Origin: Proales similis | Taxonomy: Eukaryota > Rotifera > Eurotatoria > Ploima > Proalidae | Assembly (NCBI GenBank): GCA_019059635.1 | Contig: JAGVRJ010000014.1 | Coordinates: 930,001 to 994,000, forward strand | Direction: 5' to 3' | Length of the DNA stretch: 64,000 nt | Shown: positions 1 to 64,000 of the stretch, in pieces | Layout: each line of letters begins with the position of its first letter | Numbering within the stretch: position 1 is the stretch's first letter | The notes under the pieces: model-generated | Told to the model about the DNA's origin: nothing | Databases searched by the model: none | Seen by the model: the letters and a program-made list of their open reading frames with translations, nothing else | Made by a program: the position numbers and the translations under genes

Positions 1-751
1 GCTCGTTTATTTATATCTTTATACATCGGGCACCACCAGCGCCGCACCAATCATCACCACCGCCGCCATCGTCTTGAGCACGTTCGGTCTGTTCAAGCCG
101 TTGCGACGATGCGTATCCTCATTGGCCCTGTATTTGTCAATGCATGTCGTTTTCAGTCTCTTTTCTCTCTATCCCGGCTTCTCATTTAGTTTTCCTCTTT
201 ATCTTGATTGTCAGGCCGCCGTCAATAAACACCTTTATTCAGCATGTAAACTCTTGGCCCGTGCTTCTCCTCATTTCATTACCATTCGCACTTGAACAGA
301 CCACACACTCATTTAGAACAACGTAAATAATACAGATTTAAAGAGAAACATTCGATGTTGTATTCTCTGTGTGTCTTCTACTGGCTCGCATTTCTGATCT
401 CAACAATGAAATAAATCTGAGAGAAAGAGGCTCAGAACGAGACCAATCTGCTTCGTTTCCTTTCGCTCTTGTCGAGTAGGCAGCGTCGAGCAGACTTTTT
501 TTGGGGGTTTTATTCGTAATAATTGAAAAGCAAAAAAGTCGCAAACTCGAAAAAGAAAACTTTCAAATACTTTTCCGGTCACCGAACACGTTCGAATATA
601 TATAGTATATATAAAAAGAGAGAGAGAGAGAGGGGGAAAGAGGGGAGCGGGGGAAGAAAATTTGGTTTTAAATTGATAAACAGTCGCCTCTGTATGGAAA
701 AAAGAACTCAAGGTCGATTGCCTAGCCATGCGGGCAGTTGAAATAAGAGGC
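1..751. other. Gene-poor flank downstream of PHKG
   Basis: No convincing coding sequence was found on either strand; the open frames here lack family resemblance. A minus-strand AATAAA (plus-strand tttatt, 509-514) lies about 240 bp past the PHKG stop and is a candidate poly(A) signal for it. A short GA-repeat tract occurs around 619-640. Confidence 0.5.
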
Positions 752-2091
752 CTAGGTTGATTCGGGCGCTGCCATGTGGTCAATACGCGAAGCGTGAAGC
801 GACTTTAGGTCGCATTTAGGCTCAATTTCGAATAGAACAGCTCGATTCTGTTGCTCGCCTTTTTTCACCCAATGGCCGTAAATGGTGAACGCAGCCTTGT
901 CGATCAGCTCGCGGTAGATTTTAAATCGGTACGGATTCTCGGCCAGATCGGCCGACTGGACTGGCCGAGCGCAGAACTTGAGAGTTCGGAGGCGAATGGT
1001 GGCGCGCGCCATTTGAGCGTAGACTTTGAAGCGTGGCTTACGCTCGTAGGCGGGCGCGACAGGCACGTACTCGCGAGCGAAGAAAGCGCTGCTCAGAGCC
1101 TGTTCGACGGTGAATCGCTTTGAAGGATCGACCACGAGCAGGTTACGGATCAGATCCTTGGCCTGTTCGGAGACGTCCTCCCATTCGGGCGACGAGAACG
1201 AGTAATTGCCTTCCATGATCATTCGCAGCATGATCATCTGCCGACGGTGCCAGAAGGGCGGCGAGCCGCTCAGCAGCGTGTAAAGAATCACGCCGCACGC
1301 CCACATGTCGACCATCATGCCGTAGCCCGGCTTACCCTCGTACATCGAGCAGGCAAGTATCTCGGGCGCCAAGTAGCCGGGCGTGCCACAAAGCTCCCTT
1401 AGCTCCTCGCCTTCTTGCAGCTTCACTGCGAAGCCGAAATCGGTTATTTTCACGTTCATCTCGTTGTCGAGCAGAATGTTCTCCGGCTATTGAGAGACAA
1501 ACGTTAGAGGCCGCTGTTGAGAAAAATCGGAAGAGATTTTTTCAACCTTGAGATCGCGATGAACGATGCTGCGCTTGTGAAGCCACAGTACCGACTCGAA
1601 TATGTCGCGCATGATTTGCCTGAACAGATAGTCAGCCGACTGTTCAATCTCGCGTGTCTGGGTCAACCTACCGCGCTTTCTTCTCCGACAATCGAACCAC
1701 CCGGGTCAAGTAGTCGAATAGCTCTCCGTTCGGACACCTTTGCTCGGCGAACAAAAGTCAAATGAGAGACAAAATGAGACGAGAATTTAATTTACAGCTC
1801 CATGACTATGAACACAAACGACTCGGACTCGAACGTGTCGTGTATCTCAATTATATTGGGATGGCCTCCGATCAGCTTCATGATCTCAATCTCCCTCACC
1901 GTCTGCTCTCGCAGCTCGTCACTGTTGAACTCGAGAATTTTCACCGCGTACTCTTTGCCGCTGCTCTTTTCAACGCATCGTCTGACCACACTGCTGATGC
2001 CCTTGCCGAGCACCTCTTTGGGCTCGTACTTTGAATAGAACTCGCGCGCCTTCTCACGGTCAGGCAGCTCGTCCTGCTCCTCGTAGGCCAT
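752..2091 (-). CDS. PHKG1/2-like: Phosphorylase b kinase gamma catalytic subunit
   Basis: Serine/threonine kinase that activates glycogen phosphorylase as the catalytic subunit of phosphorylase kinase. Four exons join in phase on the minus strand: 2091-1796, 1737-1672, 1619-1547 and 1486-752, giving 389 aa against about 387 in human PHKG1. Visible features are the glycine loop (GKGISSVV), the VAIK-equivalent lysine in EYAVKIL, HRDLKPEN, DFGFA, GTPGYLAPEI, and a C-terminal calmodulin-binding/regulatory tail containing IYGHWVKKGEQQNRAVLFE, which closely matches PHKG. The ATG at 2091 was chosen because MAYEEQDELPD..FYSKYEPKEVLG aligns with the family N-terminus; the longer open frame upstream does not. 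Introns are 52-60 nt with GT-AG ends. It is divergent from the zinc-ribbon gene. Whether it corresponds to the muscle or liver type cannot be decided. Confidence 0.95.
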
Positions 2092-3046
2092 GGCAAGATT
2101 TCGCTTGCACCTGCTGCAGTTCACGATCGGCGGCCCTTTTCTACTGTCGGTGTCTCTTCGCTGCTGTCGGCGTCTCGCTCTTTTCACGCTCTATCTGCAA
2201 AAGTGATCAACTGAGTAAAAGTGGACAAAATCAATACACACACACACACACACACACAGGTCATAACATAACAGAGCAAGTGCATAATCGATTGGCTGCT
2301 CCGAGACCAGAACGAGCCGCCAATGCCGCATTTCAAACAAGTTATACTGAGAGTGCAGAATTAAGCTCGCGCTGCTCTAGTTGTTCATTGTGATGTCAAT
2401 GAGTGGCGGCGTTCAACTGTGTGTTGAGTAGACGATGACCTTTGATCAAGCGGCTAATTGGTTCGGCTCGCTCGATTTAAAGCATTGGCGCACACGCGCA
2501 CACACAGTCAACACGCCCACTACGCTCGACAGTTTCTTGGCACTCGTCAAAGAAACGTGAATTTAGCTTCGCGAGTGCCACAGCGCGCGGCCAGACGAAT
2601 CAAAAAGGGTGTGCAGTGCCTCGCAAGTGCGCACGCACACACACGAGTCGACCGGCGACGCAATTATGTGATTTGAGTAACGTCTAATGAGCTTTGATTA
2701 TACGCGTCTATCCAGACGCACAGCGGCGTTGTTCTCTTGCCAAGTCGCTGACTGCCGCTCATGTTTCAACTGCACAGCCAGCGCTGGAGTAACAGTCTGC
2801 TCTAGTCGGATGATTGCGTTGAGCGCGCCTGAGAATAAAACTATTTTCAAATCGACTGCCGATCGAGAGCTGATGGAAGCGTTGAATCAGCAGAACTAAT
2901 CGCGCAACAGCTCTGGAGTCTTGCCTTATTCGTGAATGAGGCCTTGCAATTTTCATAATTAGTCAGAAGGCCGACTAGACGAAGTAGTATTGCGCCATAA
3001 AAAAAAGCCAATATGAATGAGCACCATAATAAAGTTCGTTTCGTAA
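2092..3046. promoter_or_regulatory. Divergent intergenic region PHKG / zinc-ribbon gene
   Basis: This 955-bp stretch separates two divergent starts, so it probably holds both promoters. It contains a (CA)n microsatellite near 2235-2258 and a second CA-rich stretch near 2490-2510. No coding sequence with family resemblance was found. No TATA box or named operator can be assigned with confidence. Confidence 0.4.
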
Positions 3047-3343
3047 ATGGGCAAGGCAATGTCGTGTGAGGGCAAGAAGCAAGAAGAGACGATAATAGAG
3101 CGCCTGCATGAAAGCTACAGACAAAGGCCGCGGCCGGTTTGCGACAAGTGCCAGTCGAACGATCATGTGGTGCCCTGCGTGTTTGGCAAGCCTTCGCGAG
3201 AACTGGCACTCTACGCTTCGAAAGGCCACGTTAAGCTGCTCGGCTGCTGTGTGAGCCCCGACGCTCCGATCGCCTATTGTAACAAATGCCAGCAGAACCT
3301 ATTCAAGCCGGGCGTCTCCGACCAGAATGCTGCAGCCAATTGA
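3047..3343 (+). CDS. Small conserved zinc-ribbon protein
   Basis: A 98-aa single-exon protein. It carries two CxxC knuckles, CDKC near residue 28 and CNKC near residue 80, separated by a conserved-looking core (VFGKPSRELALYASKGHVKL, then GCCVSPDAP). This arrangement resembles a family of short zinc-ribbon proteins known mainly from bacteria, where a CPxCGS..YG.PSPEL..A..G...LGGC pattern is typical. The four cysteines probably bind one zinc; the function is unknown. The start could also be the second in-frame ATG at 3059. A 9-codon upstream ORF (3017-3046) ends directly before the ATG. A poly(A) signal AATAAA lies at 3390-3395. A shadow frame cannot be wholly excluded, but the paired knuckles make this unlikely. 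Confidence 0.72.
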   Translation: MGKAMSCEGKKQEETIIERLHESYRQRPRPVCDKCQSNDHVVPCVFGKPSRELALYASKGHVKLLGCCVSPDAPIAYCNKCQQNLFKPGVSDQNAAAN

Positions 3344-3960
3344 CTCGAACATTCCCTTCTACTCAAGTGGCCAACTCTTCTTTTAACCGAATAAAACGCC
3401 TGCTACTGTTTTTTTTTAAGCGAGTTTTGAAAGCGCCTGTTCCAGACGAGACAGCTGGAAGATGGCACTTTTGAAACTTAATTTTGCAATTTCGAATCGA
3501 CTATGCCACTCGAGGCCAATTTGAATGCGTCAGGTGCAGGGCTGAGAGGAAGACCCGAGCGCTGATAAGGGCCAGGCGCTGTTGGCGAATAACGAAGACG
3601 AAGCGAGTTTGGCACGAACAAGCGAGGCGCCAAATTTGGAGACAAATGTACGGTCGTACAAAATGACCCCGTTCGAGAGGAGGGGGGAGGGAGTGTGCGC
3701 ACGCACACGTCGACGCTTGCTGGCTGGCTGGTTCGAATACGCACAAAGATTAGCTTGAATCGCTACTAACCATCACCTTAGCCAAAACGTCATCAAATTT
3801 TCTCGTATTCACCGAAAGTTGTGCGCGCTTGTGTGCACATTTCAAATAGGGCCTCAATCTGCTGGCCATCATTGATCGCAATGGTGGCATTTCGAGTGTG
3901 ATGTTGCACTAATAACTGAATTTTCTAATTCTAGACAGGAAACGGATCGGAATACATCTA
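3344..3960 (+). promoter_or_regulatory. Zinc-ribbon 3' end and SND1 5' region with splice acceptor
   Basis: Positions 3390-3395 hold AATAAA for the upstream gene. Just before the SND1 ATG there is a pyrimidine-rich tract ending in a consensus acceptor (ttctaattctag, AG at 3933-3934), with a possible branch-like CTAAT motif upstream. It leaves a 26-nt leader before the ATG at 3961. This suggests either a 5'-UTR intron or a trans-splice acceptor. No further gene is visible. Confidence 0.5.
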
Positions 3961-6684
3961 ATGTCGGCGCAGAAAGCTCAAGGGCAAGCATCAGCTGGCC
4001 AGCTGTACAGAGGCGTTGTTAAGCATGTTATCTCGGGCGATTGTCTCGTTATGCGTTCAATGGTGGCCAAGGAAGGCAAAGTGCTCGAAAAGCAGATAAT
4101 GCTGTCAAACATAAGCGCGCCAAGACTGGGCCGTCGTCTGGCCGACGGAAATGTCGAGCCCGATCAGCCGTACGCGTTTGAGGCGCGCGAGTTCCTGCGC
4201 AAGAAGCTCGTCGGCAAAGAGGTCTGCTTTGTGAAGGAGGCCACTCTGCAGAACAACACAGAGCGTGGCACTCTCTATCTGGGCCGCGATGCAAACGGAG
4301 AGAGCATAAACGAGGCGGTGGTGGGCGCCGGCCTCGCCGAGGTTCGCCGCCTCAACAAAGGTGGCGAAGAAGAGGCCAAGCTGATCGCTGTCGAAGAGCA
4401 AGCCAAGAGCCAGTCGCTCGGCAAATGGTCGAACGATGCCGAAAAAGAGCACGTGCGCGACGTCAAGTACTCGATAGAGAATGCCACCAATTTCGTCGAC
4501 TCGCACAAGCAGAAGCCGCTCGACGCGATCGTCGAGTACGTGAGAGACGGAAGCACTGTGCGAGTGCTGCTATTGCCCAGCTATCATTTGGTGACCGTCC
4601 AGCTGTCGGGCGTCAAGTGTCCAGTCTTCAAAAGAGAAGGAGACCAAGAGGTCGCCGAGCCTTTTGCAGAGGAGGCCAAGCAGTTTGTTGAGATGCGACT
4701 CATGCAGCGAGAGATCAAGGTCGTGCTAGAGGGCGTGGCAAACCAGAGCAGCGGCATTCTACTCGGCACTCTGCTCCATCCGAACGGCAACATAGCCGAG
4801 TTCTTGCTCAAGGAGGGACTGGCCAAGTGCGTCGACTGGTCGATGGGCGTTGTAACGTGCGGGCGCGAAAACTACCGCAACGCAGAGAAACAGGCCAAGC
4901 AAGCCAAACTGCGCCTGTGGAAGAACTACACCCAGGCCGCCAGTGGTCTCGATCAGGCCAACAAGGCATTCGCGGGCAAAGTGATCGAGGTAGTAAACGG
5001 CGACGCGCTTGTCGTCCGACTCAGCGACAACTCAGTCAAGAAGATCTTTTTGTCGAGCATTCGAGCGCCGCGCAGCGCCGACTTTCCCGACTTGCCGGTG
5101 AGGGCCGACCGGAAGGGAACCGCTCTCTACGACGTGCCTTACCTGTTTGACGCGCGCGAGTTCCTGCGCAAGAAGCTCATCGGCAAAAAGGTCAACTGCG
5201 TGATCGACTACGTGCAGGCCAAGTCGGACGACTACCCAGAGAAATGCTGCTGCACAGTGATGCTGGGCGAGACGAACATCGCCGAGGCGCTGGTCAGTCA
5301 AGGCCTGGCCAAGGTCATTCGCTACAAACAAGACGACGACCAGCGATCGTCCAAGTACGACGATCTGCTCTCGGCCGAGACTCGAGCTCAAAAGAAGGCC
5401 GTCGGTCTGCACAGCAGCAAAGAGCCCGGAACGTTGAAAATCGCCGACATCTCGAGCGACTCGGCCAAGGCCAAGCAGTTTCTGCCTCTTTTACAGCGCT
5501 CAGGCCGACTCGAAGCAGTCGTCGAGCACGTCTTCTCCGGCTCGCGTTTCAAGCTCTACTTGCCCAAAGAGACGTGCACCATCACTTTCCTCCTCTCGGG
5601 CATTGACTGTCCCCGCCTGGGCCGGCCTGCCGCTGCCGGTGGCCAAGCCACTCAGGCCGACGAGTTTGCCGAAGAAGCTTTCGCACTGGCCAAGAACCAG
5701 TGCATGCAGCATCAAGTCAAAATTGAAATCGAGTCCGTCGATCGCGGAGGCAACTTCATCGGCCAGCTGGTCACCGACGACAATGTGAACATATCGGTTG
5801 CGCTTGTGGAGGCTGGCTACGCGGCCGCTTATCGAACTGGCGGCAGCAGTGCGTTCCATTCTCAAATCAACAACGCAGAGCGAATAGCCAAAGAGAAGAG
5901 AATCGGCCGATGGAAGAACTATGTGGAGCCGAAGGCGGTCGAAGAGTCGAGCGAAAAGAACGAGCCCGCCGAACGAGTGGTCAATCACAAGAAGGTGGTC
6001 ATCACCGAAGTGGACACCGATTTGCACTTTTATGCCCAGCATGTTGAGGACGGTCCCAAGCTGGAGCAGCTGACCACCAGCTTGCGGGAAGAGCTGGCGA
6101 CCAAGCCACCGGTGCCTGGCGCCTACGTGCCCAAAGTCGGCGACTTGTGCGTGGCCAAGTTCACCATGGACGACGAGTGGTACAGAGCCAAGGTGCTCTC
6201 CAAGAACAGCAACGGCACATACTCGGTCCAGTTTGTTGACTATGGCAACAAGGAGAGCCTGAGCACCACTCGATTGGGTCAGATTCCGGCCGGCTACGAG
6301 GCGCTGCCACCACAAGCAGTTAGATACGGCCTCGCTCTTGTTCAGCTCTCATTTGACGAGGACGACGTCGAGGCGGCTCTCGAACGCTTCAAGCAAGCAA
6401 CTCTCTCAGACCCGGACGCGCAGTTTGCCATAAACCCCGAATACAAGCTCAACGGTGTTGACTATGTCACTCTGTATGACTCGAACAAGAACGACTTGGG
6501 CCGCAAGCTCGTCGATGATGGCTTCGTTCTGGTCGACCGCGCCCGAAAAGAGAGACGCCTGCAGAAAATGCTCGCCGACTACCTCAAATCGATGAACATC
6601 GCCAAGAAAGAGCACAAGAACATGTGGCGTTATGGAGACAAGGAGCAGGACGACGCGAACGAGTTCGGTCTCTCTAGGCGATAG
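3961..6684 (+). CDS. SND1: Tudor staphylococcal nuclease (Tudor-SN, p100)
   Basis: Multifunctional RNA-binding protein and nuclease of the RISC, RNA-editing and splicing contexts, mainly cytoplasmic. A single uninterrupted frame of 907 codons, close to the 910-aa human protein. It has four staphylococcal-nuclease-like repeats (about residues 15-160, 185-330, 345-500 and 525-665). The Tudor domain follows around 720-800 (VGDLCVAKFTMDDEWYRAKV and VQFVDYGNKE) and is embedded in a fifth, partial SN fold. The repeated YAFEAREFLRKKLVGKEVCF and YLFDAREFLRKKLIGKKVNC segments, and the C-terminal NMWRYGDKEQDDANEFGLSR, are near-diagnostic. It is intronless in its coding part, unlike several neighbours. 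A poly(A) signal lies near 6865-6870. Confidence 0.97.
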   Translation: MSAQKAQGQASAGQLYRGVVKHVISGDCLVMRSMVAKEGKVLEKQIMLSNISAPRLGRRLADGNVEPDQPYAFEAREFLRKKLVGKEVCFVKEATLQNNTERGTLYLGRDANGESINEAVVGAGLAEVRRLNKGGEEEAKLIAVEEQAKSQSLGKWSNDAEKEHVRDVKYSIENATNFVDSHKQKPLDAIVEYVRDGSTVRVLLLPSYHLVTVQLSGVKCPVFKREGDQEVAEPFAEEAKQFVEMRLMQREIKVVLEGVANQSSGILLGTLLHPNGNIAEFLLKEGLAKCVDWSMGVVTCGRENYRNAEKQAKQAKLRLWKNYTQAASGLDQANKAFAGKVIEVVNGDALVVRLSDNSVKKIFLSSIRAPRSADFPDLPVRADRKGTALYDVPYLFDAREFLRKKLIGKKVNCVIDYVQAKSDDYPEKCCCTVMLGETNIAEALVSQGLAKVIRYKQDDDQRSSKYDDLLSAETRAQKKAVGLHSSKEPGTLKIADISSDSAKAKQFLPLLQRSGRLEAVVEHVFSGSRFKLYLPKETCTITFLLSGIDCPRLGRPAAAGGQATQADEFAEEAFALAKNQCMQHQVKIEIESVDRGGNFIGQLVTDDNVNISVALVEAGYAAAYRTGGSSAFHSQINNAERIAKEKRIGRWKNYVEPKAVEESSEKNEPAERVVNHKKVVITEVDTDLHFYAQHVEDGPKLEQLTTSLREELATKPPVPGAYVPKVGDLCVAKFTMDDEWYRAKVLSKNSNGTYSVQFVDYGNKESLSTTRLGQIPAGYEALPPQAVRYGLALVQLSFDEDDVEAALERFKQATLSDPDAQFAINPEYKLNGVDYVTLYDSNKNDLGRKLVDDGFVLVDRARKERRLQKMLADYLKSMNIAKKEHKNMWRYGDKEQDDANEFGLSRR

Positions 6685-6964
6685 GACTGCTGCCGCCTGT
6701 TGGCTTTTTTAAATTATCATCACCATCATCGTTACCACCACCAGCAGCACCAACATTATCATTGTCTTGATCATCATCATCTGCATTCGTTTATTTTAAG
6801 CCGTTTAATCTTAAGCAAAACCAAAACAAGCACGACAGCGAAACAAACAAGCCAGTTTAGCCGAAATAAAACTCTCAATTTGACCAAGCAACTCAAAAAT
6901 GTAACGCACGCCGTGTGTGTGCGTGCGGATGCTTGACTCGGCATGGGATCCACTTGGGATGGGA
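6685..6964. terminator. Convergent 3' ends of SND1 and pseudophosphatase gene
   Basis: Only 280 bp separate the two convergent stop codons. SND1 has AATAAA at about 6865-6870 on the plus strand. The minus-strand gene has its AATAAA (plus-strand tttatt) near 6790-6795. If both are used, the two mRNAs overlap in antisense by roughly 100 nt. A CA/AC-rich low-complexity stretch lies at about 6715-6785. Confidence 0.5.
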
Positions 6965-8197
6965 TCAAGTGGTGTCGGCGTTGAAAAAGCCCATGCGGTA
7001 GAGATACTGCTCGAACTTGAACAGATAGTCCGAATAGCATCGGTCAAGTTTTATGCAGCCTGTTTGGTATCGAAAGCGGCTTGAAACTGTCTCGAGCGCT
7101 TTTCTCATTCTCATGTTGTACTCGACCATCAGGTATTGCACGCAGGCGGTCAGCGTGCGACTCTCCGCGAGCTCCTTGCCAAACAAGAGAAGATTCTGGC
7201 TGCCCGCCGATTTCTTTGTCTGGTTTATGAACTTGTTCAGCTCGGAGAACGAGTAGAATATGTTGTGGAAATTGGTTTGCTCCAATTTGATGCATATGTT
7301 CAGTCTGGAATGAATCGAGTCACATTGGCACGGAATTCTGCCGACCAGATGTCCGCTCAGCTCGTCTGGCCGCAAGTTGGTCAGGTCGGCGGTGAACTCA
7401 ATGCCCAATGTGCAGAGCAGTCGCTCGTTTCGAATGCAATGAACACTTCCGATGAACAGATGATCGCAAATCTGCACAATTGACCGCTCTCGGCTGTGCA
7501 TAATGCCGAGCTCGTTGAGAAACCGCTGACTAGGCGAGAGAACGGGCCGCTTCTCGAGCTCTATAGTCTCCGGCTCGACATCCATTGGCGAGATTACAGC
7601 CAGCTCACTCAGTTGACTCGTGTCCGACTTGTCGCCAGTCCAACTCGAGCTGGATATTAGGCTGCCTTGATGAGAGATCATTTCAAACTGCGTAATGAAC
7701 GGACTAGTCGACAAATCGAGAAAGTGATCCATCCTCGACCTGGCCGGACTGCCTGTGCCCATGTTTGGCATCGAGTCGCGCTTGGGTATGACTACGGACT
7801 CGTGGCCTGACTCGAGTCGGAGCAGACTTTCACCGTCATCGGAGTGCGATCGGTTTCGAGAATGTCTCGCCTCTCGATCATCGTCGTCCTCTTCGCTCGA
7901 GTCGTTCTGACTCACACGGATGCTGATCGGACTCGTGGCCAATCTCAATGGCACCTGGTCACACAGTTCAGACTTTCTTTTCTCTTGATTCCCGGGCGAT
8001 AGATACTCGTCGAATTTGAAGCTGGCTGGCTGGCGCTCTGAGACGTTCGCCGACCAAAATTTAGGACTTGTTCGCCCGGGCCCTTCCTCGGGCTTCATTC
8101 GACTGAGGCGAAATGAGCTGCGGAATATCTGCTTGCTCATTTCATCGTCTGCTGCATATTTGGCACTCGCTCGACGGCCCGTTACCTTGAGATTCAT
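6965..8197 (-). CDS. Dual-specificity-phosphatase-like protein lacking the catalytic Cys
   Basis: Protein of 410 aa. The N-terminal half (about 1-230) is polar, Ser/Asp/Glu-rich and probably disordered. The C-terminal part resembles a compact DUSP/STYX fold: it starts at IVQICDHLFIGSVHCIRN, continues through the segment equivalent to the DLPEE loop, then reaches the P-loop position. Active enzymes have HCxxGxSRS there, but this protein reads LLLFGKELAESRTLTACVQY, so the catalytic cysteine and the preceding histidine are both absent. It is therefore predicted to be a pseudophosphatase that binds rather than hydrolyses phosphoproteins, as STYX does. The ATG at 8197 opens the frame and no intron is required. 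The exact orthologue is not recognised. It is convergent with SND1. Confidence 0.7.
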   Translation of the reverse strand: MNLKVTGRRASAKYAADDEMSKQIFRSSFRLSRMKPEEGPGRTSPKFWSANVSERQPASFKFDEYLSPGNQEKRKSELCDQVPLRLATSPISIRVSQNDSSEEDDDDREARHSRNRSHSDDGESLLRLESGHESVVIPKRDSMPNMGTGSPARSRMDHFLDLSTSPFITQFEMISHQGSLISSSSWTGDKSDTSQLSELAVISPMDVEPETIELEKRPVLSPSQRFLNELGIMHSRERSIVQICDHLFIGSVHCIRNERLLCTLGIEFTADLTNLRPDELSGHLVGRIPCQCDSIHSRLNICIKLEQTNFHNIFYSFSELNKFINQTKKSAGSQNLLLFGKELAESRTLTACVQYLMVEYNMRMRKALETVSSRFRYQTGCIKLDRCYSDYLFKFEQYLYRMGFFNADTT

Positions 8198-9059
8198 TGC
8201 TCACTTGTTCGGTCGAATGCTTGTGCTTGCGTGAGACCAGTCCATGTGAAAAACAGAGGAGGCACAATCGTTCCAAAAACTCTTTTTCTTTCTCTGATGC
8301 TCTGATGTTTTTTGCTCGGGCTCAGTCACAAGGCGAAAGCGAATGCGACTATAATGAGAACGATCGATGACTAACGCTCTCTTCTGCCTCTTTTGCTTGT
8401 CGATGAGCTTATTCAACAAGAGGAAGCCAGGTGGCTGGCTCCTGCTGCTAATCAACCCACAACACCGCAGATAAGGACCATGACGAACAAGGCCTTAATT
8501 AATATTTTGCGATAAAAATTGATTTAACCACACACACACACGGCAACTGAGAGCAGCGTTTGGCATCCTCACTAATTTCGGGCCTTTTTCCTGCAAATTA
8601 ATAGGCGCCTGAGGGTAATAAATCAGATGTTCATCTTGTCGACCATTGTGCTGACAATCAGTCTCACCTCCGATGGCTCTCGATATTCTCCTCGCGTACG
8701 TCACGTATCCACTTTGCACACAAGCGGGACCCGAGTTTGAATGCACTGTGAATTTTGTTTTGCGCCGTCAAGCGCCTTCCCGCACAACGCCGTATGTTCT
8801 GCTGCAGCTGCAGCGAGCGCATTATTTGCGATCTGTTAGACACTCGCACGCCTCGTCGCTGGTGGAAGAGAGCTTTAAGCAAACGCGCACCCTTCCTAAT
8901 GGAAACAGAGCCGAGTGCCTGTTGGTTCGCCGCCTCTTTGGCGCCTGCTTCTTTCTCGTCTGACTTGACTGTGTTGATGAGTGCAAGCGTCTGGCATGTT
9001 AACTCTTCAATGCACATTAAGCGGGCGAATTGCTCTTCCCATTAGATTTGAAGTTTGAG
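8198..9059. promoter_or_regulatory. Divergent region pseudophosphatase / jagunal
   Basis: The starts at 8197 (-) and 9060 (+) diverge, so the 862-bp interval probably contains both promoters. A short CA tract lies at about 8528-8540. Several short open frames cross on both strands, but none resembles a known protein and they overlap one another, as chance frames do. Confidence 0.4.
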
Positions 9060-9849
9060 ATGGCTACGAGAGGAGGCGGCGGTCGGCCCGACGGTACAGA
9101 TGGTACCGACTTCATGCATCGAGAGAAGATCGCTTCTCATTACGCGATTAGGTAAATTTCTCTTAAACATCTAGGAACCAGAGAGAAAGGGATAGAGAGA
9201 GAGAGAGAAAATATTCGCCCGTGAGAGCTACACTTAGCCTTACATTTGCGAAAGCCAGAGAGCGAAGGAAGCGTCCGACGCAGCCTTTCGCAGCAGCCTC
9301 GGTTGTTTCAAAGCAAAATTTAAACCGATTGAAATGAACGCTCAACTCGACTCGAAGCTAAACGCCTTATTCTTAAGTGCCGAAGTAAAACGATACGTCA
9401 AATATGCCATCTACATGCATTTCTTCATCTCAATGCTGATCATCGTGCAAATAGCCTTGTACTTCGGAGCGCCCTACGCGCCCAATCTATTACCGGACGC
9501 ACCCAAGCCCAACCTGTGGCAATACATCTGGCTGACTAGTCTGGTGCCGGGCTTGATCGGCTACTTGTCTATGAGCCGGAACAATCTCAGACTGTTACAA
9601 GTGTACTACCAAGGCACCATCTGGCTCGGCCTAGTGCCCGTCTTGGCCACGATGCTGATGAACGCGTCCGACCTGCTTGAATACGCCAAAAGCAAAAAGA
9701 CAAACAGCACCTATCACGACTTTCCGCTAATAGTCGTCTGGTACATGTATCTGTTTGTGGCCGTGCAAATACACGCGTTCGGCATCTACTTTGCTAGAGT
9801 GCTGATCAGAGCCTGGTCAAAAGATGCCTTGAACAGGAAAAGAAAGTGA
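9060..9849 (+). CDS. JAGN1: Jagunal homologue, ER membrane protein
   Basis: Multi-pass endoplasmic-reticulum protein needed for ER organisation and early secretory traffic. Two exons join in phase: 9060-9151 and 9378-9849 (intron 226 nt, GT-AG, acceptor after ttcttaag), giving 187 aa against 183 in human. Exon 1 encodes MATRGGG..DGTDGTDFMHREKIASHYAI, the hallmark N-terminus. The junction restores a serine, followed by AEVKRYVKYAIYMHF with the same spacing as human JAGN1. Four hydrophobic segments and a dibasic C-terminus (NRKRK) follow. The poly(A) signal AATAAA is at 9881-9886. Its last codons and 3' end have been copied elsewhere in the window (near 18745). Confidence 0.93.
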
Positions 9850-10148
9850 CCTCTGCCAGTTGGGGACACTCTGTTGGAAGAATAAATTGCCCTCTAGACT
9901 GTCTCTTTTCTATTTGGGCGCCCCCTTTGTTTTATGAATCGGAATTGGCATTCAAGATAATTTCGCATAAAAAAAAGAAATTTATGGTACAATGGGTAAA
10001 CAAAGACTCTGTTTATGAGTTGAGTGATAGAAATGAAGTGATGCGAATCGGGCCGTTTAATATATTCAATGCATTGCATTTTTGATAAGATAAACTAAGT
10101 GTGACTATTTGAAAGAGTTTGATTAATGGATGCGCGAAATAAGAAGCA
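9824..10148 (+). repeat. Founder copy of the jagunal-3'-end / GT92-A 5' flank segment
   Basis: This stretch begins in the last jagunal codons and runs to the first GT92-A start. Clearly related sequence recurs before other A genes, at 18745-19059, 22285-22488, and in the spacers before 25423, 28345 and 31267. Shared landmarks are the AATAAA-containing jagunal tail (9881), a TCTAGACT motif, GCAGTGATGCGAATC-like sequence and a final GCGAAATAAGAAGCA leader. Because only this copy is continuous with a complete jagunal gene, it is the likely source. Confidence 0.7.
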
Positions 10149-11736
10149 ATGAGTCGAACTTTAAAAAAACTCGCCTTCCTCTCACTGACCTTTATGATTA
10201 CTTCAATATTTGTGTATTCAAATTATTTGCCTCTGCCAAGCCTTGCATCTTGGTTGCCAGAGCGGTTTTGGCCAAATAAGGTGGCAGACCTGACAGGCTT
10301 TGGCAAGCAATTAGTTTGGGACGAGCCTGCTTCAAATAAGGATTGGTGTATGCTCGATAGGGTTTACATGCGCACCAAGTCAATTCTCAATATGCAGTAC
10401 AACATAATCATACTGGGACTTTATTGGAAAAAGGGACCCGAAGAAAACTATGCAAGGCATAAGTTTTATGTTGAATTTGATTACAGATTGTTTGAACGGG
10501 TTCAGTCTGGCAACAAGCGTCTCCTCTTTCAGGAGCTTTCTTTTCAGCCGTATAGCTTTATTGAAAGAACATATGGCCTCGAGATTCCGTCAAACCTGAG
10601 CCTAAGTAAAGACATGGACCTTTCGTTGGAGATTTCGAGCATCAATTCTTCTCAGAGATGTCACATTGATATCGAGCCGTGGTTCAATAGCGTTCCTTAT
10701 GAGCAAAAGAGGGATGCCTTTGCTTGTTGCCTCAAGTTTACAAATTACGATGCGCCCGGGTCGATTGAGCAGCTGGACACATTGCTTGGCTTAATGCGGC
10801 GTTTGGGCTTCCAGAAGATATTCACCTTCGACTTTGACTACGAGGACAAGACGGTGAGGCAAAGATTGGACCAAGTGTTTGACAAATACGCCGACTTGCT
10901 ACAACTCAGCAAGATAAACTTCCTTCCCAATCCAGAGCAGACAGTCGACTCGCCCGCTCTATCTGCGTGCATTTCCAAAATACATCGACTTGCGGTATCA
11001 GACCGAAAATAAGTATACTGACTTTTTTACTGGCATTATAGCTGAAGGGGTGTTCATGAATGAATGCTACATTCAGCTTGCCGACCACTTCAAGTTCATC
11101 ACTTTGCAAGACTTTGACGATCTGATTCTGCCTAGAAGCCAATCGTTCAGCTCGACCGAATGTCCCAGAGAGCAGAGATTTATGCATGAAGGTATGCGGC
11201 AAAGCGAGCGAGGCTACGAGGGCCCAAAAAATATTAATAAAATTTACTCTTATCAGCACACGGTCTACATTCCAAACGAACATATATTCGGTCTCTGCTC
11301 GGCCTTTGACCAATCTGACCAAAAGTACCCTTTTAAATACGAATTGGCATTTGGCCTAAACAGTGAAAAGCTAACGATTGAAAGCAATTCTACAGAAGAC
11401 GTTGAGCAAATGGAACGGATATGCCTGCTCTTCAGAAAAAATGAAAAGCTTCTGCGCAGTCTGGATGGGGCATTTGACAGACTGGTATTTTTCGAAGTAT
11501 TTGGATTTACATCAATCAAATCAATAACCAACTCGTCATCTTGTCCCTTTATCTCAACTCATGGCTTTTTGGCTAGATATGACCGATTAGAAAGACGACA
11601 ACTGAGATTATCCAAAGGAAATTGGGCCCACTTTCGTTCCTCAATAAAATTTGAGTCTTTCAGGCTGGCCCGTAATCTGGTCGTCGATCTAAACTATTTC
11701 TACTGCATTCTTAACCAGCCGATTCAGATTGCTTAA
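10149..11736 (+). pseudogene. GT92-like glycosyltransferase, subfamily A, frameshifted copy
   Basis: The sequence is collinear with the intact 1,587-bp A genes but is 1,588 bp long. An extra C in the run at about 10953-10955 (cgcccgctct against cgccgctct in the other copies) shifts the frame after residue 268, ending at 11012. The rest of the protein continues from about 10990 in the next frame to the family stop at 11736. It encodes a type II topology: short cytosolic tail, membrane anchor (about residues 7-24), stem and lumenal domain. The putative DxD region (LQDFDDLILPR) lies beyond the break. A sequencing error is possible, since the rest is well preserved. AATAAA lies near 11775. It is convergent with SMN. 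Confidence 0.8.
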
Positions 11737-11891
11737 AGAACATACGCAAACAGGCCGGTTTATGTTTGTTTGTTGAATAAATTTCGCTGCAAAGACCATC
11801 TGCTTCCAGCTTAAATTCTTTGCTCTATAGTCTCTTAACATTTTCTTCACATTTCCTTAGATTTTCAAGGTCGGCGCTCACTCAGATTTGA

Positions 11892-12530
11892 TCATTTATT
11901 TTTCTTCTGAGAACCGAAATAATAGCCAGTGTGGTAACCGCTCATGTACCAAGAGAGCAGCATAGAGAAGAGTGCGTCCTCTTGGCTCTGCCCGTTGGCC
12001 ATAGGTCTTCTCAAAGGCGGGAATGGAATAGCGCCAGCTCGAGTGCTCTCCGCCTTTCTGCTTTCTTGCTCCTCGTCCCTTGCGATGTCATCATCGCAAT
12101 AATAAGGCTCTAGCTCGTCCAAGTACTTTTCCTCTTCATTCTCATAGTACTCGTAGCGAACCAGGCAGGTCGAACGCTCCTCGTCTCCGTCTGGCGCGTA
12201 AATTTCAACAATTTCCGCCGGATAAAGCAGACCGTCTTGTGAGTATATGGACATGCACTTGTCGCCGACTTTCCATTCGCAGAGACCTTCAGTCTCTTGC
12301 TCGTCATTTGGCTCATTCATTTCTATGTCATGCTTAGGTTTCGAACTGGTCAGATCCTTTTTGTCCTGGCTTCGGCTCAGTGAGTTTCTGACTAGACGCA
12401 CACTCTGTTCGTAGGCTCTTATCAGAGCCTCGTCGTCCCAGATGTCCTCTTGCTCACTTGTCGACTCTTTGTCTCTTGTGTAGAGCACTGCGCTCGCAGC
12501 AGCCTTATCTGACGACGATGGCGACGACAT
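11892..12530 (-). CDS. SMN1: Survival of motor neuron protein
   Basis: Core of the SMN complex that loads Sm rings on spliceosomal snRNAs in the cytoplasm and Cajal bodies. A single exon encodes 212 aa. The Gemin2-binding segment DIWDDEALIRAYEQSV is near residue 29, the Tudor domain that binds dimethyl-arginine is at about 85-150 (WKVGDKCMSIYSQDGLLYPA), and the C-terminal YG-box for self-association is SMLLSWYMSGYHTGYYFG. Start: the ATG at 12530 precedes SSPSSSDK; the frame is open further upstream but without an ATG. The last codons and stop read AATAAATGA, so a poly(A) signal is embedded in the coding end. It is divergent from FANCM over 365 bp. The proline-rich region of vertebrate SMN is reduced. 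Confidence 0.95.
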   Translation of the reverse strand: MSSPSSSDKAAASAVLYTRDKESTSEQEDIWDDEALIRAYEQSVRLVRNSLSRSQDKKDLTSSKPKHDIEMNEPNDEQETEGLCEWKVGDKCMSIYSQDGLLYPAEIVEIYAPDGDEERSTCLVRYEYYENEEEKYLDELEPYYCDDDIARDEEQESRKAESTRAGAIPFPPLRRPMANGQSQEDALFSMLLSWYMSGYHTGYYFGSQKKNK

Positions 12531-12895
12531 TTCACTAATAAAATTGAATAGATTCACAAAGAATCGCCGCCACTCAAGCTCCAGTGCATGTTAGACGAGT
12601 GTTAACTCGACAAAATAAACTTTTGCTCGTGAGATTCGCGCATCTTTCTCGGCCGGCAGCAGCAGCAGCGAGTCGCTATAACAGCTTCAACAGTCAGGCA
12701 AACAATAATTGCGGTTGAAAAGACTCGCTCAAGACTCGTTTCGGGCCGCCCGTTACCGGACACACACATTAAACCAACGGTCCAAGACGCCTGGCCCCGT
12801 TTGCTTCATTCAATATTGTTCTTCTTTTATACCAAATCAATGCAATAATCGTCTCTTGTTTATATTTGGCGCTCAATTCAATTCGGACGAGAAAA
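12531..12895. promoter_or_regulatory. Probable bidirectional promoter SMN / FANCM
   Basis: Only 365 bp separate the divergent ATGs of SMN (12530, -) and FANCM (12896, +). An AGC repeat (cagcagcagcag) occurs near 12656-12670. No defined core element is recognised; the arrangement itself is the evidence. Confidence 0.5.
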
Positions 12896-15800
12896 ATGAA
12901 AAAATCAACGAACCAATCGACAACAGTTAAAAGCAGCCAGAGGTCCGAAGTGGCCCAAAAGACTCTGCTTCAATGCTGGACCTCTAAGAATGCGTCTCGA
13001 GCCAACAGCTTAGCCGATGATGCTGGAAAGAGCAAATTTGTCGGCCGGTCTGATCAACTCGATCATGACAATGATGATGAGCTGGACGACATTGAGCTGA
13101 TCGAAGCCGAAATGGCATTCCAGAGCGGCAACTACTCGCTTGGCACCACATGCAATCGGTCGGCTGCGAACGCCTCCTCAGCCGGCAATGAGGACGACTC
13201 GAGCAAAGTTGCTCTCGGACTAGGCGACGAAGACTTGAAGCTAACGCAGTACGACAGCACAGACGGCTTTGATCGAATAGAGGGCGCCACATGGATTTAT
13301 CCCAACAACATGCCTGTGCGCTCGTACCAGTACAATATTGTGGAGCAGTGTCTTCGCAAGAACACGATGGTCGTCCTGCCGACCGGCATGGGAAAGACTT
13401 TCATCGCCGCCGTGGTCATGTTCAACTACTATCGCTGGTACCCGGGCGGCAAAGTGCTGTTCATGGCGCCGACAAAACCGCTGGTCAATCAACAGGCGGA
13501 CGCTTGCTACAAGATAGTCGGCATAAGCAAAGAGCACATGTGCCAAATGACCGGGCAGATGGCGCCTGAGAAACGCAAAGGCCTCTGGAGAGACAAGCGA
13601 GTGTTCTTTCTGACGCCTCAAGTAATATCCAACGACATCCTGCGTGGCAATGTGGACGTAATGCAGATAAAATGCGTGGTGATCGACGAGGCGCACAAGG
13701 CGCTCGGCGACTATGCATTTTGCAAAGTGATCGAGGCCATACACGAGTTGAACAAGAACTTTCGAATAATCGCATTGACCGCCACGCCGGGCAGCGATGC
13801 CAAGGTGAGTTGACCGCTCTCGAACGTCACACCGATCAGACCCATCACCCTATCTGGTCTCAATATTCAAACAGACCGTACAGGGCATCATTGACAAGCT
13901 GCTCATCTCTCACATTGAGCTCAGATCGGACGAATCGATTGACATCCAACAGTACAATCACGGACGTGAGATCAGCAAGTTTGTGCTGCCGCTAAGCGAG
14001 TCGATGAAAAAAGTGCAGGCCGCGTTCGTGAACGTAAGCGGTTCGCTCGACTAAAATTCATCATAAAAATTAATCGTTCTGGCCACAACGGCACCAGATG
14101 ATGAGAACAGTGGTCAAGCGGCTCGAAATGAACCGGGTCCTGTCGGCCAAAGACCCGGCATCGTTGGCCAAAATGTTCGTACTGGAGCGGCGCGAGAGCT
14201 TCAGACGCAATCCGCCGTCAGGCGTCGATGTAAATTCAAATTGCTCAAATAAGAATAAGTTAGCGCCTAATTTTGCGTGACTTGAAGAGGAGAAAAGCGA
14301 GCCTGATTGAATGCGACTTTGCTCTGATAATCACTCTGCTGCATGCGCTCGAGCTGCTCTCTCAGTACGGAGTGAAATCGTTCTACGCCTTTTTGGCCAG
14401 CGTCGTTGAGAACAAGGACGGCTCAAAGTCCAACTCGCAGCAGAATCGTCTGAAAGCCGAGCTGGCCAACCACAAGGAGATGTCTGCCTACTATGCCGAG
14501 TTCGACAAGCTCTTCAACTCAAAGTAAGAATAGAAATTGAAACGATGCAGGCAGCTAGCGGCTTACCAAATGCCATGATGCGCCACTTTCAAAGAGACTT
14601 GAGGTCCGTGCCGCGCGACTACCGACATCCCAAACTGCTCAAGCTCGAAGAAGTGGTCCTCGAGCACTTTGCCAAGTTCGGGCCGAGTAAGTGCAGTCAC
14701 GATCCAAGTTTCGCTCAAGCCCAGTCGATATAATTTGCCAACAGACGAGACCAGGGTGATGATATTCTCCCAGTACCGAGAGAGTGTCTACGAAATAACC
14801 GAGCTGCTCGCGCAGCACGCTGAGCTCATAAAGCCGATGGAGTTCATCGGACAGTCGTCGAGCGGCAGCGGGCAGCAGACTGGACGCAAAACGGTCACCC
14901 AAAAAGAGCAGCTGGCGGTTGTGAAGAAATTCCGCGACGGCGGCTTCAACACGCTCATCTCGACCTGCGTGGGCGAAGAGGGTCTTGACATTGGCGAAGT
15001 TGATCTGATAATTTGCTTCGACTCGCAGAAGAGTCCGATCCGTCTCATCCAGCGAATGGGCCGCACAGGACGCAAGCGCGACGGCCGCATCATTGTCCTT
15101 CTTGCGCAGGGCAAAGAAGAGCAAGCCTATCAGACGAGCTTGAGCAAGAAGAAAAGCATCTACAAAGTAATTCAGAACGGACAAAAGCACTTCAAGTTCT
15201 ATGCGCACAATCCGCTAATGATCCCGCGCGACTTGCGGCCTCAATGCCAAAAGATGCCGATTCATGTGCCGACTGAGGAAGAGGCCGCCGCGCACAATCA
15301 GACAGCCAAGAAGGAGGCGAGAAAATGCAAGAAAGAGGAAAAGAGCCAGAAGCGAACGAGCACAAACAGAGGCAGAGCGGGCAAAAAGAGTCTGGCGCCC
15401 GACTCGCCGCTCGACGACGATTTGCCCGATCTCGATCTCGGCTTTGAGCGCAAGACCCGAGCGAATACGAGCTCAAACAGAACGCTACAGCCGCTTCCCG
15501 AGCCAGTCGAAATAAACGAAATGATCAAGGGTTTGCGGCCCAGACGAAGGAAGAACGTTTTCTTCTCAGACGAGGAGGACTTCCTATCTACGGACCAAGC
15601 CGGAGTAAACAGCAGTTCTAAGACGGCGCGTGTGCTCGAAAGCGAGCCAGAGGACACGGTCGAGCCGAGCTGGCATGTTGCCAAGCTGGAGAGTTTTTTT
15701 CAAAATAACGACGACCAAGGCGACCCGCTACGCGCCTCGTCGGACGAAGGCGAGCCGATGAGCCAGGCAGACTCCAACCTCGACTTGGTTCCGCTCAAAC

Positions 15801-18714
15801 GAGACGAGGATGAAAGCGACGCCTGCTCGATAGCTTCTCTCAACGGCCAACAACTGGCAGACATTTTTGCTGATTGTGAGCAAGCTGAGATTGCCGATCA
15901 GTCGATGACCTGCGTCGATCAAAAGGACCAAGAAATGAGAGAAGAGCATGAGAAAGAGGAGAATAGCAGACGCCCAAGGCTGGCTGACAATCTGACCATG
16001 CTCAAAAAGCGGCTTGAATGTCAAAACACGACTAGCACTCCGGCCAGGCAAGAAACAGTCGACTCGTGCAAGCCGATCGAATCGAACGAGCACTCGAGAA
16101 ACAATGACGCCGCATACAACAACACCAGTCTAATCGGAATGACTCAAGCGATGAATATTCTAAACGAGACGACGAACCGCTCGTTCGAAGCCAAGGCCAA
16201 TTTGGACGAGTGGTTCAACTCAAGCGACATTGAGCAGCCGGAGGCCATGATGAGCATTGATTCGACTCATGAACGGCTAGAGACGAGCAACAAGAGCCGG
16301 CTTGAATTGGAGAAAATGGAGCAAAGCAAAGAGTCCGACTCGAGTTCGGTGATCGCATTGACAAACAATCGAGCGCCTCAGGTCTTGTCAGTGTCTAACG
16401 AACGCGAGCAGGACTCAATTGAGCGAGATTACCAGGAGGCGCTCGGCTTCAACAAAACGGCCAGCTCAGATGAACGCGTGTCCGATGAGTCGCTACGGCT
16501 GATTCAGCGAGCGTCAAAGCGAAAAGGCGTGAACGCGTTCTTGCTGACCCAGGCCGACGACTTGGCCGATGAAGAGGGCGAGTGCGAAGACGAATACGAG
16601 AATGGCTACGATTTGGCCGACAGTTTTGTTGATCGGAACCACTACAGTCAAGAAGGTAAGCTGCTTTTGTTGCCCTTTTGTTTAGAGCGTTCATTTAAAA
16701 CGGACGACCGCGATAGAGTCAATGATTGCCTTTCATCGGCGCATGATGGCTCAGACCATCAATCCGCGTCCGTTGCTTAGGCGGCCAATGAATCAATATG
16801 ACGACGAAGAGATATTCTCGCAGATGCCCGAGCAGGACAGCGAGTACAATTTTGACAGCTTCGTCGTACCTGATGATCACGAGTCGGTATTGAGCCAGCC
16901 GAAAGAGAGGACGATGAAGAAGAAGAAGAAGAAAAAATCGCAGTCTGAGGACGAGCAGCCGAAAAAGGCCAAGAGTCGATTGAGGCGAGTGAAAGAGCTC
17001 AAGGCCGACTCGCCTTCCATTTTGACCATCGATTCGGACGAAGAAAATCGACCAGCGCCGACTGCAACGCTCGAGTCAAGCAAAGAAGAATCGCCAGTTG
17101 TGGCACCAGTTCTGAGCAAGAGAAAAACTCGTCTCTTGCTTGACAGTTACCACGAGCCAGAAAGAAGGGCCAAGAGCCCGAGCAATGATTTGAAAAAGCC
17201 CGCTAGCATGCCAGAACGAAAAGGGGACCACCAAGAGCCCGGACATCGCCTGGATGAATCCGACCAGTTGGAGCGAAAAGACAAGATCAAGAAGAATGCT
17301 GACGACGATGACGACGAAGATCTAAACGACGACGAACTCAATGCATTTTTGTGTAGATTCGATTCGGCTAGAGAAAGCCGCGATGTGGATCGAGCTGTAA
17401 ATGCAAGCACAAAAACTGAAATAAATCGTAATATTCCGGACGATGAAGAAGATGAGGATTTCAATCGATGGATTGTGGAGGACACCATGCTGCTTGAAAA
17501 GTCAATTCTTCAACCGTGCAAAAGAGACTTGCCAGAAGACAGACAAGTCAAGATCGAGACGCCTGGGCTTGATCGCTGTGCCAGTCTAGTCAGCTCGGCG
17601 TGCAGCTTCGCTTCTCCCTTAAATAGCCCGGCCAATTTGGCAAAGGAGGAGACGACTCATTTGGCGAAGATGAGAAATTCGAATTGGGTTCTTGTGGACG
17701 CCAGCACTTTAGCCGCCGCTGCTGTGGGTTTTTTCTTTTTTTTTGATCCAACACTCAGCTGCGATCGGATAAATGCTGTTGTTTCGCAAGCAGGAAACTA
17801 TCAAGCACATGAGGCGAGTGTGGATGCCCGAGCGAATAGTTATGCAGTCAAGTCTACAGTGTGATTTTGTGCTCAGTCAACGGCTGGCTGCACTGAGGTT
17901 TAAATTTTCGGGTAACCGCACAATGTCTACTTCAAATGAGGCTAGCTCATTGGGATCATAGATTTGAACGCGATGGCCAACCGACAATCAATCGTGGACA
18001 AATACGTCAAAGCCCGATCACTGTACGGCCAAGTGATTGTGTTCGTGTTGGACGACCGGGAAGCAAACAGGTTTGATATCAAGGAGCGTTCACGATCATC
18101 CATGATTAGTTTCAAAAATGAAGAGCCAAGAGCCGTCTGTTTGACTCGGCTTTGAGTCATCTCAGCAAGCTCTCGCTTGTCGTGTTCACTTCTAATTCAG
18201 GTGAGAAGCGTCTACCAGGGTCTCTGGTTGCAAGCGTGCCTCAAGACGCGCCATGTTGGTATCACAAGCCTCTACACACTCTATTCTTTCATTTCAGGCG
18301 CAGATCTAAGTCGTCAGCTAAATGCAATCAGCCAAGCAGAAGCCCGGTCTGGTTTCGCGATCCAAACCAGCCAAATGGAGGCAATCAACTCTCAAGCCAA
18401 AGTAAGCCTCTGCCCAGAAATGCTTTCTTTCCCTTTTTTTTTTAACTATCTACTCAATCGAAAATGAAAAAGGATTTCAAGTTCTACCTCACTCTTCCTG
18501 GAATATCTGTGCTTAACGCTGCTCAATATTGCTTAACAATGCAGCATTCGATCGGCTCGTTTTGTCAGAGGCAAGTATACGCTGTGATGAGCACTTGATT
18601 GACGTGAAAATTTTTAATGGCACAATCAAAAGCTCGTTAGAGCAGCTCAAGGAAAAAGGAAGACTGAACGATCGGAAGGCAAGGCGGCTTCTCAAATTCT
18701 TAACTGGGGCCTAG
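12896..18714 (+). CDS. FANCM: FANCM DNA translocase (Fanconi anaemia M / Hef family)
   Basis: DNA helicase-like translocase that remodels stalled forks and anchors the Fanconi core complex in the nucleus. Thirteen exons join in phase for about 1,675 aa: 12896-13804, 13875-14033, 14098-14229, 14288-14523, ~14595-14686, 14745-16655, 16717-17723, 17791-17911, 17962-18070, 18133-18200, 18298-18401, 18473-18570 and 18633-18714. Visible are an N-terminal KTLLQCW motif, Walker A PTGMGKTFIA, DEAHKALG, TATPGSDAK, the long insert domain, motif VI QRMGRTGRKR, the MM-like IFSQMPEQDSEY, a degenerate ERCC4 nuclease region (CDFVLSQRLAALRFKFSD, lacking ERKxxxD) and a terminal HhH segment. The last intron (18571-18632) starts AG|GCAAGT, so it is a GC-AG intron required by phase. 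The exon-5 acceptor is ambiguous. The nearest AATAAA lies in duplicated jagunal sequence downstream. Confidence 0.92.
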
Positions 18715-18744
18715 ATCGCCGCCCCATGTCGGCTCTCTTCGCTT

Positions 18745-19059
18745 GCCATCCGATACCTTGAGCAGGAAAAGAAAGTGACCTCTGACTGATGCGGACACTC
18801 TGTGAGAAGAATAAATTCCCTTCTAGACTGTCTTTTGTTTATTTTGGCGCCCCCCTTAAGTCAGAAAACCGAACTTGTCATCTATATTGGTTTTGCATTA
18901 GGGTGGGAAATATGGCCCAATGGAAAAACAAATAAGATTAGTTGACAGATTGACACGAAATGCAGTGATGCGAATCGAGCCAGTTGATTTATTAAGATGA
19001 AATAGACCAAGTGCGCCAGCTAAAAGAGTTTGCTTCACCCGTGTGCGAAATAAGAAGCA
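18745..19059 (+). repeat. Copied jagunal 3' end and GT92-A 5' flank
   Basis: From about 18745 the sequence resembles jagunal 9824 onward: the codons for NRKRK and the stop are recognisable (gcaggaaaagaaagtgacct), then comes an AATAAA at 18809-18814 and the A-gene leader. It starts 30 bp after the FANCM stop. It shows that an A gene moved or was duplicated together with the tail of jagunal. No AATAAA exists between the FANCM stop and this block. Confidence 0.75.
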
Positions 19060-20646
19060 ATGCGTCGAAATCATAAAAGACTTGCTTTCCTCTCACTGAT
19101 CTTGTTGTTTATTTCAATATTTGTGTAATCAAATTATTTGCCTCTACCAAGGGCTGCATTTTGGTTGCCAGAGCGGTTTTGGCCAAATAAGACGGCCGAC
19201 CTGACAGGCTTTGGCAAGCAATCAGTTTGGGACGAGCCTGCTTCAAATGAGGATTGGTGCATGCTCGATGAAGCTTACATTCGGACCAAGTCAATTCTCA
19301 ATATGCAATACAACATAATCATACTGGGACTTTATTGGTCAAAGGAATCCAAAGTAAACTATGAAAGGCATAAGTTTTATGTTGAATTTGATTACAGATT
19401 GTTTGAGCGGGATCAGTCCGGCAACAAGCGTCACCTGTTTCAAGTGCTTTCTTTTCAGCCGTATAACTTTATTGAGAGAACCTATGGCCTCGAGTTGCCG
19501 TCAAACCTGAGCCTCAGTGAAGACATGGACCTTTCGTTGGAGGTTTCGAGCATAAATTCTACTAAGAGATGTCACATTGATATCGAGCCGTGGTCCAATA
19601 GCGTTCCTTATGAGCAAAAGAGGGACGCCTTTGCTTGTTGTCTCAAGTTTACAAATTACGATGCGCCCGGGGCGATTGAGCAGCTGGACACATTTCTAGG
19701 CTTAATGCGGCGTCTGGGCTTCCAGAAGATATTCACCTTCGACTTTGACTACGAGGACAAGACGGTGAGGCAAAGATTGGACCGAGTGTTTGACAAATAC
19801 GCCGACTTGCTACAACTCAGCAAGATAAACTTCCTTCCCAACCCAGAGCAGACAGTCGACTCGCCGCTCTATCTGCGTGCATTTCCAAAATACATCGACT
19901 TGCGGTATCAGACCGGAAATAAGTATACTGACTTTTTAACTGGCATGATGAGTAATGGGGTGTTCATTAATGAATGCTACATTCAGCTTGCCGACCACTT
20001 CAAGTTCATCACTTTGCAAGACTTTGACGAACTGATTCTGCCTAGGAGCCAATCGTTCAGCTCGACTGAATGTCCCAGAGAGCAGAGATTTATGCTTGAA
20101 GGTATCCGGCAAAGCGAGCTCGCTTACAAAGGCAGAGACAATCTTGAGAAAGTTAACTTTTATCAGCATACAGTCTACATTCCCAACGAGCATATATTCG
20201 ATCTCTGCTCGGCCTTTGACCAATCTGACCAAAAGTACTCTCTTAAATACGAATTGGTATTTGGCCTTTATAAAGATAAGCTAACGATTAAAAGCAATTC
20301 TACAGAAGACGTTGAGCAAATCGAACGGATATGCCTGCTCTTCAGAAATAATGAAAAGCTTCTGCGCAGTCTGGATGGACCATTTTACAGACTGGTATTT
20401 TCTGAAGCTTTTCACCCGCCGCCAATGAAGTCAATAACCAACTCGTCATCTTGTTCATTCATAACAACACATGGCGGTATAAATACATATAAATCAATTA
20501 AAGAAAAGCTAGGTCGCTTCTCCGAAGGAAATTGGGCTCACTTTCGTTCCTCAATAAAATTCGAGTCTTTCAGTCTGGCCCGAGATCTGGTCGTCGACCT
20601 TATCTATTTCAACTGCATTCTGAATTAGCCCATTCAATTGGCTTAA
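19060..20646 (+). pseudogene. GT92-like glycosyltransferase, subfamily A, nonsense-bearing copy
   Basis: Exactly 1,587 bp, the length of the intact A genes, with no frameshift. Codon 23 (19126-19128) is TAA where other copies have TAT, within the membrane anchor. A second nonsense codon near 20629 (TAG for CAG) removes the last residues. From codon 24 the frame is open for about 500 codons with conserved landmarks (EDWCMLD, CCLKFTNYDAPGAIEQLD, LQDFDELILPR, GNWAHFRSS). Without the start and anchor it could not give a normal Golgi enzyme. It is probably a recent pseudogene; use of an internal start is conceivable but unsupported. Confidence 0.8.
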
Positions 20647-20710
20647 AGAGGATACCCAAAGAGTCCGAAGCCCAAGGAAAACTCCAATTTATTTAAGGAA
20701 TCAACAAAGT

Positions 20711-21046
20711 CTAGCCTAGAACACAGCTAAAATAGTTAAGGTCGACATGCAATAATCGAGCTAGCAGTTTTAAATATTCTTTTTGAGAAGCTCGAAAATG
20801 CGCCCAGTTTCCGTAAGGCAGTTCTAGGCTTTTGAAACTCGAGGCGGCTGGATAGGGGTTAGCGTAGTGAGTCTCAATAAACGCGGTCACCGAAGTGTTC
20901 ACAATGCTTTTAGGGTTTTGCTTTGTGGAAAGAAAGAAGACGAGTCGTTCGAAGTTCATGGTCGAACTTGCCAGGAGTTGTCCGTTCCGCTCGAACAAAG
21001 AACATATCCACTCAATCTTAATTGAGTCTTCCTTCGATCTTTGCCA
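20711..21046 (-). pseudogene. GT92-B 3' fragment fused to copied FANCM sequence
   Basis: Encodes about the last 110 residues of a subfamily B protein, from SKEDS..IEWICSLFERN through GNWAHFRASQKEY to CVLG and the stop. Near 21047 homology ends and sequence matching FANCM exon 5 (14667 onward, opposite sense) begins. There is no start codon or N-terminal domain. It is shorter than the B fragments at 24122, 27056 and 29978. Confidence 0.8.
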
Positions 21047-21047
21047 C

Positions 21048-22284
21048 CTTTGCCAAGTTCGAGCCGAGTAAGTGTAGTCACGATCCAAGTTTCGCTCTAG
21101 CCCTGTCGATATAATTTGCCAACAGACGAGACCAGGGTGATGATATTCTCCCAGTACCGAGAGAGTGTCTAGCTCATTGTCCTTCTTGCGCATGGCAAAG
21201 AAGATCAAGCCTGTCAGACGAGCTTTAGCAAGAAAAAAAGCATTTACAAAATAATTGCTCGAAAGCGAGCCAGAGGACACGGTCGAGCCGAGCTGGCATG
21301 TTGCCAAGCTGGAGAGTTTTTTTCAAAATAACGACGACCAAGGCGACCCGCTACGCGCCTCGTCGGACGAAGGCGAGCCGATGAGCCAGGCAGACTCCAA
21401 CCTCGACTTGGTTCCGCTCAAACGAGACGAGGATGAAAGCGACGCCTGCTCGATAGCTTCTCTCAACGGCCAACAACTGGCAGACATTTTTGCTGATTGT
21501 GAGCAAGCTGAGATTGCCGATCAGTCGATGACCTGCGTCGATCAAAAGGACCAAGAAATGAGAGAAGAGCATGAGAAAGAGGAGAATAGCAGACGCCCAA
21601 GGCTGGCTGACAATCTGACCATGCTCAAAAAGCGGCTTGAATGTCAAAACACGACTAGCACTCCGGCCAGGCAAGAAACAGTCGACTCGTGCAAGCCGAT
21701 CGAATCGAACGAGCACTCGAGAAACAATGACGCCGCATACAACAACACCAGTCTAATCGGAATGACTCAAGCGATGAATATGATGAAGAGGGCGAGTGCG
21801 AAGACGAATACGAGAATGGCTACGATTTGGCCGACAGTTTTGTTGATCGGAACCACTACAGTCAAGAAGGTAAGCTGCTTTTGTTGCCCTTTTGTTTAGA
21901 GCGTTCATTTAAAACGGACGACCGCGATAGAGTCAATGATTGCCTTTCATCGGCGCATGATGGCTCAGACCATCAATCCGCGTCCGTTGCTTAGGCGGCC
22001 AATGAATCAATATGACGACGAAGAGATATTCTCGCAGATGCCCGAGCAGGACAGCGAGTACAATTTTGACAGCTTCGTCGTACCTGATGATCACGAGTCG
22101 GTCTTGAGCCAGCCAAAGGAGAGGATGATGAAGAAGAAGAAAAAATCGCAGTCTGAGGACGAACAGTCGAAAAAGGCCGAGAGTCGATTGAGGCGAGTGA
22201 AAGAGCTCAAGGCCGACTCGCTTTCCATTTTGACCATCGATTCGGACGAAGAAAATTGACCAGCGCCGACTGCAACGCTCGAGT
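21048..22284 (+). pseudogene. Internally deleted duplicate of FANCM exons 5-7
   Basis: The block matches four FANCM pieces in order: about 14667-14790, 15093-15176, 15633-16155 and 16573-17090 including the exon 6/7 intron. The three gaps are deletions. The third piece appears identical over more than 360 bp, shown by identical shadow translations at 15728-16093 and 21351-21716. The flanking pieces carry many substitutions and small indels. It has no helicase or nuclease domain and ends in GAAAATTGA, so no function is likely. The retained intron shows DNA-level copying rather than retroposition. Confidence 0.88.
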
Positions 22285-22488
22285 AAACTTGTCATCGATA
22301 TTGGTTTTGCATAAGGGTGGGAAAAATGGCACAAAAGAAAAACAAATAAGATAAGTAGACAGATTGACGCGTAATGCAGTGATGCGAATCGACCCAGTTC
22401 ACTAGTCGAACAGATCGCATTTTAGATGAATTAGACCAAGTGCGCCAGCTAAAAGAGTTTGCTTCACCCGTGTGCGAAATAAGAAGCA
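22285..22488 (+). repeat. GT92-A 5' flank copy
   Basis: After the FANCM fragment ends at GCTCGAG, the sequence resumes as the A-gene 5' flank, matching about 18874 onward (aacttgtcatc..ggttttgcat). It then runs into the conserved leader ending GCGAAATAAGAAGCA before the ATG. It lacks the jagunal-derived AATAAA part present at 18745. Confidence 0.7.
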
Positions 22489-24075
22489 ATGAGTCGAAAT
22501 CATAAAAGACTTGCTTTCCTCTTACTTACCTTTGTGTTTATTTCAATATTTGTCTATTCAAATTATTTGCCTCTACCAAGGGCTGCATTTTGGTTGCCAG
22601 ATGGGTTTTGGCCAAATAAGGTGGCAGACCTGACAGGCTTTGGCAAGCAATTAGTTTGGGACGAGCCTGCTTCAAATGAGGATTGGTGCATGCTCGATGG
22701 GGTTTACATCCGCACCAAGTCAATTCTCAATATGCAATACAACTTAATCATTCTTGGGCCTTATTGGCCAAAGGCACCGAATATTCTACTTTCAAGGCGT
22801 AAGTTTTATGTTGAATTTGATTACAGATTGTTTGAACGGGATCAGCCCGGCAACAAGCGTCTCCTCTTTCAGGAGCTATCTTTTCAGCCGTACAGCTTTA
22901 ATGAAAAAACCTATGGCCTCGAGTTGCCGTCAAACCTGAGCCTTAGTAAAGACATGGACCTTTCGTTGGAGATTTCGAGCATCAATTCTACTCAGAGATG
23001 TCACATTGATATCGAGCCGTGGTTCAATAGCGTTCCTTATGAGCAAAAGAGGGATGCCTTTGCTTGTTGTCTCAAGTTTACAAATTACGATGCGCCCGGA
23101 GCAGTTGAGCAGTTGGACACATTTCTAGGCTTAATGCGGCGTCTGGGCTTCCAGAAGATATTCACCTTCGACTTTGACTACGAGGACAAGACGGTGAGGC
23201 AAAGATTGGACCAAGTGTTTGACAAATACGCCGACTTGCTACAACTCAGCAAGATAAACTTCCTTCCCAATCCAGGGCAGACAGTCGACTCGCCGCTCTA
23301 TCAGCGTGCATTTCCAAAATACATCGACTTGCGGTATCAGACCGAAAATAAGTTAAATGACTTTTTAACTGGCATTATGAGTGAGGGGATTTTAAATAAT
23401 GAATGCTACATTCAGCTTGCCGACCACTTCAAGTTCATCACTTTGCAAGACTTTGACGAACTGATTCTACCTAGAAGCCAATCGTTCAGCTCGACTGAAT
23501 GTCCCAGAGAGCAGAAATTTATGCTTGAAGGTGTCCGGCAAAGCGAGCTCGCTTTCAAAGGCCTAGACAATATTGATAAAGTTTACTTTTATCAGCATAC
23601 AGTCTACATTCCCAACGAGCATATATTCGGTCTCTGCTCGGCCTTTGAGCAATCTGACCAAAAGTACTCTCTTAAATACGAATTGGCATTTGGCCTTTAC
23701 AGTGAAAAGCTGACGATTGAAAGCAATTCTGCAGAAGACGCTGAGCAAATGGAACGGATATGTCTGCTCTTCAGAAAAAATGAAAAGCTTCTTCGCAGTC
23801 TGGATGGGCCATTTGACAGACTGGTATTTTTCGAAGCTTTTCACACGCCGCCAATGAAGTCAATAACCAACTCGTCATCTTGTTCCTTCATAACAACACA
23901 TGGCGTTAGAAATAGACATCAACCAATTAAAGAAGAGCTACGTCGCTTCTCCGAAGGAAATTGGGCTCACTTTCGTTCCTCAATAAAATTCGAGTCTTTC
24001 AGTCTGGCCCGAGATCTGGTCGTCGACCTTATCTATTTCAACTGCATTCTGAATCAGCCCATTCAATTGGCTTAA
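22489..24075 (+). CDS. GT92-like (DUF23) glycosyltransferase, subfamily A, copy 3
   Basis: Predicted Golgi type II membrane glycosyltransferase of 528 aa, single exon. Short basic tail (MSRNHKR), anchor at about 7-24, stem, then the lumenal domain. The conserved core has the CCLKFTNYDAPGA segment near residue 200, RRLGFQKIFTFDFDYED, then NECYIQLADHFKFITLQDFDELILPR with a candidate metal-binding DxD, and GNWAHFRSS near the end, matching the GT92 layout (C. elegans GALT-1 is a member that galactosylates core fucose). Substrate here is unknown. Ten or more conserved cysteines suggest disulphides. Variable blocks: LLSRRK at about 97, NKLNDFLTGIMSEGILNN at about 288, and the PPMKSIT..RRFSEG type near the C-terminus. 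Tail-to-tail with a B fragment 46 bp away. Confidence 0.78.
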   Translation: MSRNHKRLAFLLLTFVFISIFVYSNYLPLPRAAFWLPDGFWPNKVADLTGFGKQLVWDEPASNEDWCMLDGVYIRTKSILNMQYNLIILGPYWPKAPNILLSRRKFYVEFDYRLFERDQPGNKRLLFQELSFQPYSFNEKTYGLELPSNLSLSKDMDLSLEISSINSTQRCHIDIEPWFNSVPYEQKRDAFACCLKFTNYDAPGAVEQLDTFLGLMRRLGFQKIFTFDFDYEDKTVRQRLDQVFDKYADLLQLSKINFLPNPGQTVDSPLYQRAFPKYIDLRYQTENKLNDFLTGIMSEGILNNECYIQLADHFKFITLQDFDELILPRSQSFSSTECPREQKFMLEGVRQSELAFKGLDNIDKVYFYQHTVYIPNEHIFGLCSAFEQSDQKYSLKYELAFGLYSEKLTIESNSAEDAEQMERICLLFRKNEKLLRSLDGPFDRLVFFEAFHTPPMKSITNSSSCSFITTHGVRNRHQPIKEELRRFSEGNWAHFRSSIKFESFSLARDLVVDLIYFNCILNQPIQLA

Positions 24076-24121
24076 AGAGGATACCCAAAGAGTCCGAAGC
24101 CCAAGGAAAACTCCAATTTAT

Positions 24122-24682
24122 TTAAGGAATCAACAAAGTATTTCCTAGAACACAGCTAAAATAGTTAAGGTCGACATGCAATAATTGAGCTAGCAGTTTT
24201 AAATATTCTTTTTGAGAAGCTCGAAAATGCGCCCAGTTTCCGTAAGGCAGTTCTAGTCTTTTGAAACTGGAGGCGGCTGGATAGGGGTTAGCGTAGTGAG
24301 TCTCAATAAACGCGGTCACCGAAGTGTTCACAATGCTTTTAGGGTTTTGCTTTGTGGAAAGAAAGAAGACGAGTCGTTCGAAGTTCATGGTCGAACTTGC
24401 CAGGAGTTGTCCGTTCCGCTCGAACAAAGAACATATCCACTCAATCTTAATTGAGTCTTCCTTCGATCTACTTTGGATAATTACTTGTTGGTGCAAGTTT
24501 CCATAAGTGAACTGAAACTCCCAAGGGTATCTGACCGAAGACTGCTCGAACAGTTGGCACATTTCGAATATATTCTGATTGGGTATATAGTCTATGCGCG
24601 TATACGAGTAAAAGCCCAATTTTTGATTTCCAGGATATGTTTCTTTCAGCACCTGGTCGTTGTGCTCAAGTCCCTCGATGAT
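24122..24682 (-). pseudogene. GT92-B 3' fragment in array unit 1
   Basis: About 185 codons of the B-subfamily C-terminus, intact to the stop (NTLLIP), matching the end of the gene at 32899-34464. Clear homology stops at the ctcgatgat motif, after which stop codons appear upstream; no ATG or catalytic DxD segment is present. TAAATAAA at the stop retains a poly(A) signal. Because the downstream A gene stops 46 bp away on the other strand, A transcripts probably run into its antisense. Confidence 0.82.
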
Positions 24683-25422
24683 ACGTGAAAGGAAAGTGCG
24701 ACATTCGAGCCTTTACTAAGGCTTTCTCATTTGATTGTATTAAGTCGATAAAAGGTTTAATAGGTTAAGCGCTAAACCCTAATTGCAAGGTTTTCATGCA
24801 TGTACGACAGTCTTTCAAGTACAGGATAAAATTTTCGTAGTAGTTAAGTTCGAGTTGATTTGGCTGTCGTTAGCAATACAACAGTTGAGGCGATCTTTTA
24901 GACAAATACCCCTATGGATGGTTGGAAGAGCTTAAATATCTCAAACAGAGGTCTAAATGAGTCTTTGTATTATATTAAGTCGTATCGTAAGCCAATCCGA
25001 GTCTTCTTAACGTTTGCGGACCAGACACGCCAACGTTGATTCTTTGTAGGAATAAATCATTCTCAATGACAACCTTATTGAGTTCGGCACGTGGTTCTAG
25101 GCGCCAATGCATTGGACCAAGTTTTGAGACCCTGCAAAAAAAAATTTTCTTCTAGACTCTCTATTGTCTATATATTGGCCCCTTTGGTTAATGAGCCCAA
25201 CCAGCCATCCTTGATTGCTTTTCATTAAAATAGGGAAATCTGGGACAATGGGTGATCAAGCGCTCTCCTATGAGTTGGGTGATAGACACGAAATGCAGTG
25301 ATGCGAATCTAGCCAGTTGATTTATCCAACAGATCGCATTTTTAGATGAAAAAGACCAAGTGCGCCAGCTAAAAGAGTTTCAGCCAGCTAAAAGACTTCA
25401 CCCGTGTGCGAAATAAGAAGCA
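24683..25422. repeat. Array spacer, unit 1
   Basis: This 740-bp spacer contains no plausible gene. Its left part (to about 25110) is found only in the array, here and in the next two units. Its right part resembles the jagunal-derived A 5' flank (TCTAGACT, then a GCAGTGATGCGAATC motif). A small duplication of CAGCCAGCTAAAAGA at about 25380-25397 makes this unit 12 bp longer than the next two. Confidence 0.65.
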
Positions 25423-27009
25423 ATGAGTCGAAATCATAAAAGACTTGCTTTCCTCTTACTTACCTTTGTGTTTATTTCAATATTTGTCTATTCAAATTAT
25501 TTGCCTCTACCAAGGGCTGCATTTTGGTTGCCAGATGGGTTTTGGCCAAATAAGGTGGCAGACCTGACAGGCTTTGGCAAGCAATCAGTTTGGGACGAGC
25601 CTGCTTCAAATGAGGATTGGTGCATGCTCGATGGGGTTTACATCCGCACCAAGTCAATTCTCAATATGCAATACATCTTAATCATTTTTGGGCCTTATTG
25701 GCCAAAGGCACCCAAAGTAAACTATGAAAGGCATAAGTTTTATGTTAAATTTGATTACAGATTGTTTGAACGGGATCAGCCCGGCAACAAGCGGCTCCTC
25801 TTTCAGCAGCTTTCTTTTCAGCCCTATAACTTTATTGAGAGAACCTATGGCCTCGAGTTGCCGTCAAACCTGAGCCTTAGTAAAGACATGGACCTTTCGT
25901 TGGAGATTTCGAGCATCAATTCTTCTCAGAGATGTCACATTGATATCGAGCCGTGGTCCAATAGCGTTCCTTATGAGCAAAAGAGGGACGCCTTTGCTTG
26001 TTGTCTCAAGTTTACAAATTACGATGCGCCCGGGGCGATTGAGCAGCTGGACACATTTCTAGGCTTAATGCGGCGTCTTGGATTCCAGAAGATATTCACC
26101 TTCGACTTTGACTACGAGGACAAGACGGTTAGGCAAAGATTGGACCAAGTGTTTGACAAATACGCCGACTTGCTACAACTCAGCAAGATAAACTTCCTTC
26201 CCAATCCAGAGCAGACAGTCGACTCGCCGCTCTATCTGCGTGCATTTCCAAAATACATCGAATGGCGGTATGAATCCAAAACCGACAATCTTGACTTATT
26301 TTTGCGCATGATAAGCGATGGAATTTTCAATCATGAATGCTACATTCAGCTTGCAGACCACTTCAAGTTCATCACTTTGCAAGACTTTGACGAACTGATT
26401 CTACCTAGGAGCCAATCGTTCAGCTCGACTAAATGTCCCAGAGAGCAGAGATTTATGCTTGAAGGTGTCCGGCAAAGCGAGCTCGCTTTCAAAGGCCTAG
26501 ACAATATTGATAAAGTTTTCTTTTATCAGCATACAGTCTACATTCCCAACGAGCATATATTCGATCTCTGCTCGGCCTTTGAGCAATCTGACCAAAAGTA
26601 CTCTCTTAAATACGAAATGGCATTTGGCCTAAACAGTAAAAAGCTAACGATTGAAAGCAATTCTGCAAAAGACGTTGAGCAAATGGAACGGATATGTCTG
26701 CTCTTCAGAAAAAATGAAAAGCTTCTTCGCAGTCTGGATGGGCCATTTGACAGACAGGTATTTTTTGACGTATTTGGATATACATCATTCAAATCAATAA
26801 CCAACTCGTCATCTTGTTCTTTTATCTCAACACATGGTTTTTTGACTAGATATGAATATATAAAAGGGCCAAATCTGAGATTATCCGTAGGAAATTGGGC
26901 CCACTTTCGTTCCTCAATTAAATTCGACGCTTATAGTCTGGCCAGAAATCTTGCCCTCGATCTAAACTATTTCAACTGCATTCTGAATCAGCCCATTCAA
27001 TTGGCTTAA
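25423..27009 (+). CDS. GT92-like glycosyltransferase, subfamily A, copy 4
   Basis: Single-exon 528-aa type II membrane protein with the same anchor, stem and lumenal architecture as the copy at 22489. The putative DxD segment LQDFDELILPR is intact. It differs in the variable blocks: VNYERHK near 97, YIEWRYESKTDNLDLFLRM near 284, the FGYTSFKSIT..LRLSVG C-terminal type, and FDAYSLARNLALDL at the end. Compared with its neighbour at 28345 only two amino acids differ (S/R at position 2 and I/N near 80). N-glycosylation sequons such as NLS and NSS occur in the lumenal part. Confidence 0.78.
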   Translation: MSRNHKRLAFLLLTFVFISIFVYSNYLPLPRAAFWLPDGFWPNKVADLTGFGKQSVWDEPASNEDWCMLDGVYIRTKSILNMQYILIIFGPYWPKAPKVNYERHKFYVKFDYRLFERDQPGNKRLLFQQLSFQPYNFIERTYGLELPSNLSLSKDMDLSLEISSINSSQRCHIDIEPWSNSVPYEQKRDAFACCLKFTNYDAPGAIEQLDTFLGLMRRLGFQKIFTFDFDYEDKTVRQRLDQVFDKYADLLQLSKINFLPNPEQTVDSPLYLRAFPKYIEWRYESKTDNLDLFLRMISDGIFNHECYIQLADHFKFITLQDFDELILPRSQSFSSTKCPREQRFMLEGVRQSELAFKGLDNIDKVFFYQHTVYIPNEHIFDLCSAFEQSDQKYSLKYEMAFGLNSKKLTIESNSAKDVEQMERICLLFRKNEKLLRSLDGPFDRQVFFDVFGYTSFKSITNSSSCSFISTHGFLTRYEYIKGPNLRLSVGNWAHFRSSIKFDAYSLARNLALDLNYFNCILNQPIQLA

Positions 27010-27055
27010 AGAGGATACCCAAAGAGTCCGAAGCCCAAGGAAAACTCCAATTTAT

Positions 27056-27616
27056 TTAAGGAATCAACAAAGTATTTCCTAGAACACAGCTAAAATAGTT
27101 AAGGTCGACATGCAATAATTGAGCTAGCAGTTTTAAATATTCTTTTTGAGAAGCTCGAAAATGCGCCCAGTTTCCGTAAGGCAGTTCTAGTCTTTTGAAA
27201 CTGGAGGCGGCTGGATAGGGGTTAGCGTAGTGAGTCTCAATAAACGCGGTCACCGAAGTGTTCACAATGCTTTTAGGGTTTTGCTTTGTGGAAAGAAAGA
27301 AGACGAGTCGTTCGAAGTTCATGGTCGAACTTGCCAGGAGTTGTCCGTTCCGCTCGAACAAAGAACATATCCACTCAATCTTATCTGAGTCTTCTTTCGA
27401 TCTACTTCGGATAATTACTTGTTCATAGAAGTTTCCATAAGTGAACTGAAACTCCCAAGGGTATCTGACCGAAGACTGCTCGAACAGTTGGCACATTTCG
27501 AAAATAGTCTGATTGGGTATATAGTCTGTGCGCGTATACGAGTAAATTCCCAATTTTTGATTTCCAGGATATGTTTCTTTCAGCACCTGGTCGTTGTGCT
27601 CAAGTTCCTCGATGAT
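27056..27616 (-). pseudogene. GT92-B 3' fragment in array unit 2
   Basis: Same truncated B C-terminus as at 24122, here closer to the intact gene in the NFYEQVIIRSRSKEDSDK segment. It ends upstream at the same ctcgatgat point near 27616. The C-terminal frame is open to its stop but there is no ATG, anchor or DxD region. Confidence 0.82.
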
Positions 27617-28344
27617 ACGTGAAAGGAAAGTGCGACATTCGAGCCTTTACTAAGGCTTTCTCATTTGATTGTATTAAGTCGATAAAAGGTTTAATAGGAT
27701 AAGCGCTAAACCCTAATTGCAAGGTTTTCATGCATGTACGACAGTCTTTCAAGTACAATATAAAATTTTCGTATGCAGTTAAGTTCGAGTTGATTTGGCT
27801 GTCGTTAGCAATACAACAGTTGAGGCGATCTTTTAGACAAATACCCCTATGGATGGTTGGAAGAGCTTAAATATTTCAAACAGAGGTCTAAATGAGTCTT
27901 TGTATTATATTAAGTCGTATCGTAAGCCAATCCGAGTCTTCTTAACGTTTGCGGACCAGACACGCCAACGTTGATTCTTTGTAGGAATAAATCATTCTCA
28001 ATGACAACCTTATTGAGTTCGGCACGTGGTTCTAGGCGCCAATGCATTGGACCAAGTTTTGAGACCCTGCAAAAAAAAAATTTTCTTCTAGACTCTCTAT
28101 TGTCTATATATTGGCCCCTTTGGTTAATGAGCCGAACCAGCCATCCTTGATTGTTTTTCATTAAAATAGGGAAATCTGGGACAATGCGTGATCAAGCGCT
28201 CTCCTATGAGTTGGGTGATAGACACGAAATGCAGTGATGCGAATCTAGCCAGTTGATTTATCCAACAGATCGCATTTTTAGATGAAAAAGACCAAGTGCG
28301 CCAGCTAAAAGAGTTTGCTTCACCCGTGTGCGAAATAAGCAGCA
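27617..28344. repeat. Array spacer, unit 2
   Basis: Nearly identical to 30539-31266. It carries no plausible gene. The right half is the A-gene 5' flank, with an A-tract near 28069-28080, TCTAGACT, and the conserved leader before 28345, which here reads GCGAAATAAGCAGCA. Confidence 0.65.
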
Positions 28345-29931
28345 ATGCGTCGAAATCATAAAAGACTTGCTTTCCTCTTACTTACCTTTGTGTTTATTTC
28401 AATATTTGTCTATTCAAATTATTTGCCTCTACCAAGGGCTGCATTTTGGTTGCCAGATGGGTTTTGGCCAAATAAGGTGGCAGACCTGACAGGCTTTGGC
28501 AAGCAATCAGTTTGGGACGAGCCTGCTTCAAATGAGGATTGGTGCATGCTCGATGGGGTTTACATCCGCACCAAGTCAATTCTCAATATGCAATACAACT
28601 TAATCATTTTTGGGCCTTATTGGCCAAAGGCACCCAAAGTAAACTATGAAAGGCATAAGTTTTATGTTAAATTTGATTACAGATTGTTTGAACGGGATCA
28701 GCCCGGCAACAAGCGGCTCCTCTTTCAGCAGCTTTCTTTTCAGCCCTATAACTTTATTGAGAGAACCTATGGCCTCGAGTTGCCGTCAAACCTGAGCCTT
28801 AGTAAAGACATGGACCTTTCGTTGGAGATTTCGAGCATCAATTCTTCTCAGAGATGTCACATTGATATCGAGCCGTGGTCCAATAGCGTTCCTTATGAGC
28901 AAAAGAGGGACGCCTTTGCTTGTTGTCTCAAGTTTACAAATTACGATGCGCCCGGGGCGATTGAGCAGCTGGACACATTTCTAGGCTTAATGCGGCGTCT
29001 TGGATTCCAGAAGATATTCACCTTCGACTTTGACTACGAGGACAAGACGGTTAGGCAAAGATTGGACCAAGTGTTTGACAAATACGCCGACTTGCTACAA
29101 CTCAGCAAGATAAACTTCCTTCCCAATCCAGAGCAGACAGTCGACTCGCCGCTCTATCTGCGTGCATTTCCAAAATACATCGAATGGCGGTATGAATCCA
29201 AAACCGACAATCTTGACTTATTTTTGCGCATGATAAGCGATGGAATTTTCAATCATGAATGCTACATTCAGCTTGCAGACCACTTCAAGTTCATCACTTT
29301 GCAAGACTTTGACGAACTGATTCTACCTAGGAGCCAATCGTTCAGCTCGACTAAATGTCCCAGAGAGCAGAGATTTATGCTTGAAGGTGTCCGGCAAAGC
29401 GAGCTCGCTTTCAAAGGCCTAGACAATATTGATAAAGTTTTCTTTTATCAGCATACAGTCTACATTCCCAACGAGCATATATTCGATCTCTGCTCGGCCT
29501 TTGAGCAATCTGACCAAAAGTACTCTCTTAAATACGAAATGGCATTTGGCCTAAACAGTAAAAAGCTAACGATTGAAAGCAATTCTGCAAAAGACGTTGA
29601 GCAAATGGAACGGATATGTCTGCTCTTCAGAAAAAATGAAAAGCTTCTTCGCAGTCTGGATGGGCCATTTGACAGACAGGTATTTTTTGACGTATTTGGA
29701 TATACATCATTCAAATCAATAACCAACTCGTCATCTTGTTCTTTTATCTCAACACATGGTTTTTTGACTAGATATGAATATATAAAAGGGCCAAATCTGA
29801 GATTATCCGTAGGAAATTGGGCCCACTTTCGTTCCTCAATTAAATTCGACGCTTATAGTCTGGCCAGAAATCTTGCCCTCGATCTAAACTATTTCAACTG
29901 CATTCTGAATCAGCCCATTCAATTGGCTTAA
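28345..29931 (+). CDS. GT92-like glycosyltransferase, subfamily A, copy 5
   Basis: Single-exon 528-aa protein nearly identical to the copy at 25423, starting MRRNHKR instead of MSRNHKR and with Asn rather than Ile near residue 80. The anchor, the cysteine framework, the LQDFDELILPR motif and GNWAHFRSS are intact. The near-identity of coding and spacer DNA shows a very recent duplication or conversion, so separate functions are unlikely. An assembly artefact must also be considered. Confidence 0.78.
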   Translation: MRRNHKRLAFLLLTFVFISIFVYSNYLPLPRAAFWLPDGFWPNKVADLTGFGKQSVWDEPASNEDWCMLDGVYIRTKSILNMQYNLIIFGPYWPKAPKVNYERHKFYVKFDYRLFERDQPGNKRLLFQQLSFQPYNFIERTYGLELPSNLSLSKDMDLSLEISSINSSQRCHIDIEPWSNSVPYEQKRDAFACCLKFTNYDAPGAIEQLDTFLGLMRRLGFQKIFTFDFDYEDKTVRQRLDQVFDKYADLLQLSKINFLPNPEQTVDSPLYLRAFPKYIEWRYESKTDNLDLFLRMISDGIFNHECYIQLADHFKFITLQDFDELILPRSQSFSSTKCPREQRFMLEGVRQSELAFKGLDNIDKVFFYQHTVYIPNEHIFDLCSAFEQSDQKYSLKYEMAFGLNSKKLTIESNSAKDVEQMERICLLFRKNEKLLRSLDGPFDRQVFFDVFGYTSFKSITNSSSCSFISTHGFLTRYEYIKGPNLRLSVGNWAHFRSSIKFDAYSLARNLALDLNYFNCILNQPIQLA

Positions 29932-29977
29932 AGAGGATACCCAAAGAGTCCGAAGCCCAAGGAAAACTCCAATTTAT

Positions 29978-30538
29978 TTAAGGAATCAACAAAGTATTTC
30001 CTAGAACACAGCTAAAATAGTTAAGGTCGACATGCAATAATTGAGCTAGCAGTTTTAAATATTCTTTTTGAGAAGCTCGAAAATGCGCCCAGTTTCCGTA
30101 AGGCAGTTCTAGTCTTTTGAAACTGGAGGCGGCTGGATAGGGGTTAGCGTAGTGAGTCTCAATAAACGCGGTCACCGAAGTGTTCACAATGCTTTTAGGG
30201 TTTTGCTTTGTGGAAAGAAAGAAGACGAGTCGTTCGAAGTTCATGGTCGAACTTGCCAGGAGTTGTCCGTTCCGCTCGAACAAAGAACATATCCACTCAA
30301 TCTTATCTGAGTCTTCTTTCGATCTACTTCGGATAATTACTTGTTCATAGAAGTTTCCATAAGTGAACTGAAACTCCCAAGGGTATCTGACCGAAGACTG
30401 CTCGAACAGTTGGCACATTTCGAAAATAGTCTGATTGGGTATATAGTCTGTGCGCGTATACGAGTAAATTCCCAATTTTTGATTTCCAGGATATGTTTCT
30501 TTCAGCACCTGGTCGTTGTGCTCAAGTTCCTCGATGAT
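29978..30538 (-). pseudogene. GT92-B 3' fragment in array unit 3
   Basis: Translated sequence identical to the fragment at 27056. Same upstream break, no start codon, stop overlapping AATAAA. Confidence 0.82.
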
Positions 30539-31266
30539 ACGTGAAAGGAAAGTGCGACATTCGAGCCTTTACTAAGGCTTTCTCATTTGATTGTATTAAG
30601 TCGATAAAAGGTTTAATAGGATAAGCGCTAAACCCTAATTGCAAGGTTTTCATGCATGTACGACAGTCTTTCAAGTACAATATAAAATTTTCGTATGCAG
30701 TTAAGTTCGAGTTGATTTGGCTGTCGTTAGCAATACAACAGTTGAGGCGATCTTTTAGACAAATACCCCTATGGATGGTTGGAAGAGCTTAAATATTTCA
30801 AACAGAGGTCTAAATGAGTCTTTGTATTATATTAAGTCGTATCGTAAGCCAATCCGAGTCTTCTTAACGTTTGCGGACCAGACACGCCAACGTTGATTCT
30901 TTGTAGGAATAAATCATTCTCAATGACAACCTTATTGAGTTCGGCACGTGGTTCTAGGCGCCAATGCATTGGACCAAGTTTTGAGACCCTGCAAAAAAAA
31001 AATTTTCTTCTAGACTCTCTATTGTCTATATATTGGCCCCTTTGGTTAATGAGCCGAACCAGCCATCCTTGATTGTTTTTCATTAAAATAGGGAAATCTG
31101 GGACAATGCGTGATCAAGCGCTCTCCTATGAGTTGGGTGATAGACACGAAATGCAGTGATGCGAATCTAGCCAGTTGATTTATCCAACAGATCGCATTTT
31201 TAGATGAAAAAGACCAAGTGCGCCAGCTAAAAGAGTTTGCTTCACCCGTGTGCGAAATAAGCAGCA
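30539..31266. repeat. Array spacer, unit 3
   Basis: Copy of 27617-28344 with almost no differences. No gene seen. It supplies the 5' flank and leader of the A gene at 31267. Confidence 0.65.
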
Positions 31267-32853
31267 ATGCGTCGAAATCATAAAAGACTTGCCTTCCTCT
31301 CACTGACCTTTGTGTTTATTTCAATATTTGTGTATGCGAAATATCTGCTTCTGCCAATGCCTGCGCCCGGGTTGCCAGAATCACTTTGGCCAAATGAGAT
31401 GGCCGACCTAAAAGACTATAACAAGCCATCAGTTTGGGACGAGCCTGCTTCAAATGAGGATTGGTGCATGCTCGATGGGGTTTACATCCGCACCAAGTCA
31501 ATTCTCAATATGCAATACAACTTAATCATTTTTGGGCCTTATTGGCCAAAGGCACCGAATATTAAATTTTCAAGGCGTAAGTTTTATGTTGAATTTGATT
31601 ACAGATTGTTTGAACGGGATCAGTCCGGCAACAAGCGTCTCCTCTTTCAGGAGCTTTCTTTTCAGCCCTATAACTTTATTGAGAGAACCTATGGCCTCGA
31701 GTTGCCGTCAAACCTGAGCCTTAGTAAAGACATGGACCTTTCGTTGGAGATTTCGAGCATCAATTCTTCTCAGAGATGTCACATTGATATCGAGCCGTGG
31801 TCCAATAGCGTTCCTTATGAGCAAAAGAGGGACGCCTTTGCTTGTTGTCTCAAGTTTACAAATTACGATGCGCCCGGGGCGATTGAGCAGCTGGACACAT
31901 TGCTCGGCTTAATGCGGCGTTTGGGCTTCAAGAAGATATTCACCTTCGACTTTGACTACGAGGACAAGACGGTTAGGCAAAGATTGGACCAAGTGTTTGA
32001 CAAATACGCCGACTTGCTACAACTCAGCAAGATAAACTTCCTTCCCAATCCAGAGCAGACAGTCGACTCGCCGCTCTATCTGCGTGCATTTCCAAAATAC
32101 ATCGACTTGCGGTATCAGACCGAAAATAAGTTGATTGACTCTTTTACTGGCATTATAGCTGATGGGGTGTTCATGAATGAATGTTACATTCGTCTGGCCG
32201 ACCACTTCAAGTTCATCACTTTGCAAGACTTTGACGAACTGATTCTGCCTAGGAGCCAATCGTTCAGCTCGACTGAATGTCCCGGCAAGCAGAGATTTAT
32301 GCTTGAAGGTGTCCGGCAAAGCGAGCTCGCTTTCAAAGGCCTAGACAATATTGATAAAGCTTACTTTTATCAGCATACAGTCTACATTCCCAACGAGCAT
32401 ATATTCGATCTCTGCTCGGCCTTTGACCAATCTGACCAAAAGTACCCTTTTAAATACGAAATGGCATTTGGCCTTTACAGTGAAAAGCTAACGATTGAAA
32501 GCAATTCTGCAGAAGACGTTCAGAAAATGGAACGAATATGTCTGCTCTTCAGAAAAAATGAAAAGCTTCTTCGCAGTCTGGATGGGCCATTTGACAGACT
32601 GGTATTTTTCGAAGCATTTGAAACGCCGCCAATGAAGTCAATAACTAACTCGTCAACTTGTTCCTTCATATCATCCCATGGCTATAGAAATAGACATAAA
32701 TCAATTAAAGAAAAGCTACGTCGCTTCTCCGAAGGAAACTGGGCCCACTTTCGTTCCTCAATTAAATTCGACGCTTATAGTCTGGCCAGAAATCTTGCCC
32801 TCGATCTAAACTATTTCAACTGCATTCTGAATCAGCCCATTCAATTGGCTTAA
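31267..32853 (+). CDS. GT92-like glycosyltransferase, subfamily A, copy 6 (mosaic)
   Basis: Single-exon 528-aa type II membrane protein. Its stem is distinctive (AKYLLLPMPAPGLPESLWPN against SNYLPLPRAAFWLPDGFWPN in the others). The next block (NIKFSRRK) resembles the copy at 22489. The NKLIDSFTGIIADGVFMN region resembles the copy at 10149, and TLLGL matches that copy too. The PPMKSIT..RRFSEG block resembles 22489, and the last 25 residues match 25423 and 28345. The DxD segment is intact. It is the clearest recombinant of the array. Tail-to-tail with the complete B gene, 45 bp between stops. Confidence 0.78.
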   Translation: MRRNHKRLAFLSLTFVFISIFVYAKYLLLPMPAPGLPESLWPNEMADLKDYNKPSVWDEPASNEDWCMLDGVYIRTKSILNMQYNLIIFGPYWPKAPNIKFSRRKFYVEFDYRLFERDQSGNKRLLFQELSFQPYNFIERTYGLELPSNLSLSKDMDLSLEISSINSSQRCHIDIEPWSNSVPYEQKRDAFACCLKFTNYDAPGAIEQLDTLLGLMRRLGFKKIFTFDFDYEDKTVRQRLDQVFDKYADLLQLSKINFLPNPEQTVDSPLYLRAFPKYIDLRYQTENKLIDSFTGIIADGVFMNECYIRLADHFKFITLQDFDELILPRSQSFSSTECPGKQRFMLEGVRQSELAFKGLDNIDKAYFYQHTVYIPNEHIFDLCSAFDQSDQKYPFKYEMAFGLYSEKLTIESNSAEDVQKMERICLLFRKNEKLLRSLDGPFDRLVFFEAFETPPMKSITNSSTCSFISSHGYRNRHKSIKEKLRRFSEGNWAHFRSSIKFDAYSLARNLALDLNYFNCILNQPIQLA

Positions 32854-32898
32854 AGAGGCTACCCAAAGAGTCCGAAGCCCAAGAAAATTCCAATTTAT

Positions 32899-34464
32899 TT
32901 AAGGAATCAACAAAGTATATCCTAGAACACAGCTAAAATAGTTAAGGTCAACATGCAATAATCGAGCTAGCAGTTTTAAATATTCTTTTTGAGAAGTTCG
33001 AAAATGCGCCCAGTTTCCGTAAGGCAGTTCTAGGCTTTTGAAACTGGAGGCGGCCGGATAGGGGTTAGCGTAGTGAGTCTTAATAAACGCGGTCACCGAA
33101 GTGTTCACAATGCTTTTTGGTTTTTGCTCTTGGGGAAGAAAGAAGACGAGTCGTTCGAAGTTCATGGTCGACTTTGCCAGGAGTTGTGCGTTCCGCTCGA
33201 ACAAAGAACATATCCACTCAATCTTATCTGAGTCTTCTTTCGATCTACTTCGGATAATTACTTGTTCATAGAAGTTTCCATAAGTGAACTGAAATTCCCA
33301 AGGGTACCTGAACGAAGACTGCTCGAACAGTTTGCACATTTCGAATATAGTCTGATTGGGTATATAGTCTGTGCGCGTATACGAATAAATGCCCAATTTT
33401 AGATTTTCAGGATATGTTTCTTTCAGCACCTGGTCGTTGTGCTCAAGTCCCTCGATGATGAACGACTTGTCTGCAGAACATTCGGTCGACTCGAACGGTC
33501 TGCTGCGGGGTAGAACAAATTCGTCGTGGTCCAACACAGTGATATACTTGAAACGCTCTTGGAGAGAGGCATAACATTCTGAGATGGGAAATCCGTTACT
33601 CATTATACCGTACATTATATTCCAGTTTGATTCATTCGAAACGCGCCCGTCAACGAATTTTGAAAAAGCAGAAATATAGTACCGCTGGTCTAAGCCGCGC
33701 TCTAATCTTGGCAAAAAATACATCTTTTTGAGCTCGAGCAGGTCCGCGTGCTTCTCAAACACCCTGTCCAGCTGCCTCCGCACCGTCTCGTCCTCGTAGT
33801 CAAAGTCATAGGTGAATATCTTCTCGTAGCCGAGACGCCGCATCAGGTTCAGGTACTTGTCGAGCTGGTCAATAGAGCCCGGTGCGTCGAAGTTGGTGAA
33901 CTTGAGACAAGAGGCCAACAGACCGGGCTTCTGATCGAATGGCACCGTGTTGAATATGGTCTGCACACGAATCTCGCATCGATCGGACGATCGCGTACTG
34001 GAAACCTCAATGAAGAGCTGTGTGTCCTGACCGAAGCTGACATTCGCAGGGAAAACAAGGTGGTAATTGCGTTGAAAAAAGTGAAGAGGTTTAAAGTTAA
34101 TAAACTCGAATAGAAGGCGTCTGTCTCTTCTTCCGGATATCTCATATAGTTTGAAATTGAAAGCTTTATAAAGTTGCGGTCTTTTAAATTTTCTCTCAAA
34201 TCTTAGTTGAGGGTAGATTCCTAGCGTAACGTTTCGCACATGGGCGTTGAGTACTGCTACTCTGCGAAAGAACACTTGATCGCACATGCACCAGTCTATG
34301 TTCTGTGTATTGTATTCGTCCGCTTTACTTGCTGGACTCGAAATTTCTGTTTTTCCGATCGAACCACTACGCTTATTTCTCAATAGATGCTCTTCGAGAT
34401 AAAAGACGAGAACGGTGAAAATCAAAAGTCCAGTGAGAACGCTTCGATATCGCATTATTCTCAT
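32899..34464 (-). CDS. GT92-like glycosyltransferase, subfamily B, complete copy 1
   Basis: Single-exon 521-aa type II membrane protein: MRIMRYR, hydrophobic anchor (SVLTGLLIFTVLVFYL), stem, lumenal domain. Conserved landmarks are NIDWCMCDQVFFRR, the SSDRCEIRVQTIFNTVPFDQ region, CLKFTNFDAPGSIDQLD, RRLGYEKIFTYDFDYEDETV, then ITVLDHDEFVLPR with a candidate DxD motif, and GNWAHFRTS. The stop overlaps AATAAA. Its 3' third is the source type of the truncated fragments in the upstream array units, so the right end of the repeat unit probably lies inside this gene near 33458. Substrate unknown. Confidence 0.78.
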   Translation of the reverse strand: MRIMRYRSVLTGLLIFTVLVFYLEEHLLRNKRSGSIGKTEISSPASKADEYNTQNIDWCMCDQVFFRRVAVLNAHVRNVTLGIYPQLRFERKFKRPQLYKAFNFKLYEISGRRDRRLLFEFINFKPLHFFQRNYHLVFPANVSFGQDTQLFIEVSSTRSSDRCEIRVQTIFNTVPFDQKPGLLASCLKFTNFDAPGSIDQLDKYLNLMRRLGYEKIFTYDFDYEDETVRRQLDRVFEKHADLLELKKMYFLPRLERGLDQRYYISAFSKFVDGRVSNESNWNIMYGIMSNGFPISECYASLQERFKYITVLDHDEFVLPRSRPFESTECSADKSFIIEGLEHNDQVLKETYPENLKLGIYSYTRTDYIPNQTIFEMCKLFEQSSFRYPWEFQFTYGNFYEQVIIRSRSKEDSDKIEWICSLFERNAQLLAKSTMNFERLVFFLPQEQKPKSIVNTSVTAFIKTHYANPYPAASSFKSLELPYGNWAHFRTSQKEYLKLLARLLHVDLNYFSCVLGYTLLIP

Positions 34465-34907
34465 CGCAGCGTTTTTTCTTTTAGCAGTTGTCGCAAAAGA
34501 GCAGGTTTAGTGCCAATGAATTTGGTTCAAACTGATCCGCATGACCGAAATCGTTTGTTTCAAAACCTAATTGAGAACCAAAACCTATGTGCACTTTGGA
34601 GTTGGTTCAGTGACCATCGCCAGAAATTATGCACCATCAAATTTTTGGCACGCTTTGCAAGACTGCATTTTTACTCAAGATTCTACCTATATATTCAGAA
34701 AATTCTTATTTCAAATTTCCATTCGCCATTCTCTTCATTTGGTTTGTTTTACTTTAGACTTGCTGAATTTCTACTCGACTGATCGTTAATAAGGTACCAT
34801 CTTGTATTTTCTAGGTCGCCTATTTTGCCTTTGTAGTCAACTAGGCGTGGAGACTCTTTTAAGGGAACGCTCCATCAATAAATCTTTCTTGGAGCTTCAG
34901 TCTTCTC

Positions 34908-34990
34908 CTTGATTTCGGGCCTCTTTGGGTAGCCTGTTTAAGTGACTAGAATAGGCTGGCTCAGAATTCAGTTGACGACCAGACTTTGCG
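34908..34990 (-). pseudogene. Inverted relic of a GT92-A 3' end
   Basis: The plus-strand sequence ctctttgggtagcctgttta, followed by ggctggctcagaattcagtt, matches the reverse complement of the A-gene tail (..AACTGCATTCTGAATCAGCC) and of the short 3' UTR after it (gaggatacccaaagag). About 80 bp survive with no open frame. The rest of the 1,040-bp gap 34465-35504 has no gene apart from the B relic at 35160. Confidence 0.6.
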
Positions 34991-35159
34991 TCAAACCACA
35001 AGAAACGTGTATTGTAGAGAGTAAGAGAGTAAAGGCGTCAAAATAGAATCATTCATCTGTATTTTGTACGACATTTGGTAAATGGTTCATCATCAGGAGC
35101 TAAAGTTGTTTAACGTCATTTACTTGCTTGCCTTGGTGGGCCTTTATTGCAGATCGAAT

Positions 35160-35248
35160 TATCTCGCTTATTTCGCAGTAGATTCTCCGAGATAATAGAC
35201 CACAAACGTGAAAATCAATAGCCTGATGAGGACACTTCGATCTCGCTG
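35160..35248 (-). pseudogene. Relic of a GT92-B N-terminus
   Basis: Translating the minus strand gives RDRSVLIRLLIFTFVVYYL, closely matching the anchor of the complete B gene (RYRSVLTGLLIFTVLVFYL), followed by a stop codon after GESTAK. The start ATG is not preserved. It marks a lost B copy between the two complete ones. Confidence 0.7.
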
Positions 35249-35504
35249 TGGTCTTTTTATTCTGCATTCTGTTTCTTTATTGACGCTCGACATTATTCTT
35301 ACCAATTTTTTTTCTCTATTCAGCATCTCAATTCATGGCCACCACTTTAAGGTGTTGATTGATATTGTAAATTATGAGAACGAAATTTATTATGTTTTAA
35401 AAGCAAAATTTCAAAAATTAAGCAAATCGGTATACGTCAGGCAAATCAATCGCCACAAATGAGACGGAAAGGTCTTGTCTCATTTCTCAGGATTTATAAG
35501 ACCG

Positions 35505-37082
35505 TCACGAAAGGTTCAAATTGTTGTCAAGAATGCAGCTATAATAAGACAGATCGGCCTGCAAGTTCCGAGCAAGCAGCTCCTCGGATATCTTCAGTGA
35601 GTTTCGAAAATGCGCCCAGCAACCCAAAGAGAGCTCCAAGATGTTGCCATGCGGGCCATGCGCGTAGCTTCTCGGAAAATGAACATCTAAAAATGCGGTG
35701 GCCGAAGTGTTTACTATAGTTTTTGGTTTACCGCGGTAGGTTGGATAGAAAACGAGACTCTCAAAATTCAAGTTGGATCGCCTCAGCAAGTCCTGATTCC
35801 GATCAAACAAGGAACATATCCACTCAATCTTATCTGTGTCTTCTTTCGATTTGCTTTGTATGGTGATTGTCCTATTTAAGTTTCCAAAGCTGAACTCATG
35901 TTCCCAAGGATATCTGACCGAAGACTGCTCGAACCGATGGCACATTTCGAATATCAGCTTGTTAGGAATATGTTCGACAAGCCTGTACGAATAAATGCCC
36001 AATTTTAGATTTCCAGGATATGTTTCTTTCAACACCTGGTCGTTGTGCTCAAGTCCCTCGATGATGAACGACTTGTCTGCAGAGCATTCGGTCGACTCGT
36101 ATGGTCTGCTGCGGGGTAGAACAAATTCGTCGTGGTCTAGGAGAGAAATGAACTTGAAACGGTCTTGAATAGTAGAATAACACTCGTTCAAAAAGAACCC
36201 ATTAGCCGTGAGACGAAGCAAAGCTTTCGGACTTTTTTTCGTGTGAAACTTTGTATCTGAATAGGGCGAGAAAGCCTTCAAATATAAAGGCTCTCCCTCT
36301 TTTCTTTCTATTATTGGAATAAAGTAAATCTTCTTGATCTCGAGCAGGTCTGCGTGCTTCTCAAACACCCGGTCAAGCTCAATCCGCACCGTCTCGTCTT
36401 CGTAGTCAAAGTCATAGGTGAATATCTTCTCGTAGCCGAGACGCCGCATCAGGTTCAGGTACACGTCGAGCTGTTGAATGGCGCCCGGGGCGTCGAAGTT
36501 GGTGAACTTGAGACAAGAGGCCAACAGACCGGGCTTCTGATCGAACGGCACCGTGTTGAATATGGTCTGCACACGAATCTCGCATCGATCGGACGATCGC
36601 GTACTGGAAACCTCAATGAAGAGCTGTGTGTCCTGACCGAAGCTGACATTCGCAGGAATAACAAGGTGATTTCTAAGCCGAACTAAGCCCCGAGGGTTAA
36701 AATTAAGCAGCTCATAGAGAAGGCTAATTTTCTCTCTCCCGGTTCTCTCGAACAGTTTAAAATTAAACGTCAAGTTGAACTGCGGACTTTTAAGTTGAGA
36801 TTTTAATCTCAACTGGGAATATATTGCGATCGAAATATTCCGCGCTTGAGCGTTGAGAACTGCTATCTTGCGAAAATAAATCTCATCGCACATACACCAG
36901 TCGATGTTGTTTGGATTGTATATGCCACTGTCATTATAATTTATGCTGTTTGTTAACGACGAGCGCCCTTGGTTGCTTGTGAAGGGCTGGTTTATTTCAA
37001 GCCAATAGTCTGCAAGCAAAAGCACGGCCGCTGTGAGAAGGATTAGTCGGATAACGATCGAATGGTAATTTCTAAGCCCCAT
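35505..37082 (-). CDS. GT92-like glycosyltransferase, subfamily B, complete copy 2
   Basis: Single-exon protein of 525 aa from the ATG at 37082; the open frame extends slightly upstream without another ATG. N-terminus MGLRNYHS, anchor IVIRLILLTAAVLLLADYW, then stem and lumenal domain with NNIDWCMCDEIYFRK, CLKFTNFDAPGAIQQLD, FTYDFDYEDETV, the candidate DxD in ISLLDHDEFVLPR, and a C-terminal GCWAHFRNS. Long stretches are identical at DNA level to the B gene at 32899 and to the genes at 41506 and 49144 (for example the SSDRCEIRVQTIFNTVPFDQ region), while anchor and stem differ. Head-to-head with XRRA1. Confidence 0.78.
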   Translation of the reverse strand: MGLRNYHSIVIRLILLTAAVLLLADYWLEINQPFTSNQGRSSLTNSINYNDSGIYNPNNIDWCMCDEIYFRKIAVLNAQARNISIAIYSQLRLKSQLKSPQFNLTFNFKLFERTGREKISLLYELLNFNPRGLVRLRNHLVIPANVSFGQDTQLFIEVSSTRSSDRCEIRVQTIFNTVPFDQKPGLLASCLKFTNFDAPGAIQQLDVYLNLMRRLGYEKIFTYDFDYEDETVRIELDRVFEKHADLLEIKKIYFIPIIERKEGEPLYLKAFSPYSDTKFHTKKSPKALLRLTANGFFLNECYSTIQDRFKFISLLDHDEFVLPRSRPYESTECSADKSFIIEGLEHNDQVLKETYPGNLKLGIYSYRLVEHIPNKLIFEMCHRFEQSSVRYPWEHEFSFGNLNRTITIQSKSKEDTDKIEWICSLFDRNQDLLRRSNLNFESLVFYPTYRGKPKTIVNTSATAFLDVHFPRSYAHGPHGNILELSLGCWAHFRNSLKISEELLARNLQADLSYYSCILDNNLNLS

Positions 37083-37893
37083 CGCAGCAATAATCGCTTT
37101 TGCCACCCTACCTTAATGATCTGCTTCACCGCGACTGAGTTTGAGCGAAATGCGATCTGCTCGACCGATTTCGATTTTTCCCTTTTTTTCCCCTTCAGTC
37201 GACTACCAATTGATCTGGTCGAGTGACTTTTGTTAAAAGCCTTTTCTCTACATATCTTGCAGACATCTTTGATCGCTTCGCTTCTTTTAATTTTGTTCTA
37301 TTTACTGTGTCTCTACGCATCATTGATTTTTTTTTTCATTTCAGTCGTGATACGTACAGCTTGTTGGGCTCGATCTTTCATCCGGAGGGTAAAAATGCGG
37401 AATTGAGATTAAAAAATAAAAGCATTCTTACACACACACTTGACTCGACCTGATTCGCATTTAGACGACTCTTGAAAATGTTCAGCTCTTCTCTTGCCCT
37501 GTTTGCCTTCAAAATGAACAGATATTGCCGAGTTCTCTTCGAAAACACTACTAAATTAAGGTACATGCCCTAGGAAACGTCGGAAGGTGGGGTCGGAGAA
37601 AGGCAGGCGTTTATGAAATGGAAATGCAACGAAGGAGCGCGGCTGGAGCAGTGAGCGAGACAAATTTGATTCTCTTTCGTCTCGTTCTAAGAACTGCTCA
37701 CCAATAGTTGTGTGCTTGCGTATTTATGAACAAGTCTACTTTGAGATTGCAACTCCATAGCAACCTGAAAAGCAAGCTCCAGAAAAATTAGCATCAAGCG
37801 AGAGGTCGCAAAAGTAACGATTAATATAAGTTGTCGCAATACACCCAAGCGTGTTGCATTCTGAACATACGAGCAAGAGAGAAGCAAGCACTG
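37083..37893. promoter_or_regulatory. Divergent region GT92-B copy 2 / XRRA1
   Basis: The 811 bp between divergent ATGs include T-rich tracts near 37180 and 37325. The short frames on both strands resemble nothing known. It probably contains both promoters. Confidence 0.4.
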
Positions 37894-40800
37894 ATGGAAA
37901 CTCTGAACAGCGGCTCTGACTTGTACAAGCTGCAAGAGAGCGGTGTCCAGTTCGTAGCCAAGGGTTTCCCAATTAGGCCACTGGCAAGCAGCGCGCGTGA
38001 CCGTAAGCTCGCCACCATTCTGTTGCATATTTGCCTCCGTTTGTTGATCATTTATATAAACGTATCGAAAAAACGCCCACGCAGATGACCAAGCGTGGAT
38101 CAAAGCGTTCAAGGCAGAGAATCGGCGCCAGTTTGAGGCCGTACTTACCAATCAAAAGCTCACTGAGCTCGAAAAGCATCAACTAGATTCAAAAAACAGC
38201 AAACTTCCTGATCGAAAAATTCTGCATCAGAACGGCGCTGCTCAGCCCAACGTTCTTAACGGCTTCTATCTGGTTAGTTTGTTTTTGAGATCTAGTCGAT
38301 AATTAAAATAATCGCTCAAGCAACCCGTCATAGCTGCAGCTGTGCTGTGTAGACGATCCGTCGAATTTGTCCAAAGTAGACATTTCAGCTCGTCAGTTGT
38401 CTGCCGTGAACGAGGACGATTTGCTCATGTTCGATAACCTAGCCGAACTGAATGCAGACGAAAACTTGCTTAGCTTCGGTAAGCGCTTCATTTCTCGCCT
38501 TCTGGTACCTGATAGAGCTCATGGGCCCGAAATTTGCTAGACGCGTTCAAGAACCTTGTCGCCCTGCGGCTTTTACGACTCGCATTCAACAAAATAAAAG
38601 CCATCCGCGTTTGCCACGAAGAGTTTAAAAATCTAGAGGTAACTGCTTTCAATAGTAATAGCTTCTAAACGACTTTCAACACACACACACACACGATCAA
38701 GACGCTCGACCTGTCGTTCAACAGCCTGAGTCCAATCGACGTCGCGCACTTGGGCATTCTGCCCAATTTAAAGACACTCAAACTGACCGGAAACAATCTG
38801 CAGTTCTTGCCCGACACATTTTCAAAGGCCTATGTATATACGAAAGAGTGAGTTGGTCCATCCACGATCGCAGCTGCTTTTAAACGCATTCAATCGATGC
38901 GACATGTAGAAAGCAGAAGATTGTGTCGGAAAAGTTCGCAAAGCTTGAAGAGCTCTACTTGGACCACAACCGATTGAAAGAGCTCGACTTGTTCGATGCA
39001 CTCTGTCTCCTCAAAAGGTATGATGCTCGTCTGCGTCTGTTTTTGGTCTTTGTGTGTGTGAATGTGTTGGAGAGTGGAGGAATGAGTGCCTTTATTTGGA
39101 TGCAAATTTGTGATTTGTTTGAATTTAGGCTCAAGAGACTTCACCTGCAGCACAACAACATAAGCTCTGTGCCCAATCTGCGAGTGCAGCGAAGATATCA
39201 CGTCGTACAAGAGTTCAATAAATCGTATCAGCGACGAGTAACCAGACGTAATGAATCGCTTTTGCTACTTGTCGATAAGTCTGTCTGATTGTCGCTGGTC
39301 ACAGAGCCGTCCAAAGAGTCTAAGCTGCCAGCGCGACACTCAGTTCGCGAGAAGCCAAACGAGACAATGATGCGGGCGTTAGAGAGGCCCAACAGTGAAT
39401 TGAACATAAGAAATTCGAATCGTATGCGCAATTCGTTTATTCTCGAAGAGGAGGAAGTCGAAGAAGAGACGACGGAAAGAGACGAGCATGCAGAGGATGA
39501 GAGGCCAGAAGGCAAAAAAGGAAATTTGACGAGTCAGGCGGCTCGAGATAGACGCGAGTTTGATGAGATTCGCGAAGAAGACGACCAGGACGAGGACCAG
39601 GAGTGCAGTGCGTCAATTGATGAGGATCGGGAGGGCATTCGATCGACTCGGCCATTGTGCGATTTGCCTTTTCCGGAGCTCGCCTTCATCAACTTGGCCG
39701 ACAACGAGGTAATACGATTATCTGACCTGCTCTCATTGCCTCAACTTAATGCTGCGACGAACCGAATCAGATCCAAGAGGAGGACGACCTTATTGCGCTC
39801 GCCTCGTGGCCCATGCTCAACGAGATCATTCTCTACGGCAATCCGATAGTCTACAACAATGTCGGCTTTCCTCCTCTGGTCAAGCAGTTCTTGATTGACA
39901 GACTCAGCATCAACATCCACAAGTGAGTGACAATTCGCTTCAGTTGAGTCTGAAAACTCAATCTACGTGCGACAGAATACGGCCTCTCAGACCTCTCAAA
40001 GTGCCGATTGTGATTCCGAATCGCGAACACCGCACAGTAAGCGTCTCTTGCTTTCTTCGGTCCCTCAAGGATAGATTGACTCTTGTCAATTCGACTCAGG
40101 TCGAATCAAGTGTGCCAAGGATTCCTCGGATGCCACTCGAACTGCGCATGCAGTTGTCCAGCGAGGCCATCACTAGCAGCGAGGCGATTCAAGCCAAGCA
40201 GGCAGATAGAAATCTTTCCAGCGCAGAAGATGTGCGCAACGGAGAAGAAACGTCGCCCAACTACTCAGGCAGCAGCCTGACTCCGCCCCGCCTCAAACCG
40301 AGACAAGTGCTCACCAAGAGCTCTAAAGCGCAAGAGGATCACCCAAGCCAGTGTAAGCCAGCTCATTTTCAACCCCAGTCCAATAGTGCTTATAAAAGCA
40401 AATCCAAAAGTCATCAAGACGACAGACAGCTTTGAGAGCAAGCAGCCAAATTCATTCTTTATGACACAGGTGAGTTGTATTCGCATTATAACGAACCATT
40501 CTGAGCGGAACCAATCGACTTTATGCATTGCTGACTGAAGGGCGAAGAGCTGAATCACGAGCGCAATGTGCCATTCAAAGAAGAGCGCGGCCGAATCAAA
40601 TCGAACAGAAGAAATGAGGCGACCAAGAGAGACGAGCATTCCATTCTGTACGATATCGAAAACGAAGAGCAGATTAGCGTGCCCAAAGATCTGACAGGAA
40701 GTGTCAACGCCCTGCGACACATGCTAGGACACTCGATGGTGTTTGGAGATGTCACTCCCAAGGCGACCACGTGGAGCCGACCAAGGGGCCGCCCGGCCAA

Positions 40801-41101
40801 GACGCTCGACGGCGAGTCGATAAGAATTGAACCCGGCGGTGGTGGTCGGCTTGCTCAGACTGCTCAAATACTCGATTCAGTTCGGCAGCAAAAAGCGTTC
40901 ACTCAATCGGATCTAAGCGAGAAGCTGAGAAACACCGCCAACAGGAGAGAATACGAGGCATCCAAGCTGCTATTTCAAAGAGCCCAGCTCGGCTATGACC
41001 AACTAAGAGCAAACTCACTCGAACAAATGAGCCGACTCGAACGCATAGCCGAGTCTAATCCGCTGTCGGATTTGGCAACGCAGCAGGATCGGACATTGTG
41101 A
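37894..41101 (+). CDS. XRRA1: XRRA1-like leucine-rich repeat protein
   Basis: Orthologue of the X-ray radiation resistance-associated 1 family; its molecular role is poorly known. About 13 exons join in phase to roughly 798 aa (human 792): 37894-38002, 38085-38272, 38340-38478, 38541-38638, 38702-38847, 38910-39017, 39129-~39247, ~39305-39708, 39771-39922, 39976-40036, 40100-40352, ~40411-40469 and 40541-41101. Diagnostic matches are CCVDDPSNLSKVDIS, LDLSFNSLSPIDVAHLGILP, LKTLKLTGNNLQFLPD, LEELYLDHNRL, PFPELAFINLADNE and the later SVPKDLTGSVNALRHMLGH. Leucine-rich repeats occupy about residues 110-290 and recur near 420-480; an acidic stretch separates them. The junctions near 39247/39305 and 40353-40411 are ambiguous. 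AATAAA at 41243-41248. Confidence 0.88.
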
Positions 41102-41505
41102 CGCCGGGCTCAAGCGCCAACGTCTCTTTCTCATTCGTTTCCATATTTGTTTCGATTTTTCTTTTATAAAATCATTTTCACATTCGAACGACAAGTGACT
41201 CTCAAGTCGCAACGAGAGAAATGGTCTACGCCAAATTGACATAATAAATTTGAAAAAGCTCAATTGAGAGGCAGCGCAAAATGGCGCTTGTGTGAGTTTC
41301 GCAAAGCGTCAGTCAAGCGAATCAGTGAATGAGGAATAAACGAAAATAGATGGAGCAGATCGGCATGCGAATCGATGCTCCCGAACTCAGCCGGCCTCAT
41401 TGGCGCGCGCCATCCAGCCCACTGAATTCAAGCTCTTGTCGAGTGTGTTTGCCGTGTGTTGGCTCTGAAATTGCTTAAGAAGCCTTGCAAGGAAGAATTG
41501 CAGCA
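41102..41505. other. Intergenic XRRA1 to GT92-like gene
   Basis: Contains the XRRA1 poly(A) signal (41243-41248) and presumably the promoter of the next gene. No other feature recognised. Confidence 0.5.
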
Positions 41506-43053
41506 ATGTCAATGAGATTTTATCGCTATGCCTTGACCCGATTGGCGATTGTCGCACTGCTAGTCTATTTTCTATCAACTTATGGGCTAAATAAAGACCA
41601 AAAGGTGCTGAAATTTGAAAAACAAAAGCAACAGGACGATGCCCGCGAATGGAGCAGGGAGAACAGGGATTGGTGTATGTGCGATGACGTGTTCATTCGC
41701 AAGAAAGCCGTTCTCAATGTGATGGCCAACAACATCTCAATGAGCATTTATCCTCAATACAGGATAGAGAGAAATCTCAAGAGTCAAGAGTTCTTTTATC
41801 CGTTTAACTACAAGTTGTACGAGCAAATCGACGGCACAGGCAAGCGGCTACTGTTCCAGAATCTTGATTTTCGTCCAAAAGTTTTCATCGGACGCACGTA
41901 TGGCTTTTCCCTTCCTCCTCACATTAATTACTATCAGGAGATGGACCTTCTCCTCGAGATATCTAGTACGAGGTCGTCCGATCGATGCGAGGTTCAGGTG
42001 CAGACGCTGTTCAACACGGTGCCGTTCGATGAGAAGCCCGGTCTGTTGGCCTCTTGTCTCAAGTTCACCAACTTCGACGCCCCGGGCGCCATTCAACAGC
42101 TCGACATGCAACTGGGTCTGATGAGACGTCTCGGCTACGAGAAGATATTCACCTTTGACTTTGACTACGAGGACGAGACGGTGCGGATTGAGCTCGACCG
42201 GGTGTTTGAGAAGCACGCAGACCTGCTCGAGATCAAGAAGATTTACTTTTTGCCAAACATTGAACGTGAACTGGAAGAGCCGTTATATTTCCGCGCCTTT
42301 CCAAAGTTCTTTGATCCGCGCACTGTTGCCAACAAAAGCTGGGACACCAAGTACGGCTTCATGACCAACGGGTTCTCAATCCCTGAATGCTATGCTACTC
42401 TTCAAGGCCGCTTCAAGTACCTAACAAACCTTGATTACGACGATCTGCTGCTCCCTCGCAGCGGCTCATTTGAATCGACTCAGTGTCCGAAGCAGAAATC
42501 GTTCGTTATCGAAGGCCTCGAACGCACCATATTATTCAGTCGACCCAATCGTACTGCAGGAGCGTATTCCTATCAGACGACCATCTACCTTCCCAACAGG
42601 CTTGTGTTTGAGCTTTGCGATGAATTTGCTCAAGCGTCTGTCACAGTTCCTTGGCAGCACACGAACCACGTTGGCGAATCAAAGTACAAGATGATTATTC
42701 ACAGCGAGTCGTCAGAGGACTCGCAACGATTAGAAGCGATTTGCTCTCTGTTCAAGCATAACGAGGATCTGCTGCGCGGCATGAACGGGAACCTGGAAAG
42801 ACTTGTCTTCATTACAAGTAGTATATTCATTCGGCCAAAGACGATCGCTAACACGTCCGCGACCTCGTTTGTCTCCACTCACACCGGCAAATTTTATGAC
42901 TCAAAAGCGTTGTGGATCAATCCCTTGTCGTTCGGCAACTGGGCCCATTTTCGTTCGCATTTGAAAAAAACCGAAAACATATTCGCTCGGGTTATGATTG
43001 CAGACATAAACTACTTTAACTGTGTTTTAGGCAAGCCCTTGCGGACGGTTTAG
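41506..43053 (+). CDS. GT92-like glycosyltransferase, dispersed copy 1
   Basis: Single-exon 515-aa type II membrane protein from the ATG at 41506 (41512 is also possible). Short tail, anchor (YALTRLAIVALLVYFL), stem rich in Lys/Gln, lumenal domain with NRDWCMCDDVFIRKKAV, CLKFTNFDAPGAIQQLD, FTFDFDYEDETV, GNWAHFRSH. The candidate DxD region reads LTNLDYDDLLLPR, with Asp in place of the usual Glu after the motif. Its central DNA is nearly identical to subfamily B genes, although it lies on the opposite strand 4.4 kb away. AATAAA occurs at about 43069 and 43085. It sits between XRRA1 and TFCP2. Confidence 0.77.
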   Translation: MSMRFYRYALTRLAIVALLVYFLSTYGLNKDQKVLKFEKQKQQDDAREWSRENRDWCMCDDVFIRKKAVLNVMANNISMSIYPQYRIERNLKSQEFFYPFNYKLYEQIDGTGKRLLFQNLDFRPKVFIGRTYGFSLPPHINYYQEMDLLLEISSTRSSDRCEVQVQTLFNTVPFDEKPGLLASCLKFTNFDAPGAIQQLDMQLGLMRRLGYEKIFTFDFDYEDETVRIELDRVFEKHADLLEIKKIYFLPNIERELEEPLYFRAFPKFFDPRTVANKSWDTKYGFMTNGFSIPECYATLQGRFKYLTNLDYDDLLLPRSGSFESTQCPKQKSFVIEGLERTILFSRPNRTAGAYSYQTTIYLPNRLVFELCDEFAQASVTVPWQHTNHVGESKYKMIIHSESSEDSQRLEAICSLFKHNEDLLRGMNGNLERLVFITSSIFIRPKTIANTSATSFVSTHTGKFYDSKALWINPLSFGNWAHFRSHLKKTENIFARVMIADINYFNCVLGKPLRTV

Positions 43054-43418
43054 ACCAAGCAGAAGCAAATAAATTAGACGAAGCGAATAAATTTTCGACA
43101 ATTACATCTGTTGAATTTGGAGCGATTGGGAGACACAGGGAACATACAGTATGGTTTTGGGATATCGTACGAGACGGAATTTAGTGCAATTTTCAATTCT
43201 GTTTGCAAGTTTGCGTGTATTCATACGGCTCTAGCTGCAATAAACAAGACTCTTGTAATCATCTTCAGATCGGTAATGACAGAATATAGACAAAGACTCA
43301 GATTGGGAAGAGAGGGAGAGACAGGTGAGCAAATGAAAATGTGAGAGCACACAATCGAAAAGAACAATTTTGTTGACAATGAATAAACTTTGAATGCATC
43401 TATAGATCGAATAATGAA
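43054..43418. other. Convergent intergenic region GT92-like / TFCP2
   Basis: 365 bp between convergent stops. It holds the poly(A) signals of the plus-strand gene. A 77-codon open frame (43111-43344) shows no family resemblance. No clear minus-strand AATAAA for TFCP2 is visible. Confidence 0.45.
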
Positions 43419-46124
43419 TCAGTCGAGGGGATTAAGCACGAGCTTGGAGTTGGCTTCGTCGAGCTCGACGTCGAACTTGGACTCGTCCTGCAGGTTTCCT
43501 AGAACCTCGTCGTCGGCTCTGACCAAGATGCCCTTGGTTCGAATGAACATTTCCCAGTGAACAGCATCTGCCTTAGGCTGTGAGCAGCATTGCTGGTGAG
43601 CGTCGTCGTTGCCTTTTGGTTCTTTTTCGGCGCAGTTTTTGTCTGCATTTAGCTTCTGGTCAGCTTCTTCTCTCTCTGCCTTCATCTCGTAAATATTAAC
43701 TGCTTCGCCCAGCCTTTTGATGTCACCTGCGTGCAGTTGGTCGCAATCGTTTCTTGCCGGCTCGTTCTGTTTTGGTTCGGCTAATAGCAGGCTGCTTTTC
43801 AGTTTGTCAATTAGGAGCGATCGCTTGCACTGGTTCATGAATATGGCGGTGAAAAAGAGCTGTTGCGGCCTTTTTACAAATACTGTCAGCCTCGGCTTTA
43901 GCTGAATGTTGTGAGCGGCGTTGAAGCATCTTATGCCGTCTGTTGGTCCGCACAGTCGCACCATGTCTTCTTTGCTTAGTCTAAGAACGTCATTCGACGA
44001 GTACTGATTGAACGTCTGAAGCAAATGAGCAAATTTATGACTGAGAAGCCATTCGTGTAGATAGGCACTGTCCATGTTTGCCGCCAGGCCGCTTTCGCTT
44101 ACGGTGCTGTATCCGCTGCTCTGTCTTGCTTCCAGCAGTATATGCGGCCTTGATCGCATGTGCGTCGCGCTTGGCGGCGCCGGCGGCGGAGAAGTAGACG
44201 GAGACGATGCAGACGAAGAAGGCATAGAAGAGACTGAAGAGGACATTGACGAGTTGAGGGCCATCGGCCGCGTAATCTTGCTTCGACCAGTCGGCGGCAA
44301 GCAATAGCCTCCCAGTGATTGGTCCGAACACTTTCGCTTCAGTCTACTTGAATCGCCGATCAAATGGGCTGGCGACTGTGAACATGCGCTTGAGAGGATC
44401 TGATAGCTGCTCGGGGCCGCGCTAGGCATCAAATAGGAGTGCACCGAGCTCACCGAATCAGCAGCGGTGACCGCGGCGTACGAACGATTGGCGTCGACGA
44501 AAAATGACGATTCTGAGTGCGAGCTATTTAATAGGCCGCTCTGGTGACAATAGGACACGTTATTCACACCATCTTGTGCACTGCTCGTGGTTCGGCAAAC
44601 GGCGGCCGGCGTCTGATACGAGATTGGCGCGTTCTGATAGTGACCAGGGCCGCCACCGAAATAGAGCAGGGAGGGCGAGAGCGGTGTGCGTGAATATGCC
44701 TGTTCGGACATGCAGCTTTCGGTCCTGATTGTGTGCGCGCGTTGGCTTAGCTCGCGAACTGAGCTCGGACTTAGTGAATAGAGCGGATCGAACGAAGCGT
44801 TAAGGAGGAGCGTAATCTTCCTCGGGCCCTGGTAGCGTTTTCGCAGATCGGGCGGATTGAGCCTGTCCACTTTCATTCGGTCGGTTTTGAGCTTTCTCTG
44901 CGCGCCCTTGAGTCTGAACAACTGCACCCGGCAGTAGGAGGCGGACGCATGCTTCCAGCAATTGCCGCTGACAAACGATGCCGGCTTTGTCTCGTTCTCG
45001 CTCTCTTCTCCTCGGAGCTGGCCAGTTTGAGACGCAGTCGGCGACAAGAGTGATGAAGAGGCGGCGTCTGAGTCAAGATTGCATTCGTCAATTAGGCCAG
45101 AGCCAGCGCCGGCCGCATCCACAAGCTCATAAGTGTCCAGCTGTAGACGCATGTGGATACCCTTCTCGCCGCCGTGCTTGTGCGGCGCGAATGCCGTGCT
45201 CGTGCAGTTGCATCTGAAGAATATGTTCGCTCCAGTCCGACCGTTCCAAAGCACCTCGGCCACATTGGTGAGCGAGTCGAACGTGCGCACCTTAACCACA
45301 CCGAAGCAAGTGTTCGAGTCGATCTCAAGCATTCGCGTGTTCGGGTACTCCTTCTCCCACTGTCTAATCTCCTCGCTTTCGATTTCCTGCAGCCGCCGAT
45401 CCCAGAAGCAAAGACGAATCACAGTCAAATAGGTCTGGCCGGCGTTCGATGACTGAGAGTGTGCGCTCGAGCTGGGCGAGTCGATCGACTCAGCCCCAAT
45501 CGGCTTCATAGTCGTCTCGTTTGATTGGTAGCCGGCCAGTTTGTACTGAGAGAAGGCCAGCTCAGAGTCGTGCTCTGTTTTTATCTCGATCGGCTTAAGC
45601 TCGTTGATGTATGCGTCGCCGTATGCGATCGAATCGGCACAGTTGCCTGCAACTCGCACAGACTCGGCCAGCTGATCCAGCCGTCCGAATTTGAGCTCGT
45701 AGTTCTGACCTTGATTCAAATATGTCAACGGGTCTTCATTTTGCTTAATGGCCGGTGAGGTGGGCGCGATCAGCACGTATTGGAATCGGCCTGTTCGTGC
45801 ATCTGGCAGGCCACAGCTTTCAAAGTAGTTCACCGCCGGTTCGCCCAACATTCCGGCCGGCGGCTTAATCAAGTCAGAATGCGAGTCCGAGCAGGCAAGA
45901 TCGAACGAGTTGGACATGAGCTGGTGATAGGCAGTTCCGATGCTCTGCCTCGAGATTATTGCTTCGTTGTCAATCGCATCGTTCACGTGACCGCCCATGT
46001 CGTTCAGCATGCAATCGTAGCTGTTGCTCGCCGGCGGCAGCATCATGAAATGCCCGCTATCGTAGTGGTCCATTGTCGGCGCGTTCACTTTCCTGTCTCG
46101 CTTTGTTGTCTGTGTGATTGTCAC
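43419..46124 (-). CDS. TFCP2: CP2/TFCP2-family transcription factor (Gemini type)
   Basis: Nuclear DNA-binding factor of the LSF/CP2 branch of the grainyhead superfamily. One frame of 901 codons, much longer than vertebrate TFCP2 (about 502 aa). The immunoglobulin-like CP2 DNA-binding domain starts near residue 110 (GRFQYVLIAPTSPAIKQNED, TYLNQGQNYE) and runs to about 450 (VIRLCFWDRRLQ, FAPHKHGGEKGIHMRLQLDT). A Ser/Pro/Ala-rich linker follows. A SAM-like module lies at about 688-740 (WLLSHKFAHLLQTFNQYSS and VRLCGPTDGIRCFNA), and a C-terminal dimerisation fold near 860-900 (IRTKGILVRADDEVLGNLQ). The extra length is in linkers and in an insertion within the DNA-binding domain. The CP2 rather than the grainyhead branch is indicated by the SAM-like module. 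Confidence 0.92.
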   Translation of the reverse strand: MTITQTTKRDRKVNAPTMDHYDSGHFMMLPPASNSYDCMLNDMGGHVNDAIDNEAIISRQSIGTAYHQLMSNSFDLACSDSHSDLIKPPAGMLGEPAVNYFESCGLPDARTGRFQYVLIAPTSPAIKQNEDPLTYLNQGQNYELKFGRLDQLAESVRVAGNCADSIAYGDAYINELKPIEIKTEHDSELAFSQYKLAGYQSNETTMKPIGAESIDSPSSSAHSQSSNAGQTYLTVIRLCFWDRRLQEIESEEIRQWEKEYPNTRMLEIDSNTCFGVVKVRTFDSLTNVAEVLWNGRTGANIFFRCNCTSTAFAPHKHGGEKGIHMRLQLDTYELVDAAGAGSGLIDECNLDSDAASSSLLSPTASQTGQLRGEESENETKPASFVSGNCWKHASASYCRVQLFRLKGAQRKLKTDRMKVDRLNPPDLRKRYQGPRKITLLLNASFDPLYSLSPSSVRELSQRAHTIRTESCMSEQAYSRTPLSPSLLYFGGGPGHYQNAPISYQTPAAVCRTTSSAQDGVNNVSYCHQSGLLNSSHSESSFFVDANRSYAAVTAADSVSSVHSYLMPSAAPSSYQILSSACSQSPAHLIGDSSRLKRKCSDQSLGGYCLPPTGRSKITRPMALNSSMSSSVSSMPSSSASSPSTSPPPAPPSATHMRSRPHILLEARQSSGYSTVSESGLAANMDSAYLHEWLLSHKFAHLLQTFNQYSSNDVLRLSKEDMVRLCGPTDGIRCFNAAHNIQLKPRLTVFVKRPQQLFFTAIFMNQCKRSLLIDKLKSSLLLAEPKQNEPARNDCDQLHAGDIKRLGEAVNIYEMKAEREEADQKLNADKNCAEKEPKGNDDAHQQCCSQPKADAVHWEMFIRTKGILVRADDEVLGNLQDESKFDVELDEANSKLVLNPLD

Positions 46125-48540
46125 AGCCGATCGATCGATCTACTTTTCTCGGTCTTTCTCAAGCTTTTCAGATTCCTGCTTCTCCTCGTCGGACAGGTTT
46201 GTTCATTTCTCGTCTATTAAATTCAAAAGAGAGTCGAATAAGTCGCCGAGTGAGATAAAATAAGTCTTGAGGAGAGTCGAGCAAAAGCACGAATCAGACG
46301 AGCCGGAGAAAGGGAAGGAAAATGTGTAGGTGAGAGAGAGAGAGATAGGGCCGAGGAGTGGCTTTGGATGGAAATAAATAATTTTTAGAGTCGCTGCACT
46401 TTGAGCCTTGATCGCGCGGGTCGCCACCGACCAAGCGCTTATTTATGTGATGCGTTGCAATGTTGCCTCGCGATTAAGTCATAAAACAAGGCGCGTTGTA
46501 AACAACAACTGCGAAAGTTGGCCAAAATGAAATGTTTAAATGGCGATCGTTGCCTCACACGCACTCGTGCAAACGCCGCTTGCCTGCGTGAGTGCTGGGT
46601 GAGTGTGTGCGCCAACTAGCTAGCTAGTGAGTCAATGAGCGAGCGAGTCTCCGATTAGGTAATTGCCGAAAGATGAAAAGTGCGCCTATAAATTAGTCGA
46701 AATTAGGAAGCTAAATACTCTCTCTCTCTCTTGCGTGGCAGATAGACGCTGTTGATGGTAATGGCGGTGTTTGATTGAGTTCAGATAAAAAACGAAATTT
46801 AATTTATGGTATTCAAACGAGTCCGATTTCGTCCAATTCGCCACCCACCCAGTCAGTCAGACAACCTGCCGCTAGCTCATTCACTCAGGCGAGCAGGCAG
46901 CTTTATTATTTATAACTCTCGCAGCGATCTCATCACGAGTTTCTCGCTCGCGCTTTTACTTCGTCTCATCTCGGCCGTTTGCTTGCCAGAGCTTGAGTTT
47001 GACAATCAAGATGATGATGACCACAATGACAAAGTCCAAAGAACAGTCTTCTTTGTTGTTGCTGTTTGCTTGTTCTCAACCTGATTGCTTGCGCACCTGC
47101 ACCTTAACATTGCACCCTCTCTCCTCTCTCTCTCTCTCTCTGCACTCTTTCCTCTCTCTCTATCTAGAGCTGCCGCTCTTGCTCGCTTTGCTGGCTCAGG
47201 CCAATTATCATTCACATTTGAAAATTAAGCGATTCGATATGGTACGAGTTGAAAGCAGAAACCAAGCGCAGATTGTACTTCAGCAGGCGTGTTCAAGCGC
47301 AGCGCAGAGCGAAAGGGCAAAGCAAAGAGTCCGAGTCGTTTGAATGATTACTTTGCTCAATTGTCACTATTTTCAATCGTGTGACTTATCTCCTTTTTTT
47401 CTCTCGCTCTGCCCGCTTCTGCAGTTTTCGCTCTCTACCTGAAGCACTCTCGTCCCTAATGTCACTTTCATGCTCACTTGCGTTCGAGTTGGCAATCTGG
47501 CCAATGTAAGGCTTCGAATTTCAAACCGCCGCGCGCTTTATCAATTTTCTTTCCTTTCATTGCCGTCTGCGCCTATCTCTCTCTCTCTCTATACTCTCTT
47601 TCTTTTTCCTCTCTCTCTCTCCCTCTCTCTTATCACGCATCTGTGTTTCGTGCAATTTTCGCCAGTCACGCTGCCCTTTCGTTGCCGCATTCACAATTCT
47701 CCATCCCAACTCACTTGGCCTGTGAATTTTCGAGGCACTGGTCTATTAGTCAGCCAGTCTGTCTGTCTGTCTTCATTCGCTTCCTGCACAGGGCAGTTGT
47801 CAAGACCAGATAGCACAACACAGGTAGATAGCACCAGAGAGCATATGAAGAAGAAGGCCATGGCCAAAGCGAGAGTAAAAGTGCGTCCGTCTAACGAGCA
47901 TATCGGCCAATGCTTGCAAATGCTTGTAAAGAAACAAGAGACAGAGATGCTTAAATGTCGAACATTTTCGCATATTGTTTGCTCAGGATCAACATTGACG
48001 AAGCAGAAATTTGAAATAGCGAAAAAATCGAAAGACTCAGATCACATGAACCCTTGCGAGTGAGAAACAAATTGAGAATTGAACAGACCGAACTGATGAG
48101 TGAATCTGCTTTTGGCGTCTCGTAAAAGACCGGCACAGGGGCGAGATGGCCCGCGTTCATCATTCAACTCAAAAGGTGGATAATCAAAAGTTTGAAGCCA
48201 GTATTAGGCAGAGAGACTCGTTTAACTTATAGACGTAACCGCTTAAATTGAAACGACTGATCAGCAGGAATGAGATTTGCCCAATTCAAAGACCCAATCA
48301 CCGCATGCCGTTTCTCCCTCTGCTTCATAGTAAAGGATTTGACAATTATTGAAGCAGAAAAGTTGCCTCTGAAAGTCTCTCTCTCTACTCTTCGCCACTC
48401 TCTCTCTCTGCGCCTTTCAGCTCCTCCCCTCAAGTCCGTCAGATTGTTGTTAAATTTCATTTTCTTCAACTGTAGATCCCTATCTGCGGGTAAATTATTC
48501 GTAAAGAATAGGCGCTCGATGTGGCCTTGCCCAGCATGAG
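46125..48540. other. Long gene-poor interval upstream of TFCP2
   Basis: About 2.4 kb without a supportable gene. It contains (CT)n/(GA)n tracts near 46330-46345, 47120-47160 and 47575-47630, and a CTAG repeat near 46617-46630. The longest frame (47470-48063, +) is dominated by repeat-encoded Ser/Leu and resembles no protein. The size and the position 5' of a transcription factor gene suggest regulatory DNA or a 5'-UTR intron, but no element is identifiable. Confidence 0.4.
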
Positions 48541-48810
48541 GATTCAAGCAATGCCGCGCTTCTTATTCTCTTGTGGGCGCGGCAAGTGGGCCTGAGTCAA
48601 AGCGACGACGACGACGACGACGACAATGGCGAATCTCATGAATTTATTTGCTTTTAGACGAGTTTTACTTTGTCAAGGTGCGGATAATTTAAGGTGGCGG
48701 CTGCTTTTAGTTTAAAACACGCTGGTCTCTGATTAAAAATGTTCTTGCTCTGCTTTGTTGGCTCATGAGTCTGGTAAGTACTCAGTCAAGCTGATTTGTT
48801 TAAGCTTCTT
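48541..48810 (+). repeat. Left copy of a 0.27-kb direct repeat flanking a GT92-like gene
   Basis: Matches 50808-51070 almost base for base, from gattcaagcaatgccgcg through a (GAC)n run to taagcttctt. The only notable difference is a small indel near 48773-48782 (tctggtaagtactcagt against tcgggtcagt). No coding content. Confidence 0.95.
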
Positions 48811-49143
48811 TTTTAAATCTCAATTCTTAAGGCCAAATCGCTGATTGACTCAATCGCCAAGAGGACGAGAAAGCCGGGGTTTCTTGGTGTCTTGTTATCA
48901 AAGAGACGATGCGAAGTGTGGTAAAAAGAAGCCGAGTGGCAAAGAGCGTTCCCGAAATCGCTAACCCGACACGTCTTTTCTGATGCTCTTTTGTTTTTGA
49001 GTATCTAAGACCAACTTTGAAATCGATGGAGTGTATTCATCTGGAACACATATTCCAAGTCAACCGTGCCGAACCGCATCAAAAGAAATGAGCTTCCCAA
49101 TTATATATAACCAAAAGAGAACTGCATAAACAAGATTGATGCA

Positions 49144-50709
49144 ATGAGAATCAGGAAACGTAGTTGCATCCTTACTCTTCTTCTAAGCCTCACAGTGCTC
49201 GTCTTATTCTTAGGCGACTCTCGATCAAGGCGAGATCTTTCATGGTCAGCCCTAACGAGGCGCTTATACACGGAGCTTAAGGCAGGTGGCGAATACAACC
49301 AGAACAACCTTGAGTGGTGCATGTGCGATGAGGTTTACGTCCGCAAAGTGGCCGTCCTAAACGCTCAAGCGCGAAATATCACGCTCGGAATCTATCCCCA
49401 GATGAGATTTGAAATTAATTTCCGCAGACAAGAGTTTTACAAAGCATTTGATTTCAAGTTGTATGAGACTTCTGGCGGGGAAAACAGGCGTCTTCTCTTT
49501 CAGTTGTTTCGGTTTAAACCTCAGTTTTTATTTCAGCGAAACTATCACATTGTTCTTGCGGAGAATGTCACCTTCCATCCTGATATGGACCTTGTGCTGG
49601 AAGTTTCCGGTACAAACTCGTCCGATCGATGCGAGATTCAAGTGCAGACCATATTCAACACGGTGCCGTTCGATCAGAAGCCCGGTCTGTTGGCCTCTTG
49701 TCTCAAGTTCACCAACTTCGACGCCCCGGGCGCAATTCAACAGCTCGACATGCACCTGGACGTGATGCGCCGCCTCGGCTTCCAGAAGATATTAACCTAT
49801 GACTTTGACTACGAGGACGAGACGGTGCGGATTGAGCTCGACCGGGTGTTTGACAAGTACGCAGACTTGCTCGAGGTCAAAAAGATGCACTTTATGCCAA
49901 ATATCGTGAGAGCTGACGGCGAGCCGTTCTATAAACTCTTTTTGTCCAAGTACTCCGACGAGAGAGTTTCAAGCGACGACTTATGGAATGCGATGTATGG
50001 TTTTATGACCGACGGGTTTTTAGCCGTCGAGTGCTATGCCGATCTTCAAGACCGTTTCAAGTTCATGACTCTCCTAGACCACGACGAATTTGTTCTACCC
50101 CGCAGCAGGCCGTACGACTCGACCGAATGTCCAACCGGCGAGTCGTTTCTACTCGACGGCTTCAAGCACAATCAATTGGCTTTGAAGGAGTCAAACAACG
50201 AGGCTGTACTATCCGGGATCTATTGCTTTAAGCAAACCACCTTTATACCAAATCGGCTGATATTTGACATGTGCAATTCATTTAGGGAGGCTTCGACGAA
50301 ATATCCTTCGAGTTTTGAGTTGTCTTTTGGATACTCAAATAAAACATTAAACATCCTATCTAAATCGGTTAAGGATTCGGATAAACTCGACTCGATATGT
50401 TCATTGTTCGAACGGAATCGAGACTTGCTTGCAAGTTCGAACGCCAATTTCGAAAGACTCGTATTTTATCGAGTTGCAACTAACAGACCAAAATGTATTG
50501 TCAATGCCTCGTCCACTGCAATTCTAGCGAACCATTTTCCCATAAACTATAATAGGAAAACTGTCTCTCAAGTGCCTGATCTTGCTTTCGGAAATTGGGC
50601 ACATTTTCGAACCACAATTAAAAAAAGCGCAAAATATTTGGCCAGGGACTTGTTGGTCGACCTCAGCTTTTACAATTGCGTTCTTGGCAAAAATTTGAAG
50701 CCTTCTTGA
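49144..50709 (+). CDS. GT92-like glycosyltransferase, dispersed copy 2
   Basis: Single-exon 521-aa type II membrane protein: MRIRKRSC, anchor (ILTLLLSLTVLVLFL), stem, lumenal domain with NLEWCMCDEVYVRK, CLKFTNFDAPGAIQQLD, LTYDFDYEDETV, the candidate DxD in MTLLDHDEFVLPR, and GNWAHFRTT. It is closest to the subfamily B and 41506 genes. AATAAA is at 50725-50730. The gene lies between two direct repeats and just downstream of CCT3 in convergent orientation, which suggests a duplicative insertion. Between 50760 and 50806 a short TCTAGTCTAGATCAG-type repeat marks the right junction. Confidence 0.78.
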   Translation: MRIRKRSCILTLLLSLTVLVLFLGDSRSRRDLSWSALTRRLYTELKAGGEYNQNNLEWCMCDEVYVRKVAVLNAQARNITLGIYPQMRFEINFRRQEFYKAFDFKLYETSGGENRRLLFQLFRFKPQFLFQRNYHIVLAENVTFHPDMDLVLEVSGTNSSDRCEIQVQTIFNTVPFDQKPGLLASCLKFTNFDAPGAIQQLDMHLDVMRRLGFQKILTYDFDYEDETVRIELDRVFDKYADLLEVKKMHFMPNIVRADGEPFYKLFLSKYSDERVSSDDLWNAMYGFMTDGFLAVECYADLQDRFKFMTLLDHDEFVLPRSRPYDSTECPTGESFLLDGFKHNQLALKESNNEAVLSGIYCFKQTTFIPNRLIFDMCNSFREASTKYPSSFELSFGYSNKTLNILSKSVKDSDKLDSICSLFERNRDLLASSNANFERLVFYRVATNRPKCIVNASSTAILANHFPINYNRKTVSQVPDLAFGNWAHFRTTIKKSAKYLARDLLVDLSFYNCVLGKNLKPS

Positions 50710-50807
50710 TTGCAAAAAAGAATGAATAAAATATTAAAAGAAGAATGTCATTTGGCCTAGCGTTGGGCTCAGTCTAGATCTAGTCTAGATCAGTCTAGTC
50801 GAACATA

Positions 50808-51070
50808 GATTCAAGCAATGCCGCGCTTCTTATTCTCTTGTGGGCGCGGCAAGTGGGCCTGAGTCAAAGCGACGACGACGACGACGACGACAATGGCGAA
50901 TCTCATGAATTTATTTGCTTTTAGACGAGTTTTACTTTGTCAAGGTGCGGATAATTTAAGGTGGCGGCTGCTTTTAGTTTAAAACACGCTGGTCTCTTAT
51001 TAAAAATGTTCTTGCTCTGCTTTGTTGGCTCATGAGTCGGGTCAGTCAAGCTGATTTGTTTAAGCTTCTT
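50808..51070 (+). repeat. Right copy of a 0.27-kb direct repeat flanking a GT92-like gene
   Basis: Counterpart of 48541-48810. It ends about 50 bp before the CCT3 stop codon; the minus-strand poly(A) signal of CCT3 (plus-strand tttatt, 51085-51090) lies just outside it. Confidence 0.95.
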
Positions 51071-51122
51071 TAATTCTGTTTTGGTTTATTTAGTGGTCGC
51101 TGCTGGTGCCTCCCTTCTGAAA

Positions 51123-53239
51123 TTACTCTTCTTTGGCCATCGGCTCTTCGCTCTGAGTCTTTGGTCCACTGGACGGTGCCTCGTTCAAGGTAGACGCCTT
51201 CTTCGAGCCCGACACAATGTCGTCGATTCTTAAGAGGAGAATTGCGGTCTCAATTGCGGTCTTGTAGGTTTGTTGTTTGACTGCCAACGGCTCCCAGATG
51301 CCGTACTGATGCATGTCGACCAAATCTCCGGTGTCGCCGTTCACTCCCCACGCAGCATTGCCTTCCTGAGCGTGTTTGGCTCTCAGCGCAGTCAGCGTTC
51401 GAATAACATTAGCGCCGCAGTTCTGGATCAGAGTGCGCGGAATGACCTCGAATGCACGTGCCAAGGCTCTGAACGGCCACTGGCCGATTCCGGTCACCGA
51501 TTTGGCCTTCTCTTCCAGCAGTCGGGCAATCTCCATTTCGCCTGCACCTCCGCCCGGGATCAAATAGGGATCGAGCATTACGTTGCGAGCCACGTTCATC
51601 GCATCTTGGAAATTGCGGTCCACCTCGTTCAGCACGTCTTTGCTTGCGCCTCTCAACACAATCGTGCACGCCTTTGGGTTTTTGCACTCCTCGATGAACG
51701 TGTAGTATCTAATCGCAGCCATGTGAGTTTGATCATCGAATGTGCGAAATTAGAGTCCCTCTTACTCTTCGCCGATTTTCCTGATCTCGAACAGGCCCGC
51801 CTCGGTGCCGATGTCTTCCTCTCTAATCTCGTCAGTTCGACTCACAATGGTGGCGTTGCAGGCGCTTCGCAATTCAAGCAAAAAACATTTAATACTCGAG
51901 AGGAGCGGGGCTTGAACGCGCTAGGCTTACCGAGCGATTCGGTTGTTGTCCGATTTTCGCACACGTCTGATCGCTGATATGTTGGCCTTGACCAGGTAGT
52001 GCTGGGCAAGGTCTATAAATCATCATCAAAATTTGGTTCAAGTCATATACAGATGGAAAAGGCCTTGCCTGAGATTCCTTTCTCGGTGATCACCAAGTCC
52101 GGCTTGAACTTGATTATGTCCTCGCAAATGCTTTTTATGTACTCTTCCTCGAGTTGAAGAACGCGACTAGTGTGCTAATGAGAGGAGCTACGCGGACAGA
52201 GGGAGACAGGGCTACTCACGCGAAATCGGTTTCTTTGCTGAACTCGAGCGCAGTCTGACTTTCGCCTTTCTTGTACTCGAGGTTGCAGTCGAGCAACAGA
52301 ATGCGCGGGTTCTCAATTCGTCGTCTCATTTTAGGGTGGACAATGTCTTTGTTGATCATGACACCGCGCAGCACGTGCGAGTCCTCCATCGAGCCGCCCG
52401 GTATTTTCTCGATTCGAGCGTACCGCTTTATGTCAATCTCCTTTCGGCCGTTCTCTTCGATTGAAACTGTGGAGACGGCGTCGTAGGCGATCTGACAGGC
52501 CAGGCCCGACCATTTGCTGACGAACTTGGTTCCTATGCAGCTGTTGATGATCTTGAGCACCTCGTTGCGGTTGTTTATGTTGACCGGAATCCTTTTTCTG
52601 TTGATGAAGACTGCGGCCTCGAACTAGACGCGGCCTACTTACGCCACTTTTTCCTTCAGCAGTTTGACCGCCTCCTCAAGCGCTTGCCGGTAGGCGCTGA
52701 TGATCACGGTCGGATGCATTTGCTGGTGAAGAAACTGTTCGGCGACGGCCAATGCTTCGCCTGCCAAGATGATCACGCTTGTGGTGCCATCGCCGACCTC
52801 CTCGTCCTGAGTTCGGCTGATCTCGATCATTGACTTGGCAGCCGGATGTTGCACAGTGATCTCTCGGAGAATGGCGTTGCCGTCGTTGGTCATCACAATG
52901 CCGCCCATCGGGTCCATAAGCATCTTGAAAAGAGGCTCAGTGAAATAGGGCTTCTTCGGTGGTCTATTCAAACTCACTTTGAACATGGCCTTGGGTCCCA
53001 GACACGTTCGGATCACATCAGCGACCGTCTTTGGCGATCAAGTCAGACACGAGCACTGAGCATGTCATGTGGCTAACAGGCTTACCTTGGCCGCTTGGAT
53101 GTTGCCGATCTGGACCTTTTTTCCCTGCTCTCGCTTCGTGTTGGTGCCTTTCAGGTTGGTCAGAATTGAATGCGAAACTGCTCGGCGCTTGCCAATACTC
53201 ACTCAACACCATAACTGGGGCCGCTCCCTGCATCATCAT
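51123..53239 (-). CDS. CCT3: T-complex chaperonin subunit gamma
   Basis: Subunit of the cytosolic CCT/TRiC ring that folds actin and tubulin using ATP. Nine exons join in phase to 555 aa (human 545): 53239-53203, 53147-53086, 53028-52978, 52923-52643, 52591-52220, 52166-52069, 52012-51931, 51864-51766 and 51708-51123. Group II chaperonin signatures are seen in TCLGPKAMFK, MLMDPMGGIVMTNDG, VGDGTTSVIILAGE and PGGGAGEMEIARLLEEK. KKGESQTALEFSKETDF and WGVNGDTGDLVDM are gamma-specific. The intron at 52068-52013 begins AG|GCAAGG and keeps the conserved ISDLAQHYL junction only as a GC-AG intron. All other introns are GT-AG, about 50-65 nt. It is divergent from RAPGEF2. Confidence 0.96.
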
Positions 53240-54663
53240 TTTAGTCTTCGCTTAGTCTAGATTGCAAACGATTCGCCGATTAAACACAAATTCTCTCTTT
53301 TTCTCTCTCTCTCTTTATGGCTCGAGTCAGTGGCCGATTAAAAGCCCTCCGCTCACAAACACACATACACATAGAGCGAGCACAAAGCACGTTGATAGCA
53401 AGTTTCTAAAGCATGTTCGTTTCTAAACGCATATATTCAACACACACACACACAAGCGAGCCGAGAGCGAGTGGATGTTCGGCTCTGTTCGATGTCTGCG
53501 CCGGAGTATGTGAACTCTGCCTAGTAACGGGGTCGACAACAGCCGCGCAAAACTGCCAAGAGCGCAGCAATTCTATCAACAGTCCATGAGATTGATCGAT
53601 CGTGTCCCACTTTCAAACCCAATCAGCCCGATCAGCTATCATCACCGTTTGTTCGAACTTCAACCTCTTTACATAATTCGGTTACGTTCGGCCCGCTTCT
53701 CTGAGCAATTCCAAATCAGCTGCTTTTTTCTCTCCTTTTTTGCCCTGTCCCCATTACAGACCCTATTGTGGAGACCGGCTTTTCATTTTACAGCAAGTTA
53801 CAGTTTGGCTCTGATTGTGGGCAATTGGCATCAATCGATTGAGTTGTCGTCTCGTTGGCCATTCTTTAGCCTGACTGAGACGCTCTTAGAGCCGATCGGT
53901 GGCCAAAAAGCAAAAGAACTTAGGAGAGAAATAAGACGCGGCGGGGCGGCGATGATCGAGCGATGGATGGGCTTAAAGCCAAAGAAAGGCTCATTAACGA
54001 TTGAGAACAGCGCGTCTGCGTTAATTGGCTCCTACTCGTTTCTTAAATTTACTTTTGCACCGAACCTGTTTCGAGATCCGGAGCTGGCTGGCTAGGTGAG
54101 GCGCGCATTATGTTCGTCTAGTTGATGATGATGATGATGATCATGTCGAATCACGTCTATGATGTTGATGTTCAGAGTGAACTGATTGAACATGTTGATG
54201 GTCGCCGAGAGGAGAGGGCGAGTGAAACGGGTAGGGGGCCCAAGAATGCGACCGTCCACTGCAGACGGATCTCGGACGTCTGCCTCGCATGTTCGTCAAA
54301 TAAACTGGCGAGCGTTCAAAGTCTGCATAAGGACTCGCCATGACCGGTGCGCTTCAGGGCCGGCATATTTACGAACGATTACGAGCGTCGACATAGCTTC
54401 GTGCGCGTTCGCGATTAGGCCAGCTCGACAAGGCAGACATAATGCGATGATAGACCAAGGCACTGGTCGAGTACTAGTCAATGAGAGGCCGCTCGTCTAG
54501 GTGGTGAGAGAGGCCAGGAATAAGTGGCCCTTTCTTCTCAGCGTCTAACGGCAGTCGCGCTTTCAACCGCTCTCTGTTCGCTTTTTTACTCTCTCTCTCT
54601 AATTTTTTAGAAGAACTTGCTAAATGCCGCATATCGAGTGAGTTGGACCTAGAGCGGCAAGCA
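53240..54663. promoter_or_regulatory. Divergent region CCT3 / RAPGEF2
   Basis: 1.4 kb between divergent starts, likely containing both promoters. Microsatellites: CT-rich tract near 53293-53315, CA tract near 53440-53453, ATG/GAT repeat near 54124-54142. The 169-codon frame at 53586-54095 resembles nothing known and is probably chance. Confidence 0.4.
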
Positions 54664-57600
54664 ATGGCCTCCTACATCGATCCGTCGTTCAGGCAGAGCC
54701 TTAAGAAGGAGCCGAGCGAGCGGAACTCGCACGTAAGTGACACCGATGCGATCGCTTGCCTTTCAAGTTCAACATGTGGCGATTGATACAAGGATTTGAC
54801 ACTGATAAGCGCCAATCTAAAGAGTCTAGAGGCGCTATCCATGCTTCGCGATTTGAACGCTCGGAATTTATGCAAAACAGTTCGCTACGAGCGGCACGAG
54901 GCAAACGACGTCCTTTACAGGTATGCGGCCACACCTCTTCTTGCTGCAATCTGCATTTCTGATTCAATCGTTCGCCGTCCCGTCTTTGGAATCGGCCGTC
55001 TCTAATTCACAGATCGGGAGACTTGATCACCTGCTGGTTCATTCTGCTCTCTGGCTCGGTGTTTATCGACGGATCCATGTTTCTGCCCCGCTCAGCGTAA
55101 GTGGCATTCTCGATTGGCATTTTAGAGCAGCCCTTTCTCGCCTCTCCTTGTTGTTGTTTCTTTTTTGTCTATCTCGCCCTTCTCTGCGCTCCATTTCGAG
55201 TCGGCATTCACCTCACTTTCCATTCGCCTCATTTACAATAACGCTCTCTGTTTGGTTTAAAGCTTCGGCAAGCGGACGCCCAGCCAGCCGCATCGCATTC
55301 ACGACTGCTTGGTGCTCGAGACCTCTGAGATGTTGGTGATCGACTATCCGACAGCGAGCGAAGAAGACACGTCCATAAGCGAGCCTGCGCGACGACCAGC
55401 CAGCCAAGTGGCCAGCATCAAAGTCACTGATCTGAGACACAGTGCTCCGTACCAATCGAGACAAGGCAGCCACGCCAATACAAAGTCGTCAGGCTCCGAG
55501 ATTACAATCGAACAAGAGAAGCGAATCGTAATATGCAGCTCTTCCAAACTAAACGCAGCAGACAGCCTCAGCACTTTCAAACGCGTGCCGAGTCCGAGCG
55601 GACGACGAGTGGTCGAGATTGTCGACGAGCGACGCTTTGACCACAGTCCGTCAAGCGATCCGGACGAGTCGGTCGGCATTCTGAACGAAGGGCTCGTTCA
55701 AAGTCAGATTGAGATTGACGAGGACGAGGGCCACTTGAACTTGGACGACGAGTTGGACGACGACGACGACCAGGACCACAATGGCGAAGTGGTCGGACAG
55801 TCGATATCCATTCTGGCCAGCAACCGCTCGTTCGCCGCCGCCAAAAAGCACGACGAGTCAAGCGAAAGCAACCAGACAATCAGCAGCGCCAACGAGCAGC
55901 TTCCGACCGATGTGCGACCAACGAACGGGTCTAAACTGCGCTCAAATCGACTTAACGAGTCCTTCTCCTCGTCAATATCATCCAAGTCTTCGTCTCTGGT
56001 CTCTTCCAATCACCAGAATCAGCCAATGCTGAGCAATCTCGATCCATCGTTCGGCACAATCGGCTCGAGCATCAACACAGACGACGAGGTAAGTGTGAGA
56101 GGGCATTTGTTTCAACCGGACGCCCCTCGCTGATCGCAACAGACCCCCCTGACGGGCCGGAGAGACTGGTGATGAACGTCAAAGACGATCTCACAGTTGC
56201 CTTTCTTGCCTTTGTCTCTATTTCGCCTCTATTCTGTCTGAGTCTATGATTGCAATTGAGGAGCGTCTGGTCATTGCCTGTGTTGTTGCTCGCTGCGGCC
56301 AGTACTGACCCAATTTAGCAGAGATCAGTTCAAATGAGCAAAGAGACCGTCAGAGAGATACTGGAGCGAAGCCCGGACGAGCGCAGCGAGGAAGACATCG
56401 ACACTCTCTTCGAGTTTATGCAGTCCTTTCCCGTAAGTGTTGTTTCTTCATTGGATGTCTGGGCCCAATTAGCGGCCTTTGGCTCGCAGGCAGCAACATT
56501 TGCTTTTAATTATATTTCTACTCGGCTGCCATTTACCAACTAGATGCGAGGTCTCTAAGATAAGACAGACGGCGAGATGGCTAGGGAGCGATAGAGCGAG
56601 CCAAAGAGAATAAATGAACAGGAGCGAATTATGAGGCAGACGCGCGCGCCTGCCTTGGGCCACTTTTTACGTTTCATATTCGCCTCTCGCCCGCTCTCTC
56701 CTCTCTTTGGCCCCTTGTTCTTCTGAACGAGTGTTTACACTAGAGGCCTTTAGAACAAGGTCAGCCATGCGGCTTGCAAACACGCTCGAAATTCGATAGG
56801 TCTCACTTGAGGCAGGGATCGAATTTCGCATTTGCCATATTCTGTTGGCCCCACTTTTCTGCTTCAGATCGCGGACGCGCATGCACCTATTTGGTTCCTA
56901 TTGGTGACGACGCCTTCTAACGCTGACCCCGCTGCCAGCTCCTTTTCACTCTCCAATTCACTCAGCTTGCTATCTGTCTCGTTCTCCTCAGCTCTCTATC
57001 AAGAAGAGGATGAACAGAGCAGTTGGAAGAACGAGTAGAGAGGCGAATATTAATACTCTCTATTTCTCGCGCCCTCTGCCTCTCTTTCCGATCCACAATC
57101 CACGATCAATCCTCTCTTTCTTTGACTCTTTAGGCAAATTATCGCCGTCGCTCGTATGAGAGCCGTCGGCGTGGCTTGCTTGTCAGGGCCTATACTACTC
57201 GACGGACGTCACCGAGCACACGCCCAAAAGTTACTAATTTATTAAGCCCCCTCGCCGCATCGCATCATATTCATCTAATCTCATGCAAGCTAAGCCAAAC
57301 CTTAAATGTTTCCGTCGGCAACCAAATGAATGCAATTCGGCGTTAATCTCACTCGTTCGCTTTCTTTTCCGTCTATCGCTCTGCCCGTTCGATCGTCGCG
57401 ATCTCACCCACTCACCTCCGACTGGACTCTTTTCTTGCATCGGGCTCATTGTCTCTTGGCCGCTATTCTTTTCTCTTGACTTTGTTGTTTTTGTTTTTTT
57501 CTCAGAGCCACTTTGCTTAAATGACCGGCTAATATGCTCATCTCGCTTTAATTGTAGGCATTCAGCAACTTGACCAAACCGATCATTCGCGAGCTATGCT

Positions 57601-60600
57601 CTTGTATGGTGATCGGCGTCGTAGACAAAGCTGAGACGATCGTGTTGGAGCACAACGAAAAACTCGACTCTTGGGCGGTCGTTTTGAACGGACACGTCGA
57701 GACCATATTGCCCGATTGCACAGTAAAGTCCTACCATGTCGGCGACCAGTAAGTTTCCCTGGCTGTTTGACAACGCTCGTCCACCTCTCTGTCCCTCTCT
57801 CTTTCTCTCTCTCTCTCTCTCACTCTTTCTCCGGAGCGTACACGTCTCCTCTCTTTAGCTTTCGTACTCGCTCGTTCTTAATCTTGAATTTCTTGATCTT
57901 GATTACTCTTGAATTTCTAAACACAAAGCACAGCAAATATTCTAATCTGATTTTGTAAAACAAAATAAGCTTTGGCGTAGAAGCGACGCCCGACGAAGTC
58001 TTGCATCAAGGAGTTATGCGCACCAAATGCGACGATTGTCAGTTCATGCTCGTAAAGCAAAAAGATTACTTCAAAATCCTGAACCAGGTTAGAGAAACAC
58101 GATGGAGCGCACTAGTCTCTCATTCTAAATTTGACTTGAACAAAGGGCAAAGAGAACACACGCTCCTACTACGAAGAGGGCAGGCTGGTGATGGTCACAG
58201 AGCGACGCGCACTCGGCCAAGACCGCACCGGCGAGGTGCTGATTCGGGCCACGGGCGACAAGCTGATCGAACATTTGATCCGGGAAGACGCGAGCTCCAT
58301 TCTCGACCCGACGTTTGTTCAGGACTTTTTATTGACCTATCGGGTGTTTGTGGACGATGCAAGTCGAATTACGCGCAGACTGCTCGCCTGGTTCGAGCGC
58401 GACGAGCACAAGAACAAGGTCTATCGGATCACGCTCGAATGGGTCACAAACCATTTCAACGATTTCGAATCGAACCGGGCACTGTTCGACTTTGTCGAAC
58501 GTTTCCAGCAAATGCTCAGCGCCGAAGACATGCACGAGCAGCTGCGTGTGCTTACCTTGGCCTTGTCGACCAAGTCGAAAGCGCGCACCGTAACGGTCAC
58601 TCGCTCCAAACGCGACGATCCGCTCCTGTTTCGTATCCAGGGCGGCTGGGAGAAGAACTACGGCATATTCGTGTCGAGCGTAGAAGAGCGAGCGGCCGAG
58701 CTCGGCATCAGACGCGGCGATCAAATTGTCAGCGTCAACGGCCACTCGTTTCAGCACGTGACTCTGGACGAGGCGCACGAGAAGCTGAAATGGTTCACGC
58801 ACGCGAGCATCTCGCTCAAATACAATCCGGTCGGTTTCAACGAGGTCCAGCAGCATCCGGACAAATCGCCGCACCGAAACAAGAAGAACCTGAACAACCA
58901 GAACAGCGCCTATCTTATCGAGTATCTCAAACAGCAGCAAAACATTCGACAGAGCACCAACGACATGAGCGAGTCGATCAGGTCGAGCAGCTCGTCGTCG
59001 CCGCTCACCGCATCGCCCTCGAGCAGTTCGATTGTGTCGCAGTTGAACAACTCGGCCACGGGGCCAAGCTTAGGCAAGAAATCGATCGGCTCCATGCCTC
59101 CGCTGCCGCCCAGCAGCCAGTCCATGCTCACGCCTCGAAACAAGTCGCGCGACAAGTTCAAGTTCTTGCCGCACGCAGCTGCCGCCGCCGCTGGCAAAGA
59201 CCATCAGTCGGGCAACACGAATCATCTGAAAAAGATTTTGAATCGATTCAATAGAAAATCGCATTCAAAAGAGCTCGAGTCGCTTCATCCGACCGACTCG
59301 TCGGCGCCATCACTCAAGTCAATTACGCGCTCGCCGTCGCCTTCGTTTTTCGCTCAAAACCAGCACAATCAGCATCTGCAGCAGCAGCAGCAGCAGCAGA
59401 ACACAAGCGACTACTCGTCCACGCTAAGCCGACACAGCAGCTACACCAATCTGGAGCCGCATCACGGCCAACAGGACTCGTCCAGCTTCATGTCGGCCTC
59501 GTTTGCCAAACTGAACGTGCAGGACACGCAGAACTTTGTGGGCGAACATGTGCTCAAGATATTCAAGAGCGACACGGCGTTCAAGTACTTGCTGGTGCAC
59601 AAAGAGACCACGGCCAAACAGGTGGTGATGCTCGCCCTGAACGAGTTCGGAATAAACGACGAGCTGGGCAGCAACGCCTACTCTCTGTGCGAAGTGAGCG
59701 TCGACCAGGACCGGCTCATAAAGCAAAAGCGTCTGCCCGATCAAATAAACAACCTGGCCGAACGGCTGAGCCTGAACGCGCGCTACTATCTGAAGAACAA
59801 CACCTCGTCCGAGCAGTTCCTCAGCGACTCGGCCAGCGTGGACGAGCTGCTCAAGGACGCGAACAATTCGTTTCTCCAGCTCGACCCGCTTGAGTTGGCC
59901 GCCCAGCTCACCTTGCGCGACTACTGCATGTTCAAGCCGATCGAGTCGAGCGAGTTTGTCGACGCCCTGTTTCAGAAGAAGAAGGCCGCCAACGCCGCTG
60001 TCGCCAGCCGGTCGAGTCACACGCATCTAGACGAGTTCGACGCCCTCTGCAACGACGAAATGTTCTGGGTGATAAACGAAATACTGCGCGAGTCGAACGT
60101 GCACCAGCGCGGCCGCATCATAAAACACTTCATTCAAATAGCGCACGTGTGCCGCGAGTGCAAGAACTTCAACACGCAGTTCGCCATCACCAGAGGCCTC
60201 GACCACTGTTCAATTACGCGCCTGAAGCAAACGTGGGAGAAGCTGGGCGCCAAGTCGAGCAAATACAAGAAGCTGTTGCAAGAGTTGAACTCGCTGTTCA
60301 GTCCGTCGTTCAACATGAATCAGTATCGAACATTCATCAAGCGCGACCCAGTACAGCCGCCCATAATTCCGCTCTTTCCCATCTGCCGCAAAGACTTGTT
60401 TCAGATCAAGGACGTCGGCGACACGATCGTAGACGGTCTGGTCAATTTTGAGAAGATGCGCACGCTGGCCAAGGAGATTCGCTCGATCGTGCAAATGACC
60501 TCTTGCTCGTACGATCTCACTCAGTTGATGGACGTGCCGACCACGCACTCGGTCATATTCAGCATGATCGGCTGCACCAATCAGAGCCTGGTTGAGTACC

Positions 60601-61496
60601 GCAACGCCTACCAGGTGCCCAAGCTCAACCTGCGCGTCGATCACATGAAGAAAATGTACGACCAGGCGGTGATGGTGCGCAAAGTGCGCCACTACCTGAA
60701 CAACATGGCCAAGAACATCGAGCGAAACGAGGAGCGCCTGCGACTCATCTCGTCGACACTCGAGGACTCGAGCTCGGCTCACACCATCAAGCGGCGACTG
60801 TCGCCGGCCAGCTCGCTGGGCGGCAGCATGTCCAGCATCGGTGCTTTTAACCAGCACAACACATCTAGCAGCTCGTCACTGGCCCAGAACGCGTCGCAAG
60901 TGAACCACGCGTCACTGTTCGGTGCGCATTCGCCCGAAGCCTATCGCAAGCTGCTCTCGCTCTCCGAGAACAACAAAGTCAAGTCGGTGAAGAGCTCGAC
61001 CTCCTCGTCTGCGGTGCCCCTGGCCCACTACAGCCGGCCGTTCTCCAACAGCTCCTCGACCAACTCGAGTCTGTCTGTGTCGCAGAGCAAGGCCGGCCTC
61101 AACGCCTCGCCCATATCGCCGCATTCGAAAAGTCGCACGGTTGGCACTTCAGGCTCCCTGAGCAATCAGAATCTGAACGGCGAAGCGGGCTCGATCAGAG
61201 GCTATCGAAAGGCGAGCGCAGTCGAGACGCGTTCCGTTCCTCACTCCGTCTCTGCCATTCACATCTGCCACAACCATCATGCGAATGCGGCCGGTGTCCA
61301 CCAGACTGAACTGGACTCGGGACGCGCAAGCATGGCCAGCAACGTGGATCAAGAGCACAGCTCGCCGGCGTTCGCAGCTCGCAACCAAAGATCCGACAAG
61401 AGTGAGATGAGCCTCAAGCAGCCGGTCAAATCTGACCAAATAAAGAAGACGAACAAAACAAACGAGAATGACGACGATCAGATATCGGCCGTTTAA
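54664..61496 (+). CDS. RAPGEF2: PDZ-GEF, Rap guanine-nucleotide exchange factor
   Basis: Membrane-associated activator of Rap GTPases controlling adhesion and polarity (Drosophila Dizzy, human RAPGEF2/6). Eight exons join in phase to 1,626 aa: 54664-54732, 54793-54920, 55013-55096, 55263-56088, 56319-56432, 57558-57748, 57970-58087 and 58146-61496. MASYIDPSFRQ matches the family start. Domains in order: a first cyclic-nucleotide-like module (about 40-120), an acidic insert, a second one (about 380-505), REM/RasGEF-N (about 530-640, DPTFVQDFLLTYRVF), PDZ (about 655-735, NYGIFVSSVEERAAELGIRR), RA (about 965-1065), catalytic RasGEF (about 1088-1340, AHVCRECKNFNTQFAI), then a Ser-rich tail with a final PDZ ligand ISAV. 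A poly-Gln run lies near 59380-59400. Intron 5 is 1,125 nt, the longest in the window; no gene is seen inside it. Confidence 0.96.
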
Positions 61497-62429
61497 CGAC
61501 CGTTCTTTTACAACATCTTGAGACAAGGACTTAGTCGCCGCTTGGCCCGAGTCAACAGAAGCGTCTCCCGCTCTCTCCTGAATGAAACGAGCCTTATTCT
61601 ATGGGTCTCTTATTTAAATGAGACTGCCTTACGACTACGGCCTCTCTTTAGCTACTGCCTTGATTCTTTTTTTTTATCTCATTCTGTGAATGTAAATAGG
61701 CGACTTTTGCAACATTGAGAATTAGACTTTGGCGGTATCGCTGCAAAGCCGTCTTGAGCTGCATTTTGTGAAATTAGGCGCTCTACTTTTCTTCTGTCGA
61801 TCTGCCGTCTTAATCTGGCTCTCGATTCTCTTTCTCATTATTCGCTGATCAGCTGCAATCAGGCCAGGCTGCCTTAGTTTCGCTTGCTCTTCTTGCTCTT
61901 TTACTTCCTCGACTTTTATTTTGCTCTTATTTATGCAGACTAGATTCAGCGTCCAGACAATTACTAATTTGCTTGCGCTCATCGCAGCTTTTCGGCCTCT
62001 GGCACACGAGAGAACGAGCCAGCGAGCCACGAACAAACAGCTTATTTTATGAACTTGACCAGAATAAATCACGTGAAAAAGAGAAGAATTTTCCAGTTCA
62101 AGTTTTTTTTTTCTTGTCTTCAAAGCAGCTGGACTGGAGCACCGCTCAATGAGTACCGCTCGATGAACGAATTAATCACTGCTCTAATCGGTCGCACGCG
62201 CTCTCCTCTCTCCTCCATACACTTGACACTATAGTGTAATGAGATGAATACGAAGCGAACGAGTGAACGCAAATTTTATTTCGACATTCCACATAATCAT
62301 ACATTCAAGGGGATCAGGAGCAAGAAAAAGGAGGAGCCGTCGTCGTCGTTGCTGAAGCTATTGAATCATTCTACACGGCTCTTTCTCTTACTCACTTGTG
62401 CCTGAGACTTGAGTTTGGCCCATCACGCA
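61497..62429. other. Intergenic RAPGEF2 to CHMP2B
   Basis: No gene supported in these 933 bp. It should hold the RAPGEF2 3' end and the CHMP2B promoter. A clear AATAAA on the plus strand is at about 62063-62068. T-rich tracts occur near 61670 and 62104. Confidence 0.45.
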
Positions 62430-63517
62430 ATGGATCGCATTGGCAAAATGTTTGGCAAAAAGGACATGAAAGGTTTGGGCTAATTGGGCATAGACTGCTC
62501 GTCAAAGTGAATCCTTTCGATTAGAGGAGATGAAGACGCAGAATCGAGTGCTGAGGGGCGCCCAGAGAGACATAGATCGAGACAAGAACCAGCTGGAGCG
62601 AGAGAAAAAGCGACTAGTGAGTACTGGACGTCGAACAATTCTTGCCCGCCTCTCATAGTTACTGACTTGAAGGAGCTGGAAATAAAAAAAATGGCCAAGC
62701 AAGGCAATAAACAGGCCGGTTACATTCATTTCTTATTCATTTAGCAAGCAGCAATTGATTGAATTTGTGCGTAGACAGGCCTGCGTGGTGCTGGCCAAGC
62801 AGCTTGTTCAGCTCAGAAAGCAAGAGACTCGCCTGATTTCGGCTTCGTCTCAAATCTCCGGCGTCAAGAACCATTCCCAAGTGAGTCGAGCTCTGTCTCT
62901 ACCTTCGTTTCTCTGGTCTTCTTCTTCGTCTCTCTTTTCGTCATACCATCTAATGTCTGCTGAAAGGTGATGGCCTCCAACATGAAATTGGGCGAAGCGA
63001 TGAAAGCGACCACTGGAGTAGGCGCAGCTCTCTCTCTCTCTCTCAGCTCTAGTCAATTCTCAAGAGAGATTCTTCATCCAAGACAATGGCTCAAATGAAC
63101 AAAATGCAGGACCCGGCCAAAACGGCGGCGATCATGCGCGAGTTTGAGAAGCAGAACATGCAAATGGACATGACAGACGAGATGAGTATGAAGCGATAGA
63201 CTGATAAAAGACTCGCACGGGGCTGACTAACTCATTAAAACAGTAAACGAGACATTGGACGGAGTGCTGGAAGGAAGCGACGACGAAGCGCAGAGTGACG
63301 CAATTGTCAATCAAGTTCTGGACGAGATCGGCATTGAGATTTCAGGAAAAGTAAGCGTAAAACTCGCAATTTGTTCGATGCGCAAATACCAACCAACGCA
63401 AAACAGATGGCGAACGCGCCCACCCCGGCCAGAGCAGGCGTTGGCTCTCGGGCTGCCGCAGAGGACGATGTGAGCGATGCGGAAATTCGCGAGCTGCTCG
63501 CCAAACTTGCCTCCTAG
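62430..63517 (+). CDS. CHMP2B: ESCRT-III subunit CHMP2B
   Basis: Charged multivesicular body protein (Vps2 class) that polymerises on endosomal membranes and recruits VPS4. Eight exons join in phase to 216 aa (human CHMP2B 213): 62430-62472, 62525-62616, 62673-62714, 62779-62880, 62967-63017, 63083-63185, 63244-63350 and 63407-63517. Helices 1-2 include VLRGAQRDIDRDKNQLERE and LELEIKKMAKQGNK. The C-terminal half carries VNQVLDEIGIEISGK, which separates CHMP2B from CHMP2A, and a final MIM1-like SDAEIRELLAKLAS. Intron 3 (62715-62778) can only be spliced in frame as GC-AG, between two CAGGCC repeats. AATAAA near 63659. Confidence 0.94.
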
Positions 63518-64000
63518 GCTCGTCTGTGTCTTTATTCGTATGAGTATTGCCCGCTTCAGCATATGCGCTCGACTCTGTTTGTTCAATAATAACAATCGTG
63601 GTGATAATGATCATGGCGCTATTCTAACTCTCTTTTATATTTTAATCGGCTCTTGATGAATAAACGATTCGAACCAAGCATCTCGACTACGCTTCTTGGC
63701 ACGGCCGTCTGCGCACAGTCCATGTTTACTGATCAACAGGCTGAGATAGCCGCCTGACTGGACATGCAGATGCGATGAGCCGGTCGAGGTCAATCAGCGA
63801 AATCAAAGCTAATGAGGCGATAAAATCGCACTCACCGGTTGCATTAATTGCCGAGCGATCGCAGAAATTTCCCTCCGCCTTTTAGCTCCTTGGTCTCTCT
63901 TCTTCCGCGCTTCTTTTCCTTCTTTTTTTTTTAATTGAGTCGTATGGCTAATGCCAAGTTAATTAGGCAAGATTGGCTGCCACACTTCGCATTTGGAAAC
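63518..64000. other. Flank downstream of CHMP2B
   Basis: Contains the CHMP2B poly(A) signal (about 63659-63664) and a T-rich tract near 63920. No further gene is visible before the window ends. Confidence 0.5.

Follow-up and report, generated by a model that had tools for sequence, protein, structure and literature searches.

Six GT92 mosaics in one tandem array

The six GT92 copies of subfamily A in the window (the whole 64,000-nucleotide stretch analysed) are block-by-block mosaics. Non-allelic gene conversion among neighbours, after tandem duplication, very probably gave them this form while sparing older blocks. All six copies were found at the positions given in the original prediction, and lie in a small, intron-poor animal genome:

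10149..11736, plus strand: A1, GT92 copy, broken by a frameshift, both halves otherwise open
19060..20646, plus strand: A2, GT92 copy, broken, with stops at codons 23 and 523
22489..24075, plus strand: A3, GT92 gene, 528 amino acids, intact, PF01697 at 29.6 bits
25423..27009, plus strand: A4, GT92 gene, 528 amino acids, intact
28345..29931, plus strand: A5, intact, 2 nt from A4 across the aligned gene
31267..32853, plus strand: A6, intact, sharing blocks with A3, A1 and A4/A5 by turns, with a stem type of its own

Two of the six copies (A1 and A2) are broken as assembled. The A1 frameshift is a single extra C at alignment position 805, inside a run of C. The A2 stops are one TAA and one TAG: codon 23 is TAA (TAT in the other five A copies), and codon 523 is a second stop, six residues short of the usual end, where the other A copies have Q. 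Because A1 and A2 are broken and A4 and A5 are 2 nt apart, three clearly distinct intact A proteins remain. The predicted ‘combinatorial diversity’ thus holds as a pattern but is thin as a repertoire.

Variable blocks and how they are shared

The variable blocks are located here in A3, apart from the stem, which is given for A6:

31336..31434, plus strand: A6 stem (residues 24-56), distinct from every other copy at 27-29 of 99 nt
22771..22803, plus strand: block 95-105 in A3; type common to A6
23329..23406, plus strand: block 281-306 in A3; A4 and A5 have a different allele; putatively at the place of GT-A hypervariable region 1 (HV1), judged by motif order
23830..23958, plus strand: block 448-490 in A3; type common to A2 and A6
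23977..24063, plus strand: C-terminal block 497-525 in A3; common to A2, with another type in A4, A5 and A6

A6 had been described as sharing residues 95-102 with A3, 284-306 with A1 and the C-terminus with A4/A5, and per-segment difference counts agree. It is closest to A3 at nt 254-311 (4 of 58 positions differ, versus 9-19 to the other copies), to A1 at nt 836-915 (5 of 80 versus 12-30) and to A4/A5 at nt 1471-1590 (1 of 120 versus 15-20). The C-terminal sharing claimed for A2 and A3 is also present (1 of 120 positions differ at nt 1471-1590). At nt 254-311, A2 is nearer A4/A5 (9-10 differences) than A3 (20), as had been noted, but A1 is nearer still (7). Block 448-490 of A1 is nearest to that of A4/A5, and A1 also matches the C-terminal block of A3 at residues 500-512.

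The five blocks originally proposed differ in how sharply they stand out within A. A local-island check singles out 95-102 and 284-306 (equalled or exceeded in 0.4% and 0.2% of windows), whereas the stem is less distinct (4%), 455-490 is weak (8%) and the last 25 residues form no local island (73%). This last block consists mainly of two alleles at about residues 500-515.

The blocks do not sort together, as had been claimed: PHI, triplet and AU tests all reveal conflict. PHI gave p=0.0005 for three copy sets, the lowest value that 2,000 permutations allow, and 33 of 60 3SEQ-like triplet tests pass Bonferroni correction. AU tests compared all 15 trees of five A copies in seven segments. Tree 2 is the sole survivor at nt 254-311, trees 7-9 alone survive at nt 1341-1470, and only tree 13 survives at nt 1471-1590, where trees 1 and 4 narrowly miss (p 0.04). 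Between 8 and 11 trees survive in each of the other four segments. No tree among the 15 is retained in every one of the three decisive segments. The AU, codon-model and silent-run tests, and two of the three PHI sets, were run without A5 because it lies 2 nt from A4. The frameshift in A1 excluded that copy from every codon-based analysis (pS, omega and silent-run tests).

Silent divergence and probable conversion tracts

Silent divergence among the A copies is low in residues 151-275 (pS 0.04-0.09, six pairs) and rises to as much as 0.41 in 279-306 and 0.58 in 448-490 (six pairs). The A blocks look old, not fast-evolving, and differ mainly because they escaped homogenisation.

Four further GT92 members lie beside the A array in the window:

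32899..34464, minus strand: B1, GT92 gene, 521 amino acids, intact, convergent to A6, PF01697 at 25.1 bits
35505..37106, minus strand: B2, GT92 gene, open reading frame of 533 amino acids from GTG, intact, PF01697 at 32.5 bits
36280..36614, minus strand: tract within B2, 335 bp at 89.6% identity to positions 41956-42290 of the oppositely oriented B3
41485..43053, plus strand: B3, GT92 homologue, 44% to A3, with no Pfam match at E 0.01
49144..50709, plus strand: B4, GT92 gene, 521 amino acids, intact, PF01697 at 36.2 bits

Beyond the mosaicism of A and its silent contrast between blocks and backbone, a similar alternation is seen in clusters B, C and D, and core homogenisation recurs there. PHI gave p=0.002 in cluster B and in cluster D. 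In all 13 B, C and D pairs, the longest stretch without a silent difference falls within about residues 132-281 (18-83 codons, p 0.00005-0.01), and silent-identity tracts bounded by silently diverged sequence are present within each of these clusters. A has the same pattern by pS contrast; the silent-run test is weak there (p 0.009-0.27, six pairs). D1 pairs are not low across residues 151-275 as a whole (pS 0.41-0.49).

Between clusters, pS in residues 151-275 is near saturation (0.60-0.85 in 10 of 10 pairs computed) and falls locally to 0.48 in 221-240. Silent runs in 101 between-cluster pairs have a median of 7 and a maximum of 14 codons, a maximum not far below the shortest within-cluster runs (18-20 codons). 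Twenty of the 101 pairs also reach p<0.01, with short runs (12-13 codons at 220-239 in the five pairs listed). Together with the dip in pS, these short runs indicate some codon constraint or old cross-cluster exchange. Whole-gene silent-divergence profiles showed no significant correlation between clusters (rotation p 0.10-0.46, six comparisons). The codon alignment was made without G1 and G2.

Some tract edges can be read directly from identity in 50-bp windows. Along C1 and C2, on another contig, such windows are at first mostly 24-60% identical. Three stretches of high identity follow (98-100%, 94-100% and 98-100%), with 60-74% between the first and second and 52-78% between the second and third, and identity drops to 32-57% at the stop codon. 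D2 and D3 alternate in a similar way. Beyond their shared tract, B2 and B3 are mostly 42-68% identical in 50-bp windows. Third-position GC rises in the core in 16 of 17 genes; one of these is the single-copy F1, so GC3 is no clean mark of conversion. Taken together, the recombination, silent-run and 50-bp identity results strongly support the original proposal that repeated gene conversion or unequal exchange shaped the A copies.

Proposed history and alternatives

The A array would have grown as a unit of roughly 2.92 kb (spacings of 2934, 2922 and 2922), comprising an A gene and the 3' end of a convergent B1-type gene, was duplicated in tandem. Remnants of such B-type genes follow four A copies:

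20708..21040, minus strand: remnant of a B-type 3' end, 3' of A2, containing one in-frame TAG
24122..24652, minus strand: truncated B-type 3' end, 3' of A3
27056..27586, minus strand: truncated B-type 3' end, 3' of A4
29978..30508, minus strand: truncated B-type 3' end, 3' of A5

Non-allelic gene conversion among neighbours would then have kept most of each A gene alike; in other clusters, homogenisation is strongest in the catalytic domain's first half. Conversion would have skipped A segments that had already diverged (the A6 stem, about 95-105, 281-306, 448-490 and 500-515), presumably because it fails across strongly mismatched DNA. Occasionally it may have carried a diverged segment from one A copy to another, giving rise to the mosaics.

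Selection offers two other accounts. If surface or acceptor loops had changed fast after recent duplication, convergence could make the trees conflict, and omega does run higher in block 279-306 (1.70), the stem (1.21) and block 85-105 (1.05) than in the A core (0.23). None of these values is significantly above 1, however (p 0.31, 0.67 and 0.93), block 448-490 lies below 1 (0.45, p=0.025) and silent sites in the blocks are strongly diverged too. Omega in B and D blocks is 0.09-0.71, and in cluster B the blocks together (0.26) fall below the core (0.43). No significant omega above 1 was found in the blocks of A, B or D, in tests of low power with three or four sequences each. We consider such diversifying selection very unlikely. 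It is less improbable, though still unlikely, that selection retains the diverged blocks as determinants of acceptor choice while exchange creates useful new combinations. The putative HV1 position of block 281-306 would suit this account, as do its status as an island in both A (0.002 of windows as extreme) and C (0.009) and the omega of all A blocks together (0.75, p=0.13 against 1), which exceeds that of the A core. The predicted blocks nevertheless recur only in part in the other GT92 clusters: the local-island check finds 281-306 to be no island in B (0.25) or D (0.22), and neither C nor D repeats 455-490. The state of the array also weighs against useful combinations, with two of six A copies broken and two almost identical. 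The A blocks are best explained as old alleles set in a young backbone, and not as products of demonstrated positive selection.

Two further accounts concern how the mosaics were assembled, in the genome or by software. Direct tandem units, their 2922-2934 spacing and the near-identity of A4 and A5 suggest that copy number changes by unequal crossing-over. That this process by itself produced the mosaics is nonetheless the least probable account, as A3 and A4 match at their ends and differ internally: nt 1-253 hold a single difference and the aligned 3'-flank columns +1600 to +1945 none, versus 28 of 80 and 46 of 130 positions in blocks. The tract common to the oppositely oriented B2 and B3 likewise favours conversion over crossing-over, unless their opposite orientation arose after the tract was shared. 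For the A array, we infer conversion rather than crossing-over. The near-identity of A4 and A5 and the extra C within the C run of A1 would fit a misjoining of haplotypes or copies in the repeat. Such assembly chimerism is highly improbable, since C1/C2 and D2/D3 alternate too and their diverged parts are too unlike for an assembler to confuse.

Family, fold and possible function

PF01697 (curated cut-off 23 bits) is also matched by D3 (30.1) and D4 (30.6). Scores for F1 (22.6), G1 (19.8) and E1 (16.0) fall below the cut-off, and no match was found for B3 at E up to 0.01 or for C1 and G2 at E up to 0.1. A six-frame PF01697 profile search of the genome hit one place only, in A2 (25.5 bits). Other searches of this genome gave 45 zf-C4 matches, which indicate an animal, and no pantoate ligase gene, in contrast to the tomato russet mite, for which one is reported (PMC7738191); Chitin_bind_4 gave no match either, a result of little weight because the same search was silent in every control genome. 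Searches for outside protein homologues, at E up to 0.001 and up to 10, found none, and a PDB sequence search gave no credible relative; as outside relatives were not found, the blocks could not be polarised.

D321 and D323 are invariant in all eight aligned window proteins, and D323 in 14 of 14; the pair may form a DxD-like metal site. Block 281-306 comes shortly before this DFD motif, and would on motif order alone fall at GT-A HV1. An AlphaFold2 model built from the eight window proteins has low confidence (pLDDT 43.3, pTM 0.29) and places the block between a strand (251-255) and a helix (303-313). A role for block 281-306 in acceptor choice is possible.

One design might underlie all the GT92 clusters: within each cluster, conversion would hold a putative donor-binding half (about 181-260) constant, and segments on the acceptor side, chiefly the HV1-like 281-306 and the stem, would persist as old alternative cassettes reassorted among copies, renewing acceptor specificity without loss of catalysis. 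We regard this design as unlikely.

Significance and comparison with known systems

These genes hold an unusually legible record of gene conversion sculpting an enzyme family, in four separate clusters of one genome; some tract edges can be placed to within about 50 bp. We found no earlier report of mosaicism by conversion in GT92 genes, in a literature search that mostly excluded subscription journals. Since the variable blocks here appear to predate the remaining sequence, block mosaics should not readily be taken for fast adaptive diversification. The swapped older segments may or may not alter the enzymes' sugar targets, and a testable question follows: do segments that escape conversion set substrate choice?

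One close known system is the GT92 (DUF23) family of C. elegans, in which GALT-1 is a tested galactosyltransferase and SRF-2 and BAH-1 affect surface and biofilm phenotypes (PMC10151413). The genes described here likewise belong to a PF01697 multigene family, and SRF-2, at 515 amino acids, is of similar length. Phenotypes and activity have been tested in C. elegans, whereas the A genes are described here from sequence; the available part of that source reports no block mosaics. GT92 members of C. elegans influence how pathogens attach to the surface (PMC10151413), which would make any connection to surface glycans interesting.

Among the GT-A hypervariable regions HV1-HV3, HV1 lies between beta-3 and alpha-C and, in some families, helps to recognise the acceptor (PMC7185993). 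Block 281-306 similarly precedes a DxD-like motif; the likeness to HV1 rests on motif order, and the main text of that paper does not use the term GT92.

Vertebrate Ugt1, Gcnt2 and Ugt2 are also tandem glycosyltransferase clusters. According to the sections available to us, they evolve by birth and death without predominant gene conversion, UGT sites are positively selected, and the UGT acceptor pocket is assigned four hypervariable regions (PMC1885805). In the GT92 clusters, by contrast, conversion predominates and no block tested in A, B or D has an omega significantly above 1.

Another parallel is P. falciparum DBLMSP/DBLMSP2. There the subject was two surface antigen genes in a population study, and here it is an enzyme family in one assembly; in both, deeply diverged types are common to paralogues via non-allelic gene conversion (PMC10919680, as far as the accessible text describes it).

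GT92 genes in the Proales similis genome

The genome comprises 32.7 Mb in 15 contigs, and the window covers positions 930001-994000 of contig C14. A genome-wide search with GT92 copy A3 as query returned 25 rows. The six A copies account for seven of the 25, and four full genes and four 3′ remnants of the second GT92 cluster in the window (B) were also returned, together with homologues elsewhere.

GT92 genes named in the text (window genes first, then homologues returned by the A3 search)
Window starts 10149, 19060, 22489, 25423, 28345 and 31267 (+): A1 to A6
Window: B1 and B2 (-), B3 and B4 (+); B1 convergent to A6
C14:1072874-1080071: D1-D4, a four-gene cluster on the contig of the window
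Contig C4: C1 and C2, a pair
Contig C12: E1
Contig C7: F1, single-copy
Two further rows: G1 and G2, weak matches

A3 matches PF01697 at 29.6 bits (cut-off 23). For B3 and C1, which gave no Pfam match themselves, assignment to GT92 rests on similarity to A3 (44% and 30%). Intact GT92 genes, like several long neighbours, consist of a single open frame. The window also contains Jagunal and SMN genes, which, together with the zf-C4 matches below, suggest an animal; the genome is compact.

Profile searches of the genome gave 45 zf-C4 nuclear-receptor domain matches and numerous CBM_14 (chitin-binding) matches (72); CBM_14 repeats lie in open frames at C14:1066542-1068883, ~4 kb from the D cluster. 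A pantoate ligase gene was not found in the 32.7 Mb searched. Neither was Chitin_bind_4, for which the same search gave no match in any control genome either.

Anatomy of the A array

All six predicted A copies are present, and they are less diverse than the original prediction held. A1 has one additional C within a C run (alignment position 805) in an otherwise open frame. A2 is interrupted twice: codon 23 is TAA (TAT in the five other copies), and codon 523, which reads Q in the others, is also a stop, six residues short of the usual end. The A4 and A5 genes are 2 nt apart. As assembled, the array thus retains four intact genes, which encode three clearly distinct proteins.

Repeat units from A3 to A6 are spaced at 2934, 2922 and 2922 bp; the A2-A3 and A1-A2 spacings are 3429 and 8911. 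A B-type 3′ end lies on the opposite strand after each of A2-A5, and full B1 follows A6, so what was duplicated comprises an A gene together with part of the gene convergent to it. Within the longer A2-A3 interval lie fragments of the DEAD-box helicase region located at 14667-17079. These are three closely spaced pieces at 21048-22287 (96.8%, 100% over 526 bp, and 96.9%), the intervening parts being absent. Elsewhere, a 271-bp stretch 5′ of B4 (48541-48811) recurs 3′ of it (50808-51071) at 96.7% identity.

A copies are mosaics

The A-array mosaic is real and well supported. The A1-A6 alignment has 1591 columns (322 variable, 154 parsimony-informative), and site differences are clustered along the genes. 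Between A3 and A4, nt 836-915 contain 28 differences in 80 sites and nt 1341-1470 contain 46 in 130. These two copies are near-identical at the 5′ end (0/69 at nt 1-69, 1/99 at nt 70-168, 0/85 at nt 169-253) and show zero differences in aligned columns of the 3′ flank (~+1600 to +1945). Per-segment difference counts bear out the block sharings originally named between particular copies.

No single tree fits the array. PHI gave p=0.0005, the floor of the test, in three copy sets, and 33 of 60 triplet tests were significant after Bonferroni correction. In AU tests on five copies, nt 254-311, 1341-1470 and 1471-1590 had no tree in common; the remaining four of seven segments each retained 8-11 of 15 trees. 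The PHI permutation is the cleaner test, because segment limits were chosen post hoc and PHI ignores them.

Recurrence of the variable blocks

We scored the five predicted blocks, fixed beforehand, as islands by the fraction of windows as extreme. In A, 95-102 (0.004), 284-306 (0.002) and the stem (0.041) stood out, 455-490 was weak (0.077), and the last 25 residues did not (0.73). The stem recurs (B 0.000, C 0.059, D 0.000). Block 284-306 is an island in C (0.009) and not in B (0.25) or D (0.22), where the adjacent stretch is also diverged. Block 95-102 is weak elsewhere (B 0.17, C 0.08, D 0.15). Block 455-490 was not detected in B (0.17), C (0.96) or D (0.61); C carries its own block at ~424-460 instead. 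The last 25 residues form an island in D only (0.015; B 0.52, C 0.20). Thus the homogenised core recurs well across clusters, the block positions only partly.

Silent divergence and gene conversion

Fast amino-acid change as sole cause would leave silent sites in the blocks as alike as elsewhere, which their divergence contradicts. Across six A pairs, silent divergence (pS) is 0.04-0.09 over residues 151-275, 0.03-0.41 in block 279-306 and 0.07-0.58 in block 448-490, the top values belonging to pairs that carry different block types.

In B and D, too, similarity is higher in the first half of the catalytic domain than in the rest. In all 13 within-cluster pairs from B, C and D, the longest run of silent identity falls inside residues ~132-281 (18-83 codons, p 0.00005-0.01); the same test is weak in A (p 0.009-0.27). 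Over 151-275, pS is 0.19-0.28 in B (five pairs computed), 0.18 in C, 0.12 for D2/D3 and 0.41-0.49 for the three D1 pairs. The PHI test reached significance in B and D as well (p=0.002 each). C1/C2 identity is steplike in 50-bp windows: mostly 24-60% to ~nt 467 of the gene (one window 74%), 98-100% for 300 bp, 60-74% for ~100 bp, 94-100% over the next 350 bp, 52-78% over a further ~150 bp, 98-100% up to the stop codon, and 32-57% beyond.

Between clusters, pS over 151-275 was 0.60-0.85 in all ten pairs computed, and longest silent runs had a median of 7 and a maximum of 14 codons (101 pairs). Short runs reached p<0.01 in 20 of the 101 pairs, and pS dipped to a minimum of 0.48 in 221-240, pointing to a minor contribution of codon constraint or old exchange. 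In 16 of 17 GT92 genes, residues 176-275 have a higher third-position GC content than the remaining codons (p<0.05); single-copy F1 is among the 16, and E1 is the exception. Silent-divergence profiles of the four clusters showed no significant correlation (six comparisons, rotation p 0.10-0.46).

Within-cluster gene conversion is the simplest account of the silent-site pattern. B2 and B3, in opposite orientations, have a common 335-bp tract at 89.6%, which is beyond crossing-over unless orientation changed later. The silent-site contrast and PHI uphold the predicted repeated conversion or unequal exchange, and this tract favours conversion over crossing-over. A mosaic made mainly by conversion is well supported: conversion homogenises the backbone of each copy, and old blocks are spared and now and then moved between copies.

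Selection and possible function of the blocks

Per-block dN/dS, one of the checks originally proposed, placed no A block significantly above omega 1. In codon models, all A blocks pooled had omega 0.75 (p=0.13 against 1), the stem 1.21 (p=0.67), block 85-105 1.05 (p=0.93), the C-terminus 0.34 (p=0.08) and block 448-490 0.45, which lies below 1 (p=0.025). For block 279-306, positive selection is neither demonstrated nor excluded (omega 1.70, p=0.31). The A core and A non-block regions gave 0.23 and 0.48. Single blocks in B and D ranged over 0.09-0.71, and the B core (0.43) was not below the pooled B blocks (0.26). All these omega values come from three or four sequences, with low power, and within-block recombination would bias them.

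By motif order, block 281-306 lies shortly before the DFD motif and may occupy the HV1 position of GT-A enzymes, between beta-3 and alpha-C (excerpt of PMC7185993). According to the same excerpt, HV regions contribute to acceptor recognition in some families. The predicted structure model has a pLDDT of 43 overall and <50 across 252-374, the region holding this block. The GT92 members of C. elegans include a tested galactosyltransferase, as well as genes that affect how pathogens and biofilms attach to the surface (excerpt of PMC10151413).

Comparison with known gene clusters

The process itself is of a known kind; we found no report of conversion mosaics in the GT92 family in the literature searched. 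The vertebrate Ugt1, Gcnt2 and Ugt2 clusters differ from the array described here, conversion having been reported as not predominant there (excerpt of PMC1885805).
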